Under the pieces are notes generated by a model. It worked only from the letters and a program-made list of their open reading frames with translations. It did no database searches and had not been told where the DNA came from. A stretch of DNA of 64,000 nt from Epilithonimonas zeae. GTDB taxonomy: Bacteria; Bacteroidota; Bacteroidia; Flavobacteriales; Weeksellaceae. The DNA is taken from the NCBI RefSeq assembly GCF_900141765.1, contig NZ_FSRK01000001.1, forward strand, positions 930,001-994,000, read 5' to 3'. Positions 1-64,000 of the stretch are shown here, piece by piece; position 1 is the stretch's first letter; every line of letters starts with the position of its first letter. The translations under genes and the position numbers were made by a program.

Positions 1-423
1 AACAGACCTGTGGAATATAAAGCACAGATCGAATTATTCCACAGACTCTTTTTTACGCTGGCTTCTGATGATTCTTATATCAAAGAGAATATCCAAAAGT
101 CATTGTATCTCATTGATGACAGTGGGAAAAAGGAGTACACCAACCTAAGAGAAAAGGGATTTTATAATCAGATTGTTGCTTCCAGTTCAATGGTCACTAT
201 CCACACAGATTCCATTAGCCTGGATATGGAAAATAAGAAATTTCAATTTTTTGGAAAACAGATGATAACAAGAAAATCTTCTGTCATTACCCGAAAATTA
301 TTTACGGAAGGATTTTTTGATGACATCATTAGAAGCCCTAACAATCCTCACGGTGTACTTCTTAAAAACTGGCGAATCATTGATAACGAAGAATTGTCTA
401 ACCAAAATAAAAACTCTTACTAA
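1..423 (+). CDS. traK: Conjugative transposon protein TraK, 3' part only
   Basis: The reading frame is open from the first base of the window, and the residues before the first possible GTG (position 10) continue the family pattern, so the gene begins outside. About 140 C-terminal residues remain of a family that is usually near 200. TraK is a component of the Bacteroidetes type IV secretion-like mating apparatus and is anchored in the inner membrane through its N-terminus, which is missing here. It ends one base before the next gene, as expected for an operon of tra genes in the order K, L, M, N. The identification rests on the family-like stretch around the MFH/LFH-LFF segment and on gene order. 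Confidence 0.75.
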   Translation, partial: NRPVEYKAQIELFHRLFFTLASDDSYIKENIQKSLYLIDDSGKKEYTNLREKGFYNQIVASSSMVTIHTDSISLDMENKKFQFFGKQMITRKSSVITRKLFTEGFFDDIIRSPNNPHGVLLKNWRIIDNEELSNQNKNSY

Positions 424-424
424 G

Positions 425-778
425 ATGAATGCTTTTGTTAAAAAAAACGGACAGAAATGGTTAGGCTGGGCAGTGAGAAATCCTAAGAAGTTTTTTATGT
501 ATTCGATGGCTTTCTTATCCGTTTCCTTCATCATATCCATTGTACAAGGTGTATTTTTTCCTTCAGATATGACATTCAAAATAAAGCCCCCTGTTATTTA
601 TTCCAAGAGTTCAGTCATTCAAAATACTTTACCAAATAATGAAAAGGAAATGGAGAAAATAGTAGCTGAGCTCCAATCCCTGAAAGTAAAAAGAGATAGG
701 CAAGACTTAAAAAAAGAAGACAGCTTGAGAATAGAATATCTGTTTAACCAATACCAACACTTAAAAAATGGACATTAA
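425..778 (+). CDS. Small membrane protein of the transfer operon (TraL position)
   Basis: 117 residues. One clear membrane segment lies at about residues 22-42, followed by a charged, helix-prone C-terminal part. The frame is open further upstream to 317, but that would overlap traK by over 100 bases; the ATG at 425 sits one base after the traK stop and is preferred. The 3' end overlaps the start of traM by 11 bases, so translation is probably coupled. Position between traK and traM is where TraL-type proteins sit in Bacteroidetes conjugative elements. The sequence alone does not prove homology to TraL, and no enzymatic motif is visible. Confidence 0.6.
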   Translation: MNAFVKKNGQKWLGWAVRNPKKFFMYSMAFLSVSFIISIVQGVFFPSDMTFKIKPPVIYSKSSVIQNTLPNNEKEMEKIVAELQSLKVKRDRQDLKKEDSLRIEYLFNQYQHLKNGH

Positions 779-1979
779 GAAAATCAACTTTAAAGAAAAA
801 AAATACGTTCTGCCTCTTCTTGCTCTGCCGTTCATTTTACTGTTTGCGTATGTAGGAGCTCAGTTTACAAAGGATGATAAGCCTATGGAAAAACCAAAGG
901 AGCTTTCCACATTACTGGGTGAATCTCAGGATTCCATTATGACTAAAAATGATGCTTATGATGCATTCTTCAAAAAAGATGATAATAGAACAATGCTTGG
1001 AGGATTAGACAGGGAACAGGACAGTTTTCTAAGCTATGACGACCAGTTGTCATTAGCTCAAAAAAGAAGAATCGATTCAATAAAAGCTGTCAATTCAAGG
1101 CAGAGTCAATATCAGGCAAACGGAAATCCATCATCCTATTATAACCCTAAACAAGGTAAAGAAGATCAGGACTATAAAAGATCGACTGAGATTATTAAAA
1201 TGTTGAATGACAAATCCAACGGAAAAGCAGAAGATAATATTCAGACTGAAAAGCCTAAAACTAAAGAGCAAAATACACAGCAAGATCCTGTAAAATATCT
1301 GAAACAGCAAATGCTGGTGATGGATTCTTTAGAGAAAGCAAGAGATCCCGAGTATCAAAGCAAGTTGGCGGCAGAACAGAAGCTAAAAGCCAATAAAGAA
1401 AAAATGAACGAGTTCCTTAATTCTACTTTCAATGTCAGTAAGTCAGGTATCAATCATGACTTCAATGCCATTTATAAAGACAAGGAAAATAGTTTTATCA
1501 AGGCTGTTATCGATGAAAACAACAAAGGGTTTTTGGGAAGCAGAATAAGATTTCGATTGCTGGAGGACATCTATGTTGGAAACAGGAATATCAGTAAAGG
1601 TTCCATTCTGTATGGTCAAATCTCAGGATTTACAATGCAGAGAGTTGATTTGAAAATCATTTCTGTATTTGCTAAAGGAGAGATTTTTCCCATCAACCTA
1701 TCTATTTACGATGTTGATGGTATGAAAGGCTTGTATGTGCCGCAAAGCGGTTTCAGAGATATGATTCGAGAAATGGGAAGTAATTCAGTTCAGGGAACCC
1801 AAATGGATATGGGTGGAGAAGGATTTTTTACAACGATTGGTTCCAAACTATTTACATCCACTTCCAAGTCGATCGCAAACCTCATTAAAATCAATAAAGC
1901 CAAGTTGAAGTACAATTCTTATGTATTTCTGATTGACGAAAAACAATTGAAAGATTCAAAAAACCAAACAAAACCTTAA
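768..1979 (+). CDS. traM: Conjugative transposon protein TraM
   Basis: 403 residues. A membrane anchor lies near residues 13-31, then a long charged and glutamine-rich linker, then a C-terminal domain (about 230-400) typical of Bacteroidetes TraM, with a region reading as a beta-rich module followed by a KLFTSTSKS segment. TraM is a VirB10-like scaffold protein of the mating channel, spanning inner membrane and periplasm. It overlaps the preceding small gene by 11 bases and is followed by traN after 5 bases, so it is cotranscribed. The length is close to the family norm and the gene looks intact. Confidence 0.85.
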   Translation: MDIKKINFKEKKYVLPLLALPFILLFAYVGAQFTKDDKPMEKPKELSTLLGESQDSIMTKNDAYDAFFKKDDNRTMLGGLDREQDSFLSYDDQLSLAQKRRIDSIKAVNSRQSQYQANGNPSSYYNPKQGKEDQDYKRSTEIIKMLNDKSNGKAEDNIQTEKPKTKEQNTQQDPVKYLKQQMLVMDSLEKARDPEYQSKLAAEQKLKANKEKMNEFLNSTFNVSKSGINHDFNAIYKDKENSFIKAVIDENNKGFLGSRIRFRLLEDIYVGNRNISKGSILYGQISGFTMQRVDLKIISVFAKGEIFPINLSIYDVDGMKGLYVPQSGFRDMIREMGSNSVQGTQMDMGGEGFFTTIGSKLFTSTSKSIANLIKINKAKLKYNSYVFLIDEKQLKDSKNQTKP

Positions 1980-1984
1980 AAGCA

Positions 1985-2848
1985 ATGAAATCATTTTTAT
2001 ATACACTTTTACTATTTACAGCGACTCTCAAAGCTCAAACAGCAACCAAAGAAAAAATTATTTCTGATCTGCCAGAAATAGAAATAGCAGAAGGGGTCAA
2101 CCTGCATATTATTTCTCCTGAACCTATCCAATACGTCGATTTATCAACTGAAAAACTAACAGGGGATTTACCAACGACCAATATTGCAAGAATCAAAATT
2201 ACAGATAGTCAAACATCTGCAGAAGATAAAAAGAAAAAGACCTCCATCTTTTTTAATGGAGATCAAGCTGGAATTATTACCGTTGTGGGGCAATCTTTTA
2301 TTGCACAATATAAAGCGGTTTACAGACATTCTGAAAATTTGAATACAATTACCAATATTCACATTCAGCCTGAAGCGATGCAGCCTATTGAGTTCGATAA
2401 AATGGTCTTCTCTAACCTTGAACTTAGAAGATTTGCAATGGGAATCATTCAGAAGAAATCTGAAAATAACCCAATCAGAGAAGAGAAAAATCTTAAACTC
2501 AGCTTCCAGCTCAATAATGTCTATGTCATCAGCGATTACATTTTCCTTGATATGACTTTTAAAAATAATTCTAATCTGAGCTATGATATTGAGGCATTAA
2601 AATTTTCTATAGAAGATAAAAAGATTCATAAGGCTACCAATAACCAGAGCATTGAGATGACGCCACTTTTTCAACTAAATCCTCAAAAGCATTTCAAGAA
2701 GAATTTTAGAAACATTTATGTCTTCAAAAAATTTACTTACCCGAATTCCAAAGTAATGATGATAAGATTAATTGAGGAACAGCTTTCGGGCAGAACGATT
2801 GAAATGAAAGTGAACTATTCTGACATTCTAAAAGCTGATACTTTCTAG
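1985..2848 (+). CDS. traN: Conjugative transposon protein TraN (DUF4138 family)
   Basis: 287 residues with a cleavable signal peptide (about residues 1-17, ending in KAQ). The mature part is beta-rich, as expected of the VirB9-like TraN family that forms part of the periplasmic/outer-membrane core of the channel. Five bases separate it from traM. A 13-base perfect palindrome (2849-2861) directly follows its last bases; with almost no loop it is a poor terminator, and the coupling-protein gene starts 49 bases on. Identification rests on gene order, the signal peptide and family resemblance. Confidence 0.8.
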   Translation: MKSFLYTLLLFTATLKAQTATKEKIISDLPEIEIAEGVNLHIISPEPIQYVDLSTEKLTGDLPTTNIARIKITDSQTSAEDKKKKTSIFFNGDQAGIITVVGQSFIAQYKAVYRHSENLNTITNIHIQPEAMQPIEFDKMVFSNLELRRFAMGIIQKKSENNPIREEKNLKLSFQLNNVYVISDYIFLDMTFKNNSNLSYDIEALKFSIEDKKIHKATNNQSIEMTPLFQLNPQKHFKKNFRNIYVFKKFTYPNSKVMMIRLIEEQLSGRTIEMKVNYSDILKADTF

Positions 2849-2897
2849 GCGGAAGTTCCGCTTTCCATTAATTAAAAAGAAACTAAAATAAACTGCT

Positions 2898-4886
2898 ATG
2901 CAAGAGCAACAACATCAAATCAAAATCTATGGATTCCTGCAAAAGGTGGTCTATGCTGTCGTTGCATTGGATTGTGCTTCGCTGTTTTATCTGAATGCTG
3001 ATGTCCCTGTAGTTTCCAACTTATTGAAGAACTTCTCAAAGATGAGCTTCATCTATCCTCCCATCAATGCAAAATTTGCCACGGTGGTTTTGATTGGATT
3101 GGTTGCTGTTGGAACAAAAGCTAAGAAGAAAAAAGATCTCAATATCTATACGGAGATAGGGATTCCTATGGTGTTAGGATTATTGATGATTTTCTCATCC
3201 TTGATCTGGCAGAATGAAGCTGGAAATAGAGAACTCCCGCATATCGTTCCAGGGCTCAATCTGTATCAAATAATTTACGCAGTTCTTTCTTTTTTAGGAG
3301 CAGTTATTCTTCAGATGGGAGCAGACAGCATTTCGAAAATGATGCAGCAGAAAATGGGAAAAGACCGATGGAATGTTGAAGAAGAGTCTTTTGATCAAAA
3401 CAAAGAACTTGTAAACACGGATACTTCAATTAATATCCCGTATGTTTTCAGATATAATAACAAAACCTACAAAGGCTATATTAATATAGATCCTTTTAGA
3501 GGAACTATCGTCATCGGAGTACCTGGTTCTGGAAAATCGTTTGGGGTTATTAATCCTTCCATTCGACAGATGATTGCCAAAGGGTTTTGTCTTTGTATTT
3601 ACGATTTCAAGTTTCCTGATCTGGCGCAGATTGCTTATTATCAGTTCCTGCTGAAAAAAAGTAAAGAGCCAGATTATAACTACAGTTTTCATATTATCAA
3701 TCTGAATGAAGTAGAAAAATCAAGAAGAGTCAATCCATTTCACAAGAAATATATAAAAACCTTGGCTGAAGCTCAGGAAATGGCAGAATCAATGGTGTCT
3801 TCATTACAAAAAGGTGGAGCAAGTTCCGGAGGTGGCTCAGAAGCATTCTTTACACAGTCGGCTATTAACTTTCTATCTTCCTGTATCTACTTTTTTGCTA
3901 CGCTGGAAAATGGTAAATATTCAGACCTGCCTCATATTCTGTCATTTATGAACCGCAGTTATAAAGAGATCTTCGATACACTTTTCACGAATGAGGAGAT
4001 TTTGTCTTTACTTTCACCATTCAAAACGGCTTATGACAACAAGGCTTTTGATCAGTTGGAAGGGCAGATCGGGACTTTGAAAATCTTTCTTTCTCGATTG
4101 GCAACTAAAGAGAGTTTTTGGGTCTTCTCAGGAGATGAAGTTGAGCTTAAAATAACAGATAAGCAAAATCCTTCGATTCTGATTTTAGCATCTGATCCGA
4201 GTACGCAGGATATTAATTCAGCTCTGTATTCATCAATATTAAATAGGACTTTACGCTTAATCAATTCCAAACATAATCTGCCGGGTGGAGTAGTAGGTGA
4301 TGAATTTCCAACAATCTACATTCATAAAATTGATAATGTGATCGCAACAGCAAGAAGTAACAAGATTGCTGTATTACTGGGACTTCAGGAAATTCCACAG
4401 CTTAGACAGTTTTACAAAAAGGAAGTTGCCGATACCATTTCTGCCATTGTAGGAAATGTTCTTTCCGGTTCTGTACGAGATAAAAATACCTTGGACTGGC
4501 TTGAAAAATTATTCGGAAAAATTAAACAGAAGTCTTACTCCCAATCCATTTCACAACAAGGAACATCAACCAGCATTAATGAAAAAATGGATTTTATGAT
4601 TCCTGCAGGAAAAATCGCTGCCCTTAAAACCGGTGAAATGGTTGGGATGATTGCACAAGGTGAAGAGAACAGTACAGAGGAATATAAAACATCTGCAATA
4701 AAAGGAAAGATCAATCTTGATATGAATGCCATTAAGGAAGAGGAAAAAAACTATGTAGAGATGCCTAACTATTATTCATTTATAGACAAAAAAGGTGTCA
4801 ATCGTAAAGAAGAAGTCTTGATGACAAACTTCAGAAAAATCAATCGAGAAGTGGAGCTTATCGTCAATGAAAATATTAAAGAATAA
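2898..4886 (+). CDS. Type IV coupling protein, VirD4/TraG family (MobC-like)
   Basis: 662 residues. The N-terminal quarter holds several membrane segments (about 14-34, 60-72, 88-105, 122-141). A Walker A motif, GVPGSGKS, is at 207-214 (Lys213), and a Walker B-type VVGDEF lies in the second half. These ATPases bring the relaxase-bound DNA strand to the secretion channel. In many Bacteroidetes elements the equivalent gene (mobC) sits beside the relaxase gene mobB; here it follows traN, and no relaxase is in the window. It looks complete and is followed by the M23 peptidase gene after 4 bases. Confidence 0.87.
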   Translation: MQEQQHQIKIYGFLQKVVYAVVALDCASLFYLNADVPVVSNLLKNFSKMSFIYPPINAKFATVVLIGLVAVGTKAKKKKDLNIYTEIGIPMVLGLLMIFSSLIWQNEAGNRELPHIVPGLNLYQIIYAVLSFLGAVILQMGADSISKMMQQKMGKDRWNVEEESFDQNKELVNTDTSINIPYVFRYNNKTYKGYINIDPFRGTIVIGVPGSGKSFGVINPSIRQMIAKGFCLCIYDFKFPDLAQIAYYQFLLKKSKEPDYNYSFHIINLNEVEKSRRVNPFHKKYIKTLAEAQEMAESMVSSLQKGGASSGGGSEAFFTQSAINFLSSCIYFFATLENGKYSDLPHILSFMNRSYKEIFDTLFTNEEILSLLSPFKTAYDNKAFDQLEGQIGTLKIFLSRLATKESFWVFSGDEVELKITDKQNPSILILASDPSTQDINSALYSSILNRTLRLINSKHNLPGGVVGDEFPTIYIHKIDNVIATARSNKIAVLLGLQEIPQLRQFYKKEVADTISAIVGNVLSGSVRDKNTLDWLEKLFGKIKQKSYSQSISQQGTSTSINEKMDFMIPAGKIAALKTGEMVGMIAQGEENSTEEYKTSAIKGKINLDMNAIKEEEKNYVEMPNYYSFIDKKGVNRKEEVLMTNFRKINREVELIVNENIKE

Positions 4887-4890
4887 TAAA

Positions 4891-5763
4891 ATGAAATTGA
4901 TAAGAAAATATTTGATGACAGGTTTTTTTCTGGGTTACCATTCATTGGTTTTCGCTCAGTTCAATACGCTTACTAGACATGAAAATAAAGTTAATGAATC
5001 CTTTAATGAAAAGCAAAATTTTCAGAAAGAGCAAAGGGGCAGAAAAGAGATAGAGAAAAAAAACATCATTAATAAATTTTTTAAATCTCCCACTAAAGCG
5101 GACTTAAAAAAGGAAATTGATTCTTTGAAAACAATGATGCTACGTTACAGTGTATCAACATCGGAGGAAAAAGAAGAAAATTATAAAAACAATGATTTTT
5201 CTCCTGTGAAAATGGGAGATGATAAATTAAGTAATCAAGGAAACTCAAGTATAGAAAAGTCGAGTAAAAAATTTGATTTCATTAATGAAGAAGAACTTAT
5301 CTCAAAAATAAGTATGCCACTGAAGAGAAAGATTGTGGTTACATCTCCTTTCGGAAGGCGAACGCATCCAATTTTCGGATCAGCCAAAATGCATACGGGG
5401 ACTGATTTTGAAGCCAACTATGAAAATGTATATGCCGTTTTAGACGGAACTGTAATTGCGTCGGGTTGGGATTCTGGAGGTGGAGGAGGGAATTATATAA
5501 AAATCAAGCATTCTGATTCATTTGTAACCTCCTATCTCCATCTTTCCGAAATCTATTATAGAGCCGGAGAAGCTGTGAAGGCAGGATTCATTATTGCAAA
5601 AAGTGGGAATACCGGAAATTCTACTGGGGCACACCTTCATTTTTCAGTTGCAGAAAACGGAAAGTATATTAATCCCATTCGGTTTTTGAATGACCTCATT
5701 AAAGCGAACAACTTAATTGCCAACTATTATGAAATAGGAAAAAACTCATATCTCCAACATTAA
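4891..5763 (+). CDS. Secreted M23-family peptidoglycan endopeptidase of the transfer operon
   Basis: 290 residues from ATG 4891. This start is preferred over ATG 4867 because it gives a normal signal peptide (ending FAQ, about residue 23) and avoids overlap with the coupling-protein gene. A charged coiled-coil-like linker covers about 28-140. The M23 (LytM) domain follows at about 145-270, with zinc ligands His168 and Asp172 (HTGTD) and the HLH motif at 248-250, all present. Such enzymes cut peptide cross-links in peptidoglycan. Inside a transfer operon its likely role is to open the wall for assembly of the mating channel, replacing the lytic transglycosylases used elsewhere. Confidence 0.85.
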   Translation: MKLIRKYLMTGFFLGYHSLVFAQFNTLTRHENKVNESFNEKQNFQKEQRGRKEIEKKNIINKFFKSPTKADLKKEIDSLKTMMLRYSVSTSEEKEENYKNNDFSPVKMGDDKLSNQGNSSIEKSSKKFDFINEEELISKISMPLKRKIVVTSPFGRRTHPIFGSAKMHTGTDFEANYENVYAVLDGTVIASGWDSGGGGGNYIKIKHSDSFVTSYLHLSEIYYRAGEAVKAGFIIAKSGNTGNSTGAHLHFSVAENGKYINPIRFLNDLIKANNLIANYYEIGKNSYLQH

Positions 5764-5776
5764 ACTTCTAAACATT

Positions 5777-6475
5777 ATGCAAAATCACAACTTACCTACT
5801 GACGAACTTAAAAACTTTGGAATCATCAATGAAGACCTTACATTTTCCAAAAAGCTATGCGAAGATGATATCCATAAATTTCTGCAAGGATATACTATCG
5901 TTGCCGACAATGATAAGAATAGAGCCACTTTTCAGCTCACTGATAATAATACTAAACTAAAGGTCATTTTTCTTGAACGTGACACAAGTCTTTCAAAAAT
6001 TATTGAAGACAGCAGGGAAAAAGTTCAGTACACCAATGTAAAAGAACTTTCAAACGAAAATCCTTCTTTTGAAAAAAAGGCTTTTATCTATGACAGTGAG
6101 ACAGGAAAAACCGTTGAGTTTGATTTTATCAAAAATGCAACAGAGCTAACTGCCATCATCGCCGATAAAAAAGACCCTGAAGAATTGAACCGCTATAAAA
6201 ATGAACTTCTAAAACTAAAAGTTTATTTACAAGATAAAATAGATCAGTATCCTGAAATATCTAAGGAAATCAAGAATGATATGAATATCGTTTCCAGAGA
6301 AATTAGTTCTGTCAACACCATTTCTAAAAACTATCAACAAAGCTCCAAAAACCGTAATTCAGATATTCAGCTGAATGTGAATGACAGAGATATGTATGAA
6401 GACGCTAACAGAACCAGGGAGGAACAGGAAGAACAACCTGAGGAACAAGAGAAAAGAAGAGGCTTTAGAAGATAA
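5777..6475 (+). CDS. Unassigned protein of the conjugative element
   Basis: 232 residues, no signal peptide or membrane segment. The N-terminal part (about 1-110) looks globular with mixed helix and strand; the middle (about 130-185) is a charged, probably coiled helix; the C-terminal tail is very rich in Glu, Gln and Arg and probably disordered. It starts 13 bases after the M23 peptidase gene and is followed by another cytoplasmic unknown. I do not recognise the family with certainty; small cytoplasmic proteins in this position are common in Bacteroidetes conjugative elements. A DNA-processing or regulatory accessory role is only a guess. Confidence 0.6.
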   Translation: MQNHNLPTDELKNFGIINEDLTFSKKLCEDDIHKFLQGYTIVADNDKNRATFQLTDNNTKLKVIFLERDTSLSKIIEDSREKVQYTNVKELSNENPSFEKKAFIYDSETGKTVEFDFIKNATELTAIIADKKDPEELNRYKNELLKLKVYLQDKIDQYPEISKEIKNDMNIVSREISSVNTISKNYQQSSKNRNSDIQLNVNDRDMYEDANRTREEQEEQPEEQEKRRGFRR

Positions 6476-6513
6476 TCTTAAATCATAAAATTAACAATCA
6501 AACCCCACACATT

Positions 6514-7269
6514 ATGGAAACAAAACAAGACTTCAATCAAGTACAGTATCTTAAAGACCAAATGAAATATCTTGGTTTTGGAGAAGATGAAAAACTTCAC
6601 AAAGATCTAGAAAAAGGTATTAATTCAAAGAAACAAGAGTTTGAAATTAAAACTACTTCTGACAAAACTTTACCCGAAAATAAGGTTGATTTTTTATTAA
6701 AGTTCAATAAAAGCGAAAATGGAGGAGTTTTTCTTAATTCTTATAATGCAAAATTGACCAATGAAAAAAGCGAGGAACTCTCTCATAATTTTCCAGTGAG
6801 TAGGGATAGTTCATTTACCGCAAAAGAAGCAATTAATCTATTGGAGGGACGTAGCGTGAAAATAGAATTTTCTAATCCAAAGAAGAATAATGAAGTAGAA
6901 CCTGCATTTGTTCAATTTAATTTCAATGAAACGAAAACCGACAAAGGAAATTATCTGTTTCAGAATTTCTACAAAAACTATGGCGTTGATACGGCAAAGA
7001 TTGTTGAAAAATCTAATCTCATATTTGATAAACCTGAATGGAAAGTAAGTGCCATAAAATCTTTAGAAAAAGGAAATGTACTAAAAGTGAAATTCAAAGA
7101 AAATGATCAAATAGTAGAAGGAAAGGCAGTGCTTGATCCACAGAACAGAAACCTTAAACTTTATGACAACGAAATGAATAGGCTTAATACTAACAAACCT
7201 TTAGAAGGCTTGGAGCAAGATAACAAGCACGATAAAGCCAATGTTAGAGAACAAAGCATCAAAAGATAG
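6514..7269 (+). CDS. Unassigned protein of the conjugative element, last gene of the transfer operon
   Basis: 251 residues, soluble, lysine- and asparagine-rich. Two repeated-looking halves can be seen: each contains a stretch reading as a small beta module ending in a KxKF or KIEF strand (about 40-140 and 150-225). The C-terminal 25 residues are polar and probably disordered. It follows the previous gene by 38 bases and ends just before a strong terminator (7299-7329), so it closes the transfer operon. Relatives occur as conserved hypothetical proteins in flavobacterial conjugative elements by my recollection, but no function is known to me. Confidence 0.6.
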   Translation: METKQDFNQVQYLKDQMKYLGFGEDEKLHKDLEKGINSKKQEFEIKTTSDKTLPENKVDFLLKFNKSENGGVFLNSYNAKLTNEKSEELSHNFPVSRDSSFTAKEAINLLEGRSVKIEFSNPKKNNEVEPAFVQFNFNETKTDKGNYLFQNFYKNYGVDTAKIVEKSNLIFDKPEWKVSAIKSLEKGNVLKVKFKENDQIVEGKAVLDPQNRNLKLYDNEMNRLNTNKPLEGLEQDNKHDKANVREQSIKR

Positions 7270-7298
7270 AAATTTTACATACTTATATTTTCATCAGC

Positions 7299-7329
7299 AG
7301 CGGTAAGTCTATAAGATTTGCCGCTTTTT
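7299..7329 (+). terminator. Rho-independent terminator of the transfer operon
   Basis: A 12-base-pair stem (AGCGGTAAGTCT with AGATTTGCCGCT, two G-U pairs) with a 3-base loop is followed at once by five T. It lies 30 bases after the last transfer-operon gene. Confidence 0.85.
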
Positions 7330-7345
7330 CATAAAGCCAATTGAA

Positions 7346-8026
7346 ATGAAAACAAAATTAATACTTCTACCTACTGCATTCCTTCTTGTAATCGTTTCTT
7401 GCCACAAGGAAATTATTTCTGAAAAAGGAGGAATTGACCTTATTTCCAATGTTTATTTCGATGCTTCTAAAGGTTTAGATCAAATGAAGAGCTTTCACTT
7501 GTCAAAAATAAATTATTCTCAAAATCACATGATAGAATTAGTTCCCGATAACTCATTTCCAGAATTAATTAAACAAATGTATTATATAAAAGATTCATTG
7601 TATTTTAAATTAGATCCATCAGAGAATAATATAATTTTTCCAGAAGTTTCTCAAAAGCAAAAACCATTATCAATTTGGAACAAAAAAGAAGGTGCTGTAT
7701 TTTCAAAGGATTGGATTCGTAATTACAGAAACAGAAGAAATCTATCCGATACAGTATTATTCAATAAAAAATATAAACGCTTTGAGATTAATTCTCCTTG
7801 GAACTATACTCGTTTTTACGTGTATCCTACCGATACTATATTACCTTATTCTCTTTACAAGCACGTTGAAAATGATTATCACGGTAGATTGGAGCGTATA
7901 GATTCTTATAATAAGAAAAGCGACATTTTTGTAACCCTGCAATTAATACCAAGAAAAAACTGGGATGATAAAGCAAAAGAACTGTTTGAGTTTAACCATT
8001 TTGTAAAAAATAGAAAAAGCAATTAA
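7346..8026 (+). CDS. Small lipoprotein of unknown function
   Basis: 226 residues. The N-terminus is a lipoprotein signal: Lys residues, a hydrophobic core and a VSC lipobox with Cys at residue 19, so the protein is probably membrane-anchored. The rest has many Tyr, Asn and Lys residues and no motif I recognise. It stands alone between the terminator of the transfer operon and the opposed sugar-polymer genes, and lies inside the proposed element. It may be a cargo or entry-exclusion-type gene, but position is the only hint. Confidence 0.6.
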   Translation: MKTKLILLPTAFLLVIVSCHKEIISEKGGIDLISNVYFDASKGLDQMKSFHLSKINYSQNHMIELVPDNSFPELIKQMYYIKDSLYFKLDPSENNIIFPEVSQKQKPLSIWNKKEGAVFSKDWIRNYRNRRNLSDTVLFNKKYKRFEINSPWNYTRFYVYPTDTILPYSLYKHVENDYHGRLERIDSYNKKSDIFVTLQLIPRKNWDDKAKELFEFNHFVKNRKSN

Positions 8027-8042
8027 AAAATGGATAGAGAAT

Positions 8043-8074
8043 GAAAAAGAGCTGTCTAAAATCTTAGGCAGCTC
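8043..8074 (-). terminator. Terminator at the end of the minus-strand glycan operon
   Basis: An 11-12 base-pair stem (GAGCTGTCTAA with the CTTAGGCAGCTC arm) is followed on the minus strand by a T run (complement of the A run at 8043-8048). It lies 26 bases beyond the stop of the T9SS-exported protein gene. The plus-strand gene ending at 8026 has no T run on its side. Confidence 0.75.
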
Positions 8075-8099
8075 CTATATAATAAACAATTTTACTATT

Positions 8100-8939
8100 C
8101 TATTTTTTAATAAATTTCGATGAATTTACCCTACCATTAGATTCCACAGAAATGATGTATGTGCCTGTACTTAGTTTTGAGATGTCAATTTGCGATATTT
8201 TCTCGCCTGACTCTTTACTGATTGCTCGTTTTCCAGTAGTGTCATAAATTGATATTTTATCTATAGTCTGATCCGATGTAACTGTAATTTTAGATGATGC
8301 TGGATTAGGGAAAATACTCAATGGTTTATTCTTTTCTCCTGACATTACAGATAAAGCACTGGAAGTAGATAAATAAACGTTGTCAACTTGAAAATTATTA
8401 GAGGAACCAACGACGGTAGAAATCGAATTTTCGCTCCTTAAAACAAATATTTCTGAAACGTTGGACAGGCTAAAACTCGATGACTCCGGAATGAAAGCAG
8501 AAAGAGGAATAGACATAAAGTGCCATTCATTGTCATTAGTAAAATTATAGCTGTTGGATGCTGGATTAATCAATACTTTAGCAATTACATTATTACCACG
8601 AATTCTGATATAAAAAGGATGAGGCGATGCAGTTTTAAGAGCCAAATTATAATAACTGTAAGCTGAGATATCTATCACCATATCCGCTGTGTTGGCAGGA
8701 TTTCGAGGAAACATTATTGCGTGAAAATAAGTGCTGGTTCCGTTATAGGTTAATAGAAAGTTTTTTGCTCCTTCGTATGCCCCCGTCCCTGGTTCTGTAA
8801 GTGTAAATCCCGACCCGTTGCTAAAGCGTAAAGAATTGATACCTGCTCCAATGTTTGAATTCTCTGTGTAAATTGAGAAAGTTTGAGCATAAGTTAATGC
8901 TGAAACAAACAGCATTACCATAAAATTAATTTTTTTCAT
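8100..8939 (-). CDS. T9SS-exported carbohydrate-binding-type protein
   Basis: 279 residues. A signal peptide (about 1-18, ending TYAQ) precedes a beta-sandwich-like domain (about 20-195) resembling the C-terminal domain of the lipoprotein encoded at 15283-16710, with the same closing pattern of a V/I-D-N/D-VY/IYF strand. The last 70 residues are a type A T9SS sorting domain: LSIFPNPAS, an IYD/TGK turn, and a final LSTGTYIISV strand. The protein is thus probably exported through T9SS and held at or released from the surface. It is the last gene of the minus-strand arm and likely binds the polysaccharide. No catalytic motif is visible. Confidence 0.8.
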   Translation of the reverse strand: MKKINFMVMLFVSALTYAQTFSIYTENSNIGAGINSLRFSNGSGFTLTEPGTGAYEGAKNFLLTYNGTSTYFHAIMFPRNPANTADMVIDISAYSYYNLALKTASPHPFYIRIRGNNVIAKVLINPASNSYNFTNDNEWHFMSIPLSAFIPESSSFSLSNVSEIFVLRSENSISTVVGSSNNFQVDNVYLSTSSALSVMSGEKNKPLSIFPNPASSKITVTSDQTIDKISIYDTTGKRAISKESGEKISQIDISKLSTGTYIISVESNGRVNSSKFIKK

Positions 8940-9039
8940 AGTGTATGAATTTTTATTGTTAATTGGTTCGAAATTACTTTTGTTGAGATATCTTGAGGAA
9001 TCAAAATGTCCTTTAATGGGGGTAGAAATGTTTGGATAA

Positions 9040-11238
9040 TTAGTCGTTTAACTCAAATTTTGTCTTCTTGTTACCGACGATGATGTAAAAATCTCCGGAT
9101 TCTAAATGTTTATCACCATTGCTGTCGACATAGGTCAAATCTTTTTCAGGATTGATTTCAAAGCGGTATATTTCTTTTTTTCCTGCTATGATTAATTTTT
9201 TTTCAAAAAATTTGAGTTCTTTCATTGGACGGGAAATATTTGCAACAGGATCATAGATATACCAAAGCACAGCTTCTTTACCATCCACGGTTCCTTTGTT
9301 AGTAATTTCTATCTCTGCTACAATTTTTTCATTTTTTCTAAATTTGTTATTCGATAGTTTTATGTTACCATATTCAAATTTGCTGTAGCTAAATCCGTGA
9401 CCAAACCAGTACAATGCATCTCTCGGAATATCCTGATAATGTCCAGCTTCTGGCCTTGCCGACTGTCTCATATTGTAATAAATTGGAATTTGACCCGTTG
9501 TTTGCGGAAAAGTGGCAGAAAGTTTCCCCGATGGATTATGCCTTCCAGACAGGATACCAGATACAGCAGCTCCCGCCATTGTTCCCGGTTGCCAAATTTC
9601 CAATATTGCATCAGCCATTTTGTTCAACCGAATTAATTCTAAAGGTCTTCCACTGGAAAGCAGCAGGATAACACGTTTCCCTGTTTTGGATAGTTCTTCA
9701 ACAAGATCTTCCTGGATTTTTGGTAATGCAATAGTGGAGCGGGAGCCATTTTCGCCACTCCAATTTCTCTTTTCACCAAGAAAAACAAGTATAATATCTG
9801 ACTGATTGGCAACTTCCACAGCCTTGGCAAAACCACTTCTGTCTTCGCCCTCAAAATCACAACCTAAAGCATAATTAATCTTTAATTGGTCACCAAATTC
9901 TTTAGTCAAGCCGTCAAAAATGGTATTCACATCTTTTGGATCACCCATTCCTTCCCAAAATCCCATAATGTGAACAGAATCTTTTACCATCGGACCAATA
10001 GCTGCAATACTTTTATATTTTGAAGTTATTGGCAACACCTGATTTTCATTTTTCAATAAAACCATAGATTCCTGAGCCAATTCTTCAGCGACTTTTAAAT
10101 AATCAGGTAATAGATATCGATCTTTCTCAGAAATCACATCCACGTAAGGATTTTCAAACAGACCCAGATTCATTTTAACCCGAAGAATTCTTTTCACAGC
10201 TTCATCAATAGTTTGTATTTTAATTTTTCCTGAGGCTACCAATTCTGGGAGATAGTCCATGTAAATGTTATCAACCATATCCATTTCTACACCGGCGAGC
10301 AATGCTTTTTCGGCTGCTTCCTTGGTATCTTTTGCAACGCCTTGTACCACAAGATTTTTAACTGATCCCCAATCTGAGATCACAAAACCGTCGTGCCCCC
10401 ATTTTTTCTTAAGGATCTCTGTAAGAGTGTAATGATTAGCTGATGCAGGAACGCCGGAGATGTCATTAAAACCGCTCATTACTGTAGCTGCACCAGCTTT
10501 AATGCCCGCTTCGAAAGGTGGGAGAAAGGTTTCCCAAAGTGTCTGCTGTGAAATGTCACTATAATGATAATCACGGCCACCTTCGGACATACTGTAACCG
10601 ATGTAATGTTTCAAACTTGCGGCAATGGTGTATTTGTCTTTCAGATTATGTCCCTGATAACCTTGGATGGCAGCAACACCAAAAGCTGAATTAGCATAGG
10701 TGTCTTCTCCGTAACCTTCAGAAATCCTACCCCATCGGGCATCTCTGGCAACGTCTACCATCGGTGAAAAAGTCCAGTCTAATCCAGACAGCCAACTTTC
10801 TTTTGCGGTAATGGCGCTTGATTGTTTTACCAAATCTGTATTCCAGGAGCAAGCTTGGGCCAGCGGAATTGGAAAAATGGTTTTGTAGCCATGTATGGCA
10901 TCAAATCCAAATATAATCGGAATACCCAAACGGGTTTCGTTAACTGCCTTTTTCTGAATCTGATTGCGGTACTCTGGATTGGTACTTCGGTAGAGTAGTG
11001 AGCCAATTTCAGGTTTTACAGCTTTCATATGCTCTCCAATATTGTTGGGATTGGCATTTTTCCCATAAGTCCATTGGTTCATCTGCATTATTTTTTCCTC
11101 CAGAGTCATCTGACCTATCAGATCATCAATACGTTTTTCTACAGGAGCATCTTTGTTTTTGTAAAGTGGCTGTTTTTGAGCATTAGCGGATGAGCAACTC
11201 ATTACCAGAATGCTTGCAGCGTAAAAGATATTTTTCAT
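9040..11238 (-). CDS. Glycoside hydrolase family 3 beta-glucosidase (BglX type)
   Basis: 732 residues: signal peptide (about 1-20; a VMSC segment could also be a weak lipobox), (beta/alpha)8 GH3 N-terminal domain, the KHY segment at about 210-212, the nucleophile Asp289 in the ISDW motif, the C-terminal alpha/beta sandwich with a WSGE motif carrying the likely acid/base Glu, and a fibronectin-III-like end domain. Such enzymes release glucose from the non-reducing end of beta-gluco-oligosaccharides, probably in the periplasm. It is the fourth gene of the minus-strand arm and partner to a second GH3 enzyme at 12946-15222; the two differ enough to have different linkage preferences. Confidence 0.9.
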   Translation of the reverse strand: MKNIFYAASILVMSCSSANAQKQPLYKNKDAPVEKRIDDLIGQMTLEEKIMQMNQWTYGKNANPNNIGEHMKAVKPEIGSLLYRSTNPEYRNQIQKKAVNETRLGIPIIFGFDAIHGYKTIFPIPLAQACSWNTDLVKQSSAITAKESWLSGLDWTFSPMVDVARDARWGRISEGYGEDTYANSAFGVAAIQGYQGHNLKDKYTIAASLKHYIGYSMSEGGRDYHYSDISQQTLWETFLPPFEAGIKAGAATVMSGFNDISGVPASANHYTLTEILKKKWGHDGFVISDWGSVKNLVVQGVAKDTKEAAEKALLAGVEMDMVDNIYMDYLPELVASGKIKIQTIDEAVKRILRVKMNLGLFENPYVDVISEKDRYLLPDYLKVAEELAQESMVLLKNENQVLPITSKYKSIAAIGPMVKDSVHIMGFWEGMGDPKDVNTIFDGLTKEFGDQLKINYALGCDFEGEDRSGFAKAVEVANQSDIILVFLGEKRNWSGENGSRSTIALPKIQEDLVEELSKTGKRVILLLSSGRPLELIRLNKMADAILEIWQPGTMAGAAVSGILSGRHNPSGKLSATFPQTTGQIPIYYNMRQSARPEAGHYQDIPRDALYWFGHGFSYSKFEYGNIKLSNNKFRKNEKIVAEIEITNKGTVDGKEAVLWYIYDPVANISRPMKELKFFEKKLIIAGKKEIYRFEINPEKDLTYVDSNGDKHLESGDFYIIVGNKKTKFELND

Positions 11239-11329
11239 ATCGAAGATTATATTGTCTTAGCTAATTCTATTCTGAGAAAAGTTTTCAGTAAATTCCAGAA
11301 CGATATATTCAGACTGCTTTTAAAAAAAA

Positions 11330-12778
11330 TTATTTGGAATCTAAATATTGACTTAAACCGTAGATATTATCATTAATGATTTTCATATTGTCGATGAGAG
11401 GCCTATAGTATTGATATGCACTATTGATGATACCTTTATTAGAATCGCGGTTTGAGTAATCTGTCTTCCTATTATCTGGATCATTGTCCTGATATCGGAA
11501 CCAATGCCATCCCACACAACCTTTGCTTTTCAACAACTCGATAACGAAGTTTTGGTAGAAGTAACCTCTTTCTTTTTGGGTTTGGACATTCCATCCGGCG
11601 CCAGTTTTATTAGGTAAACCTGAATCTTCGCCCTTGGTGTACCATTCAGTAATGATGAACGGTTTTCCAGACCAGGCCATCCAGTTGGATAGAATAGGCT
11701 GCTCTGGTTCCCATTTTCTGTAATGATTAATGGAAATAATATCCATATATTTTCCCGCGACCTCAAATATTTTTGGATTGTCCAATTCATCCAACTCTTG
11801 ATTGAAACGGCAGCCGAGATAAAGATGGTTTGGATCATACTTTTTTATGGCAGCAGTCACCTTTTTCATATAGGTTTCAAAATAAAATCCTGTGAAATCT
11901 TGTCTATCAGCATCTGTAATATCTTCTAAAAAAGCATTTTTATGCTTGCGGTCGTCCAGCCATTTCTTTGCCACAATGTATCCGGCCTCATCCTTTTTAA
12001 GATATTTAAGATGTCTGTCCAAAGCATCGTCTACCCAAGGCAACTCATTGTCTGTAAAATATCCAAGAAGGAATTGATCATCTTTGTATTTGAATATTTT
12101 TGAAATTTCCTGATCTACATAAAGGTCAAATTCTTTATCAAATACCATCACCAAATCGTATCTATAGCCTTGCCAACCAGCTTCTTCATATTTACCATTA
12201 TATTTTTTGATATGCTCGGCTTTGTAAGTACCCATTGGACTTACTATCACAGTGTAGACCAGAGGTTTTGCAGATGAACGGATCAAGTCTATATTTGACC
12301 ATGCACCGGCTCCGTTAAATCCATTTTTTTTGAGGAATTTTGTTTCTTTTGCAATCCAATTTTCACCAGTTTTATATTTTTCATTGAATGCATTCTCTTG
12401 ATTTTCAGAGTTGCCAGGATTGAGCACAGCAACGCCTTTATGTATAAAAGGGTTTCCCAAAGGATCTACGATCCACCATCTGCCGTCTTTTTTTTCTGTT
12501 CTGAAAAAACCGGTTGCCTCTAGCTGAAATGTTTTGTATCCACCAAATTTGTTGGTAGCAGGATCTTTTGATGATTGATATCCAGGAAGTCTGTCGATGG
12601 TTTTTGCAACATAAGGTTTCCACAAAGAATCTTCTGCATTTAGACGGGCCAAAACACTATGATAATTTTTTTCTGAAGCTTGATTGATTGAAGATTTCTG
12701 TGCTTTGAGTTCAGAATAATTGTTGATACTTAGCGTAATAAGTGCAATCACACTTTTTTGTATAAAGTTTATTTTCAC
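11330..12778 (-). CDS. Clan GH-A glycoside hydrolase, family uncertain (agarase-like annotation group)
   Basis: 482 residues with a signal peptide (about 1-26). An N-terminal segment with the pattern DGRWWIVDPLGNPF (98-111) is shared with proteins often labelled agarase. The remaining chain reads as a (beta/alpha)8 barrel, with Asn244-Glu245 (TDNE) as the likely acid/base and Glu378 (ITEWY) as the likely nucleophile, both in the clan GH-A positions. The locus has no other sign of agar use, so agarase is doubtful; an endo- or exo-acting beta-glucanase, or an enzyme for glucuronate-bearing glucan, fits the neighbours better. It lies between two GH3 genes in the same operon. Confidence 0.72.
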   Translation of the reverse strand: MKINFIQKSVIALITLSINNYSELKAQKSSINQASEKNYHSVLARLNAEDSLWKPYVAKTIDRLPGYQSSKDPATNKFGGYKTFQLEATGFFRTEKKDGRWWIVDPLGNPFIHKGVAVLNPGNSENQENAFNEKYKTGENWIAKETKFLKKNGFNGAGAWSNIDLIRSSAKPLVYTVIVSPMGTYKAEHIKKYNGKYEEAGWQGYRYDLVMVFDKEFDLYVDQEISKIFKYKDDQFLLGYFTDNELPWVDDALDRHLKYLKKDEAGYIVAKKWLDDRKHKNAFLEDITDADRQDFTGFYFETYMKKVTAAIKKYDPNHLYLGCRFNQELDELDNPKIFEVAGKYMDIISINHYRKWEPEQPILSNWMAWSGKPFIITEWYTKGEDSGLPNKTGAGWNVQTQKERGYFYQNFVIELLKSKGCVGWHWFRYQDNDPDNRKTDYSNRDSNKGIINSAYQYYRPLIDNMKIINDNIYGLSQYLDSK

Positions 12779-12945
12779 AATTTACAGATTATAATATTAT
12801 TATTGATAAGAGAAAATTGAAAACATTATTTTAGTTGATTAGCTGATAGTCATAACTAAAAATGCGGTGGATAACATCATAAGATAGACACTCCAATATT
12901 TTTATTGGATAGAATTCTAGAGTGATGAAATTGGTTTGTAACTTA

Positions 12946-15222
12946 TTATTTTAATTCGAATTCTGTTTCTAGCAGCTGATCAGAGCTGGTTCCGACAAAT
13001 ACTTTAAACATTCCCGGTTCCAAAAGATAATTCCCGCCATTGTCATAATAACCTAAATCTTCTTTAGTCAAAGTGAAGTTTATGGTCCTTTGTTCACCCT
13101 TTTTGAGAGCTATCAACTCAAATCCCTTCAGCTCTTTGACTGGTCTGGAAATACTTCCGCTCACATCTCTAATGTAAAGCTGAACCACTTCTTTACCGTC
13201 TAAATTACCTGTATTAGTTACTGAAACTGATAATTTTATGGGCTCTTCAACAGAGAAAATCGTTTTATTGATTTTTAGATCTCTATAATCGAATTTGGTG
13301 TAACTCAATCCGTGACCAAAAGGAAAGAGTGGTGTCTTTTCTACATCGGAATAATGAGACCAGAACACATTATTTTCTGAATTGCTAGGTCTCCCAGTGT
13401 TATAATGGTTGTAATAAATAGGAACTTGTCCAACATTACGGGGGAATGAGATCGGCAATTTACCACTAGGATTATAATCGCCATAAAGAACTTCGGCAAT
13501 GGCATTACCACTTTCACTTCCCAATTGCCAAGCCTCTACGATAGCAGGAATATGATTTGCTGCCCATTGTATAGCCAATGGTCTTCCGTTATTCAGAACC
13601 AAAACTATATTTTTATTGACTTTAAATACCTCTTCTAGCAACTCCTGCTGATTACCTGGCAGATCAAGATTTGTTCTGCTTCTCCCTTCACCACTTTGGA
13701 AACCATGTTCGCCTAAAACCATAACCACCACATCTGCTTGTCTTGCTGTTGCGATAGCCTTTTCAAACCCACTTTTATCATCAGTGTTGATTTCTAATTC
13801 TTTGGTAAAAGTTGGCTTACCTGAAAAGACGGCAGTTCCAAGAGCATAGGTGACTGGACTGTTTTTGTATTTTTGCATTCCTTCCAAAACGGAAACCGCA
13901 GTATCATCATCTGCTGCAATTCGCCAGCTTCCCAGCGGACTTGTTTTATCACTGGCCAAAGCGCCAATTAATGCTATCTTTTGCCCGGACTTTTTGAGTG
14001 GCAATAGATTATTGTCATTTTTTAACAGCACAATGGATTTTTTGGCCATATCCAGAACACCATCGTGATGCGATGCGCTGCCAATCACTTCTTTTTCCCT
14101 TTTTTCGTCGCAATATTTGTAAGGATTTTCAAATAGACCCATTTCAAATTTTAATCTCAAAATTCTTCTTACGGCGTCGTTTATGATTTCAATGTCTAGC
14201 TTCTTTTCTTTGACAAGATTTACCAGTTCGTTTACATATAAATAAGATTCCATATCCATATCAGATCCTGCTTCTGCTGCTTTTTCCGCAGCCTCCGCAC
14301 CATCTTTGGCATATCCGTGAGAAATCATCTCTCCAATAGACGCCCAATCGGATACTACAAAGCCTTGAAAATCCCATTTCGTTTTAAGAATATCTCGGAG
14401 AAGAAAACGGTTTGCAGTAGCCGGAATACCATTTAAAGTATTGAAAGCGTTCATAAATGTCTTGACACCAGCATCATTGGCCGCTTTGAAAGGAGGCAGT
14501 ACTGAATTGTACAATCTTGATACACTCATATCTACATTGTTATATTCTTTGCCGGATTCTACAAAGCCGTATCCTGCAAAATGTTTTGCGCAGGCTGCAA
14601 TCGTATTGGTTCCAGAAAAATCATCACCTTGAAAACCCTTAACTCTTGCCACTGCAATTTTACTGGCAAGAAAAGGATCCTCACCGGCGCCTTCCATTAC
14701 TCGACCCCAGCGGGCATCTATTGTAACATCTACATTGGGCGCAAAAGTCCAGTTAATACCGCTTGCAGCAGCTTCGGCAGCAGCTATTGCCGCAGATTTT
14801 TTTATAGCTTCCATATCCCAGCTGGCAGCTTCGGCTAATGGAATTGGGCTAAGTGTTTTATAGCTGTGTATCACATCAAATCCAATAATCAGAGGAATCC
14901 CTAACCTTGTATTTTCAACGGCAATTTTTTGTACTTCGCGTACTTTCTGAACACCCCGCACATTAAGTAGTGATCCAACCCAACCTTTGTTGAGATGATC
15001 GTATTTAATTTTGGATGAGCCACCCTGAGGAGCAGGACCTGTTACTTCCCAGAAACCATTGTACTGATTCATCTGACCAACCTTTTCTTCCAGCGTCATT
15101 TGATTCATCAGTAATGTAATACGCTCTTCTATAGATTTTGTAGTATCGAGGTGCGCTTTGTTCTGTGCAGTTATATTTGCAACACCAAAGACAACAAAAC
15201 AAAATAGGGTGGTTTTGATCAT
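12946..15222 (-). CDS. bglX: Glycoside hydrolase family 3 beta-glucosidase (BglX type)
   Basis: 758 residues: signal peptide (about 1-19), GH3 barrel with KHF segment near 213-215, nucleophile Asp292 in VSDW, C-terminal sandwich domain with a QSGEGRSR motif holding the likely acid/base Glu, and a fibronectin-III-like domain ending in a GTSSD/FEL strand. Layout and length match E. coli BglX, a periplasmic beta-glucosidase. It is the second gene of the minus-strand arm, 60 bases after the surface lipoprotein gene. With the other GH3 enzyme it should finish oligosaccharides brought in by SusCD. Confidence 0.9.
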   Translation of the reverse strand: MIKTTLFCFVVFGVANITAQNKAHLDTTKSIEERITLLMNQMTLEEKVGQMNQYNGFWEVTGPAPQGGSSKIKYDHLNKGWVGSLLNVRGVQKVREVQKIAVENTRLGIPLIIGFDVIHSYKTLSPIPLAEAASWDMEAIKKSAAIAAAEAAASGINWTFAPNVDVTIDARWGRVMEGAGEDPFLASKIAVARVKGFQGDDFSGTNTIAACAKHFAGYGFVESGKEYNNVDMSVSRLYNSVLPPFKAANDAGVKTFMNAFNTLNGIPATANRFLLRDILKTKWDFQGFVVSDWASIGEMISHGYAKDGAEAAEKAAEAGSDMDMESYLYVNELVNLVKEKKLDIEIINDAVRRILRLKFEMGLFENPYKYCDEKREKEVIGSASHHDGVLDMAKKSIVLLKNDNNLLPLKKSGQKIALIGALASDKTSPLGSWRIAADDDTAVSVLEGMQKYKNSPVTYALGTAVFSGKPTFTKELEINTDDKSGFEKAIATARQADVVVMVLGEHGFQSGEGRSRTNLDLPGNQQELLEEVFKVNKNIVLVLNNGRPLAIQWAANHIPAIVEAWQLGSESGNAIAEVLYGDYNPSGKLPISFPRNVGQVPIYYNHYNTGRPSNSENNVFWSHYSDVEKTPLFPFGHGLSYTKFDYRDLKINKTIFSVEEPIKLSVSVTNTGNLDGKEVVQLYIRDVSGSISRPVKELKGFELIALKKGEQRTINFTLTKEDLGYYDNGGNYLLEPGMFKVFVGTSSDQLLETEFELK

Positions 15223-15282
15223 TTCTAATTTTTAATGGTAATAACTGTTATTGTTTAGAGAGTATTTTAATTTTCGTAAAAG

Positions 15283-16710
15283 TTAATTTACAGTAAAATA
15301 AATATCATCAATATAATAGTCGAAAGAATTTGGTGCAGTACTGTAATCACTATCGTCGGTACGTATTGTAAATTGTTTGATGCTTGATTTAGCCGCAGCT
15401 ACGGTAGAAAGAGCCGCACCATTACCATCTCTCAGAAGTTGGGAAAAAGGAATTACCAATTCGTGCCATTGTCCATCCCACAACATTCCGTAAGCAGGAT
15501 TTCCTGGATTCAGTGTCACCCAATAATTTCCGGAATTGGTATTCAGTCTAATTCTTACTTTTTTTGGTGTGCTGGATTTTACAGCAACATTCAAATAGTT
15601 GTAAGCTGTTGCATTATAAGGAGAAACAGTCAGATCCATATGTGAAAGGGCAAATCCGTTCTGTGGGCTTCCATTTCCTGTAGGATCAAAATGGTAAAAC
15701 AATGCCTTGTTACCATGATTAGTATTAGTGGTAACAATTGTGATAGCCATATTTCCTCCATTTGGCGGTGGTGCTATGCCAGGATTTGAACTCACTATAT
15801 CTTTTTCTGTGAAAATCCCAACACCGTCGATTGGTGGAGGTGGAACACTCACTTTAATGTTTATCTTATCCAGATTGGTATTAGAACCTGTGAATAAGAC
15901 GCGAAATGTGTTTTTTCCCTCTGTCAAATTAACTCCAGTTACATTTTTGGAAATATAGGTATTATAGCTTCCTGTATTTGGAAAATTGCCTGTCTGTCCT
16001 AGATCAGTTGCAACGCCCGTATTAGGATTTACCAGCTGAAGTTTAATAGATTTTCCTCCAGCAGTATCGCCCGATGCTACACGGAAATCGAAATCATAAA
16101 TTCCTGTAGCAGGAACAGTGATCGTGTAATTGGTCCATTCCCCAGCTTCTGTGTAACTGATATTAGTGATGTTATTTCCCATCTGAACATCCACACCATC
16201 GTCTGTTCTATAGCGCGGACTTCCGTTCTGTACAGCAAGGTTTTGCTCCTCTGTGTCGTGATAAGCAATGCCTTCACCGCCAAGATTGTAATTCTCTGCT
16301 TCAATCGTACCAGGAATGGCAATTGCAGTCCCTCCATACGGCAAAGGCGGGTCGATACCTTTAACAATGATTTTAAACAATTTTGTCTCGACTGTATTAT
16401 CAATATATTTTACGACCAATTTTGCATCATAGGTTCCAGGGTTATTGTAAACAACTGTAGCATCAGGATTGACGGATGAAGAAGGGCTACCACCCGCAAA
16501 TGTCCAGGTTGTCGTAAGATGTTTAAAAGAGGTACTTTTAAAATCTACAGCTTCTCCAAATTTAATATCAGTACGAGAGGCACTGGCTTCCGTATGCGGC
16601 TTGTCATAAAGCGTGACTTCTCTTATTTCTTCCTCAACACAAGAGAAGAACAAAGCAAAAAACAATAGTGAAAGTATGCTTTTCAAAAAGTCAGTATTTT
16701 TTAAATTCAT
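15283..16710 (-). CDS. Surface glycan-binding lipoprotein with PKD, CBM6 and a second binding domain
   Basis: 475 residues. A lipobox (FFSC, Cys at about 24) follows the hydrophobic signal. A PKD-like domain is at about 40-115 (the TWTFAGGSP and NNPGTYDAKL patterns). A CBM6 module is at about 130-290 (IEAENY, GIAYHD, then YTEAGEW and YDFDFRVAS). A proline-rich hinge and a second beta-sandwich (about 300-475) end in an IDDIYF strand and resemble the protein encoded at 8100-8939. No hydrolase motif is present, so it is probably a surface glycan-binding protein that hands polymer to SusCD. It is the first gene of the minus-strand arm. Confidence 0.83.
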   Translation of the reverse strand: MNLKNTDFLKSILSLLFFALFFSCVEEEIREVTLYDKPHTEASASRTDIKFGEAVDFKSTSFKHLTTTWTFAGGSPSSSVNPDATVVYNNPGTYDAKLVVKYIDNTVETKLFKIIVKGIDPPLPYGGTAIAIPGTIEAENYNLGGEGIAYHDTEEQNLAVQNGSPRYRTDDGVDVQMGNNITNISYTEAGEWTNYTITVPATGIYDFDFRVASGDTAGGKSIKLQLVNPNTGVATDLGQTGNFPNTGSYNTYISKNVTGVNLTEGKNTFRVLFTGSNTNLDKINIKVSVPPPPIDGVGIFTEKDIVSSNPGIAPPPNGGNMAITIVTTNTNHGNKALFYHFDPTGNGSPQNGFALSHMDLTVSPYNATAYNYLNVAVKSSTPKKVRIRLNTNSGNYWVTLNPGNPAYGMLWDGQWHELVIPFSQLLRDGNGAALSTVAAAKSSIKQFTIRTDDSDYSTAPNSFDYYIDDIYFTVN

Positions 16711-17137
16711 AACTCAATGGTTTTTAATTTTGATTATATTTTATCTGCCACAAATTTTATATAAAAAATAAATAAAATGGGTCTTAAACATTTTAGATTA
16801 GGGTAAAAAATGTACTTTTCAACATACGTATATGGTTTAATGAATGTTTGATTGAATATTCTATCTCGATATATTCATTAAAATAATTTGTACTAATAAA
16901 TATTCTTACAGATTAAATCGGACTTTATACCGTATAGACTTCTTTATTGATCTTTATGACAAAACCAATATTTCAAAAAAATTCTTATTGATTTTAAATA
17001 TAAAAGATTTTAAATTTAAACATATTGCATTTTTTTTATATTTTTAATACGGACGTCCTTACCCCTAAAAAAAGATATTTGAGCTGCACCTTAATGCGGT
17101 GATAAATTACTTTTGTGAGTCTGATTATCAAAAAATT
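16711..17137. promoter_or_regulatory. Divergent control region between the two arms of the glycan locus
   Basis: 427 AT-rich bases without a gene separate the divergent arms, so both promoters and any regulator sites should be here. Visible short palindromes: ATACGTAT (16824-16831), TATAC-C-GTATA (16926-16936) and GGACGTCC (17051-17058). Any of these could be contacted by the AraC-type output domain of the nearby hybrid sensor, but no known consensus was matched. No clear promoter was seen on the minus strand. Confidence 0.4.
17108..17115 (+). promoter_or_regulatory. Candidate -7 box for the uxuB-uxuA operon
   Basis: TACTTTTG matches the Bacteroidetes -7 consensus TAnnTTTG exactly and would place the transcript start about 15 bases before the ATG at 17138. 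No TTG lies at the usual 17-23 bases upstream (the nearest leaves 26), so an activator may be needed. Its position inside the longer GTG-started frame is a reason to prefer ATG 17138. Confidence 0.4.
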
Positions 17138-17968
17138 ATGAAAAACAAAGTCGTTGTTATCACAGGATCCACTGGAGTTTTGTGTAGTATAATAGCAAAA
17201 TCATTAGCAAAGAAAGGTTGTAAAATTGCGCTGTTGGCAAGAGAAATTGGAAAAGCAGAAAGTCTGAAAAATGAGATTATAGAGGCTGGAGGCATTGCAG
17301 ACATTTTTGAAGCAGATGTATTAAAAAAGGAACCTTTAGAAAAAGCAAGATTACAAATCGCGGAAAAGTTGGGGACGTGTGACATTCTGATCAATGGAGC
17401 TGGAGGTAATAATTCTCTTGGAACCACATCTGAACCTTATCTTTCGCAAACTGATTTAGATAATAACGATCCTAACTTTAGAACAATTTTCGATTTGCAA
17501 CCTGAGGGAATAAAATCAGTTTTCGATCTCAATTTCTTGGGAACATTTTTTCCCACTCAAATATTCGCAAAAGATATGGTAGGCAAATCAGGCTGTAGTG
17601 TTCTCAATATTTCTTCTTTGAGCGCTGTGACACCATTAACCAAAATTCCTGCTTACAGTGCTGCAAAAGCTGCGACTTCTAACTTGACTCAATGGCTTGC
17701 TGTTCATTTTTCCAAGATTGGAATCCGTGTTAATGCAATTGCGCCAGGATTTTTCCTGACAACTCAGAATAAAACTCTTCTCACATCCGAAGACGGAAGT
17801 CTTACAGAAAGAGGACAGTCTATTATCTCGCATACACCTGCGGGAAGATTTGGAAACCCAGAAGATTTGATTAGTTCCGTACTGTTTTTATGTGACGACA
17901 GATCATCTTTTGTAACCGGAATTGTAATCCCTGTGGATGGTGGTTTTAGCGCATTCAGCGGTGTTTAA
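17138..17968 (+). CDS. uxuB: SDR-family fructuronate reductase (D-mannonate oxidoreductase)
   Basis: 276 residues from ATG 17138; a GTG at 17099 in the same frame is less likely because a -7 box lies inside that extension. Short-chain dehydrogenase layout: N-terminal Rossmann fold with TGSTG, the NGAGG segment followed by NNSLGTTS that is typical of the Bacteroidetes UxuB type, catalytic Ser in NISSLS and the YSAAK Tyr/Lys pair, and a VDGG end. The enzyme would reduce D-fructuronate to D-mannonate with NAD(P)H. The mannonate dehydratase gene follows 14 bases later, which makes the assignment firm. It is the first gene of the plus-strand arm. Confidence 0.87.
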
Positions 17969-17982
17969 TTAAAAAAAATAAA

Positions 17983-19167
17983 ATGGAACAATCTTGGCGC
18001 TGGTACGGACCGAAAGATTCAGTATCATTAGTAGATATAAAACAGGCTGGAGCAACTGGTATTGTAACCGCACTTCATCATATTCCCAATGGTTCTGTAT
18101 GGACTGTGGAGGAAATCAACATCAGAAAAAAAATAATCGAAGATGAAGGACTTCGGTGGAATGTTGTAGAAAGCATACCTGTTCACGAAAATATAAAAAC
18201 CCGTACTGGGGATTTTCAGAAATTTATTGAAAATTATAAACAAAGCATCGAAAATTTGGCTCATTGTGGGATCAGCGTTATATGCTATAATTTTATGCCT
18301 GTTTTAGATTGGACTCGTACAGATCTTGAGTTTGAACTGGAAGACGGTTCCAAAGCCTTGCGTTTTGATCAGACGGCATTTGCTGCATTCGACCTGTATT
18401 TGCTGCGGAGAGCTGGTGCGTTATCAGAATACTCACAGAAAGTAAAAGAGGAAGCTAAAGCCTATCTCGAAAAACTATCACAATCAGAGAAGACAAAACT
18501 GGTCAACAATATAATTGCTGGCTTACCGGGCGCAGAAGAAGGTTACAGTCTGGAAAGTTTCCAGGAAATTTTGGATAATTATGAAGAAATTGATGCCAAT
18601 CAACTGAGGCAAAATTTGATTCTCTTTCTCCAAGAAATTATTCCCGTTGCATCCAAAAGTAATGTATTGATGTGCATCCATCCTGACGATCCACCACATT
18701 CCATATTGGGCCTGCCTAGAGTTGTAAGCACCGAGGAAGATTATGCTTTATTATTTTCTGCAGTTCCTGATCTTGCGAACGGAATGACCTTCTGCTCCGG
18801 TTCATTGGGAGTGCGTCAGGATAATGACTTGGTAAAAATATTTAAGCGCTTTGCAGAGAGAGTTCATTTTTTACATCTTCGAAGTACCAAGAGAGATGAA
18901 AACGGAAATTTCTATGAAGCCAATCATCTGGAAGGTGATGTGGATATGTATGGATTGGTAAAAGAAGTAATTTCAGAAGAACGTAAAAGAGCAGAGCAGG
19001 GAAGAGCCGACTCAATGATCCCAATGCGTCCGGATCACGGGCATCAGATGTTGGATGATCTGCAAAAAAAGACCAATCCTGGATATTCTGCAATAGGTAG
19101 ACTTAGAGGCCTTGCAGAGCTCCGTGGTTTGGAGTTGGGTATTGCTCGTAGCTGTAGTGTGAATTAG
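17983..19167 (+). CDS. uxuA: Mannonate dehydratase
   Basis: 394 residues, the usual length for UxuA (EC 4.2.1.8). The N-terminal pattern [10 protein letters not shown] followed by [12 protein letters not shown] is characteristic, and the C-terminal PDHGHQM segment carries metal-site residues. The enzyme removes water from D-mannonate to give 2-keto-3-deoxygluconate in the cytoplasm. It follows uxuB by 14 bases and precedes the hybrid sensor gene by 26, so the three are probably one transcript. Glucuronate isomerase and the kinase/aldolase of the later steps are not in the window and must be encoded elsewhere if the pathway is complete. Confidence 0.93.
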
Positions 19168-19193
19168 AATTGATTATAATCATTTTGGTAATT

Positions 19194-22100
19194 ATGAATC
19201 TATTGAAAAGAATAACCAATATATTAATATATATTGTTTTTGTTTTGATTTCTGGCATTTTTCCTGCTCAGGAAGCATCACTTCATTTCGATCAGATTAA
19301 TTATGACGATGATTTCTCACCCAGTATGATCTCCAATATAATCCAGAATAAATCCGGATTTGTGTGGATCGGGACAGAAAACGGACTCTTCCGTTATGAT
19401 GGTTACAGCTACAAAAAATACGCAAGAGACAAGCAATCAAAGGGCAACCTGAGCAATAATCATATCAATGTGATTTTTGAAGACAGTGATCAGAATCTAT
19501 GGATCGGTACTAACCACGGACTCAATTTTTATAACAAAAATGCCAATAATTTTATATCATTAGATGTGACCAAAGAAAAGGGTGGAAGTAATTATATTGC
19601 TGCCTTTGCCGAAGACGGACAGAAAAATCTTTGGGTGGGAACTTTTGGCGGCGTCAAAAAACTTCAAAAGTCTACGCGGAAGTTAGAAAACTTCAACAAG
19701 GATTCGGAGTTGCATAAAAGCAGGGTTCTATCTTTATTTTATGACTCCAATTATGGGATGCTTGTAGGAACATCAAAAGGTCTGAAATGTTTTGATCCGA
19801 AGACAGGTCGTCAAAACCCGTTACCTGTAGAATTGTCTGCTAATGCAGAGCTTATTAGTGCCAAGGTGAGAAAAATTATAAAGACCAGCAAGGGCGACCT
19901 TTGGTTTGCTACGGAAAGCTCTGGCGCATTTTTGCTATCTTCAGGACAAAAAGTCCTCTCACATTTTAAACACGATCCTGCGAACACCAATTCGATGTCA
20001 TCCAATTGGATCAATGATATCATCCAATGGGATCAAAATACCGTTTGGTTTGCAACAAAAGGAGGGTTAAGTATCTTCAATTATTACAATAAAAAATTTA
20101 AGAGAATAAAGCATAATCCAGATAATCTTTACAGCCTGAGCGATAATGATCTGAAATGTTTTATGAGAGATCATACTGGTTCTGTTTGGATAGGAACCTC
20201 GGCAGGAGCGATTAATATTTATAATAGATCAAATCTCAATTTCGCTAAAATTTCAGAGGTAACAAACGCAGGGTTTGGGCTCAGCAATGCTGCAGCAAGC
20301 GCTATTTTAAAAGAAAATGATCAAGGTATTTGGGTGGGAACTTCTGGCGGAGGGTTGAACTATCTTGATCTTCAAACCAAAACATCCCATTCTTATGCAA
20401 TCGATAACAGTAATGAGAAAAATATCAAAAATATCATTACTTCGCTGGCGAGAAAAGATTCCAATACGCTCTTGTGTGGCACTTTCAACGGTTTGTTTGA
20501 GTTTAATAAAACCTCAAAAAAATTCACTCAAATTGTTCTCACTTCTGATTCTGCTGAAAAAGGCGAAAGACCTATTACTTCTATCCTGGTGGATGGAAGC
20601 AATATTTGGATAGGAACAGATGGTAATGGATTAATAAAGATACTGGCTAACGGGACAATTATTAATTTTAAAAATGACGGAACAGCGAATGCCTTGTCTG
20701 ATAATTTTGTAATGGCATTAGAAAACAGGAGCAATGGTATCTGGATCACTACACAAAATGGACTCAATTTTTTCGATAAAAGACTTAACCGAATTTCAAA
20801 GGTATTTCGGTCAGACAATGCAAAACCGCTTGATAATAATAGTCTCACAGTTATGTTTACAGATTCAAAGAAAAGGCTTTGGATCGGTGCAGATTACGAT
20901 GGTTTATATTATCTCAATGAGAACAATCAAAAGTTTTTTGTTCTTAATAAAGAAAAAGGATTTACCGATGCCTCTGTTAAAAGCATTACCGAAGATTCTC
21001 AGGGAAATTTGTGGGTTGGCGCAGAGGATTTTCTTTTTAAAATAAAAATAAAAAACGAAGGAAGTAATTTAAAAGCGTCCGACTTTGAAATTACACGTTA
21101 TTCTTCTGCGGACGGTCTTTCTGTAAAACAATTTTTATACAATTCAGCTGCGAAGATCAATCAAGATATGGTAGCTTTCGGAGCTTCCAAAGGTTTACTG
21201 ATCTTTGATCCTAAGAAATTAATAAAAACATCTAACAACACACCAATAGTCCTCACTAAGCTTATCGTAAATAACGAAATCGTAGAGGCGGATCAAACGG
21301 GTGGAATTTTAAAACATCCTATTTCTGAAACTTCTGAGATTACGATCAATTATGACCAAGGTTATATTGGGCTGGAATTTACTGGGCTTAATTTTATCAA
21401 TCCGCAAAAAAGTAAATATGCCTATAAGTTAGACAATAGATTATCAGAAGATCAATGGCATTTTATCGGGACACAAAATAGAATCAATCTTTCCAATTTG
21501 GATCCTGGAAATTATACGTTGTCCATAAAATCTACCAATGGCGATCAAAGCTGGAACAAGAATATCAAAAAACTGAAAATTGTTATACTGCCGCCCTGGT
21601 ATAGAACATGGTGGGCATATTTATTTTATTTGATCATTTTTGTAGGGGCCAATTATACAGTTTACCGTTTCATAAAATATCGTTTGAAACTCAGAAGAGA
21701 AATATTTTTGGAACAGGTGGAAAATGAAAGAAAAGAAGAAATCCTTACAACACAGATTAATTTTTTCACAAATATTTCGCACGAGATAAGAACACCGCTT
21801 ACACTGATCAAAGGGCCAGTGGAAGAATTGTTGTCTTATGAAAAAGATCCAAAGATCAATGCTAAATTAAAAACGATCAAGCAGAACTCAGATCGTCTTC
21901 TTAAGCTTGTAAACGAACTGTTGGATTTTAGAAAAGCTGAAAAAGGCTATATGAAAATCTACTGTCAAAGACAAGATGTGGTCTCTTTCTGTTTTGAAAT
22001 ATTCGAGTCTTACAAAGGATTGGCAGCTGAAAAGAATATCGATTTCAAATTTGTACTCAACTCCAATGTGATCATTGCTTATTTTGACAAAAACCAGATG

Positions 22101-23321
22101 GAAAAGGTTATTTATAATTTGCTTTCCAATGCTTTCAAATTCACAAAAAAAAATGGTAAAATAGTTTTTGCCGTCGAAAAAGGTTCACCAGAGGAAAATG
22201 CCGTATTCATCAAGGTTAAAGATAATGGAATAGGCATTCCGGAGAACAACCGTACCAGTGTTTTCGAAAGGTTTTTTCAGGTGGATGATAGAGGGGTACA
22301 AAATATGGGAAGTGGTGTGGGACTCGCACTTTCAAAAAGCATTGTAGAATTGCATAAAGGCGAAATTTCTACCCCGGAGGAAGAAGGGACTTGGGCCAAG
22401 ACCGTTTTCCAGATTAGATTACAATTGGGTAACAGACATTTGTCCGAAGATCAAATCATAGAAAGTAATGCCGAGGATTTTCAGCAGATGATTATAGATT
22501 CACCAACAATTGTAAGCAATGATTATATTGCCTTTGCGGATTTTCCGGACAAGGACAAGAAAACTATAATGGTTGTAGAAGACAATGAGGATGTACGCAG
22601 ATTTATTGTCGGTATTTTGTCCAATGATTACAATACAGTGGAATTTACCAATGGTAGAGATGCGGCAAACTATTTAGAAACCGAGATCTTAGATGTTATC
22701 ATCAGTGATATTATGATGCCTGATATGGATGGTATAGAACTTTGTCGCATTGTAAAAACTAATGAGAGTACCAGTCATATACCGGTACTACTTCTAACCG
22801 CCAAGGCATCTATCGATCATAAAATAGAAGGACTTTCTACAGGTGCAGATGCTTACATCACTAAACCATTTAGTACGCAGGAACTTAAACTGAGTATTGC
22901 CAATCTACTTTCTGCCCAGGAGATATTTAGAAAGAAATATAGTGGGAATTTCATTATAGATTCTGATTTGAACAATCTAACTACGCCCGAAGAAGCATTC
23001 ATCAAAAAATTAATGCGAGTTATAGAAGAAAACCTAGAAAATTCTGAGTTCGATGTCAATATGTTGGTCGACAAGATTGGAATGAGCAGAACTATACTTT
23101 ACAAAAAAGTCACTGCACTTACCAACCATTCGGTAGCAAGTCTCATAAAACAGCTAAGACTGAAGAAAGCAGCGGATATAATTCTGAACACAACACATCC
23201 AATTTCAGAAGTTGCTTTTATGGTAGGATTCAATGATCGTAAACATTTTAGCCGTGAGTTCAAAAAAGTGTACAAAGTTTCCCCAACGTCTTACAAAACT
23301 AGTCCGAATTCCGGGCGGTAA
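19194..23321 (+). CDS. Hybrid two-component system sensor/regulator of the glycan locus
   Basis: 1375 residues from ATG 19194; the TTG at 19170 in the same frame adds only a hydrophobic stub. Layout: signal peptide; two seven-bladed propeller halves built of WIGT-type repeats (about 30-690); a Y_Y_Y domain (about 700-790); one membrane segment (about 804-826); histidine kinase domain with phospho-acceptor His863 in SHEIRTP; ATPase domain (N and G boxes near 970-1080); receiver domain with Asp1172 (SDIMMPD); AraC-type helix-turn-helix (about 1275-1375). These proteins sense a specific oligosaccharide in the periplasm and switch on the adjacent SusCD operon. The gene lies between uxuA and susC, so it probably controls both arms. 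Confidence 0.95.
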   Translation: MNLLKRITNILIYIVFVLISGIFPAQEASLHFDQINYDDDFSPSMISNIIQNKSGFVWIGTENGLFRYDGYSYKKYARDKQSKGNLSNNHINVIFEDSDQNLWIGTNHGLNFYNKNANNFISLDVTKEKGGSNYIAAFAEDGQKNLWVGTFGGVKKLQKSTRKLENFNKDSELHKSRVLSLFYDSNYGMLVGTSKGLKCFDPKTGRQNPLPVELSANAELISAKVRKIIKTSKGDLWFATESSGAFLLSSGQKVLSHFKHDPANTNSMSSNWINDIIQWDQNTVWFATKGGLSIFNYYNKKFKRIKHNPDNLYSLSDNDLKCFMRDHTGSVWIGTSAGAINIYNRSNLNFAKISEVTNAGFGLSNAAASAILKENDQGIWVGTSGGGLNYLDLQTKTSHSYAIDNSNEKNIKNIITSLARKDSNTLLCGTFNGLFEFNKTSKKFTQIVLTSDSAEKGERPITSILVDGSNIWIGTDGNGLIKILANGTIINFKNDGTANALSDNFVMALENRSNGIWITTQNGLNFFDKRLNRISKVFRSDNAKPLDNNSLTVMFTDSKKRLWIGADYDGLYYLNENNQKFFVLNKEKGFTDASVKSITEDSQGNLWVGAEDFLFKIKIKNEGSNLKASDFEITRYSSADGLSVKQFLYNSAAKINQDMVAFGASKGLLIFDPKKLIKTSNNTPIVLTKLIVNNEIVEADQTGGILKHPISETSEITINYDQGYIGLEFTGLNFINPQKSKYAYKLDNRLSEDQWHFIGTQNRINLSNLDPGNYTLSIKSTNGDQSWNKNIKKLKIVILPPWYRTWWAYLFYLIIFVGANYTVYRFIKYRLKLRREIFLEQVENERKEEILTTQINFFTNISHEIRTPLTLIKGPVEELLSYEKDPKINAKLKTIKQNSDRLLKLVNELLDFRKAEKGYMKIYCQRQDVVSFCFEIFESYKGLAAEKNIDFKFVLNSNVIIAYFDKNQMEKVIYNLLSNAFKFTKKNGKIVFAVEKGSPEENAVFIKVKDNGIGIPENNRTSVFERFFQVDDRGVQNMGSGVGLALSKSIVELHKGEISTPEEEGTWAKTVFQIRLQLGNRHLSEDQIIESNAEDFQQMIIDSPTIVSNDYIAFADFPDKDKKTIMVVEDNEDVRRFIVGILSNDYNTVEFTNGRDAANYLETEILDVIISDIMMPDMDGIELCRIVKTNESTSHIPVLLLTAKASIDHKIEGLSTGADAYITKPFSTQELKLSIANLLSAQEIFRKKYSGNFIIDSDLNNLTTPEEAFIKKLMRVIEENLENSEFDVNMLVDKIGMSRTILYKKVTALTNHSVASLIKQLRLKKAADIILNTTHPISEVAFMVGFNDRKHFSREFKKVYKVSPTSYKTSPNSGR

Positions 23322-23521
23322 TTGAACTAAAACCTGACACAAATACGAATTTTCAACATCATTTTCTTTCTATTGAATTTGAAATAGATTTATAACGTAT
23401 TGTTTTTCATTGTGTTAAAATGATTCATACATTATGACCCCGCAAAAAGCATATTTAGACACCCTAATAGATATGATTATCAGACATATTTGTAAAAAAC
23501 AAAGCTATTAAACTAAACAAT

Positions 23522-26356
23522 ATGAAAAAATTCGATAAGAATATTGTTCCACTTAAAAATTACAATGGCAAAAAAATCGGACTAATTGCAGTTGCTTTTC
23601 TCCTCTCCGGGCAAGCGATTGTGCAGGCTCAGACCACTCCAAAATCTGATAAAGACACTTTAGTTGGGGCATCTAAAGAAATTGAGCAGGTTGTAATCAT
23701 TGGATATGGCGCAAAAAAGAAAAGTGATGTCATCAGTTCCGTGGTCAAAGTCAATGCAGAGGATCTTACAAAAGTAGCTACATCGGACGTCGGTGAAATG
23801 TTACGAGGAAAAGCTGCCGGGGTACAGGTGACACTTGCCAATGGTGCGCCAGGTAGCTCATCCAATATTCAAATTCGAGGCCAGCGATCGATATCTGGAG
23901 GAAATAATCCTATCGTAATTGTTGATGGAGTGAGAGTTGGAAGTATCAATGATGTTAATGCTAATGATATAGAATCCCTTGAGGTTTTGAAAGATGCCGC
24001 TGCACAATCCATCTATGGTGCGAGGGCATCTAATGGAGTCATACTCATCACTACAAAACGAGGAAAAAGTGGGAAGGCCAAAGTAACTTATAATGGTTTT
24101 TCTGGTTATCAAACAATCAATAGAAATTTTGATATCTATAGTGGTGAAGAATTTGCCCAACTAAAGAGAGAAGCTTTCAGAACCAACAACGGAGGTGTGT
24201 ACAGACCGGACAGTGAGATTTTTTCTGCATTAGAATTGGAAAGTGTCCAAACTGGGAAGTATATTAATTGGGAAAAGCTGATGCTCAGAACAGGTGAAAC
24301 ACAAAACCACGCCATCAACTTTTCATCGGGCAGTGACAAGTTCAGTATATTTAGCAGTGTGAACTATATTGGAACCAAAGGTGTTATCCCCAATTCAGAT
24401 TTTAACAAAACAGGAATCAGATTAAATGCTGATCAAAAAATAAGCAACACCCTGAAAGTGGGTTTGAACACTTCCTTTCAATTCTCCGAGACCAATAATC
24501 CAAATAATGCAGGCGTAATTTTAAGTTCTATTACTACATCGCCTCTTGGACGCGTTTACAATGATGATGGTTCACTCAGACTATTGCCCGGAGGTTTTGC
24601 AGAAAATAAAAATCCACTCATTGATCTTTACCAAACGACCAATTTTGTCCAAAACCGAAATGACATTCTCAACCTTTTTGTAGACTTTACGCCGTTTCGA
24701 GGTTTCAAATACAGAATGAATGCCAGCAGAAGATCCTGGAATTATAAAAGAAAATCTTATAATACTACACAGTCCATCGCAGGTATTGCCAATAACAACC
24801 AAGGTAGTGGCAGTATACAATTTCAGGATGAGGTAGAATGGCAATTGGAAAATATCTTTACCTACAACTTCAAATTGGCAGAGAAAAACCATTTCGCTGC
24901 TACCGTGGTGCAAAGTATTTCCAAAACCAACCGCAATGATTTTCAGAATGCTTCTACAAACATTCCGAATGATATCTTAGGGATCAATGGATTGCAATCA
25001 GCATTACTCAATACACCAACCATTTCAGAATATAATAGAGGAATTGTCTCTGCTGTCGGGCGTTTGGAATATGATTATGATAACAAATATTATGTGACCA
25101 TTGCAGGAAGAATGGATGGCTCCACGGTATTTGGCAAAAATAACAAATGGGCTTCTTTTCCATCAGCCAACATTGGATGGAATATCCATAAGGAAAATTT
25201 TATGGATAAGTTGAATTTCATTAATAATTTAAAACTTAGATTCAGCTACGGAAGTGTAGGAAATGAAGCCATCTCGCCTGGACTCAGCCAGAGTACTGCA
25301 GACCAGAGCAATTATGTAATAGGAGGTAATCAAGTTTCTGGATATATCCCCGGGCCTACTTTGCCAAATCCCAACTTAAAATGGGAAACCTCTACAACGT
25401 TTAACTCGGCATTAGATTTTGGATTTTTCAGAGATAGGATCACAGCCACTGTCGAATATTATAATACACGAACAAAAGATCTACTTGTTCAAGAGCAATT
25501 GGATCTTTCATCCGGATACAGCAACAGATGGAGTAACCTTGGTGAAGTAGAGAACAAGGGTTTTGAAGCTTCGTTAAATGCGGATGTAATCAAGACTTCT
25601 GATTTTAAATTTAAAATTGGTCTAGCTTACACGAAAAATAAAAATAAGATCATCAGTTTGTATGGTAGAGACGCAGACGGTGATGGTAGGGAAGATGATG
25701 ATATTCTGAATAGACGTTTCATTGGCCAGCCAATCAATGTGTTTTACCAGTACGATGTCGTAGGCATTTTTCAACAGGGTGAGGATATTGTGAACTCTGC
25801 ACAGCCACTTGCTTTACCGGGCGACATCAAGCTTAGAGATGTAAACGGTGATGGGGTAATCAATGACAAAGACCGTGTGATCACATCACAGATGCCGGAT
25901 TGGTATGGTACTTTATCACTTGGTTTTGAGTATAAGGGATTTGACATCAATGCAGATTTCTATACTGTGCAAGGTGTTATAAAAAATAATCCTTTTCTGT
26001 ATAGCTATCTGGAAGGTGGATCGTTAAGGGGAATCAAAAATGGTATCAAGCAAGATTATTGGACACCAGAAAATCCTGGAGGAAACTACCCTAGACCAAA
26101 TGAAGGGAATGATCCTTCCAATATTTTTAATATGGGACTTCAGGATGCTTCTTATTTTAGATTACAGAATATTACTTGTGGTTATTCATTCAAACCAGAA
26201 ACGGTGTCGAAAATTGGTCTGAGCAACCTTAGAATCTTTTTGACTGGTAGCAATCTTTTCACAATCACAGATTACCAATCTTATAGCCCAGAAAAAAATC
26301 CAAACGAATATCCAGAGGCAGTAACCCTTGTTGCGGGAATTAAATTTGGATTTTAA
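23522..26356 (+). CDS. susC: SusC-type TonB-dependent outer-membrane transporter
   Basis: 944 residues: a signal peptide (ending VQAQ, about residue 37), a TonB-box-like EQVVIIGYG stretch (about 56-64), the plug domain (about 70-185, with GAPGSSSNIQIRG, VIVDGVRVG and SIYGARASNGVI), then the beta-barrel ending in a Phe-terminated strand. It would import oligosaccharides across the outer membrane together with SusD. Unlike most SusC proteins it lacks the carboxypeptidase-regulatory-like domain normally found between signal peptide and TonB box. The susD gene follows almost at once. The 200 bases upstream contain only a one-mismatch -7 box, in line with activation by the hybrid sensor. Confidence 0.95.
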   Translation: MKKFDKNIVPLKNYNGKKIGLIAVAFLLSGQAIVQAQTTPKSDKDTLVGASKEIEQVVIIGYGAKKKSDVISSVVKVNAEDLTKVATSDVGEMLRGKAAGVQVTLANGAPGSSSNIQIRGQRSISGGNNPIVIVDGVRVGSINDVNANDIESLEVLKDAAAQSIYGARASNGVILITTKRGKSGKAKVTYNGFSGYQTINRNFDIYSGEEFAQLKREAFRTNNGGVYRPDSEIFSALELESVQTGKYINWEKLMLRTGETQNHAINFSSGSDKFSIFSSVNYIGTKGVIPNSDFNKTGIRLNADQKISNTLKVGLNTSFQFSETNNPNNAGVILSSITTSPLGRVYNDDGSLRLLPGGFAENKNPLIDLYQTTNFVQNRNDILNLFVDFTPFRGFKYRMNASRRSWNYKRKSYNTTQSIAGIANNNQGSGSIQFQDEVEWQLENIFTYNFKLAEKNHFAATVVQSISKTNRNDFQNASTNIPNDILGINGLQSALLNTPTISEYNRGIVSAVGRLEYDYDNKYYVTIAGRMDGSTVFGKNNKWASFPSANIGWNIHKENFMDKLNFINNLKLRFSYGSVGNEAISPGLSQSTADQSNYVIGGNQVSGYIPGPTLPNPNLKWETSTTFNSALDFGFFRDRITATVEYYNTRTKDLLVQEQLDLSSGYSNRWSNLGEVENKGFEASLNADVIKTSDFKFKIGLAYTKNKNKIISLYGRDADGDGREDDDILNRRFIGQPINVFYQYDVVGIFQQGEDIVNSAQPLALPGDIKLRDVNGDGVINDKDRVITSQMPDWYGTLSLGFEYKGFDINADFYTVQGVIKNNPFLYSYLEGGSLRGIKNGIKQDYWTPENPGGNYPRPNEGNDPSNIFNMGLQDASYFRLQNITCGYSFKPETVSKIGLSNLRIFLTGSNLFTITDYQSYSPEKNPNEYPEAVTLVAGIKFGF

Positions 26357-26387
26357 AAAAAATATGAAAATTTTAAGTCATTATATC

Positions 26388-28001
26388 ATGAAAAAATTAC
26401 AGTGTTTAGTCATTTCTATCATATCTCTCGCAGCGACTTGCATATCTTGTGACAAATTCCTGGAAGAAGAAATCATAGATCAGGTTTCTGTAGATTATAT
26501 CTATACGACCCCCGAAGGCCTGGATGTAGGTGTCAATGCCTTATATAACAGGATGCGGCAGTATAATGCACCGTCTGGAGATAATAGTAATCTGCAAGCC
26601 AATGTGTTTTTTATGGCCGCTACCGATCTTGGCCTTCATAGAACTTGGTTTACGCCGTATGGAGCTACCACTCATACTCCACAAAATTTCCCTAAGGACA
26701 AATGGGTTAATGCCTATAAAATTATAGATAGAGCGTCTGCAATTATCAGTAGTGCAAGAACAGTCTCTATGGATAATAATGCTAAAAAGAAACTGGTTGC
26801 ACAGGCACGTGTCATTAGAGGTGAGCTTTATCTGGATCTGATAAGAATGTATGGTACTATCTTACTGGACACTGTGGCAACCAATGCACAAAATATAGAT
26901 GATGCAGTCACTTACAAAGCAGCTACAGAAGATGAGGTTTTCGGGGTCATCAATCAGGATTTGGATTATGCTGTTGCAAATTTGGATTGGCAGGTGCCCG
27001 CTGGCAGATACGGTCAGGGAGTTGCGAGGCATTTGCGTGGTAAAGCGGCAATGTGGCGCAAAGACTGGCAGAAAGCTGCAGAAGAATTTGATGCAATTAT
27101 TCTCAATCCGACCCACGATTTGGTAGATATTAATCAGGTTTTCGGAGCTGATGTCAATCATAAAGAAGCCTTATTTGTTTATCAACGCAACCAAAGTCTC
27201 GGACAAGGCGATGATCTTGCTGGTGGTGGTGGATTTTGGCTTGGAAGTGTTTTTACCCAGAGGATTTATGAAAAAGCATCGGGAGCATCTGCCAGTGCAG
27301 GAAATGAGATGATTCTAGATGTTAACTATGGCGGACAATCTTTAGGTTGGTTTTATCCTAATAATTATTTGAAATCTCTTTATGATAAGACGAATGACAA
27401 AAGGTTTTCAACCTATTATTGGCCGGATAATTATACTGCTTATATTGTTAATAATCCCAGCCATCCACGCTTTGGACAGCCTATTACACAGCCGGAAGAT
27501 AATTACAGAAGATACCACTGGAGTTTGAAAAAATATGCAGACTTCCAAACAAAACTGGTTGGAACAGAAAACAGTTTTAAAAATTATATGTATTACCGGT
27601 ATGCAGAAACACTACTTCTGGCGTCGGAAGCTCATCATAATCTTGGAAATGATGCCCTGGCCTTATCGTACATTAATAAAGTTCGCAGAAGAGGTTATGG
27701 TCTGAATCCTAACGCAGTATCATCATTTGATTTTACAAGCTGGACGCAGGAAACTTATCTGGAAGAATCAGCAAGAGAATTGGCCTTTGAAAATGAACGT
27801 TGGTTTCTGCTGAAGCGATTAGGCATTTTAGGAGAGAGAATTACTCTGCATTACAGAAACGGTGACAATACAAGCTCGGAGGCTTCAGATGCCATCAATA
27901 GTCTTACCCCATGGAGAGCGCAGTATATTAACTGTCCTGTCCCTCAAAGTCAGATTGACATTATGGGTGCTGCAGCTTCGCAATTTAATATCGGATATTA
28001 A
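26388..28001 (+). CDS. susD: SusD-type glycan-binding lipoprotein (RagB/SusD family)
   Basis: 537 residues from ATG 26388, chosen because it gives a compact lipoprotein signal ending in ISC before DKFLEEE, the usual beginning of mature SusD. ATG 26364 in frame is also possible. The first half is helical with TPR-like repeats (about 60-240); the C-terminal half has the family pattern YRYAETLLLASEAHHNLG and a closing NERWFLLKRLG segment. SusD proteins sit as a lid on SusC at the cell surface and bind the polymer. The gene follows susC by about 30 bases and precedes the GH2 gene by 42, so the four genes form one operon. Confidence 0.94.
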   Translation: MKKLQCLVISIISLAATCISCDKFLEEEIIDQVSVDYIYTTPEGLDVGVNALYNRMRQYNAPSGDNSNLQANVFFMAATDLGLHRTWFTPYGATTHTPQNFPKDKWVNAYKIIDRASAIISSARTVSMDNNAKKKLVAQARVIRGELYLDLIRMYGTILLDTVATNAQNIDDAVTYKAATEDEVFGVINQDLDYAVANLDWQVPAGRYGQGVARHLRGKAAMWRKDWQKAAEEFDAIILNPTHDLVDINQVFGADVNHKEALFVYQRNQSLGQGDDLAGGGGFWLGSVFTQRIYEKASGASASAGNEMILDVNYGGQSLGWFYPNNYLKSLYDKTNDKRFSTYYWPDNYTAYIVNNPSHPRFGQPITQPEDNYRRYHWSLKKYADFQTKLVGTENSFKNYMYYRYAETLLLASEAHHNLGNDALALSYINKVRRRGYGLNPNAVSSFDFTSWTQETYLEESARELAFENERWFLLKRLGILGERITLHYRNGDNTSSEASDAINSLTPWRAQYINCPVPQSQIDIMGAAASQFNIGY

Positions 28002-28043
28002 GATTATAACTTAATATTTGAGTCAATCATTAATCAAAATTTT

Positions 28044-29876
28044 ATGTTAAAAAAAATTATCATCCCATTGCTGTTAATAGTCTTTATCCTAAGTTCATTT
28101 TGTACATCGGTTATGGGACAAAAAACGATTCAGCATGCTTTTGCCAGAGATCATATTAATCTAAATGGCTCTTGGAAATATATCATAGATCCGTACCAAA
28201 TGGGTTATCTAGATTACAGACAAAAACCATTCGATCAAAGTAAATCAGGAAAAGGAGGCTTTTATGACAACATTACTTCCCCGGACAAAAAAACAAGAGT
28301 CGAATACAATTTTGATTTTGAACCTTCTTTGCAGGTTCCTGGTGATTGGAACTCTCAGGATCAAAAACTACTATTTTATGAAGGTACTGTTTGGTACAAA
28401 AGAGATTTTGTCGCAGATCCACAAGCCAATAAGAATTACTTTTTGTATTTCGCAGCGGTAAATTACGAGAGTCACGTTTATTTGAATGGCGAAAAGGTAG
28501 GTACACATAAAGGTGGATTCACTCCATTTCAATTTGATGTCACTTCGAAATTAAAAAAGGGCAACAACTATGTTGTGGTTATGGTCGATAATGTACGCAA
28601 AAAAGATGAGGTGCCAACTATTAATACAGATTGGTGGAACTATGGAGGTATTACACGTGATGTTTTATTGGTAACCACGCCAAAGTCTTTTATCGAAGAT
28701 TATAAAATGCAATTGGCCAAAAATGATCCTACTAAATTAGAGGGATTTGTGAAGTTGAATGGCAATACAAACAAAGAGAAACTGGTCATAGAAATTCCTG
28801 AACTTAATATAAAATCGACACTTGAAACTGATGCCAATGGCTATGCGAAAATTATAATTCCCACAAAAAAGATTGACTATTGGTCTCCGGAAAATCCTAA
28901 GCTGTACGATGTCAAAATCAGTTCAAAGTCAGATAAAATTAATGATAAAATTGGTTTTAGAACAATTAAAACTGTTGGAAAAGATATTTTGCTGAATGAC
29001 CGATCCCTATTTCTGAAAGGTATTTCTGTACATGACGAAAATCCTTTGGTAGGCGGACGTTTGCGATCCGAAGGCGATATGAGAATGATCCTTGGCTGGG
29101 CAAAGCAATTAGGCTGCAATTATATTCGCCTGGCACATTACACCCATAATGAAACGATGCTGCGTCTTGCTGACGAAATTGGATTATTGGTTTGGGCAGA
29201 GGTTCCTGTGTATTGGACGATCTCGTGGAGCAATCCCGATACGTATAAAAACGCAGAAGATCAATTGACTGTAGCAATCGAAAGAGATAAAAACAGAGCT
29301 TCCGTAATTATCTGGTCAGTAGGGAATGAGACGCCTGTCAGTAAGGAGCGTAATGTTTTTATGGGTAAATTAATTGACAAAGTTCGTAGTTTAGACGATA
29401 GTAGACTTGTTGCAGCCGCCTTGGAAATCGAACGCAATGGCTATGACGTAACCGTTGAAGATCCTTTGGGTGATAAGCTTGATCTCGCCAGTTTTAATGA
29501 GTATGGAGGCTGGTACTGGTCTGAGCCAAAAGAATTACCAAAATATAAATGGGAAATAAAATTCAATAAACCAGTGGTAATCTCCGAGTTTGGTGCCGAT
29601 GCATTAGCAGGATATCACGCAGATGAAGATACAGTATGGAGTGAGGAGCATCAGCAATTGTTTTATGAAAAACAACTGGAAATGCTTGACAAAATAGATG
29701 GGCTGCGAGGAATGACACCTTGGATTCTAGTCGATTTCAAATCGCCTAGACGTCAAAATCCTGTTTATCAGAATTTCTGGAACAGAAAAGGTCTTATTTC
29801 GGAAACTGGGGTCAAAAAGAAGGCTTTTTACACGCTTCAGAATTATTATCAACGGAAATCATTAAATAATAAATAA
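28044..29876 (+). CDS. GH2 family enzyme, probable beta-glucuronidase
   Basis: 610 residues with a signal peptide (about 1-26). GH2 layout: sugar-binding domain (about 30-210, ending in NTDWWNYGGITRDV), immunoglobulin-like domain (about 212-310), and the barrel domain with acid/base Glu429 (SVGNE) and nucleophile Glu515 (ISEFGAD). Near the C-terminus Asn580-Arg-Lys582 matches the NxK motif that contacts the carboxylate of glucuronic acid in known beta-glucuronidases, and length and architecture also fit that group rather than the large beta-galactosidases. The nearby uxuB-uxuA genes for glucuronate breakdown support the call. It follows susD in the same operon and probably acts in the periplasm. 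Confidence 0.87.
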   Translation: MLKKIIIPLLLIVFILSSFCTSVMGQKTIQHAFARDHINLNGSWKYIIDPYQMGYLDYRQKPFDQSKSGKGGFYDNITSPDKKTRVEYNFDFEPSLQVPGDWNSQDQKLLFYEGTVWYKRDFVADPQANKNYFLYFAAVNYESHVYLNGEKVGTHKGGFTPFQFDVTSKLKKGNNYVVVMVDNVRKKDEVPTINTDWWNYGGITRDVLLVTTPKSFIEDYKMQLAKNDPTKLEGFVKLNGNTNKEKLVIEIPELNIKSTLETDANGYAKIIIPTKKIDYWSPENPKLYDVKISSKSDKINDKIGFRTIKTVGKDILLNDRSLFLKGISVHDENPLVGGRLRSEGDMRMILGWAKQLGCNYIRLAHYTHNETMLRLADEIGLLVWAEVPVYWTISWSNPDTYKNAEDQLTVAIERDKNRASVIIWSVGNETPVSKERNVFMGKLIDKVRSLDDSRLVAAALEIERNGYDVTVEDPLGDKLDLASFNEYGGWYWSEPKELPKYKWEIKFNKPVVISEFGADALAGYHADEDTVWSEEHQQLFYEKQLEMLDKIDGLRGMTPWILVDFKSPRRQNPVYQNFWNRKGLISETGVKKKAFYTLQNYYQRKSLNNK

Positions 29877-29890
29877 AAACCTCATTGTAT

Positions 29891-31021
29891 ATGAAAAATA
29901 TATTTAGAGTATTAAGATTAAGCATGCTTTTCTTTCTAGTCTCTTGCACGCACGAGGATAAAGTAGAGTTTGTCAATGGGGAAACAGGACAAGTGGAAAA
30001 TCCTGATCCTTTTTCCGCAAAAAAAATAATTGCTGATATGGGACCTGGTTTTAATCTTGGTAACACCTTTGATAATGGCATTCATCCGACCTCCTTGGCA
30101 GCAATCAAACCCGTTATTGATTTGTATAAAAATGCGGGAATGAAACATGTTAGAATTCCAACTACCTGGATGGATAGGTTTTCATCTACTCTTGCAGACA
30201 ATAATGGTAATATTAATGTCAATCATCCAAGATTTATAGAGCTTAAGGCAGTTATAGATTACGCACTATCAAAAGATTTATACGTAATACTAAATACCCA
30301 TCACGAGTCTTGGTTGAAGGATCATTACGATGGATCTGAGCAATATGATACTAAGTTCCGAACATTGTGGACAGGTATTGCTACCTATTTTAAAGATTAT
30401 CCTCAAAAATTGATTTTTGAAGTTTTAAATGAGCCAGAAGGTAATTTGGGAGAATTAGACGGCAATGGTCCTTTTCCCGATCCTACAGATGCATTGGCTT
30501 TACAATACACCAGAAAAGTAAACCAAGTTGGCTATGACGCCATACGGGCAACACATGGTAACAATGAAAAACGATTAATTATGGTAGGTACCAATGGACA
30601 AGGAAATGCATTGTATATAAGTAATGTCTATCCAAGCAAATCGTCATTGCCAGGTGGAGGAAATGATGATTATCTATCTATACAGGTTCACACTTATTCT
30701 CCTTGGGCATTCTGCGGAGAGACTGGAAGTAATGCTGCTTTTCCCGGAACAGCCAGTTTTGAGACGGGCATTCAAAATGTGAAAGCACATTCGATAAAAT
30801 TGAATGTTCCTGTTCATTATGGCGAATTCGGAGTAGGAAGAAGTAGTAATACCGCGGAAAGAAATACCGATCTCGTTAGGAATTATTACCGCACAATGGC
30901 AAGAACAACCTTAGCTCAATCAATGTCATACAGCGTTTGGGATGATAGAGGTTGGTTTGCTCTCATAAACCCAACAGGTACATCTTTCGTAAATAATATA
31001 GTACCATACATGCTACAATAA
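29891..31021 (+). CDS. GH5 family endo-beta-glucanase-like lipoprotein
   Basis: 376 residues from ATG 29891 (a TTG two codons earlier is less likely). Lipobox LVSC with Cys19, then a short linker and a GH5 barrel: GFNLGNTF (53-60), HVRIPTTW (86-93), the NTHHE segment, acid/base Glu181 in LNEPE, and nucleophile Glu312 in HYGEFG. The sequence fits the cellulase/xyloglucanase-like part of GH5. As a lipoprotein in a SusCD operon it is likely displayed outside the cell and makes the first cuts in the backbone. It starts 14 bases after the GH2 gene and ends 31 bases before a strong terminator. Confidence 0.9.
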   Translation: MKNIFRVLRLSMLFFLVSCTHEDKVEFVNGETGQVENPDPFSAKKIIADMGPGFNLGNTFDNGIHPTSLAAIKPVIDLYKNAGMKHVRIPTTWMDRFSSTLADNNGNINVNHPRFIELKAVIDYALSKDLYVILNTHHESWLKDHYDGSEQYDTKFRTLWTGIATYFKDYPQKLIFEVLNEPEGNLGELDGNGPFPDPTDALALQYTRKVNQVGYDAIRATHGNNEKRLIMVGTNGQGNALYISNVYPSKSSLPGGGNDDYLSIQVHTYSPWAFCGETGSNAAFPGTASFETGIQNVKAHSIKLNVPVHYGEFGVGRSSNTAERNTDLVRNYYRTMARTTLAQSMSYSVWDDRGWFALINPTGTSFVNNIVPYMLQ

Positions 31022-31052
31022 AATCAAATCACAATATTATTTTCTTTAAGTT

Positions 31053-31094
31053 GCTGTTTCATAATTTTATCTAAAACTATGAAACAGCTTTTTT
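31053..31094 (+). terminator. Terminator of the susC-susD-GH2-GH5 operon
   Basis: A perfect 11-base-pair stem (GCTGTTTCATA at 31053-31063, TATGAAACAGC at 31078-31088) is followed by six T. It lies 31 bases after the GH5 stop codon. Confidence 0.88.
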
Positions 31095-31284
31095 AATTAC
31101 TGGCTGATAACTCTGAAAATCATTTAATAATGCTAGCAATTCCAATTAGAGAAAATGAAAGTAGGTGGGTTATACTTAATTGTCAAAAATATTTTTGGAA
31201 AATATATATACATTATGAATTCTGGTTAATTTATCGAAATCCTCTAAAAAAGTGTTCAATAATTTTACCGCTAAGATCAAAAAC

Positions 31285-31324
31285 AAAAAATGGCTCCAAT
31301 TTATTATAAATTGAGTCATTTTTT
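31285..31324. terminator. Bidirectional hairpin, probable terminator of the integrase gene
   Basis: A long stem with one mismatch and one bulge pairs AAAAAATGGCTCCAATTTA with TAAATTGAGTCATTTTTT around a 3-base loop, giving U runs on both strands. It is the first terminator met by transcripts of the minus-strand integrase. The rest of 31095-31483 is AT-rich and shows no gene or other recognisable element. Confidence 0.65.
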
Positions 31325-31483
31325 GTTTTGATTCCAGGATTGTCCGGATTAATCTTTTTAATGTTTAATTAAAATAGGTGTGAAACATTTGATATGTGTT
31401 TTGTGTGAAGTGTGATATTAATTACGATATAAATGATTGTTTAGAATTGTCTTATGTAAAATATATCAATGTTTAATTTTATA

Positions 31484-32707
31484 TTATTTTTCTGATTTTG
31501 TAAGAATGTTTCTCAAATTTGACATATCATCACTAATTCGTTTATCAAGTATTTTTGCGTAATGTTGAGTAGTTTTTATATTGGTGTGTCCAAGCATCTT
31601 GCTTACACTCTCAATTGGAACACCATTTGACAAGGTTATTGTTGTAGCAAATGTATGTCTAGCAATATGGAAAGTCAATTCTTTATTAATTCCACAAACA
31701 TTAGCAATTTCTTTTAGATAAGAATTCATCTTTTGGTTACTTAAAACAGGAAAAAGTACATCTGTATTAATACACTCTGGATGATCTTTGTATTTTATAA
31801 TAAGTTCTTGTGCTAATGGTAATAATGGGACTCTAGTTGAGGTGTCCGTCTTCTGACGTTTTTTAAATATCCATTCATTACCATCTATACCAGTATTTAT
31901 GTGAGATTTTGATAACTTCTTGACATCTATATATGCTAATCCCGTGTAGCAGCTAAATAGAAAAATATCTCTAACATGATTTAATCTTTCGGAAGCAAAA
32001 TCTTTTTCCAAAATAGATTGTATCTCTTCTTTGTTTAGGTATGTTCTCTCTACAACTTTAATTTTTGCTTTGTATCCTACAAAGGGATCTTTGGCTAACC
32101 ATCCGTTCGCTATGCATAATCGTATTATTTTTTTGAAATTTTTAAGATATTTAACTGCAGTGTTGTTTGCGCATTTGCGAACGCTCCGAAGCCAAAAATC
32201 ATAATCCGCTATAAAAGCGTGGTTAATCTGCGTGATGTCTATATCGCAAATTTTATATTTCCATTTTAGAAATTCCTGAGTGTGTTTTAAAGATGTCTTA
32301 TAACGCTCTAAGGTTCCTGGTGCGAAATCCTGACCTATTAATGCTTCCACCTTATCATTGTGATCCTGAAATATGGGGATTAGCATCCGTTGTTCCAAAT
32401 CAGTACCCAAAAGCTTCGACTTCAAACCATCTGCCGTTACAAAGTTTTCCTCTTTCAACATTGAATAATGCGTATCATAAACTTGTTGTTCCAAAGTTTT
32501 GAGGTAAGTATTTAGTATTTTGGCATCTTGCCCATAACCAACAGCTTTATGAGATTTGCTGTCCCATTTCTTTGGGTCAATATACCTTTTGGCTGCAATT
32601 TCTGCGGCTTTGCCGTCGATTGTTATACGCAAATAAATTGGAGCAGTTCCGTTTGTGCGGATTTTATTCTTTTTGATAAAGAATAGAAGATTAAATGTCT
32701 TGTTCAT
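31484..32707 (-). CDS. Tyrosine recombinase (integrase) of the conjugative element
   Basis: 407 residues: N-terminal arm-binding and core-binding domains typical of Bacteroidetes integrases (about 1-210), then the catalytic domain with Lys286, His347-x-x-Arg350, His374 and nucleophile Tyr383 (HYAKI). The place of the first catalytic Arg is taken by Ala258 (TGLAYID), a change seen in part of the Bacteroidetes family related to the CTnDOT integrase. It would cut and rejoin the element ends at the tRNA-Ser 3' end. A weak promoter (TTG, 21 bases, TAACTTTT) lies just upstream on the minus strand, and short repeats at 32811-32858 may be its binding sites. Confidence 0.92.
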   Translation of the reverse strand: MNKTFNLLFFIKKNKIRTNGTAPIYLRITIDGKAAEIAAKRYIDPKKWDSKSHKAVGYGQDAKILNTYLKTLEQQVYDTHYSMLKEENFVTADGLKSKLLGTDLEQRMLIPIFQDHNDKVEALIGQDFAPGTLERYKTSLKHTQEFLKWKYKICDIDITQINHAFIADYDFWLRSVRKCANNTAVKYLKNFKKIIRLCIANGWLAKDPFVGYKAKIKVVERTYLNKEEIQSILEKDFASERLNHVRDIFLFSCYTGLAYIDVKKLSKSHINTGIDGNEWIFKKRQKTDTSTRVPLLPLAQELIIKYKDHPECINTDVLFPVLSNQKMNSYLKEIANVCGINKELTFHIARHTFATTITLSNGVPIESVSKMLGHTNIKTTQHYAKILDKRISDDMSNLRNILTKSEK

Positions 32708-32810
32708 TGTGTGATAATTTTAATTGTTTAAAAAGTTACTTTTTATTACCACTTTTTTGCAAGATGTATGTTGTTTGAACATCCTATTCATAGGGTTTTT
32801 CATGTTTTTT

Positions 32811-32858
32811 AGTGACCTGTTTTTGGCGTTTTTTGAATAGGTCACTAAATAGGTCACT
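32811..32858. repeat. Short direct and inverted repeats upstream of the integrase
   Basis: AATAGGTCACT occurs twice in direct orientation (32836-32846 and 32848-32858, 12 bases apart), and AGTGACCT is present inverted at 32811-32818. Repeats of this spacing near an integrase gene and an attachment site are typical of arm-type recombinase or excision-factor sites, or of an operator for the integrase promoter. Function is inferred from position only. Confidence 0.5.
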
Positions 32859-32905
32859 TGAAATATGCCCTTTTTTGTATTATTTTGCTACATGAACAGA
32901 AACAA

Positions 32906-32939
32906 AAAACGCTGTAAACATTGATGTTTACAGCGTTTT
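32906..32939 (-). terminator. Perfect 16-base-pair hairpin after tRNA-Ser(UGA)
   Basis: AAAACGCTGTAAACAT (32906-32921) and its exact complement (32924-32939) enclose a 2-base gap; the plus-strand A run at 32904-32909 gives a U run on the minus strand. It lies 24 bases beyond the tRNA 3' end and would end tRNA transcription. If the element joined at the tRNA 3' end, this hairpin belongs to the element and replaces the original terminator. Confidence 0.7.
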
Positions 32940-32963
32940 AGCTTATTTTGGTTTCCCAACTGG

Positions 32964-33048
32964 CGGAGAGTGAGGGATTCGAACCCCCGGACCTGTTACA
33001 GTCAACAGTTTTCAAGACTGCCGCAATCGACCACTCTGCCAACTCTCC
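32964..33048 (-). tRNA. tRNA-Ser (anticodon UGA)
   Basis: 85 bases on the minus strand plus an encoded CCA (32961-32963). Acceptor arms GGAGAGT and ACTCTCC pair fully, the T loop reads GGTTCGAATCC, a long variable arm is present as expected for tRNA-Ser, and the anticodon loop reads CTTGAAAA with UGA. Its 3' end faces the integrase gene, so it is the likely attachment site of the element. The gene remains complete, as expected if the element restores the 3' end on integration. Confidence 0.95.
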
Positions 33049-33080
33049 TTACTTGCAACGATTTCTCGTTTTCAGTGGTG

Positions 33081-33112
33081 CAAATATAGAAAGCTTTTGT
33101 ATTATGACCAAA
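33081..33112 (-). promoter_or_regulatory. Promoter of tRNA-Ser(UGA)
   Basis: On the minus strand TTTG, 20 bases, TATATTTG fits the Bacteroidetes consensus exactly. Transcription would begin about 26 bases before the tRNA. Confidence 0.75.
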
Positions 33113-33447
33113 TAATATTTGAAAAAAAAATTTAATTCATTAATTATCAAACTGAAAAATTAATTCTGATAATTTAAAACCTTGTAAAAGCCTTGATAAT
33201 TCTTGAGGTTTGCGAGAGAAAAAGTCTGTAAATCCAGTGTTTTTGTAATTACGATTTTACAAAACTGAAAAAATTATTTAATTGAAATTTTATAAATAAT
33301 CAATTCAAGTAGGAAATGTGTAGGAGTAATTTAGACTTAAAAGCCAATCAAATTGTAAAATCCTTCATCAGAAATGCAAATTGAACACCTTGCAATCATA
33401 AATCATAAATAAAATCAATTTCTAAAATAACTATAAATTATTAATAG

Positions 33448-33455
33448 TATCTTTG
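33448..33455 (+). promoter_or_regulatory. Candidate -7 box for the acyl-CoA dehydrogenase gene
   Basis: TATCTTTG matches TAnnTTTG, about 114 bases before the ATG at 33569, but no TTG lies at the right distance upstream. The whole stretch 33113-33568 is AT-rich; apart from this box and a possible long-range pairing of GTGAAG (near 33472) with CTTCAC (near 33512) in the leader, I see nothing in it. Confidence 0.4.
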
Positions 33456-33568
33456 GTGCGGTAATGTATGTGTGAAGTGCTGATTTTAAGTGATTAAGTC
33501 CTGTGCCATTCGCTTCACTTTATTTTTTGCTGTAGAGATGGCATACAGCGTTTTATTTTATTTAAATT

Positions 33569-35080
33569 ATGAATGCATTAGCATTAGACTTTCCTACGGT
33601 TTCTTATGCAGAGTTCCTTTCTAATTTTAAGGCTTCTTTAGGGTCTTTGTTTCAAAGAGAAAACATAGATCAATTAAGTCTTTCAAGAGGTTTGCCTCCT
33701 AATGTTTGGAAAGAAATTTTCAATTTGAAACCACTTTCTGTTGCTATTCCAACTGAATATGGTGGAAGAGGCGTGAAGGTGAAAGAATGTCTTGGATTGC
33801 TTTCTGCGGCGTCATACGAGTCTCTTCCATTGTCATTGACATTCGGGATTAATATTGCATTATTCTTGGAGCCTTTGGCTAAATATGGGAATAATATCAT
33901 CAAAGGTGATATTTTCAAACATTTCCTAGATTTTGGAGCAATGGGGGGATTGATGATTACTGAACCAGATTTTGGTAGTGATGCATTGAATATGAAGACT
34001 CAAAATGAACTAAAAGATAATTCTTACCATATCAAAGGAACTAAACATTGGCAAGGTCTTACAGGCTTGGCTAATTATTGGCTAATCACTTCAAGAAATA
34101 TCAATGCTGAAGGTAATCTTGGTAGAGATGTGGATTTCTTCATCGCAGATACTCATAAGCCAGAACAAAACATTGAGGTTAAGGAATATTATGACAATGC
34201 AGGTCTTTATATGATTCCTTACGGATTGAATAAAATCGATATCAAAGTTCCGGAACAAAATAAGTTAATTCCTGAAAGTACGGGTCTTAAAATGATGTTG
34301 GACGTTCTTCACAGAAGCAGATTCCAGTTTCCGGGAATGGGAATGGGATTTCTGAAAAGAATGATGGACGAGGCTACAAAACATTGTAAAGAAAGAATTG
34401 TTGGTGCTTCTAACTTATTTTCTTTGGATCAGGTTCAGTATCAATTGGCAAAATTACAGTCATTCTTCACGCTTTCTTCCGCAATGTGCGCAAAAAGTAC
34501 AAGTGTAAGCGGGATTGATAAAGATGTTTCAGGAAGTGGTGTTCACGCTAACAGTATGAAAGCTTTTGTGACAGATATGATGCAGGAAGCTGCTCAGATT
34601 TTGGTTCAATTGTCTGGTGCAAAAGGTTATAGACTAAGTCATATCGGTGGGAGAGGAATTATGGACAGCCGACCTTTCCAAATCTTTGAAGGTTCAAACG
34701 AAATGCTTTATACGCAAATTTCTGAAGGGATTTTGAAAGATATGAAGAAGAAAAAAACAGACAATCTAGGAGAATATCTTTTGATTAATGAGATTACCAA
34801 AGATGCTGCAAAATTATACTCGAAAGAACTTAATGTGACGATTGATGGTCCACTTTCTCAAAGAAAAATGATAGACCTTGGGAAAATTATTTCAAGAATT
34901 GTGACAGTTAATGACTTAATAGATCTTAATAATGCAGGTTTTAATCAGGATTTGAGTGATAATTCTATCGAAATTGTGAGACAAGAAGTGGTGACACTCT
35001 TAGCTTCTATGAACCACCATAAAAACATCAATGCCGTTTGCGATATTAGTGAGAAAAGTGATTGGATGTCGTTTTTCTAA
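33569..35080 (+). CDS. Acyl-CoA dehydrogenase family flavoprotein
   Basis: 503 residues, soluble. The middle-domain signature MITEPDFGSDAL (about 130-141) and the C-terminal FEGSNEML segment, whose Glu is the catalytic base in the family, identify an acyl-CoA dehydrogenase. The N-terminal region (LSVAIPTEYGGRGV) is also typical. It would oxidise the alpha-beta bond of an acyl-CoA using FAD. At 503 residues it is longer than the usual 380-400, with an extra C-terminal helical region. The substrate cannot be told from sequence. It is monocistronic, with its own terminator at 35109-35135, and is the first chromosomal gene beyond the element. Confidence 0.85.
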   Translation: MNALALDFPTVSYAEFLSNFKASLGSLFQRENIDQLSLSRGLPPNVWKEIFNLKPLSVAIPTEYGGRGVKVKECLGLLSAASYESLPLSLTFGINIALFLEPLAKYGNNIIKGDIFKHFLDFGAMGGLMITEPDFGSDALNMKTQNELKDNSYHIKGTKHWQGLTGLANYWLITSRNINAEGNLGRDVDFFIADTHKPEQNIEVKEYYDNAGLYMIPYGLNKIDIKVPEQNKLIPESTGLKMMLDVLHRSRFQFPGMGMGFLKRMMDEATKHCKERIVGASNLFSLDQVQYQLAKLQSFFTLSSAMCAKSTSVSGIDKDVSGSGVHANSMKAFVTDMMQEAAQILVQLSGAKGYRLSHIGGRGIMDSRPFQIFEGSNEMLYTQISEGILKDMKKKKTDNLGEYLLINEITKDAAKLYSKELNVTIDGPLSQRKMIDLGKIISRIVTVNDLIDLNNAGFNQDLSDNSIEIVRQEVVTLLASMNHHKNINAVCDISEKSDWMSFF

Positions 35081-35108
35081 TGATTATTTCAAATTATAGA
35101 TAAGAACG

Positions 35109-35135
35109 ATGCCTCTAATTTTAGGGGCATTTTTT
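35109..35135 (+). terminator. Terminator of the acyl-CoA dehydrogenase gene
   Basis: A 10-base-pair stem (ATGCCTCTAA with TTAGGGGCAT, one G-U pair) and a 2-base loop are followed by six T, 29 bases after the stop codon. Confidence 0.85.
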
Positions 35136-35154
35136 ATGTCTCGCATATTTGTCG

Positions 35155-35162
35155 TATATTTG
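35155..35162 (+). promoter_or_regulatory. Candidate -7 box giving the cold-shock gene a leader of about 210 bases
   Basis: TATATTTG matches TAnnTTTG exactly. No TTG lies 17-23 bases upstream. If used, the mRNA leader would run from about 35169 to 35381, long like the leaders of cspA-type genes. No other gene is seen between 35136 and 35381. Confidence 0.4.
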
Positions 35163-35381
35163 CATATAATTTCTAAACAGTTTTCTGTAATTGCTGAAAA
35201 TTTTCAAGACAATTTATTGTGTTTTCGGTCATATGGGTTAATGTTATATTGGCAGCACAAGTTCCAAATTGCAAAGACAGAACGGCTTTTTAATCTTATT
35301 GAGATTTGATTTCAAATTATTGATGAACTCATTTCGGACTTCGTAACTTCATTTCAATAACTAAAATAACAAACATAATTT

Positions 35382-35804
35382 ATGGCAGATTCTTTCTCCA
35401 AAAAAGAAAATTTCAAGAAAAAACAACAAAAACAAAAAGAAAAAGCACTTCGTCGTGAAGAGCGTAAAACTAATAACGACAAAGGAAAAGACATCGAGTT
35501 TATGTATGTGGATGCATACGGAAGATTGACTTCTACACCTCCAGAGGAGAAATTGGAAGTGGATTTGGATAACATTCAATTAGGTGCAGCGCCTGTGGAA
35601 GCAGAAGAAGCTGTGAAAACGGGAATCGTAACTTTCTTAAGCGAAAAAGGTTATGGGTTCATCACTGAAAATAAAACCAACGAAAATATCTTTTTCCATA
35701 GTAACAATTGTGCAGTGCCGGTAAAAAAAGGAAACAAAGTAGCTTTCGAAAAAGAAAGATCACCAAAAGGCTTTTCGGCAGTCAATATCGAACTTGTCAA
35801 ATAA
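35382..35804 (+). CDS. Cold-shock-domain protein with a basic N-terminal extension
   Basis: 140 residues. Residues about 1-35 are almost all Lys, Gln, Glu and Arg (KKQQKQKEKALRR), probably a disordered RNA-binding tail; a short linker follows; the cold-shock domain is at about 77-140 with RNP1 (KGYGFI) and RNP2 (IFFHSN) in order. Such proteins bind single-stranded RNA and DNA and melt RNA structure. The domain alone is normally about 65-70 residues, so the N-terminal half is an addition common in Bacteroidetes. It has its own terminator and a long upstream region. Confidence 0.88.
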   Translation: MADSFSKKENFKKKQQKQKEKALRREERKTNNDKGKDIEFMYVDAYGRLTSTPPEEKLEVDLDNIQLGAAPVEAEEAVKTGIVTFLSEKGYGFITENKTNENIFFHSNNCAVPVKKGNKVAFEKERSPKGFSAVNIELVK

Positions 35805-35827
35805 CTTTTTGATTTTAAAATATTTAC

Positions 35828-35857
35828 AATAAGCTCCAGTCGGAGCTTATTTTTTTT
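35828..35857 (+). terminator. Terminator of the cold-shock gene
   Basis: A perfect 10-base-pair stem (AATAAGCTCC with GGAGCTTATT) and 4-base loop are followed by a run of eight T counting those in the stem end. Confidence 0.9.
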
Positions 35858-35883
35858 GGCTTCATTTTAGATAAAAATAATTT

Positions 35884-36144
35884 ATGAATACAGAATTATT
35901 GGGTTTAATTGCCGGAGGAATTACATCAATCGCAATGATGCCACAACTCATCAAAGTTATCAAGGAAAAAAATGCCAAAGATATCTCCGTTGTGATGCTT
36001 TTAGTTTTGATTACAGGATTATCACTTTGGGTTTGGTACGGAATGTTACAGAATGAATTACCAATTATTTTGTCTAATGGTTTTTCAGTTTTAATTAATT
36101 TAACTTTGCTGATATGCTGTATTATTTTCAAAAAGAAAGACTAA
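35884..36144 (+). CDS. SemiSWEET-type PQ-loop transporter
   Basis: 86 residues with three membrane segments (about 5-24, 36-54, 60-80) and the PQ motif (MMPQL, about 19-23) of the MtN3/PQ-loop fold. Length and layout match bacterial SemiSWEETs, which dimerise to carry small sugars across the inner membrane by facilitated diffusion. It ends with a 4-base overlap with the convergent PdeM gene. The substrate is unknown; it lies outside the mobile element, so it need not serve the glycan locus. Confidence 0.85.
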   Translation: MNTELLGLIAGGITSIAMMPQLIKVIKEKNAKDISVVMLLVLITGLSLWVWYGMLQNELPIILSNGFSVLINLTLLICCIIFKKKD

Positions 36145-36785
36145 ATCTCATAAATATCAGAATCCGTAAAAACATAGAATCTTCCATTTTTTGGGAGATT
36201 TTTTGTATCTAAACCTGTAAATTCGCTGAAAGCCGGAAGTAATAATTGTGTGTCTGACAAAGCAAAACAAGGCAATTTTATTTTTTTAACAAATGAATTC
36301 AAAACAATTCCCGGATGAATATGACCGGTTATTTGAAATTCCGGATTTGATTTTTCAAAATCGTGGACGAAAGTAATACCATCGATTTCTAATTCAATTG
36401 ACTTAAGATTAAGACATAGCTTAGCTTCCAATTTTTTTGAAATTCTGTCGTGATTCCCTTCCACAAGATGAAATTCAATCTCGGGAAACTGGTTTTTCCA
36501 TTCACAAAATTTATCAACATCAGAATTATCTCCGGCGTGTAATAAATCTCCGACGATAATAAATTTTTTAGGGTGAAAATATTCGATTAAAACGGATAAT
36601 CTCTGTAAATCATTTTCAAAAATCTGATTAGAAAGGGCAATTCCGTTTTTCCGGAAATGTGCTGTTTTTCCTATATGCAAATCTGATAAAATCAATGCTT
36701 TTTCTTTTTCCCAAAACAATGCTCTTTGATTGGTTAACGTGAAAATTTGGTCTCTAATATTTATATTTTTTGTTACTATTTTCAT
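36141..36785 (-). CDS. pdeM: Ligase-associated metallophosphoesterase PdeM
   Basis: 214 residues with the full calcineurin-type motif series: SDLHIG (Asp and His), VGDLLHAGD, EGNHDR, VHDF and TGHIHPG. The family (ligase-associated DNA damage response endonuclease PdeM, TIGR04123) occurs with the ligase, helicase and MBL exonuclease found just upstream here, all on the same strand. It probably processes DNA ends or flaps before sealing. It follows the helicase gene by 111 bases and may still be in the same transcript. It overlaps the convergent SemiSWEET gene by 4 bases. Confidence 0.92.
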   Translation of the reverse strand: MKIVTKNINIRDQIFTLTNQRALFWEKEKALILSDLHIGKTAHFRKNGIALSNQIFENDLQRLSVLIEYFHPKKFIIVGDLLHAGDNSDVDKFCEWKNQFPEIEFHLVEGNHDRISKKLEAKLCLNLKSIELEIDGITFVHDFEKSNPEFQITGHIHPGIVLNSFVKKIKLPCFALSDTQLLLPAFSEFTGLDTKNLPKNGRFYVFTDSDIYEI

Positions 36786-36896
36786 ACTAATTAATTAACC
36801 ATAATATCTGCCATTCCGTAAGAATCTCTTCTGTTTATATTGACTTCGTCGAACCACTTTGTTAGGTTTCCTACGAAATGACAAAAAATTGTTAAA

Positions 36897-39365
36897 TTAT
36901 CTTCCTTTCTTCGCCTGCTGAATCAATTTCTGGATTCTCGCATCAAGACCTTCACTGGATAACGTTTGTCTCAAACTGTCAACTTTTATCGGGAAACTTA
37001 AAGGTGTAAAAGTATTTGCAAATTTCAGGATAATTTTTGATTTTTCAATTCTTTTGAATGCCTCTACTACTCGCTGTTCCTGCAGCTGCATATTAAAAAC
37101 CTCTGTATAAGCCTGCCTTACAAGAAAATGATTCGGGTCGTGATCTTCCAGAACTTTAAAAATCAAACCTGCAGAACTTTGCAGAGATTTGTTGGAACGC
37201 TGCTGTCCGGGAAAATTCTGAACGACCATTCCGGAAATGACCGCAATATCACGGAATTTTCGTCTCGCCATTTCTGCCGCATTAATACTGGAAATCACAT
37301 CGGTCATCAGATTATCCCTCGTTAAAATTTTATCTAAATTCTCCTCAGTCAGCGGAATTTCTTTGTCACTGAATAATTCAAAACCATAATCATTCATCGC
37401 CATCGAAAAGGAAATCGGAGCTAATTTTGAAATTCGATAAGCAATCAACGCTGCCATCACTTCGTGCACCAATCGCCCTTCGAAAGGATACATAAATAAG
37501 TGATATCCTTCGCGGTTTTTAATGAGTTCAACCAAAAATTCATCATCTTTCGGAATGTGCGAACGCTTTTCCTGATTAGCTAAAAGCGGATGCAGAAACT
37601 TCAGTTCTTTATCAGAAGCTTTCGGATTTAACGCTCCCGACAATTTTTCTCTTAAAAAATGACCTAGATTTGAACTTAAAGGCAACCTTCCGCCCAGATA
37701 ACTTGGAGCCTGCGCTTTTCCTTTGGAAGCCCGAACGAAAACCGTCATATCTTTAATCATTGCCACTTCCAGAACCCGACCCGCCAAGATAAATTTCTCT
37801 TCTTTTTTCAGTCTCGAAATAAAATATTCCTCAACCATCCCGATATAACCACCGGAAATAAATTTCACCTTCAGCATCGCATCACTGACAATCGCACCCA
37901 TATTCATCCGATGAAGCATTGCAATTTTTCTGGAAGTTACTTTGTGCAGACCGTCTTCCATTACAACAACTTTGTGATATTCTTCGTAGCTTTTCAAAGC
38001 ACTTCCGCCAATCGTTAGAAAGTCAATTATCGCTTTCCATTCCTCATCCCGGATTTCCTGAAAAGTGTAGACTTTTTTAATTCTCTCGTAAACTTCATCG
38101 GGGAAAAATCCGTCACCAACTGCCAAAGTCATTAGAAACTGAACCAATACATCAAAACATAAAACCTGCGGTTCACGAGGCTCAATCACTTTTTGTTTTA
38201 CGGCTTCCTTCAAAGCTGCAACTTCAATTAGTTCTAAAGAATGGGTAGGCACACAGAAAATTTTTGAAGTTTCAAAAGGGGAGTGACCACTTCGTCCTGC
38301 ACGTTGCAAAAATCTCGCAACACCTTTTGCAGAGCCAATTTGAATGACCGTATCAACTGGTTTAAAGTCAATTCCCAAATCTAAAGAAGATGTGGAAACG
38401 ACCGCTTTCAGTTTTCCTGAACTTAAATTTTCTTCAATCCAAATTCTCAGATGCGCATCAATAGAACTGTGATGAATGGCGATTTGTCCGGCGAAATCGG
38501 GAAAGGCATTCAATAAAAGTTGATACCACATTTCACTTTGGCTTCTGGTATTTGTAAAAACAATTGTGGATTTTGATTCAAGAATAATCGGAACGACTTT
38601 ATCGGCTAATTTTTGTCCGAGATGTCCAGCCCAAGGCAAAAGTTCCACTTCATCCGGAAAAACTGAAAGAATATCAATTTTTTTCTGTTCTTTGGCTGTG
38701 ATTTTTGTTTTCTTAATATCATATGGAATTAAAACTTCCAATGCCTCTTCAAGATTTCCAATCGTTGCCGTAATTCCCCAGATTTTAATTTTCGGAACGT
38801 AATGTACAAGTTGAGAAATTCCCAATTCTACCATCACACCACGTTTTGAACCCAATAATTCGTGCCATTCATCCACTGCAACGCAATGCATATTATTAAA
38901 GAACCGCTCGTTATTTTTCTGTCCAAAAAGCAGATGCAAACTTTCTGGAGTTACCACCAAAATTTCAGGCATACTTTTGACCTGCTGTTGTCGGACTTTC
39001 GGATCTGTGTCACCATTTCTCACACCTACTGTCCAATCCAGTCCGATCTCGTCAATCGCTTCCTGCATTGCTTTGGCGATATCTTTTGAAAGAGAACGAA
39101 GTGGCGTAATCCAAATCATTTTCAGCCCTTTTTTAAACTTCTCAGGATTCGTCAAAAAGTCTGAAATCAAAGCTAAGAACACAGAAAAAGTTTTCCCAAA
39201 ACCGGTTGGTGCCACAACCATTCCGCTGTAACCACTGCCAAATTTCTGCCAGGTGTCAATCTGAAATTTAAATGGAGAATTGTCTTTTTCCATCATCCAG
39301 TTTTGAATGATTTTAAAGCCTTCGGTATTTTCGTAGTTGCTCAAATCTGTTTTTTTTAACCACAA
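36897..39365 (-). CDS. Ligase-associated DEXH-box DNA helicase (Lhr type)
   Basis: 822 residues: Walker A APTGFGKT (52-59), the DEWH box (VDEWHEL), SATIG-like motif III (ITATIG), VFTNTRSQSE and the motif VI stretch QRAGRSGHS, then a winged-helix and C-terminal region as in Lhr. It belongs to the ligase-associated helicase group (TIGR04121). The only start giving the family's N-terminal helix is TTG at 39365, directly after an in-frame stop; the next candidates are the ATG pair at 39291-39296. The first three codons lie inside the arm of an inverted repeat (39358-39487), so the 5' end may have been altered by that element. Confidence 0.9.
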   Translation of the reverse strand: MWLKKTDLSNYENTEGFKIIQNWMMEKDNSPFKFQIDTWQKFGSGYSGMVVAPTGFGKTFSVFLALISDFLTNPEKFKKGLKMIWITPLRSLSKDIAKAMQEAIDEIGLDWTVGVRNGDTDPKVRQQQVKSMPEILVVTPESLHLLFGQKNNERFFNNMHCVAVDEWHELLGSKRGVMVELGISQLVHYVPKIKIWGITATIGNLEEALEVLIPYDIKKTKITAKEQKKIDILSVFPDEVELLPWAGHLGQKLADKVVPIILESKSTIVFTNTRSQSEMWYQLLLNAFPDFAGQIAIHHSSIDAHLRIWIEENLSSGKLKAVVSTSSLDLGIDFKPVDTVIQIGSAKGVARFLQRAGRSGHSPFETSKIFCVPTHSLELIEVAALKEAVKQKVIEPREPQVLCFDVLVQFLMTLAVGDGFFPDEVYERIKKVYTFQEIRDEEWKAIIDFLTIGGSALKSYEEYHKVVVMEDGLHKVTSRKIAMLHRMNMGAIVSDAMLKVKFISGGYIGMVEEYFISRLKKEEKFILAGRVLEVAMIKDMTVFVRASKGKAQAPSYLGGRLPLSSNLGHFLREKLSGALNPKASDKELKFLHPLLANQEKRSHIPKDDEFLVELIKNREGYHLFMYPFEGRLVHEVMAALIAYRISKLAPISFSMAMNDYGFELFSDKEIPLTEENLDKILTRDNLMTDVISSINAAEMARRKFRDIAVISGMVVQNFPGQQRSNKSLQSSAGLIFKVLEDHDPNHFLVRQAYTEVFNMQLQEQRVVEAFKRIEKSKIILKFANTFTPLSFPIKVDSLRQTLSSEGLDARIQKLIQQAKKGR

Positions 39366-39487
39366 AAGTCACAAAAGTTTTTGATGGGCTTTTAGCTTTT
39401 GAAAAGTTCAAAAAAGCGTTATTCTAGACTTTTTTGCACTTTCAGCAAGAATCACTTTAAACTTTAGCTTTTGTTACTTTTGTGGTT
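39358..39487. repeat. Inverted-repeat element between the ligase and helicase genes
   Basis: Two 20-base arms (39358-39377 and 39468-39487, AACCACAAAAGTCACAAAAG against its complement with one mismatch) enclose about 90 AT-rich bases with further short internal inversions. It looks like a small non-coding mobile or intergenic repeat of the kind common in flavobacteria. Its left arm carries the TTG start of the helicase gene. Confidence 0.6.
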
Positions 39488-39494
39488 TATATTT

Positions 39495-41075
39495 TTACTG
39501 TATCAATTTCTTAATTTCTTCAATATCATCAATCTCATCCACAGTTTTATCTTTCCGCCATCTTAAAATCCTCGGAAAACGCAGTGCAACACCACTTTTG
39601 TGTCGGTTGCTGAAACCAATTCCTTCAAATGCAATTTCGAAAACCAGTTCAGGTTTTACAGTTCGGACTGGACCGAATTTTTCAATTGCATTTTTATTCA
39701 CAAATTTGCTCACTTCCATTATTTCTTTGTCGGTCAATCCGGAATAGGCTTTTGCAATAGTAACTAATTTATCGCCACTTTTCACAGCAAAACTGTAATC
39801 GGTGTAATAAGCGCTCCGTCGTCCGCTTCCTTTTTGAGCGTAAATCAGCACGGCATCAATTGTCAACGGATTGATTTTCCATTTCCACCAATCGCCTTTT
39901 TTTCGTCCTGAATGATAGTGAGAGTTTTTCTGCTTCAGCATCAGACCTTCACTGTTGATTTCTCTGGAATTTTCTCTGATTTGGTTTAAATCTTCCCAGT
40001 TTTCAAAATCAATGGCTTGAGAAATTTTGATGTTTTCAGGATTTTCATTTAATAATAATTCTTCCAGCATTGCCCGTCTTGCCGAGATTGGTTTTTCCCG
40101 TAAATCTGTTCCTTCCAGTTCCAAAATATCATATGCAAAAACTTCAATCGGAATTTCTGCGAGCATTTTTTTTGTTAAGGTTTTGCGGTTTAATCGTTTC
40201 TGTAATTCGTTAAAATTTAAAACATTACCTTCTTTTACCGCAAGTATTTCTCCGTCAATCACAAAATTACCTTTCATATTCTGGACAACTTCTTTGATTT
40301 CGGGAAATTGTTCGGTAACCAATTCTTCTCCACGAGACCAGATAAAAACTTCATCATTCCGTCTGATGATTTGTCCACGGATTCCGTCCCACTTATATTC
40401 GATGAGCCATTCTTCAGGTTTTCCTAAATCTTCCAAGTCTTTTTCAAGCGGATAAGCCAAACAAAAAGGATAAGGTTTTGAATTATCTGGATTAATGTTT
40501 TCAGCCGAAATCAATTCCTTAAAATTTACTTCATCAGGTTGCCATTTTCCCATCAAACTGTGCATCAGCGTGCTTGCTTCCTGTCCGGAAAATTTTGTCA
40601 ACGCATTAATCAAAGTTTTATCTGAAACTCCGATTCTGAAACTTCCACCCAATAATTTATTGAAAATCAATCGTTCTGTGTAATCCAAACCGTTCCAGGA
40701 ATTCAGAACGAATTCTTTCTTTTCCGCATCTGATTTATTTTTTAAACCGACGATTTCATTCATCCATTCAGATAAAGATTTCTCGATTTTTTCTGTTGGT
40801 GGCGGAAGAATCAATGACAACGTTTCGCCCAAATCTCCGACCGAAGAATAACTCTCCTGAAATAGCCAAAATGGTAATTGTGTAATTTCCAACGCCCATT
40901 CTTTCATATAATTGGTGTTCACGTTACGCTTTGGTCTTTTTCCTGTAAATAAAGCGATAAACCAAAGTTTGTCATCATCCGGCGCTCGTTCCAGATAATC
41001 AATGATTGCATCGATTTTAGCATTGGTTTTATTGGTGCTTTCGAGTGCGTTGATGAGTTCTGCGAAATTTTTCAT
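39495..41075 (-). CDS. ATP-dependent DNA ligase of the ligase-associated repair cluster
   Basis: 526 residues: an N-terminal helical DNA-binding domain (about 1-195), then the nucleotidyltransferase core with catalytic Lys228 in motif I (YKWDGIR), a GEILA motif III, the EGLMLK motif IV and KGDWWKWK motif V, and an OB-fold at the C-terminus. It joins nicks using ATP, in contrast to the essential NAD-dependent LigA. The gene starts inside the last bases of the exonuclease gene (4-base overlap), so the two are translationally coupled. The cluster resembles the bacterial LigB/LigC-type repair sets with PdeM. Confidence 0.93.
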   Translation of the reverse strand: MKNFAELINALESTNKTNAKIDAIIDYLERAPDDDKLWFIALFTGKRPKRNVNTNYMKEWALEITQLPFWLFQESYSSVGDLGETLSLILPPPTEKIEKSLSEWMNEIVGLKNKSDAEKKEFVLNSWNGLDYTERLIFNKLLGGSFRIGVSDKTLINALTKFSGQEASTLMHSLMGKWQPDEVNFKELISAENINPDNSKPYPFCLAYPLEKDLEDLGKPEEWLIEYKWDGIRGQIIRRNDEVFIWSRGEELVTEQFPEIKEVVQNMKGNFVIDGEILAVKEGNVLNFNELQKRLNRKTLTKKMLAEIPIEVFAYDILELEGTDLREKPISARRAMLEELLLNENPENIKISQAIDFENWEDLNQIRENSREINSEGLMLKQKNSHYHSGRKKGDWWKWKINPLTIDAVLIYAQKGSGRRSAYYTDYSFAVKSGDKLVTIAKAYSGLTDKEIMEVSKFVNKNAIEKFGPVRTVKPELVFEIAFEGIGFSNRHKSGVALRFPRILRWRKDKTVDEIDDIEEIKKLIQ

Positions 41076-42097
41076 ACGTCAGAATTTTCGATGGTTTCTT
41101 TTTCAGTTACCTCTTCATCATCATCTCCATAAAGTGTTTCCACAACATCAGATTTAATTCCGATTTCGTTTAAATATTTCGAAAAAACTTCGGTTTGTCC
41201 GTGTGTAACGTGTACGATTTCTGCTTCCGTTGCTTTCACAGCTTCCAGCAAACCTTTCCAGTCTGCGTGGTCGCTCATCGGGAAACCAGCGTCCATACTT
41301 CGCCATCTTCTGGCACCACGAACCTGCATCCAGCCGGAACAAATCGCTGTTGCGGCATCAGGAATTTTCTTAATCACATTGCTGTCAACCAAAGCTGGCG
41401 GAACAATGACAATATCGCCGGAAACGTGTTTGATGTTTTCCCTGAAATCGGGAACTTCATAATCTGGAAGTACGATTCCGACTTCTTCAAAGGCTTTATT
41501 TAATTTACCAATCGAGTAGTGAACGTGGATTTTTCCCATTCCTTCAACGGCTTTCATTATCCGCTGTGCTTTACCCAAAGAATAACCGATGAAAACAGAA
41601 GTTTTCTGATTTTCTTGGTTTCTCAAAACCCAGTTCTGAAGTCTTTTATTCAAATCCGGAACTTCGAGCCAATTGTAAATAGGAAGCCCGAAAGTACTTT
41701 CTGTGACAAATTCGTTACATTTTACCAATTCGAAAGGCGTGCTCAAGCCATCATCCTGAACTTTGTAATCTCCGGAAATCACACTAATATAACCTTTGTA
41801 TTCCAACCGAATCTGAGCCGAACCAATGATATGTCCAGCCGGATGAAGCGAAAGTTTCACACCGTTGATATTGAGAACTTCGCCATATTGCAAAGTCTGG
41901 CACTCAATATCTTCAGCAATTCTTTTCTTTAAAATCGGTTTTGTGAAATGATGACAAAGGTATTTTTTCATTCCCCAACGGGCGTGGTCGGCGTGACCGT
42001 GCGTTATGACCGCATAATCTACGGGTCGCCAAGGGTCAATATAAAATTTCCCCTGTGGACAGTAAATACCTTTGTTTGTGAATGTGATGAGTTTCAA
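41072..42097 (-). CDS. Ligase-associated MBL-fold exonuclease
   Basis: 341 residues with the metallo-beta-lactamase motif HGHADH (33-38) and the beta-CASP-like arrangement of later His residues (HPAGHIIGSAQI, SDHADWKGL, HVTHGQTE). It belongs to the ligase-associated DNA damage response exonuclease group (TIGR04122), related to SNM1/Artemis-type nucleases. The start is TTG at 42097; the N-terminal residues from there (LITFTNKGIYCPQG) match the family beginning, which supports this unusual start. It is the first gene of the repair cluster and overlaps the ligase gene by 4 bases. Confidence 0.92.
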   Translation of the reverse strand: MKLITFTNKGIYCPQGKFYIDPWRPVDYAVITHGHADHARWGMKKYLCHHFTKPILKKRIAEDIECQTLQYGEVLNINGVKLSLHPAGHIIGSAQIRLEYKGYISVISGDYKVQDDGLSTPFELVKCNEFVTESTFGLPIYNWLEVPDLNKRLQNWVLRNQENQKTSVFIGYSLGKAQRIMKAVEGMGKIHVHYSIGKLNKAFEEVGIVLPDYEVPDFRENIKHVSGDIVIVPPALVDSNVIKKIPDAATAICSGWMQVRGARRWRSMDAGFPMSDHADWKGLLEAVKATEAEIVHVTHGQTEVFSKYLNEIGIKSDVVETLYGDDDEEVTEKETIENSDV

Positions 42098-42157
42098 AAT
42101 GGGTGTTTGGTTTAGAATTTACTATTCAAAAAGCTAACCAATTGTTAAAACTTAGTT

Positions 42158-42165
42158 TAAATTTG
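42158..42165 (+). promoter_or_regulatory. Candidate -7 box of the Crp/Fnr regulator gene
   Basis: TAAATTTG matches TAnnTTTG and would start the transcript about 11 bases before the ATG. The nearest TTG upstream leaves a spacer of only 13. Confidence 0.35.
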
Positions 42166-42182
42166 TTCTGTAAAAATTACAG

Positions 42183-42791
42183 ATGAAAGAAAATCTGCTT
42201 CAAGCTTCCACAGAGCCTTTGCTTAATTATTTCAATAAAACGATTCCTTTGAATGCTGAGGAAACTCAACTTGTAACAGAACTTTTCAAATCGAGACTTT
42301 ACAGAAAAAAACAGTTTGTTTTGCAGGAAAATGATGTCTGCAATCAATTTAATTTTGTGGTTCGTGGCTGTTTGAGAATGTATAAAATTGACGAAAAAGG
42401 AAATACGCATATTCTGCAATTTGCTTCAGAAAACTGGTGGATGATTGATATCGGAAGCTTTCATCAGAAAAAACCTTCAGAATTGTGCATTGATGCGCTG
42501 GAAGATACGATGGTTCTTCAAATAAGTTATGAAAATTTAATCAAACTTTATACTTCGGCTCCGAAATTTGACAGAATTTTCAGGGTTTTAATTGAAAACA
42601 GTTTTGTCACCCTGCAAAATCGTCTGCTTCAAAACATCAGCTCAACTGCCGAAGAGCGTTATCTTTCTTTTCTTGACAGGTATTCTCATCTTTCTAACCG
42701 ACTACCACAAACCCAAATCGCTTCATTTTTGGGAATTACGCCCGAGTTTTTAAGTAAACTAAAAGCAAAATTACTTAAAGAAAAATCTTAA
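42183..42791 (+). CDS. Crp/Fnr-family transcription regulator
   Basis: 202 residues. A cyclic-nucleotide-binding-type beta-roll spans about 25-130 (FVVRGCLRMYKIDEKG), followed by the dimer helix and a helix-turn-helix at about 172-195 (QTQIASFLGITPEFLSKLK). No Cys cluster for an iron-sulfur centre is visible, and the residues that bind cAMP are not clearly kept, so the signal is unknown. It is followed by an NADP-type dehydrogenase gene 89 bases later, which it may control; regulators of this type beside reductases are common in Bacteroidetes. Confidence 0.87.
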   Translation: MKENLLQASTEPLLNYFNKTIPLNAEETQLVTELFKSRLYRKKQFVLQENDVCNQFNFVVRGCLRMYKIDEKGNTHILQFASENWWMIDIGSFHQKKPSELCIDALEDTMVLQISYENLIKLYTSAPKFDRIFRVLIENSFVTLQNRLLQNISSTAEERYLSFLDRYSHLSNRLPQTQIASFLGITPEFLSKLKAKLLKEKS

Positions 42792-42880
42792 TCCAGATTA
42801 AGACTATTTCTTAATTCAGTTCATTGGAAAAAGCCTTCTTTCTGATGGAAATTTGCATTATAATTTTAAAAGAAATCATA

Positions 42881-43528
42881 ATGACAACATCAAAAATTGC
42901 CGTCATCGGCTTAGGGAATATCGGACAAGCAGTTGCCGGAAATCTTGCAAAATCACAAAGAGAATTTTTCGTTGCGGACAGAAATCTTGAAAAAGCAAAA
43001 GAATTTTCTGCAAATTTGGGAAACAAAGCACAGCCAATTGACATTGAAAGTGCTGTAAAAAATGCACAAATTTTAATTTTAGCTATTCCGTTTGAAGCAA
43101 TTGAAGGATTTTTAAAGGAATATGCGGAAGATTTGAAAGGGAAAATCATTGTTGACCCTTCCAACCCAATTGCTCCGGATGAAAATGGAGGTTTCAAAAA
43201 AATCATTGGAGAAAATGAATCTGCCGGAGAAATCAATTCAAAATTTTTACCTGAAAATGCAAAGTTAGTGAAGGCTTTAGGAACTCTTGGAGCGGTCTCT
43301 TTATCAGAATCTGCTTATCAAAATCCGGAAAAATCAGTTTTATTCTATGCTACAGATGATGAAAGTATCAATTTTGAAGTGGAAGATTTAATAAAAGATA
43401 ATGGTTTTGAACCTTTAAGAATCGGTGACATAAATCAATCCATAAGAATTGAAGTTTTTGGCGACCTGCACGAGTTTGGAGCGTTGGGAAAACCTGTTAC
43501 ATTAACCGAAGCAAAAGGAAAAATATAA
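42881..43528 (+). CDS. NAD(P)-binding oxidoreductase, F420-dependent NADP reductase-like
   Basis: 215 residues from ATG 42881; an upstream start at 42824 would add 19 residues that do not belong to the fold. The N-terminal Rossmann motif GLGNIGQAVAGNL (about 10-22) and the later ILAIPFEAIEGF and DPSNPIAPDE segments match the NADPH-dependent F420 reductase/NAD-binding 2 family, which in non-F420 organisms are simple reductases. It overlaps the next gene by one base (TAATG), so both are cotranslated. The substrate is unknown. Confidence 0.8.
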   Translation: MTTSKIAVIGLGNIGQAVAGNLAKSQREFFVADRNLEKAKEFSANLGNKAQPIDIESAVKNAQILILAIPFEAIEGFLKEYAEDLKGKIIVDPSNPIAPDENGGFKKIIGENESAGEINSKFLPENAKLVKALGTLGAVSLSESAYQNPEKSVLFYATDDESINFEVEDLIKDNGFEPLRIGDINQSIRIEVFGDLHEFGALGKPVTLTEAKGKI

Positions 43529-44232
43529 TGTTTAAGAAAAAAGTATTATCATTAACAATTATCGCCGTGACTTTTACAACACTTTCTGCTCAAACAATAC
43601 AATTTGAAAATAAAGAATTTGAAATTTCTAATGTAAAAGCTTCTGTCATTGACTTTGAAGGTCATAAAGTTTTAAAGCTTAAAAGAGATTTAGACAAAAT
43701 ACCTTTTGTCGTGAATCATCTTGAAAATACCGTGGACGAAGCAACTTTCGTAAAATTAGCCAACGCAAACATCGAAAACGGAATCATTGAGGTAAAAATG
43801 TACAGCCAGATTCAAAACCCTTCTCCATTTGAGTTTGCACAGGGTTTTATAGGTTTAGCTTTTAATATTAATAAAGATAATTCTGCTTTTGAATCGATTT
43901 ATTTGAGACCAAAAGCAGCAAGGTCTGAACAGCAGTTTACGAGAAATCACAGCGTGCAATATTATGCTTATCCGGATTTTAAATTTGAAAAATTGAGACA
44001 ACCGGAATTCAAAGGACAATATGAAACGTACGCAGATTCAGGTTTAAATGAATGGATTACAATACGAATTGAACTCAAAGATGGAAAAGCATATCTATTT
44101 GTAAATAATCAAAAACACCCGTCATTTGCTGTGAATGAACGAAAAGGAAAAACGCAATCAGGAAGTATCGGACTTTGGGTTGATATTGGAACGATTGGCT
44201 ATTTTAAAGATTTAAAAATTACGAAACTTTGA
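43528..44232 (+). CDS. Secreted LamG/DUF1080-like beta-sandwich protein
   Basis: 234 residues with a signal peptide (about 1-21, ending LSAQ). The mature protein reads as one concanavalin-like beta-sandwich: GFIGLAFNI, FESIYLRP, then NEWITIRIELKDGKAYLFVN and a last FKDLKI strand, the typical order in LamG and 3-keto-disaccharide hydrolase (DUF1080) domains. A carbohydrate-binding or sugar-modifying role is likely, without clear catalytic residues. It overlaps the preceding reductase gene by one base and ends before a strong hairpin. Confidence 0.72.
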   Translation: MFKKKVLSLTIIAVTFTTLSAQTIQFENKEFEISNVKASVIDFEGHKVLKLKRDLDKIPFVVNHLENTVDEATFVKLANANIENGIIEVKMYSQIQNPSPFEFAQGFIGLAFNINKDNSAFESIYLRPKAARSEQQFTRNHSVQYYAYPDFKFEKLRQPEFKGQYETYADSGLNEWITIRIELKDGKAYLFVNNQKHPSFAVNERKGKTQSGSIGLWVDIGTIGYFKDLKITKL

Positions 44233-44266
44233 AAAAAGTTTGATTTTTTAAGTTAACTTAATAATG

Positions 44267-44304
44267 AAAAAACTCCAAAAAAATTATTTTTTGTTGGAGT
44301 TTTA
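44267..44304. terminator. Hairpin terminator between convergent genes
   Basis: A 16-pair stem with one bulged G (AAAACTCCAA then A6, against T6 then GTTGGAGTTTT) has T runs on both strands and separates the plus-strand secreted-protein gene from the minus-strand PNPOx-like gene. Confidence 0.8.
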
Positions 44305-44322
44305 TAGGATTGATGGAAATTA

Positions 44323-44829
44323 TTAAATCGTTGCGGTTCCTTCAACTCCGTCAGAATTGTCGGTTTTACTTCCGCTGATTGCAGCTGCTGCAAAACTTAA
44401 AAGACTAACTAATTTTCCTGCTTTTGTGTCCCAATAATAAGTTTCTTTCGGTTCAACTCGGATGATGGAAACATTCGGGTCGTCTTTTCCGTCAAACCAA
44501 GCGTTTGCCATTGGCGACCACTTTTCTTCGATGGTTGCGCGGTCTGTGTAAACAAAGGCTTCCCCATAGATAGACAGATATTCGGAGTCGCTGTTGTTCA
44601 TAAAATAAAGTTGTACGCGATTATCTTCCTTGATTTCGAAATTTTTATTGCTTGTTTCGCTACTGATGAACCAAAGATTTCCATTGTCGTCGGTTTCCTG
44701 CAAAGACATTGGTCTCGAATTGACTGGTAATCTGTCTAGTTCTGTGGCGAACATACAAATCCTGGCTTTTTCAGATAGTTCCTTAATTTTTTTAATTGCT
44801 TCTTGCTGTGTAAGATTTTCTGTAGACAT
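44323..44829 (-). CDS. Pyridoxamine 5'-phosphate oxidase-like (general stress protein 26 type) flavoprotein
   Basis: 168 residues, a split beta-barrel of the PNPOx-like fold: MFATELDRLPVNSRPMSLQ, LWFISS, VQLYFMN, SIYGEAFV and FDGKDDPNVSIIRV segments are in the family order. Members bind FMN or F420 and are linked to stress responses; they are not true pyridoxamine oxidases. The short Ala-rich and Ser-rich C-terminus is usual for the group. The next gene upstream on the same strand (44864) encodes a stress-type SDR enzyme, with 34 bases between them, so they are probably one operon. Confidence 0.88.
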   Translation of the reverse strand: MSTENLTQQEAIKKIKELSEKARICMFATELDRLPVNSRPMSLQETDDNGNLWFISSETSNKNFEIKEDNRVQLYFMNNSDSEYLSIYGEAFVYTDRATIEEKWSPMANAWFDGKDDPNVSIIRVEPKETYYWDTKAGKLVSLLSFAAAAISGSKTDNSDGVEGTATI

Positions 44830-44863
44830 AATGTTTTATTTTTAGTGATTTATAAATTTTAAA

Positions 44864-45727
44864 TTATCCATTAACAATTTCCCCGCCATTCGGATGTAAG
44901 ACTTGACCGCTTATATATCTGGAATCGTCGCTGGCTAAAAATAGAAAACTTGGAGCCACCTCATTGGGCTGTCCCGCACGCTTCATTGGCGAATCACTCC
45001 CGAATTCAGAATTCTTTTTGGGCTTGAAAGATGATGCAATTAGTGGTGTCCAGATTGGACCAGGTGCAACAGCATTTACTCGGATTCCTTTATCAACCAA
45101 ATTAGCGGAAAGACTTCTTGTAAAAGAAATGATGGCACCTTTTGTAGCAGAATAGTCTATTAATTTTGGACTTCCTCGGTAAGCGGTTACGGATGAAGTG
45201 TTGATAATACTTGCACCTTTATTTAAATAAGGTAATGCATATTTTGTAACCCAGAAATAAGAAAAAACATTATTCTGAAATGTTCTTATCAATTGGTCTG
45301 TAGAAATTTCTTCAATAGATTCTGATTCCCAGTGTAGACCAGCATTATTGATGATAATATCGATTTTATTGTGAATCTTTATTGAAGTTTCGATTACTTT
45401 TTTACAATGATTTTCTTTTCCCAAATCTCCTTTTATCAAAGTGCATTTTCTGGAATAAGCTTCTACTTCTTTTTGAGTTTCTTTTGCATCTTTGGTCTCG
45501 CTGAGATAAGCGATAATAATATCGGCGCCTTCTTTTGCAAACAGAAGCGCAACTGCTTTCCCGATCCCACTGTCTCCGCCTGTAATTAAAGCGACTTTAT
45601 TTTTTAATTTTCCTTCTTTCGGATAATTGATTGGATCAGTTTCAGGAATTGGATTCATTTTCTTTTCCAATCCCGGCCGTCTTTGTTTTTGCTTAGGTCT
45701 TATTTTCTTTTTCGTCTCCTTTTCCAT
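44864..45727 (-). CDS. SDR-family oxidoreductase (YghA/general stress protein 39 type)
   Basis: 287 residues. A basic N-terminal tail (about 1-40, RPKQKQRRPG) precedes the Rossmann domain with TGGDSGIG (about 50-57), NNAG, the NTSSVT Ser, the YSATKGA Tyr/Lys pair, and a closing NGGEIV segment. The long tail and the core match the YghA/GsiB-linked stress dehydrogenases. It would act on aldehydes, ketones or sugar alcohols with NAD(P). It is cotranscribed with the FMN-binding stress protein downstream. Confidence 0.88.
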   Translation of the reverse strand: MEKETKKKIRPKQKQRRPGLEKKMNPIPETDPINYPKEGKLKNKVALITGGDSGIGKAVALLFAKEGADIIIAYLSETKDAKETQKEVEAYSRKCTLIKGDLGKENHCKKVIETSIKIHNKIDIIINNAGLHWESESIEEISTDQLIRTFQNNVFSYFWVTKYALPYLNKGASIINTSSVTAYRGSPKLIDYSATKGAIISFTRSLSANLVDKGIRVNAVAPGPIWTPLIASSFKPKKNSEFGSDSPMKRAGQPNEVAPSFLFLASDDSRYISGQVLHPNGGEIVNG

Positions 45728-45826
45728 TTTTTACTTTTCGGAATAATTACAAATAATGTGCTATTTGTAAAATGTGTTGAAAATTGTTTTTGATTTAAGA
45801 AAAAATACAAACATCATAGAAACTAA

Positions 45827-45853
45827 TTAGATTTTAACGAAGTTAAAATCTAA
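45827..45853. repeat. Perfect 12-base inverted repeat between divergent genes
   Basis: TTAGATTTTAAC (45827-45838) and its exact complement (45842-45853) flank GAA. It lies mid-way in the 252-base region between the SDR gene and the DUF2490 gene. It has no U run and is not at a gene end, so it is more likely part of an intergenic repeat or an operator than a terminator. Confidence 0.5.
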
Positions 45854-45925
45854 GTGCCTTAAAATTATTGCTGTCTTTTTAAATATTTTGTGCCTTTGCC
45901 TTAAAACAAAACACAGTTTAACCAA

Positions 45926-45957
45926 TTTGCTTTTGCCTTTCTGAATCCCTATTTTTG
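45926..45957 (+). promoter_or_regulatory. Promoter of the DUF2490-pheA operon
   Basis: TTTG (45926-45929), 20 bases, TATTTTTG (45950-45957): an exact fit to the Bacteroidetes consensus, 23 bases before the ATG. Confidence 0.75.
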
Positions 45958-45979
45958 CTGAAATCGATAACAATTCAAT

Positions 45980-46768
45980 ATGGTTTTCACTAAAGCAAAA
46001 TTATTCTTTAGCGCATTATTTTTAGTTTTAATTTCAAATTCATTTTCCGCACAAAACCGAATCAGCAACCACAACAATATTGGCTGGTACGCTTACAACG
46101 GAACTTTCAAATTAGATTCCAGATTTTCCATCCACACCGAATATCAGTGGAGACGAAATGATTATATCACAACCTGGCAACAGAGTCTTTTGCGTCTGGG
46201 AATCAATTATCAGGCAAACCCGAATCTGCAATTACGACTTGGTTATGCTTGGGCAGAGACTTTTCCTTACGGCGAAATCCCGTTGAACGGAATGGGGAAA
46301 GACTTCACAGAACATAGGATTTACGAAATGACAACTGTGACGGACAAGATTGGAAAAATCGATTTGTCACACCGTTTTATACTGGAACAACGCTGGGTTG
46401 GGAGATATTCTAATGCCAATCTGACCTCGGAAGACCAATATCCTTTTATGAACAGAGCGCGGTATATGATTCGTTTGCAAATGCCTTTGAAAGGAACTTC
46501 GATTGCATCAAAAACGCCTTATGTTGCAGTTTATGATGAGGTGATGATTGGATTCGGGAAAAATGTCGGTGAGAATGTTTTTGACCAAAACCGAATCGGA
46601 GTTTTGTTAGGTTATAAATTTAATGATTTGGTGAGAGTAGAAGGTGGTTATCTGAATCAGATTGTACAGTTGGGAAGGGAAGTGGAAGGCAAAAATGTGT
46701 TCCAGTACAACAATGGTTTTATTGTAAGTGCAAATTTTAATTTTGATTTCTCCAAAAAATCAGAATAA
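45980..46768 (+). CDS. DUF2490-family outer-membrane protein
   Basis: 262 residues with a signal peptide (about 1-24, ending FSAQ). The rest is made of alternating strands with many aromatic residues (SIHTEYQWRRNDY, LRLGYAWAE, HRFILEQRW) and ends in a Phe-containing strand, as expected of a small outer-membrane beta-barrel of the DUF2490 family. The function of the family is not known to me. It has its own promoter and precedes pheA by 16 bases, so they are cotranscribed without an obvious functional link. Confidence 0.82.
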   Translation: MVFTKAKLFFSALFLVLISNSFSAQNRISNHNNIGWYAYNGTFKLDSRFSIHTEYQWRRNDYITTWQQSLLRLGINYQANPNLQLRLGYAWAETFPYGEIPLNGMGKDFTEHRIYEMTTVTDKIGKIDLSHRFILEQRWVGRYSNANLTSEDQYPFMNRARYMIRLQMPLKGTSIASKTPYVAVYDEVMIGFGKNVGENVFDQNRIGVLLGYKFNDLVRVEGGYLNQIVQLGREVEGKNVFQYNNGFIVSANFNFDFSKKSE

Positions 46769-46784
46769 TCTTTAATTTCGCAGT

Positions 46785-47633
46785 ATGAAAATAGCATTCT
46801 TAGGACCCGAAGCCTCTTTTACGCAGTTGACCGCGACTCAATTATTCCCAAACGAAGAATTGATTCCGAAAGCTAATATTTTAGATTGCTTTCTTGCGGT
46901 TCAGAATAATGAAGTTGATAAAGCGGTTGTTCCTTTGGAAAACTCGATAGAAGGGACGGTTTCTATGACTTTGGATTATCTTTATCAGACACCTGAAATC
47001 CGAGTTGAAGCTGAAGCTGTAATGCCGATTGCGCATCATTTGATGATTCATCCAAGTCAAGAAAATGATAACCCGATTGAGAAAATCTATTCTCATCCGC
47101 AGGCTTTAGCTCAAAGCTTTCATTCATTGAATAAAAATTATCCAGACGTTCCGAAACAGGAGTTCGCTTCTACGGCAGCTGCTGCAAAACGTGTTTCTGA
47201 AAATCCGGATAGAAAAATTGCAGCTGTTGCAAACAAATTTGCTGCAGAATTATACGGATTGAGAATCATTAACGGCAATATTCACGATGTTGAAGAGAAT
47301 CATACGAGATTCATTGTTATTTCTAAAAGTGAGGAAAGTTTTGACAGCGATTTAAACAGTTCCGGAAAGAAAACCGGACTTTTGATTACGCTTCCTCAAG
47401 ACCACGCCGGTGGACTTCATCAGGTTTTATCGGTTTTTGCGTGGCGAAATATGAACCTTAGCAAAATCGAATCCCGAACTTTGAAAACCAAACTCGGTAA
47501 TTATTTCTTTTTTGTAACCGTTGTTGGAGATTGGAATAATGTGCTTTACATTAATTCGATTGATGAATTGAGAGCGATTGGCGCTGATGTTAAGTTTTTG
47601 GGGAATTATAAGGAGTTTTTGTTGGAGAGTTAA
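46785..47633 (+). CDS. pheA: Prephenate dehydratase
   Basis: 282 residues. Catalytic domain (about 1-180) with GPEASFTQ, PLENSIEGTV and ASTAAAAK, the NHTRFIVI threonine segment that ends the active site, and an ACT regulatory domain (about 195-275) with GGLHQVLSVFAWRNMNLSKIESR, which binds phenylalanine. It converts prephenate to phenylpyruvate in phenylalanine synthesis (EC 4.2.1.51). No chorismate mutase domain is fused, so this is the monofunctional type. It overlaps the convergent HD gene by 4 bases. Confidence 0.94.
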   Translation: MKIAFLGPEASFTQLTATQLFPNEELIPKANILDCFLAVQNNEVDKAVVPLENSIEGTVSMTLDYLYQTPEIRVEAEAVMPIAHHLMIHPSQENDNPIEKIYSHPQALAQSFHSLNKNYPDVPKQEFASTAAAAKRVSENPDRKIAAVANKFAAELYGLRIINGNIHDVEENHTRFIVISKSEESFDSDLNSSGKKTGLLITLPQDHAGGLHQVLSVFAWRNMNLSKIESRTLKTKLGNYFFFVTVVGDWNNVLYINSIDELRAIGADVKFLGNYKEFLLES

Positions 47634-48253
47634 ATAATCTCTAATTCTCTTTGAATATTTTCTCTTGCTTTTTCTTCATATTTACCTTTGAAATAATCTG
47701 TTTTGAAAATTTCTTCGAATTCTAAAAAGTGAATCAATACTTTTTTGCGCCCAGGCTTATACATAAAGTCTGGATAAATTGAATATTCTTTTCGGATTTG
47801 TTGGGTGTAATTTTCGTAGATTTTCCAATCTTGACCGAGAATTGCTAAGTCTGCATCAAGGAGAAAATTGGTGTCAGAATCTTCACTTTTTTTGTGGGAT
47901 TTTGTTGCAAGAATTTGATTGTAAATTAGAGTTATTTTTTCTTGAGGAATATTTAGTTTTTCAAGTCTGATTTTTGCTATTTCTGCACTTTTTTCTTCGT
48001 TGTCTTTTGATGTCGCTTTGTAAATAATGTCGTGATAGAAAATGGAGAAATGTAAAGAATCACAATCTGAAATTTTATCATTCACTTCTTCCAATTCAAG
48101 AATCATATTTTCAAGATGAATGAGATTGTGATATTTTCTGCTTTTCTGAGAATAAGATTTTTCTATTTCTTTCCAATAATCAGTTTTTAATATTTCATTA
48201 TCGGAATATTTTGAGATTAAATTTGAAAAAATTGAATTTAAATTTATCGACAT
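47630..48253 (-). CDS. HD-superfamily metal-dependent phosphohydrolase-like protein
   Basis: 207 residues, helical. The RKYHNLIHLENM segment (about 39-50) and the FHDIIY pair (about 72-77) give the His and His-Asp residues of the HD fold, with a further Asp in LLDADLAILG. The arrangement is that of the predicted metal-dependent HD phosphohydrolases conserved in many bacteria. Nucleotide or other phosphoesters are the likely substrates. It overlaps the end of pheA by 4 bases on the opposite strand. Confidence 0.82.
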   Translation of the reverse strand: MSINLNSIFSNLISKYSDNEILKTDYWKEIEKSYSQKSRKYHNLIHLENMILELEEVNDKISDCDSLHFSIFYHDIIYKATSKDNEEKSAEIAKIRLEKLNIPQEKITLIYNQILATKSHKKSEDSDTNFLLDADLAILGQDWKIYENYTQQIRKEYSIYPDFMYKPGRKKVLIHFLEFEEIFKTDYFKGKYEEKARENIQRELEII

Positions 48254-48263
48254 TATTTAAGAA

Positions 48264-48989
48264 TTAAAAATCTAAAAATAATAGATATTCTGAGTTAGGA
48301 TTTTCTTCAATCCTAATATTTTTCTTTATTAATGTCAGCATTTTCCTTTCATTAATTCCAATTTTTTTTATGGACTGTATTTCTACAATATTATTTTCAG
48401 AATCTATCTTGACTTTATAAACTCCAAATTTATTTTTTATTTGTTTTCCAAAAACAGATTCAAATTCATTTGTAGTATTCTTTTCTATATTATTCCAGCC
48501 TTCTGATTTATCCTCATAATCTACAAATTTTAAATCTTTGAAGAGGTTTTTGTTTTTCTTTAAATAATGGAATTGTTTGCTGTATTTATTTACTTCATTT
48601 AGATTGTTATCATAAATTTTATACATACTGCTACAAAGAGACATAACATATTCTCCATTTTGGTTTTTATTCGTAAGAAGAAGATATTTTTCTCCAGCTT
48701 TGACAAGCTTTTCACAACCTCCAGAACGAGCATTTGTAGTGCTACCAAGGATTACTAATTCTTCAAATTTATTTCCTTTGTATAATTTGTCAAAACTTAT
48801 TTTAGCTCTATAAATTCTTACACCAGACATTATGTCATTTCGCTCTTCATTTCCATAAGTTGATTCAATTGTAATAATTCCAGCAACATCAGAGTCAAAA
48901 TAATCTTGAGCTATAACATCTCTTTGACATTTACAAGCTGAAAATTTAACAGATAAAAAAATTAATATCAATAAAAATTTAATCTTCAT
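48264..48989 (-). CDS. Lipoprotein with a netrin/TIMP-like CxC start
   Basis: 241 residues from ATG 48989; an earlier start at 49049 would lie inside the permease gene and spoil the signal. The lipobox FSAC puts the lipidated Cys at about 19, followed directly by KC, giving a CxC start, then a strand pattern (VAGIITIES, YRAKISFDKLYKG, LVILGS) and a Cys in GGCEKLVKAGEKYLLL, as in bacterial netrin/TIMP-like domains. The C-terminal part (about 150-241) is unassigned. The gene overlaps the permease gene's end by 11 bases, so it may be cotranscribed with it. Confidence 0.65.
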   Translation of the reverse strand: MKIKFLLILIFLSVKFSACKCQRDVIAQDYFDSDVAGIITIESTYGNEERNDIMSGVRIYRAKISFDKLYKGNKFEELVILGSTTNARSGGCEKLVKAGEKYLLLTNKNQNGEYVMSLCSSMYKIYDNNLNEVNKYSKQFHYLKKNKNLFKDLKFVDYEDKSEGWNNIEKNTTNEFESVFGKQIKNKFGVYKVKIDSENNIVEIQSIKKIGINERKMLTLIKKNIRIEENPNSEYLLFLDF

Positions 48990-50388
48990 CTTGAGTGTTG
49001 TCAAGGTTAATAACTTTCTTATTAATAAAAAAATACACAGGCAACCCAAGCAAAATCAATCCCAATCCTGGCCAAGTATATTGCGGTTTATAAATGAATA
49101 ACAGAATACAAAATCCCGTTCCAATCAAAAGATAGAGAATAGGCGTGAAAGGATAAAGAAAGGTTTTGTAACCTCTTTCCAGCTCAGGTTTTTTGATTCT
49201 CAGATAGATGACACCAAAAACTGTAATCATATAAAACAAAACAATCACAAATGAAATCATATCCAGCAAATCGCCGTATTGTCCACTAAGACAAAGCAAA
49301 CTTGCCCAAATTCCCTGCATCCAAAGTGATTTTTCAGGAACCCCGTTTTTGTTATTTTCAACGGCTGATTTCAAGAACAATCCGTCTTTTGCCATAGTCT
49401 GGAAAACTCTTGCGCCTGCTAAAACAATTCCGTTCACACAGCCAAAAGTCGAAATCATCACAAGAATCGCAATGATAATCGTTCCTGCATTTCCGAACAT
49501 TTTTTCGGCTGCAGCAACTGCAACTCTGTCATTCGCCGCAAAAGCGATAGAATCTCTGTCGAGTGCATTGAGGTAAACGAAATTCACTAAAAGATAAAGA
49601 ATCATCACAGCAGAAGTTCCCAGAATCATTGCTTTTACAACGTTCTTTTTTGGATTTTCGATTTCTCCAGAAATGAAAGTTACGTTTTCCCAAGCTACAG
49701 AACTGAAAACCGAACCAACCATTGCCGCAGCAATTCCGCCCAAAACAGTTGCACCGGAAATGCTTTTCCATTCGGTTTGCTTCAGGTTTTGGAATGCATC
49801 CCAACCGAAACTCATATTAGAGCTCCAATTGGATTGAGAAATCAAAACAAAACCAAGAACAATCAAACCAAGAAGGGCGATGATTTTGGATGAAGTAAAC
49901 ACATTTTGAAGGATTTTACCGAACTGAACGCCTTTCGTATTTACAAATGTTAGAAACAGAATCACAACAATCGCCAGAATCTGAATCCAGGTAATTTTAA
50001 ATTCGCCACTTTGAAAAATAGGAGCAGCGTCATTTAAACTTGGAATCAAGTAAGCTGTAAACTTTCCAAACGCAACAGCAACCGCAGCAATTGTTCCGGT
50101 TTGAATGACTGTGAACATTCCCCAGCCATAAAGAAATCCCATTGGTTTCCCGAAAATTTCTGTGATGTAAGTATATTGCCCGCCTGCTTTTGGAAACATT
50201 GCTGATAATTCGCCATAACTAATAGCTGCTGCTACAGTCATCACTGCAGTGATTAGCCAAACAACAATCATCCAGTAACCAGAACCGAGATTTCGCATAA
50301 TGTCTGCGCTCACGATAAAAATCCCGCTTCCTATCATCGAGCCCATTACGATCATCACAGCGTCCCAAAGTTTGAGTTTCTTTTCCAT
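48979..50388 (-). CDS. APC-family amino acid permease
   Basis: 469 residues with about 12 membrane segments. The first segment carries the family signature GSMIGSGIFIVSA (about 16-28), the substrate-binding glycine-rich stretch, and the following GELSAMFPKAGGQYTYI loop is also typical. It would import an amino acid with protons or exchange amino acids. The closest named relatives are basic or general amino acid transporters, but the substrate is not readable. A -7 box (complement of CAAATATA, 50406-50413) lies close to the start. Confidence 0.9.
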   Translation of the reverse strand: MEKKLKLWDAVMIVMGSMIGSGIFIVSADIMRNLGSGYWMIVVWLITAVMTVAAAISYGELSAMFPKAGGQYTYITEIFGKPMGFLYGWGMFTVIQTGTIAAVAVAFGKFTAYLIPSLNDAAPIFQSGEFKITWIQILAIVVILFLTFVNTKGVQFGKILQNVFTSSKIIALLGLIVLGFVLISQSNWSSNMSFGWDAFQNLKQTEWKSISGATVLGGIAAAMVGSVFSSVAWENVTFISGEIENPKKNVVKAMILGTSAVMILYLLVNFVYLNALDRDSIAFAANDRVAVAAAEKMFGNAGTIIIAILVMISTFGCVNGIVLAGARVFQTMAKDGLFLKSAVENNKNGVPEKSLWMQGIWASLLCLSGQYGDLLDMISFVIVLFYMITVFGVIYLRIKKPELERGYKTFLYPFTPILYLLIGTGFCILLFIYKPQYTWPGLGLILLGLPVYFFINKKVINLDNTQDED

Positions 50389-50405
50389 AGTTTTTTATTC
50401 TTCAT

Positions 50406-50413
50406 CAAATATA
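50406..50413 (-). promoter_or_regulatory. Candidate -7 box of the permease gene
   Basis: On the minus strand TATATTTG fits TAnnTTTG, 18 bases before the ATG at 50388. No TTG is found at the usual distance upstream. Confidence 0.4.
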
Positions 50414-50513
50414 AAAACATCTTTGGTATTTTGATGACAGCGAGTGAATTAAAATAATTTTGACAAATTCTTGAGTCTGTCTATTATTTTTAAGTTTTTC
50501 AAAAAAGAGTCCT

Positions 50514-50612
50514 TTAAGTTTTGAGCAGTAAAAAATGTTTTTCACCTGCACTAAACATTAAAGGTTTACCAAATCCGAAAAATAAAAATAATATGAGAAA
50601 ATGACGTTTCAT
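50514..50612 (-). other. 33-codon open frame with a signal-peptide-like start, possible gene remnant
   Basis: ATG at 50612 to TAA at 50514. The 32 residues begin MKRHFLILFLFF and look like a secretion signal followed by a few polar residues. It may be the stump of a lost secreted protein or a real small gene. Apart from it and the permease -7 box, the 534 bases between 50388 and 50923 show no recognisable gene or repeat. Confidence 0.25.
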
Positions 50613-50922
50613 CGTTTTTTTGCTTTTTAATAATTAAAAAAAATCAGGATCTATTATACTAATTCATATAAATTTCAGAATATTTTGTTCATTATTAAGG
50701 TTTACTTTGTTTTTCTTCATTCATTTAGTGTTCAACTCATTTATTTTCCTCTGAACAGTGACGCCAATGATGGCATTGTAACCATCGTACATCAGCACTT
50801 TTTATTCACATTTATCTTAGAATTTGATTTTAAATGTTTTATATTGATTAAGAATTTTTTCTTTTTACATTTACTTTACAAACATTTTGCTATTTATATT
50901 TTATAATTAAAGAAAGAATCTG

Positions 50923-52005
50923 ATGTCAGAAATAGTCTTTTGTGTTTTTTGGATCTTGTTTTTGGTATTTAACTTTTTTGCGGTCAAAGCTATGGTCAAC
51001 AAAAAGAAAATCTGGGGAGAGATTGTTTTATTTTTTATTTACATTCTTTCTTTGTTGTTTTTTGCATTTGGTCTTATGTTCCACACTCAGGATTATCATA
51101 CAGCTATAGATCCGGTGGACGAATGCTATTCTCCTATTGGTGGGAAACACATTATCTCTTTACTTTTATATTTTTTTCTATATCATATTTCAGCTTATGT
51201 ACTTTGGATCAAAAGTCGAAAAAGTCCACCCTTGTTTTTGGTATTTTGTCTGATATTCATCTACATTGGGATAATCATCAATTTTGCATTGCTACTTCAA
51301 TTTAGCATTCACAATACAGAAAGTCTTAGTATTTATAAAGGTAATGACGGTAGTTTCTTCTTTGTTCCAGCAACGCTAATTAGTAATATTATCGGTATTT
51401 TACTTTTAAATAAAATTATTTCTGAGGAAAAAAATCAAGCTGAAAACAGAAGTTTCAAAAGTGTGTTTCTAAATCGATGTAATCTTTTTCTATCTCAAAA
51501 ATATGAAGTTCACATTTGGGCAATTTTCTTTTTATTGCCGGTATTTTTCTTGATTACATTAATTCTGATTCTTTTTGGTCAAGATTATAATTCTATGGTC
51601 AAAGTATTTACCGATACCACAACCTGGGCATTTTCGCAGAAAACCCATCCTCCTATATTGGATCATAAAGGACATTATCTATGTACGGTTTCAGCGAAGG
51701 GAAATCCGAAACTTGTAAAACCAACCCATATCGGAAAACGTCACGGTCAACCAATTATTGTTAACAGGCAATTGCAGATTGCCAATGCTTTTGAGGAGTT
51801 GATTGCGGATTGGTCTCCAAAAATTCATCAGTTTGTAAGATCTAATTATGACAAATATGGTTATAATCTATCAATAAAAATCAATAACCAAAAAGCGTCT
51901 GATGTTACTTATGTTTTAATGAAGCCTTTAGAGTGGTTTTTTCTTTTTTGTCTTTATCTTTTCTGTGAAAAACCAGAAGCTAAAATCAAGAAACAATATT
52001 TATAA
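50923..52005 (+). CDS. Multi-pass membrane protein of unknown function (perhaps DUF6688)
   Basis: 360 residues. Membrane segments at about 4-24, 34-50, 78-92, 104-124, 145-160 and 195-220 are followed by a soluble domain (about 235-330) with a Cys-containing strand, GKRHGQPIIVNRQLQIANAFEELI, and a final membrane segment. The conserved-looking VNRQL/ANAFEE stretch resembles a family I recall as DUF6688, but I cannot confirm this. The gene is followed after 25 bases by another membrane protein on the same strand. Function unknown. Confidence 0.65.
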   Translation: MSEIVFCVFWILFLVFNFFAVKAMVNKKKIWGEIVLFFIYILSLLFFAFGLMFHTQDYHTAIDPVDECYSPIGGKHIISLLLYFFLYHISAYVLWIKSRKSPPLFLVFCLIFIYIGIIINFALLLQFSIHNTESLSIYKGNDGSFFFVPATLISNIIGILLLNKIISEEKNQAENRSFKSVFLNRCNLFLSQKYEVHIWAIFFLLPVFFLITLILILFGQDYNSMVKVFTDTTTWAFSQKTHPPILDHKGHYLCTVSAKGNPKLVKPTHIGKRHGQPIIVNRQLQIANAFEELIADWSPKIHQFVRSNYDKYGYNLSIKINNQKASDVTYVLMKPLEWFFLFCLYLFCEKPEAKIKKQYL

Positions 52006-52030
52006 ACTTCGATTAAATTGAATTGATATT

Positions 52031-52564
52031 ATGGAGTTTTCAAACAGCAAAACATTGATTAAGATAGGCAATGCTTTCTTTGTGATCGCTTTGTTAATGA
52101 TTGTTTTCTCATTTATAGACTTGTTTTTGAGAAAGTATAAGGACGTTCTAATAACAATTAATTATCAATGGATTTGGTTGGCAATCATTATAATTACTTT
52201 ATTGTTTTCAGGAATACTGAGGAAATGGAAAAGATTCTTTTTGGTAATGTTTTTTGGATTTACGGTTGTTTTATTATTTCTGTATTTTTTAATTTCATCG
52301 CCATTGTCTTGTACAAAAACTATTGAGAACAGTCGCTATGAGTTGCAGGCAGATTCGAATTATTATAAAATTTACAAGAAAAATGTTTTTTATAAAGAGA
52401 TGATTGCCTCCAAAAAATCAAAAATATTTTTTGAACCTAATATTAAAACAGGATTGAATTATAATTTCGAAGTTAAAAAAGTTTCGGAAACACCTGAGAT
52501 AATTGTATTGGAGATAACAACAAAACAAACTGTAAAAGATACGCTTCAAAAATTACAATATTAA
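52031..52564 (+). CDS. Small membrane protein of unknown function
   Basis: 177 residues: three membrane segments (about 11-32, 43-62, 68-88), then a soluble C-terminal domain (about 95-177) with a beta-rich look, ending in Thr- and Lys-rich strands. A Cys lies just after the third segment. No family is recognised. It is 25 bases downstream of the other unknown membrane gene, so the two are probably cotranscribed and may act together. Confidence 0.6.
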   Translation: MEFSNSKTLIKIGNAFFVIALLMIVFSFIDLFLRKYKDVLITINYQWIWLAIIIITLLFSGILRKWKRFFLVMFFGFTVVLLFLYFLISSPLSCTKTIENSRYELQADSNYYKIYKKNVFYKEMIASKKSKIFFEPNIKTGLNYNFEVKKVSETPEIIVLEITTKQTVKDTLQKLQY

Positions 52565-52637
52565 ATTTCATTTTCGGTTATTTCTGTCATCAAGTTATTA
52601 AAACCTGTATATTTAGACCTGAAAAAACTTTTACTCT

Positions 52638-53717
52638 ATGAAAATCAGTTTGTGTCTTATTGTCAAAAATGAAGAAGATGTTTTAGGCAGATGTCTGGAA
52701 AGTGCCAAAGATTTTGCGGACGAAATAATCATCGTTGATACTGGCTCTACTGATAAAACCAAAGAAATTGCCAAGCGATTCACAGACAATGTTTACGATT
52801 TTGAATGGATTAATGACTTCGCCGCAGCCCGTAATTTTGCGTTTTCCAAAGCAACGATGGATTATCAAATGTGGCTGGACGCCGACGATGTTGTGCCTGA
52901 AAAATCCGTTCAAGAAATCAACGATTTGAAGAAAACTCTAAGTGATGATGTTGAGATTGTGACGATGAAATATGTTTTATCATTTGATCAAAACAATAAT
53001 CCTACTTTTCATTCGACACGTGAAAGATTATTTAAAAGAAGTAAAAACTATCAATGGATTGACCCAGTTCACGAATGTATCCCTTTGATTGGCAACCTGC
53101 AATATACTAATATTGAAATTTGGCATAAGAAAACCAAACAGGAAGTTGCATCTACCAGAAATATTGATATTTACAAAGCTTTGGAGAAAAGTGGGATAGA
53201 GTTTTCTCCAAGACAGCTGTATTATTATGCTCGAGAATTGAAAGATCATAACGATATCGAAAATGCAATTATCTATTATGAGAAATTTTTAGCAACAGGA
53301 TTAGGTTGGATTGAAGATGTTGTAACATGTTGTCATCAGTTAGCAATTGAGTATAAAAAGATAGGAGCTGAAGGAAAAATACTCCCAACTTTACTCAAAA
53401 CCTTTGAATATGACACGCCAAGACCAGAAATCTGTTGCGAGTTAGGGTATTACTATAAAGAAAAACAAAATTATAATCAGGCATTCAAATGGTTTGATTT
53501 AGCAACTAAGGTTGAGATCTATAATGACATCGGTTTCGTGTTTTCAGATTACTCTTGTTATATTCCTAATTTGGAAGCTTGTGTATGTCTTTCATTTTTA
53601 GGAGATTATCAAAAAGCTAATGAATATAATGAGAAAGCTTCTGTTTCCAGACCAGATTGTCCTTCTGTAAATCAAAATAGAAAATATTTGAAGGTAATGT
53701 TGGAGAGTTATTTATGA
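52638..53717 (+). CDS. Family 2 glycosyltransferase with a TPR-like tail
   Basis: 359 residues. GT2 core at about 1-200: the CLIVKNEED start, VDTGSTD (34-40), and the metal-binding LDADD (80-84), followed by the RLFKR acceptor segment. The C-terminal half (about 195-350) is helical with tetratricopeptide-like repeats (NAIIYYEKFL, QAFKWFDLA, KANEYNEKA). It would transfer a sugar from a nucleotide donor, on a surface glycan or protein, in the cytoplasm. A hairpin terminator follows at 53806-53841. Confidence 0.87.
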   Translation: MKISLCLIVKNEEDVLGRCLESAKDFADEIIIVDTGSTDKTKEIAKRFTDNVYDFEWINDFAAARNFAFSKATMDYQMWLDADDVVPEKSVQEINDLKKTLSDDVEIVTMKYVLSFDQNNNPTFHSTRERLFKRSKNYQWIDPVHECIPLIGNLQYTNIEIWHKKTKQEVASTRNIDIYKALEKSGIEFSPRQLYYYARELKDHNDIENAIIYYEKFLATGLGWIEDVVTCCHQLAIEYKKIGAEGKILPTLLKTFEYDTPRPEICCELGYYYKEKQNYNQAFKWFDLATKVEIYNDIGFVFSDYSCYIPNLEACVCLSFLGDYQKANEYNEKASVSRPDCPSVNQNRKYLKVMLESYL

Positions 53718-53805
53718 TAAAATATTGGGATAATAAGTGAAAATGTATCCTTTCGAATGATCGAAAACCCAAAGTGGTTTAGCAATGACTCAAAAATTAT
53801 TAACT

Positions 53806-53841
53806 AAAAAAGAAGCAACAATTAATTGTTGCTTCTTTTTA
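53806..53841 (+). terminator. Terminator of the glycosyltransferase gene
   Basis: A perfect stem of at least 14 pairs (AAAAGAAGCAACAA with TTGTTGCTTCTTTT) with a 4-base TTAA loop is followed by T5. It also has an A run on the other side, so it could work in both directions. Confidence 0.88.
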
Positions 53842-53921
53842 TGAAATGTATACCTAAGATTCTTTTTAATATTAATTTGTATTTTTGTAAAAAATTAATA
53901 TTTATTGTGAATATATTTTTT

Positions 53922-53940
53922 ATACTTTTGTCAAAAGTAT
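53922..53940. promoter_or_regulatory. Perfect palindrome over the -7 box of the collagen-like operon
   Basis: ATACTTTTG (53922-53930), one base, CAAAAGTAT (53932-53940): 9-base arms with a 1-base centre. The left arm contains TACTTTTG, an exact TAnnTTTG box (53923-53930), about 177 bases before the first gene; the right arm gives the same box on the minus strand. The only near TTG upstream leaves a 15-base spacer. The layout suits an operator at which a dimeric regulator would block or bend the promoter. The rest of 53842-54107 is AT-rich leader with nothing else recognised. Confidence 0.5.
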
Positions 53941-54107
53941 GGTAATCTACTAAACATAAAAAATAATTTCAATATAATTGATAATTATTTTATGTTTATG
54001 GCTTGATATGGTTGGTTTCTATCCAGAATAGAAGATGATAAGCTTTGAAATAATCGAAGCTTTATACAAGGATAAATTAAATATTAATAAAATAAAATTA
54101 ATCAACT

Positions 54108-56162
54108 ATGAAAAAGCTTTCTTTTTTAGCAGCTTCTCTTGTTTCAACTTTTGCATTCTCGCAAGTACAAGATGCCATGAGTTATCAAGCAATAATCAGA
54201 AATTCTAGTAACGAACTGATTAAAAGTCAGAATGTAGGGATGAAATTTTCTATATTGAAAGGTTCTCCTACAGGATCCGTTGTTTATTCGGAAACGCAAA
54301 CGCAGCCAACAAACATCAATGGTTTGGTCAATGTAAAAATTGGTGCTGGAACTTTACTTAGTGGTTCTTATTCTACAATTGATTGGGGTGCGGATACTTA
54401 CTTTATTAAAATCGAAACAGATCCAACAGGTTCAACAAACTATACAATAACAGGAACATCACAGTTATTAAGTGTTCCTTATGCATTGTACGCAAAAACT
54501 TCGGGAAGTTCTCTTCCCGGCCCAACAGGAGCAACAGGTCCACAAGGGCCTCAGGGTATAACTGGTGCGACTGGAGCCAATGGAGTTACAGGAGCAACGG
54601 GTTCAACTGGAGCACAAGGTATTCAAGGTGCTACAGGAGCGCAAGGTCCTCAGGGTGTTCAAGGTGTAACTGGACCAATAGGTGCGACTGGAGCTAATGG
54701 AGTTACAGGAGCAACGGGTTTAACTGGAGCACAAGGTATTCAAGGTATTACAGGAGCGCAAGGACCTCAGGGTGTTCAAGGTGTAACAGGTCCAATAGGT
54801 GCAACTGGAGCTAATGGAGTTACAGGAGCAACGGGTTCAACTGGAGCACAAGGCATTCAAGGTGTTACAGGAGCGCAAGGCCCTCAGGGTGTTCAAGGTG
54901 TGACTGGTCCAATAGGTGCAACTGGAGCTAATGGAATGACAGGAGCAACGGGTTCAACTGGAGCACAAGGTATTCAAGGTGTTACAGGAGCGCAAGGACC
55001 TCAGGGTGTTCAAGGTGTAACAGGTCCAATAGGTGCAACTGGAGCCAATGGAGTTACAGGAGCAACGGGTTCAACTGGAGCTCAAGGTATTCAAGGTGTT
55101 ACAGGAGCGCAAGGTCCTCAGGGTGTTCAAGGTGTAACAGGTCCAATAGGTGCAACTGGAGCTAATGGAGTAACAGGTGCGACAGGAGTACAAGGTATCC
55201 AAGGAATCCAAGGTGTAACTGGCTCAACTGGAGCTACGGGGCCAACAGGAGCGCAAGGTATTCAAGGTGCTACAGGAGCTCAAGGCCCTCAGGGTGTTCA
55301 AGGTGTGACTGGACCAATAGGTGCAACTGGAGCTAACGGAGTAACAGGTGCGACAGGAGTACAAGGTCCACAAGGTATCCAAGGAATCCAAGGTGTAACT
55401 GGCTTAACTGGAGCTACGGGGCCAACTGGAGCGCAAGGTATTCAAGGTGCTACAGGAGCTCAAGGCATTCAGGGAATTCAAGGATTAACCGGTCCAACAG
55501 GTGCGCAAGGACCACAAGGTGTAATTGGGGCAGTTGGACCACAAGGAGTACAAGGACCACAAGGTGTAACTGGAAATACTGGTCCAACCGGAGCTACAGG
55601 AAATACTGGAGCGGGTTTTTCTAATGGTACAACAGGTGCTCAGTTGATTTTGACTAGTTCATTAGCACCTTATTCACCAGCGGTACCGGTGACTATGAGT
55701 GGCGATGTTACTATATCAGCTTCGGGTGTAACAACTATTGGAGATTCTAAAGTGACGGTCTCAAAAATATCTGCAACAGGGACTAAAGATTCTTCAACAT
55801 ATCTTAGAGGTGATGGAACTTGGTCCACCCCAAGCGGTGGCGGAACTGGCTTAACTGCAGTTAATGTTAGTGGTAATACAACATTGAATAATGTGAATCA
55901 GATGGTTTACATTACGGGAGCTTATACCGTTACACTTCCAGCGAACCCAAGTACTGGCTTGACAATTTATGTCTTTTCAGAAAATAAACAGGCCAATATA
56001 GATCCAAACGGCAAATCATTTCGTCAGAGCGGTAATGATTATCAGGTAACAAAAATATATGAATTTGGTAAGGATAATGGTCTTACTGCCAATAGTACTA
56101 GAACTGCAAATGCAATAGGAGTGGTACTGGTTTATAATGGAAGTAAGTGGTTTGCATACTAA
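54108..56162 (+). CDS. Collagen-like triplet-repeat surface protein
   Basis: 684 residues: signal peptide (about 1-18, ending FSQ), an N-terminal Bacteroidetes module (about 19-138, [12 protein letters not shown] and [12 protein letters not shown]), a Gly-X-Y collagen-like region (about 141-502, with X-Y rich in Thr, Ala and Gln), and a C-terminal domain with the [10 protein letters not shown] motif of tail-fibre-like proteins. The collagen part should form trimers, with the C-terminal domain as the trimerising or binding tip. No T9SS sorting domain is present. The repeat units at 54582-55166 are nearly identical in DNA. It is the first gene of a four-gene operon and has a close relative at 56713-58041. 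Confidence 0.86.
54582..55166 (+). repeat. Five tandem 117-base units inside the collagen-like gene
   Basis: Unit starts at 54582, 54699, 54816, 54933 and 55050, with a sixth start at 55167, exactly 117 bases apart (13 Gly-X-Y triplets). The units are almost identical, with a few silent or single-residue changes. A later 171-base pattern repeats from 55167 to 55338. Units are multiples of three, so gain or loss changes length without breaking the frame. Confidence 0.9.
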
Positions 56163-56216
56163 ACTCACAATTGAAGATCTAATTAATATAATTATCACAA
56201 ATTATAAATTAAGCTA

Positions 56217-56699
56217 ATGAAATCAATAATAAAAATAGTATTTGTTGTAGGATTCTCGATACAATCTTACGCTCAGTCCTCTATTAATACAAGTGGAGAT
56301 AATTCCTCGGGATCTAATGGAAATGTCGCTTTTTCTATTGGAGAAGTTTTTTATGATACAGCAATCTCCTCAACTGGGAGTGTTGCTGCGGGTGTTCAAC
56401 AACCTTACGAAATAACAGAAACATTAGGAGTAGATATTACCGAAATTAATCTAAGCCTGAAAATTTATCCTAATCCAACGCCAGATATTCTTAATCTGAA
56501 AGTTGGCTTTAGTGATTTTAATAAGTACAGCTATGAAATCTCTGATGCTAGCGGGAAATTATTAACAACCAAAAAACCTGTTATAGAATCTCAGACGTCT
56601 ATCAGAATGGCTTCTTACCCTGCTGCTATTTATTATCTTAAAATAATGAAAGAAGGTAAAGTAATCAAGATTTTCAAAGTATTAAAATCAGATAAATAA
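56217..56699 (+). CDS. Small T9SS-sorted secreted protein
   Basis: 160 residues: signal peptide (about 1-19, ending SYAQ), a Gly/Ser-rich module (about 20-65) with the SIGEVFY and AGVQQPYEI patterns common in Bacteroidetes exported proteins, then a type A T9SS sorting domain (about 80-160; LKIYPNPTPD and the DASGKLL turn). It is likely carried across the outer membrane by T9SS. It sits between two collagen-like protein genes, 54 bases after the first and 13 before the second, so it may be their anchor or partner. Confidence 0.82.
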   Translation: MKSIIKIVFVVGFSIQSYAQSSINTSGDNSSGSNGNVAFSIGEVFYDTAISSTGSVAAGVQQPYEITETLGVDITEINLSLKIYPNPTPDILNLKVGFSDFNKYSYEISDASGKLLTTKKPVIESQTSIRMASYPAAIYYLKIMKEGKVIKIFKVLKSDK

Positions 56700-56712
56700 A
56701 AACTAACCAACT

Positions 56713-58041
56713 ATGAAAAAGTTTTCTTTTTTAGCGGCGTCACTGGTTTCAACTTTTGCATTTACGCAGGTTCAGGACGCAATGAGTTATCAGGCAATCA
56801 TCAGAAATTCCAGTAATGAGTTGGTGAAGAGTCAAAATGTAGGGATGAGATTTTCTATATTGAAAGGTTCTGCTACAGGACCTGTGGTATATTCAGAGAC
56901 GCAGACACAAGCGACTAACATAAATGGTTTGGTAACTGTGAGGATAGGAGCCGGGACATTTGTTAGTGGATCTTATTCCACCATTGACTGGGGAGCAGAT
57001 ACTTATTTTATTAAAGTAGAAACGGATCCAACTGGTACAGCAAACTATACAATAACGGGAACATCACAATTATTAAGTGTACCTTATGCATTGTATGCTA
57101 AAACTTCAGGAAGTTCAATTCCAGGACCTCAGGGAGCTACTGGAGCAACAGGCCCAATGGGGCTACAAGGAGCTACCGGAGCCACTGGAAATCAAGGCCC
57201 ACAGGGAACCCAAGGTATTACTGGAGCGACTGGTTCAGTAGGTGCTCAGGGACCACAAGGTTTGACTGGCGCACAAGGAGTAACCGGTGCTCAAGGATTA
57301 CAAGGTGTCACCGGCGCAACTGGGGCTCAAGGTATTCAAGGAGTTCAGGGTACAACTGGAGCAACTGGTTCCACTGGAGCACAAGGTCTAACTGGCGCAA
57401 CAGGTTCTACCGGAGCTCAAGGAATTCAAGGTGTTACGGGAGCAACCGGCTCTCAAGGGATTCAAGGGATTCAAGGGATTCAAGGGATTCAAGGTGTCAC
57501 TGGAGCTCAAGGAGTTCAAGGTTTGACAGGTGCAACTGGCGCACAGGGTATACAAGGAGTTACTGGTGCTACTGGAGCAGTAGGTGCAACCGGTGCTCAA
57601 GGCTTACCTGGCATAATTCAAAAATACCATACTTATGGTAGTTCCGGTAGACTTGCAGTTGCTTCTAATGTAGCAACAGTACAACCCGGGCTCACTCAAA
57701 CCTTTACACTAGCTTCGCCTGCGACTGTTGTAATTTGGGCTACCATTGGAGCACGAAATACCTTAACAACAGCAGGAGCTTACTCTAATGTTGATGTAAT
57801 AATCTATCTTAATAATAATTTTTTAGCTAATGGAGGATGGAATCGTTTTAGTAATGTAAACGGTACGGCGCAAAATAGCTTTAATACATGTGCTATTAAT
57901 ACCATGATTAGCCTGCCAGCAGGTACTCATACAATTGATTTGCGTACAGCAAGATCCAATGGTACATCGCCAGTAGATATTGGAGGTAATTCTGCTGCTG
58001 ACACCAACCCTGGAGAAATGACAATTTTGGTTCTAAATTAA
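56713..58041 (+). CDS. Second collagen-like triplet-repeat surface protein
   Basis: 442 residues. Signal peptide and N-terminal module (about 1-138) are nearly identical to those of the protein from 54108, so the two genes arose by duplication. The Gly-X-Y region runs from about 139 to 300 and includes GIQ four times in a row from a 9-base DNA repeat. The C-terminal part (about 305-442) is different: a beta-rich domain with [15 protein letters not shown] and ending in VLN, of a C1q/TNF-like or jelly-roll look. Both proteins are expected on the surface or secreted. No T9SS signal is seen. Confidence 0.85.
57454..57489 (+). repeat. Four perfect copies of a 9-base repeat (CAAGGGATT) in the coding region
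   Basis: Four copies in a row encode Gln-Gly-Ile and so Gly-Ile-Gln triplets. Identical codons in all copies suggest recent slippage; copy number changes would keep the frame. Confidence 0.9.
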
Positions 58042-58046
58042 CAGTT

Positions 58047-58316
58047 ATGAAGAAAATAATTATAATATTCATTTTATGTATTTCTACAAAATCCTTTTCT
58101 CAGTTAGTTTCTAATGCTAGAAATGCGAATATATCAACAATAAAAACGGATGAGAAAATTGAAGAAAGTACTCAAAAAAATATAACTGTTTTGAATCCTA
58201 TGGGAAGGCTGGCAAAGCCTGTAATCATTAATAAAATGGATACAACAAAAGACAATAAAATGATTTCTGAAAAACCCCAACCTCAGTTATTGTCTACAAA
58301 GCGAAAACAAGAATAA
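58047..58316 (+). CDS. Small exported protein of unknown function
   Basis: 89 residues. A signal-peptide-like start (about 1-18, SFSQ) is followed by a Lys/Thr-rich, probably unstructured chain with a short KPVIIN segment. It follows the second collagen-like gene by 5 bases and closes the operon before the terminator at 58360. No family is recognised; location suggests a role with the collagen-like proteins. Confidence 0.55.
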   Translation: MKKIIIIFILCISTKSFSQLVSNARNANISTIKTDEKIEESTQKNITVLNPMGRLAKPVIINKMDTTKDNKMISEKPQPQLLSTKRKQE

Positions 58317-58359
58317 TTAACGCAACCAAATGCAATCCTTAATTTGACTAGGATGATAG

Positions 58360-58389
58360 AAAACGCTTCATTATTGGAGCGTTTTTTTA
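58360..58389 (+). terminator. Terminator of the collagen-like operon
   Basis: A 10-base-pair stem (AAAACGCTTC with GGAGCGTTTT, one G-U pair) around a 6-base loop is followed by T7, 44 bases after the last gene. Confidence 0.8.
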
Positions 58390-58510
58390 TCAAATAAAAA
58401 TCGTCAGGTTTAAAAAATCCATTTGAAGAAGGATTTTGTATAAAGCTAAACGAATAATATTCTGAAAAATATTCTTTAAAATTAAGATTTTATTAAACTT
58501 TAGCTAATGA

Positions 58511-58542
58511 TTTGTTACGCTGAATATAAAAGTGTAATTTTG
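58511..58542 (+). promoter_or_regulatory. Promoter of the HAD-family gene
   Basis: TTTG (58511-58514), 20 bases, TAATTTTG (58535-58542): an exact fit to the Bacteroidetes consensus, 20 bases before ATG 58563. It favours that start over TTG 58554. Confidence 0.78.
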
Positions 58543-58562
58543 CCAACTTAATTTTGAACCTC

Positions 58563-58964
58563 ATGGAATTAGAATACGTAGAACATCTGAGCCCAATGCT
58601 GAAAGGCGATATCAAGAATTATCTCATCGATATCGATGGAACGATTACGGATGATGTGCCTAATGAAGAGCCAGAAAGAATGGTAACTTGCGAGCCTTTT
58701 CCGGACGCTTTGGCAACAATCAACAAGTGGTATGACGAAGGTCATCAGATTTGTTTTTTCACTTCCAGAACAGAGGATTTGAGAGAGATTACAGAAACCT
58801 GGCTCAACAAACACGGCTTCAAATACCACAGCGTTTTGCTAGGGAAACCAAGAGGTGGAAACTACCACTGGATAGATAACCACCTTGTAAGAGCTACAAG
58901 ATACAAAGGAAAATTCACGGATTTGGTTGAAAAACAAGTAACCATAGAGGTTTTCCGTGACTAA
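58563..58964 (+). CDS. HAD-superfamily phosphatase-like protein
   Basis: 133 residues from ATG 58563. The HAD motif I DIDGT is at 23-27 (nucleophile Asp23, acid/base Asp25), motif II Ser/Thr in FFTSRTEDL (about 80-88), and a late Lys and DN pair (GKPRGGNYHWIDNH) fits motifs III/IV. The short cap-less form resembles the small HAD group that is often mislabelled phosphoheptose isomerase in Bacteroidetes genomes. The substrate is unknown. It is monocistronic with a clear promoter and terminator. Confidence 0.8.
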   Translation: MELEYVEHLSPMLKGDIKNYLIDIDGTITDDVPNEEPERMVTCEPFPDALATINKWYDEGHQICFFTSRTEDLREITETWLNKHGFKYHSVLLGKPRGGNYHWIDNHLVRATRYKGKFTDLVEKQVTIEVFRD

Positions 58965-58978
58965 AAATATATCTGATT

Positions 58979-59013
58979 AAAAATTCCCGAGCCTCAAACT
59001 TTCGGGAATTTTT
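58979..59013 (+). terminator. Terminator of the HAD-family gene
   Basis: An 11-base-pair stem (AAAATTCCCGA with TCGGGAATTTT) is followed by T run, 15 bases after the stop codon. Confidence 0.85.
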
Positions 59014-59030
59014 GATTTGGTGACAAAACC

Positions 59031-59120
59031 CATAGCCCCGATTGTAGTGGAAATCCTTTTGCTTTTTTTTCCACATATGAAAAAGCAAAAGATTGCAACA
59101 GAAAGCGGGATTAAGCTCCT
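59031..59120. repeat. Intergenic repeat element upstream of serA
   Basis: About 90 bases between a terminator and serA with a loose inverted structure: AGCCCCGAT at the left, GCGGGATTAAGCT at the right, and CCTTTTGCTTTTT against AAAAGCAAAAG in the middle. A second, inverted and diverged copy lies at 60223-60310. The element resembles the palindromic intergenic repeats known from flavobacterial genomes. Confidence 0.5.
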
Positions 59121-59173
59121 AAACCAATTAATTAATGAACAGCTTCTGTTCTTCAAAAAAAATATAAAATATA

Positions 59174-60130
59174 ATGAAAGTACTTGCTAATGACGGATTG
59201 ACGCAATCTGGAATAGACGCGCTAAAAGACAATGGATTCGAGGTAATTACTGATAAAGTAGCTCAGGAAAATCTAATTACTTATATCAATGAAAATCAGG
59301 TAACAGTTTTGCTTGTAAGAAGCGCAACGAAAGTAACCAAGGAAATGGTGGACAACTGTCCAAGTCTGGAAATCATTGGTAGAGGAGGTGTTGGAATGGA
59401 CAACATCGAAGTGGCTTACGCAAGAGAAAAAGGAAAACACGTGATCAATACACCTGCCGCATCTTCGGAATCTGTTGCAGAACTGGTTTTTGCGCACTTG
59501 TTTTCAGGAAGCAGATTTTTACAGGATTCGAACAGACAAATGCCTGTAAAAGGTAATACCGAATTCGCCAAATTGAAGAAAGCTTACGAAAAGGGCGTTG
59601 AACTGAGAGGTAAAACAATCGGAATTGTTGGAATCGGAAGAATCGGGCAGGAGGTTGCAAGAATCGCACTTGGATTGGGAATGAAAGTGATAGCCTCTGA
59701 TACAAGAATCGGGAAAGCAAGTGTGAGAGTGGATTTTTACAACAGCCAATATATCAATGTGGAGATAGAAACGGAACCTTTGGAGCAGTTGATTCAGCAT
59801 TCGGATTTCATTACGCTTCACGTTCCGGCTCAGAATGGACCAATCATCGGCAAAACAGAATTGGAAAAAATGAAAACCGGTGCAGCTATCGTAAACTGTG
59901 CCAGAGGTGGTGTGATTGATGAGGAAGCTTTGATTGAAGCTTTAGATTCTGGAAAATTGGCGTTTGCAGGTTTGGATGTTTTCGAGAACGAACCAACACC
60001 TTCTGAGAAAATCCTAACGCATCCAAAAATTTCTTTGACGCCTCACACCGGAGCTGCTACAGAAGAAGCTCAGGACAGAATCGGAACTGAGTTGGCGAAT
60101 CAGATCGCAAGTATTCTTTTGGTTAAATAA
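59174..60130 (+). CDS. serA: D-3-phosphoglycerate dehydrogenase (short SerA type)
   Basis: 318 residues, the short form without a C-terminal ACT domain. Nucleotide-binding GIGRIG (153-158), the substrate-binding segment GRGGVGMDNI (about 69-78), catalytic Arg in NCARGGVID, Glu in FENEP, and His in PHTGAAT are all present. It oxidises 3-phosphoglycerate to 3-phosphohydroxypyruvate, the first step of serine synthesis; other 2-hydroxyacids are possible since the family is broad. It has its own terminator and lies between two copies of an intergenic repeat. Confidence 0.87.
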   Translation: MKVLANDGLTQSGIDALKDNGFEVITDKVAQENLITYINENQVTVLLVRSATKVTKEMVDNCPSLEIIGRGGVGMDNIEVAYAREKGKHVINTPAASSESVAELVFAHLFSGSRFLQDSNRQMPVKGNTEFAKLKKAYEKGVELRGKTIGIVGIGRIGQEVARIALGLGMKVIASDTRIGKASVRVDFYNSQYINVEIETEPLEQLIQHSDFITLHVPAQNGPIIGKTELEKMKTGAAIVNCARGGVIDEEALIEALDSGKLAFAGLDVFENEPTPSEKILTHPKISLTPHTGAATEEAQDRIGTELANQIASILLVK

Positions 60131-60152
60131 TTTAACTAAAAAGATCAATATA

Positions 60153-60179
60153 ATGCTCGTTTTTTAACGGGCATTTTTT
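60153..60179 (+). terminator. Terminator of serA
   Basis: A 9-base-pair stem (ATGCTCGTT with AACGGGCAT, one G-U pair) is followed by T6, 22 bases after the stop codon. Confidence 0.82.
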
Positions 60180-60222
60180 ATTTTCCCGATTCAGATTAAA
60201 ATTTTACTTTTGCTGAGGTTTT

Positions 60223-60310
60223 CTATGGCAGCTTAATCCGCCTTCCACTCCCGCTTCTTTCTTTTTTAGCAAAAAAAGAAAAAGAGCTCCGTTCAAGTCG
60301 GGCTGCAACA
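60223..60310. repeat. Second, inverted copy of the intergenic repeat, downstream of serA
   Basis: AGCTTAATCC near the left and TCGGGCTGCAAC near the right, with a TTTTTTAGC/GCAAAAAAAG core, match the reverse complement of the element at 59031-59120. The copies are diverged, which speaks against recent movement. Confidence 0.45.
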
Positions 60311-60336
60311 TTTGACCTTCGAATCAACATTAGTCT

Positions 60337-61353
60337 ATGAAAAGAAAAGTCCTATTGATTTACACCGGCGGAACCATCGGGATGGAAAAAGATTACACCA
60401 CAGGAAGTCTGGTTCCGTTTGATTTTTCCACCATTTTCAAAAGAATCCCGGAAATGAATCTTCTCGAATGCGAAGTCTCGGTTCATCCATTCGAAAATCC
60501 AGTAGATTCCTCCGATATGGGACCGCAGGAATGGCGAATGATTGCAGAGTGGATTCATAAAAATTATGATGCTTTTGATGGTTTTCTGATTCTTCACGGG
60601 ACAGATACTATGTCTTATACGGCTTCTGCACTTAGTTTTATGCTGAAGAATCTTGGAAAACCTGTAATTTTGACAGGTTCCCAATTGCCGATTGGAGATT
60701 TGCGAACAGATGCGAAAGAAAATCTTTTGACAAGTCTTTATTACGCAAGTCTCTATGAAAATGATGAACCAGTTATCAAAGAAGTAGCTGTGTATTTCGA
60801 ATACAAACTTTTGCGAGGAAACCGAAGTCTGAAATATTCTGCCGAGTTTTTTGATGCTTATCAAAGTCCGAATTATCCGATTCTTGGACAATCCGGAGTT
60901 CATCTTAATATTGAAAAAGATTTGCTTTGGAAACCAAAAGGTGATTTTGAACTCGATATTTACCTCAATGAAAAAGTAATTTTTTACAGAATTTTCCCAG
61001 GAATGAATTTCGAATCATTGTTGGAATTCAAAACGCCGGAAGCAATTGTTTTGCAGGTTTTCGGTTCAGGAACAATTTTTAATAATGAAAAAACGCAGAA
61101 TGTTCTTCAGGAATTGAGAAACCGAGGAATCGAAATCATAGTGATAAGTCAGTGTGTATCAGGAGGAATTAGTTTTGGGAAGTATAGCAATAGTAATATT
61201 TTCACAAAAATAGGTGCCATTAGTGGGAAAGATATGACTGCTGAAGCTGCCATTACAAAAGTGATGCATATTCTCAACAATCCGAAATATGACAAAACGT
61301 TCTCTGAATTATTCAGTGAAAATATTTCGGGAGAAGTGACAGAAGATTTTTAA
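60337..61353 (+). CDS. ansA: Type I (cytoplasmic) L-asparaginase
   Basis: 338 residues, no signal peptide, so the cytoplasmic AnsA type rather than the secreted type II. Active-site threonines lie in YTGGTIG (residues 9-15) and HGTDTM (about 90-95), and the Asp/Lys pair in TDAKENLL follows. The C-terminal domain has QVFGSGTI and QCVSGG. It splits asparagine to aspartate and ammonia (EC 3.5.1.1). It is monocistronic; a tRNA gene follows 47 bases later. Confidence 0.92.
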   Translation: MKRKVLLIYTGGTIGMEKDYTTGSLVPFDFSTIFKRIPEMNLLECEVSVHPFENPVDSSDMGPQEWRMIAEWIHKNYDAFDGFLILHGTDTMSYTASALSFMLKNLGKPVILTGSQLPIGDLRTDAKENLLTSLYYASLYENDEPVIKEVAVYFEYKLLRGNRSLKYSAEFFDAYQSPNYPILGQSGVHLNIEKDLLWKPKGDFELDIYLNEKVIFYRIFPGMNFESLLEFKTPEAIVLQVFGSGTIFNNEKTQNVLQELRNRGIEIIVISQCVSGGISFGKYSNSNIFTKIGAISGKDMTAEAAITKVMHILNNPKYDKTFSELFSENISGEVTEDF

Positions 61354-61359
61354 AAATCC

Positions 61360-61389
61360 TTGGAGAAATCAGATATTTCATTATCTTTG
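61360..61389 (+). promoter_or_regulatory. Promoter of tRNA-Ser(GGA)
   Basis: TTG (61360-61362), 19 bases, TATCTTTG (61382-61389) fits the Bacteroidetes consensus; the predicted start is a few bases before the tRNA. Confidence 0.75.
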
Positions 61390-61400
61390 CAACCTCAATT

Positions 61401-61487
61401 AGAGAGGTGTCCGAGTGGTTGAAGGAGCTAGCCTGGAAAGCTAGTATACGGGTAACTGTATCGAGGGTTCGAATCCCTTCCTCTCTG
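61401..61487 (+). tRNA. tRNA-Ser (anticodon GGA)
   Basis: 87 bases. Acceptor arms AGAGAGG and CCTCTCT pair, the anticodon loop reads CTGGAAAG with GGA, the long variable arm of serine tRNAs is present, and the T loop reads GGTTCGAATCC. CCA is not encoded (GCAG follows). A terminator lies directly downstream. Confidence 0.95.
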
Positions 61488-61493
61488 CAGTTA

Positions 61494-61520
61494 AAAGCGT
61501 TGTTTATCAGCGCTTTTTTT
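61494..61520 (+). terminator. Terminator of tRNA-Ser(GGA)
   Basis: A 9-base-pair stem (AAAGCGTTG with CAGCGCTTT, one G-U pair) followed by T7, just after the tRNA. Confidence 0.82.
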
Positions 61521-61629
61521 GTTTTGTATGGTTTCTTAAAAGCATTATATTTGATTTATATAACTACAAAACAACTATTAAATAATACTTTTTCCCCAAC
61601 TATAAAAGGCTTTATTTAAATTAATTTTG

Positions 61630-63771
61630 TTAATCAGTATTTTTAATAACTTTTAATAATTGTAAAAAATTAATAGTTTCCTCAAAATCAAAATAATTAT
61701 TTTTCAATAGTTGAATTTGATAGTTTACAGGTAAGAATTGCCCCCATTTTGAAAAATCCAGAACAGCTGGATTAGTTTCGACTAATTCTCTTAAAGCAAC
61801 ATCCAAATCTGATTTTTCAAAATTCAAATGCTTTAAAACTGAAATGAAATCGGAGTTTAAATTTTTGATAACAAAAGAACTGCTGTCATCAAAATATAGA
61901 TTCTCTATTCCATTATGTTTTAAAATGAAACCAATTGTTTTATTAATCTTAGAACCGGCAAAAGAATAAAAGGTAAGATTATCATTGCTCAATAAAAGAG
62001 GCCTTTCTGTTGTAAAGTTTGTGAGTTGAAATACAGAAAAATCCTTTCTCATATCATCAATACAATCTTGCCCCATTTCGTCCAAAAAATCGTATTTTTC
62101 CTTTGTGAAAAGGATTTCCAGCATTTTTTCTCTTATTTTATGCGCTGTATCTGCACTGTTTCCAAAGAACAAAGGTTTTTTACCATCATTGGTTGGAATT
62201 ACCTCTATCTTTTTTGCTTTAAAATCAACATCTTTTATTTTCCATATTCTGGCAGATAAAAATATATTTTCATCCACTTTAATTTGGAAAGAAACAGGCA
62301 ATTCACCAATTTTATTACCTTTATTAGAAACTTTGAAAAATGTTTCAGTCTTGAACAGCGAATAAAATTCTTTATTATTAACAACTTTTTCTCCTTCAAT
62401 TCCGATAATGAATTCATTACCTATTTTTTCAAGAAAATCAATTTCGGTAAGATGAAAAATGATGTCTTTCATTTCATCAATTTCGATATCGGAAAAAGTA
62501 CTATTGGTTTTTAGTTGTTCTAAAAGTTCGGATAAAATAATTCCGGAAGTCCCTTTTACAATTGAAAGCAGCTGATGAACCAGAACATCAAAAGGTTTTT
62601 TATTCACCACAATTGGTTCAATATATTGCTCTTTGTACAAAAGCCAACAAGCCAAAGATTGCAGCAAACTCCATTTATCAGTTGCATACAAAAAAAGATT
62701 ACTTTGTTTGCCTTCACGTCTTCCGCTCCGCCCAACTCTTTGGATTAATGAGGCAATGCTGTGTGTCGCATCTATTTGTACCACTTCATCCACATTTCCG
62801 ATATCAATTCCAAGTTCTAATGTTGAGGTGCAAGAGATACAAAAGTTTTGATGAGATTGATTTTTAGCAAAAAATTCCACATACTCCCGAACTTCCTTAT
62901 CAACTGCAGAGTGATGAGAGAAATAATTCTTGTGACCTTTATTTTTATCCGATATTTTTTTTAGTTTCACCGCAACTTCCTCAACTCTCCCTCTGGCATT
63001 GGGGAAAATTAAGGTTTTACTATCTTTAGTCTGTTCATAGAGGTCTTCCAATAATGGAATGGGTAATTCTGGTGAAGCGTTTGGAAAGTATTTGAAAATG
63101 GCATTAATGTCTTTTTTATTAGTGTCTCTGATGATTTTGGTATTCTCAGAATTTCCTAAAAATTCTTTCAGTTCTACATACTGATTAACATCGCTTACAG
63201 TAGCTGATAATGCAACAATGCTAAATTTGTTTTTATTGATTTTCTGTAATCTTTCTAACAAAGATTTCAACTGAATACCGCGGTCGGAACCTAAAAAAGA
63301 ATGCACTTCATCTATCACCATATATTCTAAAGTCGAAAACAAGTGATATACATTATAAGGTTTGTTCACAAACATTGCTTCGATGGATTCTGGTGTGATG
63401 AGAACAATTCCGTTTGGGTCTTTTATTAATCTATCTTTTTGTCCTTTATTTGCTTCGCCGTGCCATTTTGTGACAGAAACATCCAGATACTCGCAAAGTT
63501 TTTCAACACGTTCGAATTGGTCATTAATCAAAGCAATCAATGGTGAAATGTAAAGAACTTTCACGCCAGATTCTTTGAAATTGACTTTAGACAAAATCGG
63601 TAAAAAAGCTGCTTCAGTTTTTCCCGAAGCTGTTTTTGAAATTAAGACATAATTGTTATCGGTCGCAAGAATTCTTTGGATTGCTGCTTCCTGAATCGGT
63701 CTCAGACTTTCCCATCTTTTATCCCGAATGTATTTTCTTATGGGCTCGGAAAGTAAGTTGTAGGAACTCAT
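61630..63771 (-). CDS. Lhr-like DEAD/DEAH helicase of a probable phage-defence operon
   Basis: 713 residues. Motif I SKTASGKT (about 44-51), Ia SPLIAL, DEVH box (IDEVHSFLG), SATV motif III, FPNARGRVEEV, and motif VI QRVGRSGRR are all in order; the C-terminal third (about 400-713) is a long helical and beta region without known motifs. The start ATG overlaps by 4 bases the end of a gene for a BREX-type ATPase, so the two are coupled. This pairing is that of SngB-SngC in Shango or BrxD-BrxHI in BREX type 2. It differs from the repair helicase at 36897-39365. No terminator is obvious on its 3' side. Confidence 0.85.
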   Translation of the reverse strand: MSSYNLLSEPIRKYIRDKRWESLRPIQEAAIQRILATDNNYVLISKTASGKTEAAFLPILSKVNFKESGVKVLYISPLIALINDQFERVEKLCEYLDVSVTKWHGEANKGQKDRLIKDPNGIVLITPESIEAMFVNKPYNVYHLFSTLEYMVIDEVHSFLGSDRGIQLKSLLERLQKINKNKFSIVALSATVSDVNQYVELKEFLGNSENTKIIRDTNKKDINAIFKYFPNASPELPIPLLEDLYEQTKDSKTLIFPNARGRVEEVAVKLKKISDKNKGHKNYFSHHSAVDKEVREYVEFFAKNQSHQNFCISCTSTLELGIDIGNVDEVVQIDATHSIASLIQRVGRSGRREGKQSNLFLYATDKWSLLQSLACWLLYKEQYIEPIVVNKKPFDVLVHQLLSIVKGTSGIILSELLEQLKTNSTFSDIEIDEMKDIIFHLTEIDFLEKIGNEFIIGIEGEKVVNNKEFYSLFKTETFFKVSNKGNKIGELPVSFQIKVDENIFLSARIWKIKDVDFKAKKIEVIPTNDGKKPLFFGNSADTAHKIREKMLEILFTKEKYDFLDEMGQDCIDDMRKDFSVFQLTNFTTERPLLLSNDNLTFYSFAGSKINKTIGFILKHNGIENLYFDDSSSFVIKNLNSDFISVLKHLNFEKSDLDVALRELVETNPAVLDFSKWGQFLPVNYQIQLLKNNYFDFEETINFLQLLKVIKNTD

Positions 63772-64000
63772 AATTCTTCAATACTGTCTAAAACAACGTC
63801 GTTTGGTCTTTCGTCAGAAATTTCAATATCTCCAAAAAGTTGACGCTTGTCCACTTCAGGATTTTGTCTGATGATATTGAGAATATTTAGAAAATCTCTA
63901 ATCACTTCTCTTGGAGTTAAAAATTCTGAAGCGCCCGGTTTATTGAACATTTCTTCCATAAAAGCCGAAATTTCTTCGTCCGAAATATTGAGTTCTATTT
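63768..64000 (-). CDS. BREX-type ATPase (DUF2791-like), C-terminal part only
   Basis: About 77 residues remain; the frame is open to the window edge, so the gene begins beyond 64000. The visible end has the EFLTPREVIRDFLNILNIIRQNP segment, which I recognise as the C-terminal signature of BREX-type ATP-binding proteins (DUF2791; BrxD or SngB). These proteins have an AAA-type ATPase core upstream. The 4-base overlap with the helicase gene shows they form one operon. ATG 63959 is internal and not the real start. Confidence 0.7.
   Translation of the reverse strand, partial: IELNISDEEISAFMEEMFNKPGASEFLTPREVIRDFLNILNIIRQNPEVDKRQLFGDIEISDERPNDVVLDSIEEL

Follow-up and report, generated by a model that had tools for sequence, protein, structure and literature searches.

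A glycan utilization locus joined to conjugative transfer genes beside a tRNA-Ser in Epilithonimonas zeae

Gene content of the locus

The window analyzed here is a stretch of 64,000 nucleotides from Epilithonimonas zeae (RefSeq assembly GCF_900141765.1, contig NZ_FSRK01000001.1, positions 930,001 to 994,000; genome G000 below). Transfer genes fill positions 1-8026 and continue for about 11 kb to the left of the window, up to a relaxase gene. They are followed by an intact 12-gene SusCD locus (8100-31021), in which adjacent susC and susD genes are clustered with genes for a GH2, two GH3, and a GH5 enzyme and for a hybrid two-component regulator, and then by a tyrosine integrase gene located 253 bp from the 3' end of tRNA-Ser(UGA) (Table 1).

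Table 1. Features of the window discussed in the text
Feature	Position	Strand	Basis or remark
traK, 3' part (gene start left of window)	1..423	+	p1 TraK 87% identical, window -191..420
traM	768..1979	+	PF12508; TIGR03779 just under cut-off
traN	1985..2848	+	DUF4138; TIGR03780 above cut-off
Coupling protein, Bacteroidetes MobC / TraG-D type	2898..4886	+	PF10412; NF041326 below cut-off
M23 peptidase of transfer module	4867..5763	+	PF01551; 50% to p1
Three transfer-module tail ORFs	5777..8026	+	Similarity to other copies stops at 8006-8019
Junction	8027..8036		Start of glycan block; in other copies, start of the SNF2 helicase/Eco57I methylase gene
23-kb glycan block	8036..31110		Ends shared with G014 and G016
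Protein with Por secretion C-terminal tail	8100..8939	-	PF18962
GH3	9040..11238	-	PF00933/PF01915
Glycoside-hydrolase-like protein, 482 aa	11330..12778	-	PDB 5t3b 'Glycoside Hydrolase', 4bq2 beta-agarase
GH3, BglX-like beta-glucosidase	12946..15222	-	NF011678 above cut-off
PKD + CBM6 protein, probable glycan binder	15283..16710	-	CBM6, PKD domains
D-mannonate oxidoreductase (SDR)	17099..17968	+	NF006132 above cut-off
Mannonate dehydratase UxuA	17983..19167	+	TIGR00695 above cut-off
Hybrid two-component regulator	19170..23321	+	Reg_prop, HisKA, Response_reg, HTH_18
SusC	23522..26356	+	TIGR04056
SusD	26328..28001	+	PF07980; listed start TTG, true start may be downstream
GH2	28044..29876	+	Nearest solved: beta-galactosidase/glucuronidase, beta-galacturonidase (6d1n, 7vqm)
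GH5, endoglucanase-like	29885..31021	+	PF00150; 6q1i
Tyrosine integrase	31484..32707	-	PF17293, PF13102, PF00589 (Arm-DNA-bind_5, SAM_5, catalytic domains)
tRNA-Ser(UGA), intact	32961..33048	-	ARAGORN

A sequence-only reading of this DNA had described a SusCD locus with its own regulator, enzymes, and sugar-acid catabolism. The SusC/SusD pair, the regulator, and the enzymes were borne out and the catabolism only in part, as no uronate isomerase and no KDG kinase or aldolase was identified among the 12 genes of the locus. The 482-residue glycoside-hydrolase-like protein had no match in Pfam or NCBIfam. Once induced by its polymer, the locus would take up oligosaccharides via SusCD, the GH2, GH3, and GH5 enzymes would cleave them, and fructuronate would be routed through mannonate to 2-keto-3-deoxygluconate. 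The predicted substrate is a uronic-acid-bearing, beta-glucan-like polymer.

The transfer module

Domain matches to TraM, TraN, the coupling protein, and the M23 peptidase (768-5763) confirmed the transfer genes proposed by the sequence-only reading, and extension to the left recovered the relaxase and further tra genes. The genes left of the window (approximately G000:C1 918.8-930.4k) encode a MobC-like protein, a MobB-type relaxase (L003:9143-10600; PF03432 above cut-off, NF041325 below), ParA, DUF4134 and DUF4133 proteins, TraG, TraJ, and TraK, giving a module that spans about -12876 to 8026 in window coordinates and includes the type IV secretion ATPase, coupling protein, and channel genes. 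Thirty of the 38 genes annotated in the compared stretch of plasmid p1 from Chryseobacterium JJR-5R were tested, and 23 were matched in G000 900-940k with a stop-free best match (one of them outside the module); the best matches of p1 to the transfer genes left of the window were likewise devoid of internal stops. Judged against this plasmid and eight other loci from the genus, the transfer module is, by sequence comparison, near-complete. It is about equally distant from all eight genus loci (73.6-75.3%), and the point at which similarity ends in the tail ORFs is reached by seven of them, the stretch available for the eighth stopping short of it.

The module has the same row of TraG, TraJ, TraK, TraM, TraN, MobB-like relaxase, and MobC-like coupling protein as the Bacteroidetes conjugative elements of the TIGR03779-03783 families. 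Unlike in those elements, TraG carries an inserted J domain, and only TraG and TraN score over the curated cut-offs, whereas TraM, TraJ, MobB, and MobC score under them. Among plasmids, the best match was to a circular one from Chryseobacterium, and no att pair was found. The span of 1-33048 originally assigned to the element proved too short, since similarity to the backbone of the closest relative, G022, ends near G000 907,873, about 22 kb left of the window.

Integrase and attachment sites

As the sequence-only reading proposed, an integrase gene lies at the tRNA-Ser(UGA) 3' end, and the tRNA is intact. The protein has Arm, SAM-like, and catalytic domains in common with IntDOT-like tyrosine integrases and differs from them in adjoining the 3' end of tRNA-Ser. 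A further feature in common with the IntDOT type is that the first of the usual catalytic arginines seems to be replaced (TGLAYIDV).

The direct repeat of the tRNA-Ser 3' end that would mark the left end of an element was not found. No exact repeat longer than 11 bp was present in 153 kb, and no good inexact repeat emerged when 120-153 kb on the left side were compared with the tRNA and the sequence around it. Over 153 kb, a 12-base core with up to two mismatches hit nothing but the tRNA itself and a single two-mismatch site 130 kb away, and an 18-base pattern with up to three mismatches recovered, genome-wide, only the tRNA-Ser of the window and tRNA-Ser(GCU); these searches leave room for cores shorter than those scanned. 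Because flanking direct repeats were not found, the region was not filed as an intact integrative and conjugative element. When G000 and 21 relatives were scanned, only G008 had a long exact copy of the tRNA-Ser 3' end (14 bp, 17.8 kb leftward), which is suggestive with regard to the integrase; the lengths scanned left of the tRNA were unequal, at less than 1 kb in G006, G019, and G002 and 3-4 kb in total in G005 and G004. Another 14-mer, without known meaning, appeared in the scan of G003. Several relatives have the tRNA-Ser without a close integrase, and their left flanks are not collinear with G000. A candidate marker of the empty site at 905-908k was rejected because 18 of 23 genomes have a match to this 2.7-kb unit, in whole or in part.

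Integrase similarity does not track that of AcDH across nine genomes, as for a mobile gene (Mantel r 0.30, p 0.10, with one reference gene and not significant either way; G017, with no AcDH locus, and G010, with a broken integrase, were left out). The pair G018-G001, for example, is 96% alike in integrase and 83% in AcDH. A resident integrase is thus not favored.

The junction and its history

In six of the seven other loci that reach this point, and also in p1, the terminal ORF of the module is followed by the helicase gene. The helicase/methylase gene is absent at the junction in the window; the G011 copy also lacks the helicase, so the gene may be dispensable. A second remnant in G000 (C1:1550341-1558288) carries a serine recombinase rather than a tyrosine integrase, as do G016 and G011. 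The helicase piece of this remnant matches G017 at 82% identity and the five other genus loci with a match at 72-74%. That a single element was split into the window half and this 1.55-Mb half was not established, as the helicase piece is nearer to G017 while the transfer module is about equidistant from all eight loci.

The closest relative, G022, retains the glycan locus, the integrase, the tRNA, and the last 64-68 bp or so of the terminal transfer gene; over the 85 bases that span the end of this ORF and the junction, 83 are identical. An rve/HTH_21 transposase gene (IS3-type element) directly adjoins the leftover, and no match to TraG was found in G022 at E 1e-60. Because G022 keeps this remnant together with the locus, the integrase, and the tRNA, module and locus were already joined before G000 and G022 separated, and the same remnant points to secondary loss of the transfer genes in G022. 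A related strain with the locus in place but neither transfer genes nor integrase had been named as evidence against a conjugative element. G022 matches this case in lacking the transfer genes, but its integrase is still there and its remnant points to loss.

The glycan block in other genomes

In G014 and G016, too, the block is sharply bounded, and there it sits away from an integrase of the window type and from tRNA-Ser. In G016, the neighbors of the block are SSB, DUF932, and RadC genes at a distance of about 240 bp and, 18 kb away, a TraG gene of a second type; in G014, the block is surrounded by chromosomal-looking genes. Fourfold-site identity of the block to G000 is 62.3% for G014 and 61.2% for G016 (56-66% for every gene), compared with 47.0% (16 genes) and 45.6% (17 genes), respectively, for backbone genes to the left of the site; five backbone genes to the right of the tRNA give 51.7% and 52.0%. 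Between G014 and G016, the block is 94% identical over 13.6 kb of DNA and 82.8% identical at fourfold sites. The case for its transfer between these two genomes is weak, as one backbone sample gives 50.0% but the other 78.4%.

The 12-gene locus could be traced in four genomes of the genus and over most of its length in a fifth. The block sits 48 kb (G000), 54 kb (G014), and 184 kb (G016) downstream of one shared backbone stretch, with its orientation unchanged among the three genomes. A weak patch to its right (31179-31264; 74% over 90 bases) recurs beside the G016 block, so some relation exists between the right flanks. The joined flanks of the G014 block were searched in eight genomes and were nowhere found together, and megablast searches yielded no plasmid match to the block. 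Comparison with these relatives suggests spread of this set of sugar genes between species, though in more than one setting.

Discussion

With modest confidence, we favor a history in which a horizontally spreading glycan cassette became part of a conjugative element at a tRNA-Ser hotspot, whether by capture or by fusion, and the composite was then remodeled, perhaps losing the ability to excise precisely. The cassette (8036-31110) would spread horizontally within Epilithonimonas. Before the separation of G000 and G022, it would have been joined both to the transfer module of a Weeksellaceae conjugative element and to a tyrosine integrase gene at tRNA-Ser(UGA), replacing the helicase/methylase gene and whatever came after it. 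The composite would have passed down to both lineages; G022 would then have shed the transfer genes beside the IS3-type element, and G000 would have retained a near-complete module without a recognizable left attachment site. We infer that the block came to the window site as cargo of the element and that the element no longer excises precisely. More tentatively, the block may be a vehicle-switching cassette with nearly constant ends, joined to a tRNA-Ser conjugative element in the lineage of G000 and G022 and found in other settings in G016 and G014.

The left end of the element is undefined, and the join could instead stem from a deletion or inversion that fused two neighbors, one a glycan island carrying the tRNA-Ser integrase and the other a separate conjugative element, the locus never having traveled with the module. 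This is possible but rather unlikely. It would account for a junction that cuts the element at the start of the helicase, with no recognizable att site there, and fits the serine recombinases of G016, G011, and the second G000 remnant, the rearrangement of G000 and G022 around the window site, and the decayed and intact integrase copies in series at the same tRNA in G018, from which islands seem to accumulate at tRNA-Ser. However, the join predates the split of G000 and G022, the interval from the terminal ORF to the block holds nothing that resembles the end of a second island, and G018 also has a related transfer module left of its tRNA-Ser integrase.

In line with the sequence-only reading, the glycan locus could travel as a single unit on an intact, self-transmissible element of about 55 kb that relies on the tRNA-Ser integrase, but this appears improbable. 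The near-complete module, the open integrase, and the intact tRNA and locus all agree with it, but neither att search described above gave a left repeat, and the helicase/methylase gene is missing, even if it was perhaps not needed. Movement of glycan use in one step is likewise not sustained, given also that G022 has locus and integrase at the same tRNA but no transfer genes, that another sequence has taken the helicase's place, and that the block occurs in G014 and G016 without the window integrase. Instead of an intact vehicle, the element in the window appears to be a rebuilt and partly decayed one. It is very improbable that the locus is an old chromosomal resident of a variable zone with the surrounding mobile genes as bystanders: its common side and orientation in three genomes could reflect an old shared position, and the right-flank patch in common with G016 fits this, but a close SusC (at least 96%) occurs in just 4 of 23 genomes, with the next best at 37% or less, and the fourfold identity of the block exceeds that of both backbone samples.

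Glycan loci determine the diet of Bacteroidota. Gut Bacteroides glycan loci for porphyran, agarose, and carrageenan are reported (PMC8845570) to lie on integrative conjugative elements or plasmids, likewise as a full SusCD locus beside conjugation genes. Unlike those cases, the present locus has a Weeksellaceae host, sits at a breakpoint inside the element, and occupies other settings in other species. The literature found on the spread of glycan loci by conjugative elements concerns gut bacteria, and the Weeksellaceae are another group. In the present case, the sequence records the joining of the locus to conjugation genes as well as the subsequent disappearance of these genes from a sister lineage, and a series of tra genes, cargo, integrase, and tRNA need not equal a single intact mobile unit. 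If the cassette does switch vehicles, glycan loci would pass from one conjugative backbone to another as interchangeable modules and would not be the fixed cargo of one element.

Association of the transfer module with the glycan locus

The closest relative of the studied genome (G000; 4.08 Mb in four contigs, the window being G000:C1:930001-994000) among the 22 other genomes of the genus Epilithonimonas (Weeksellaceae), G022, is 96% identical to it at the tRNA and right flank and shares the glycan locus within a stretch of 95.8% identity. At its left end this shared stretch retains a leftover of the transfer module, the final ~64 bp of the terminal ORF; across 85 bases that take in this ORF end and the junction, 83 are identical to G000. 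Immediately to its left, G022 encodes an rve/HTH_21 transposase, which we take to be IS3-type; a gene for an RHS/SpvB-type protein lies left of this transposase gene. The leftover is the main evidence that module and locus belong together. The simplest reading of these sequences is that the two were joined in the common ancestor of G000 and G022 and that the module was afterwards lost in G022, which is also evidence of the unit's instability.

Locations of the features discussed
Feature	Location	Content
Transfer genes	window 1-8026	module continues to the left
251-aa ORF	window 6514-7269	matches the C-terminal-most third of a p1 protein of 866 aa
Stretch common to G022	window 7958-33443
Glycan block	window 8036 to ~31110	12 genes
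GH3	window 12946-15222	resembles BglX-type beta-glucosidases
Non-coding stretch, 166 bases	window 31230-31389	between block and integrase
Copy of this stretch in the G004 element	L136:15219-15384	downstream of helicase region
Four-gene stretch	window 36141-42097	phosphoesterase, Lhr-type helicase, ATP-dependent DNA ligase, metallo-beta-lactamase-fold protein
Collagen-repeat proteins	window 54108-58041	two proteins, 684 and 442 aa
TraG	L003:12597-15668 = G000:C1:922597-925668	VirB4-type ATPase
Defence-like genes	L003:734-6791	metallophosphatase-phosphoribosyltransferase, CAP12/Pycsar TIR-like protein, DUF4365-TPR protein
2.7-kb unit	L004:15180-17870 = G000:C1:905180-907870	436-aa protein without Pfam match, sigma-70-like protein
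Second conjugative-element remnant	G000:C1:1550341-1562007 (L183)	truncated SNF2 helicase/methylase, HipA, serine recombinase, transposase gene, CBASS-like SMODS + Sa_NUDIX pair
Helicase piece	G000:C1:1554383-1558288	residues 389-1681
RHS/SpvB-type protein in G022	L035:5707-12495	2262 aa

Composition and right end of the transfer module

Beyond the left edge of the window, the module encodes a MobC-like protein, a relaxase, ParA, DUF4134, DUF4133, TraG (1023 aa), TraJ, and TraK. When 30 of the 38 annotated features in the retrieved part of the Chryseobacterium sp. JJR-5R plasmid p1 were tested, 23 were matched in G000:C1 900-940k with a stop-free best match. One of these matches, at 27% identity, is located outside the module, and a different one spans only ~100 residues. 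Seven genes were unmatched: five that precede the mobilisation genes and two small genes within the module, encoding 96 and 117 aa. At the 251-aa ORF, the G018 copy is collinear with G000 and is without the extra stretch of the 866-aa p1 protein.

Relatives of TraG over all or nearly all of its length were found in 16 of 23 genomes at identities of at least 69% (in two pieces in G020) and in p1; among the 23 genomes searched, G022 gave no match of this type. In TraG, a complete DnaJ-type J domain with its HPD motif is inserted at residues 581-644, ahead of the C-terminal P-loop part, and a search of the accessible literature for VirB4, J domain, and TraG together found no paper. To the left of the module are defence-like genes, the CAP12/Pycsar TIR-like assignment being slightly below the Pfam cut-off. 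The 2.7-kb unit recurs within the genus, and a ~210-bp portion of it has a wider distribution than the full unit.

The module was compared with eight related loci from seven genomes. Similarity ended at window 8006-8019 in seven of them, the eighth stretch stopping before this point, and in four of five loci inspected an ORF of 1711-1736 aa follows immediately. In G018 this ORF encodes an SNF2 helicase that also contains a methylase domain of the Eco57I type; the same helicase ORF is present past the module end in G017 and G008, and p1 has a 'helicase-related protein' at the corresponding place. No helicase match was found at the module end of G011, where a 312-aa ORF lies. The helicase is also absent at the window site in G000, where the stop of the terminal ORF is followed by a few bases and then the glycan block. 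A helicase piece is located elsewhere on the same contig, where a second conjugative-element remnant was observed.

Integrase and attachment site

The row of genes ends with a tyrosine integrase and an intact tRNA-Ser(UGA). Close integrase homologues (at least 82%) are found next to tRNA-Ser(UGA) in 11 of 23 genomes, that of G010 being broken. Among relatives whose left side was compared, none besides G022 has the glycan locus next to the integrase. In the nine genomes having both genes, the integrase did not track the reference gene AcDH (Mantel r 0.30, p 0.10). The order toward the tRNA in G018 is transfer module, helicase, decayed integrase, and intact integrase; this region (G018:C46, L107/L127) also encodes a Y-family polymerase before the decayed integrase and a TPR protein and M16 peptidases before the intact one. 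G016 and G011 have a serine recombinase at tRNA-Arg in place of the tyrosine integrase. For the conjugative element proposed at this tRNA in the sequence-only reading, no left copy of the tRNA-Ser 3' end was found in G000, in a search that would miss cores below ~11 bp. The G004 element has a copy, at 79.5% identity, of the non-coding stretch that separates block and integrase.

Distribution and divergence of the glycan block

Best matches to the locus genes in G022, G014, and G016 are stop-free except for SusD, whose G014 and G016 matches contain one stop each, perhaps because the annotated TTG start is placed too far upstream. Four of the 23 genomes have a SusC of at least 96% identity. Outside this set, Flavobacteriaceae bacterium PS02293 has one at 98%, and Flavobacterium species have relatives at 60-74%. 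The whole block is present in G014 and G016 at 85.5-87.2% identity to G000; these two are 93.7% identical to each other, and their common block is ~240 bp longer at the left. Neither has a tyrosine integrase of the window type with the block or a tRNA in the stretches around it. In PS02293, 17.6 kb of block (left end outside the compared stretch) is 89-90% identical to G000, and the match again stops near window 31,100; the 5.3 kb compared to its right contains no window match longer than 100 bases and no tRNA. Chryseobacterium caseinilyticum has a collinear relative at 71-74% DNA identity. Relative to one backbone stretch, the block has the same orientation and is found on the same side in G000, G014, and G016, at distances of 48, 54, and 184 kb, and a 90-base patch directly right of the block recurs in G016 (74%).

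At fourfold sites, the G000 block is 62.3% identical to that of G014 and 61.2% to that of G016, compared with 47.0% and 45.6% for genes left of the site (16 and 17 usable ORFs, respectively, out of 33) and 51.7% and 52.0% for five genes right of the tRNA. Between G014 and G016, the block reaches 82.8% (12 of 13 ORFs). Identity here is 50.0% for the left sample (17 of 30) and 78.4% for the right one (10 of 17), so that by one of these samples the block does not stand out. The DNA identities agree with this picture: block aside, matches near the site between G000 and G014 or G016 range from 66 to 84%, and those between G014 and G016 are 80.8-83.6% for the five largest and 71 and 73% for two smaller ones. 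From the start of AcDH rightward, G014 and G016 are 94% identical across 13.6 kb, their other backbone sample being far lower.

Further right in the window, the four-gene stretch is 47-56% identical to G022 at fourfold sites, with flanking AcDH at 91% and SDR at 86%, and looks exchanged. The collagen-repeat proteins coincide with a local G+C peak of 40-45%.

Predicted substrate and relation to known mobile loci

The GH2 resembles beta-glucuronidases and a beta-galacturonidase, the GH5 resembles endoglucanases, and a 482-aa protein resembles a glycoside hydrolase (5t3b) and agarases. Together with the GH3, a D-mannonate oxidoreductase, and a mannonate dehydratase, these likenesses suggest that the substrate is most likely a glucuronic-acid-bearing polymer. 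No uronate isomerase was recognised among the locus genes.

Our search found no paper on ICE-borne polysaccharide utilization loci at a tRNA in flavobacteria, although few subscription papers were covered, so that absence is unproven. Some papers mention both Epilithonimonas and conjugative, one of them being on tet(X). One study reports 47 SusC/SusD loci located on mobile elements in gut bacteria (PMC6907783), and another states that the exchange of such loci between Bacteroidota has experimental confirmation (PMC13188876). Glycan loci on mobile elements are already known, and the locus in this window adds another case.
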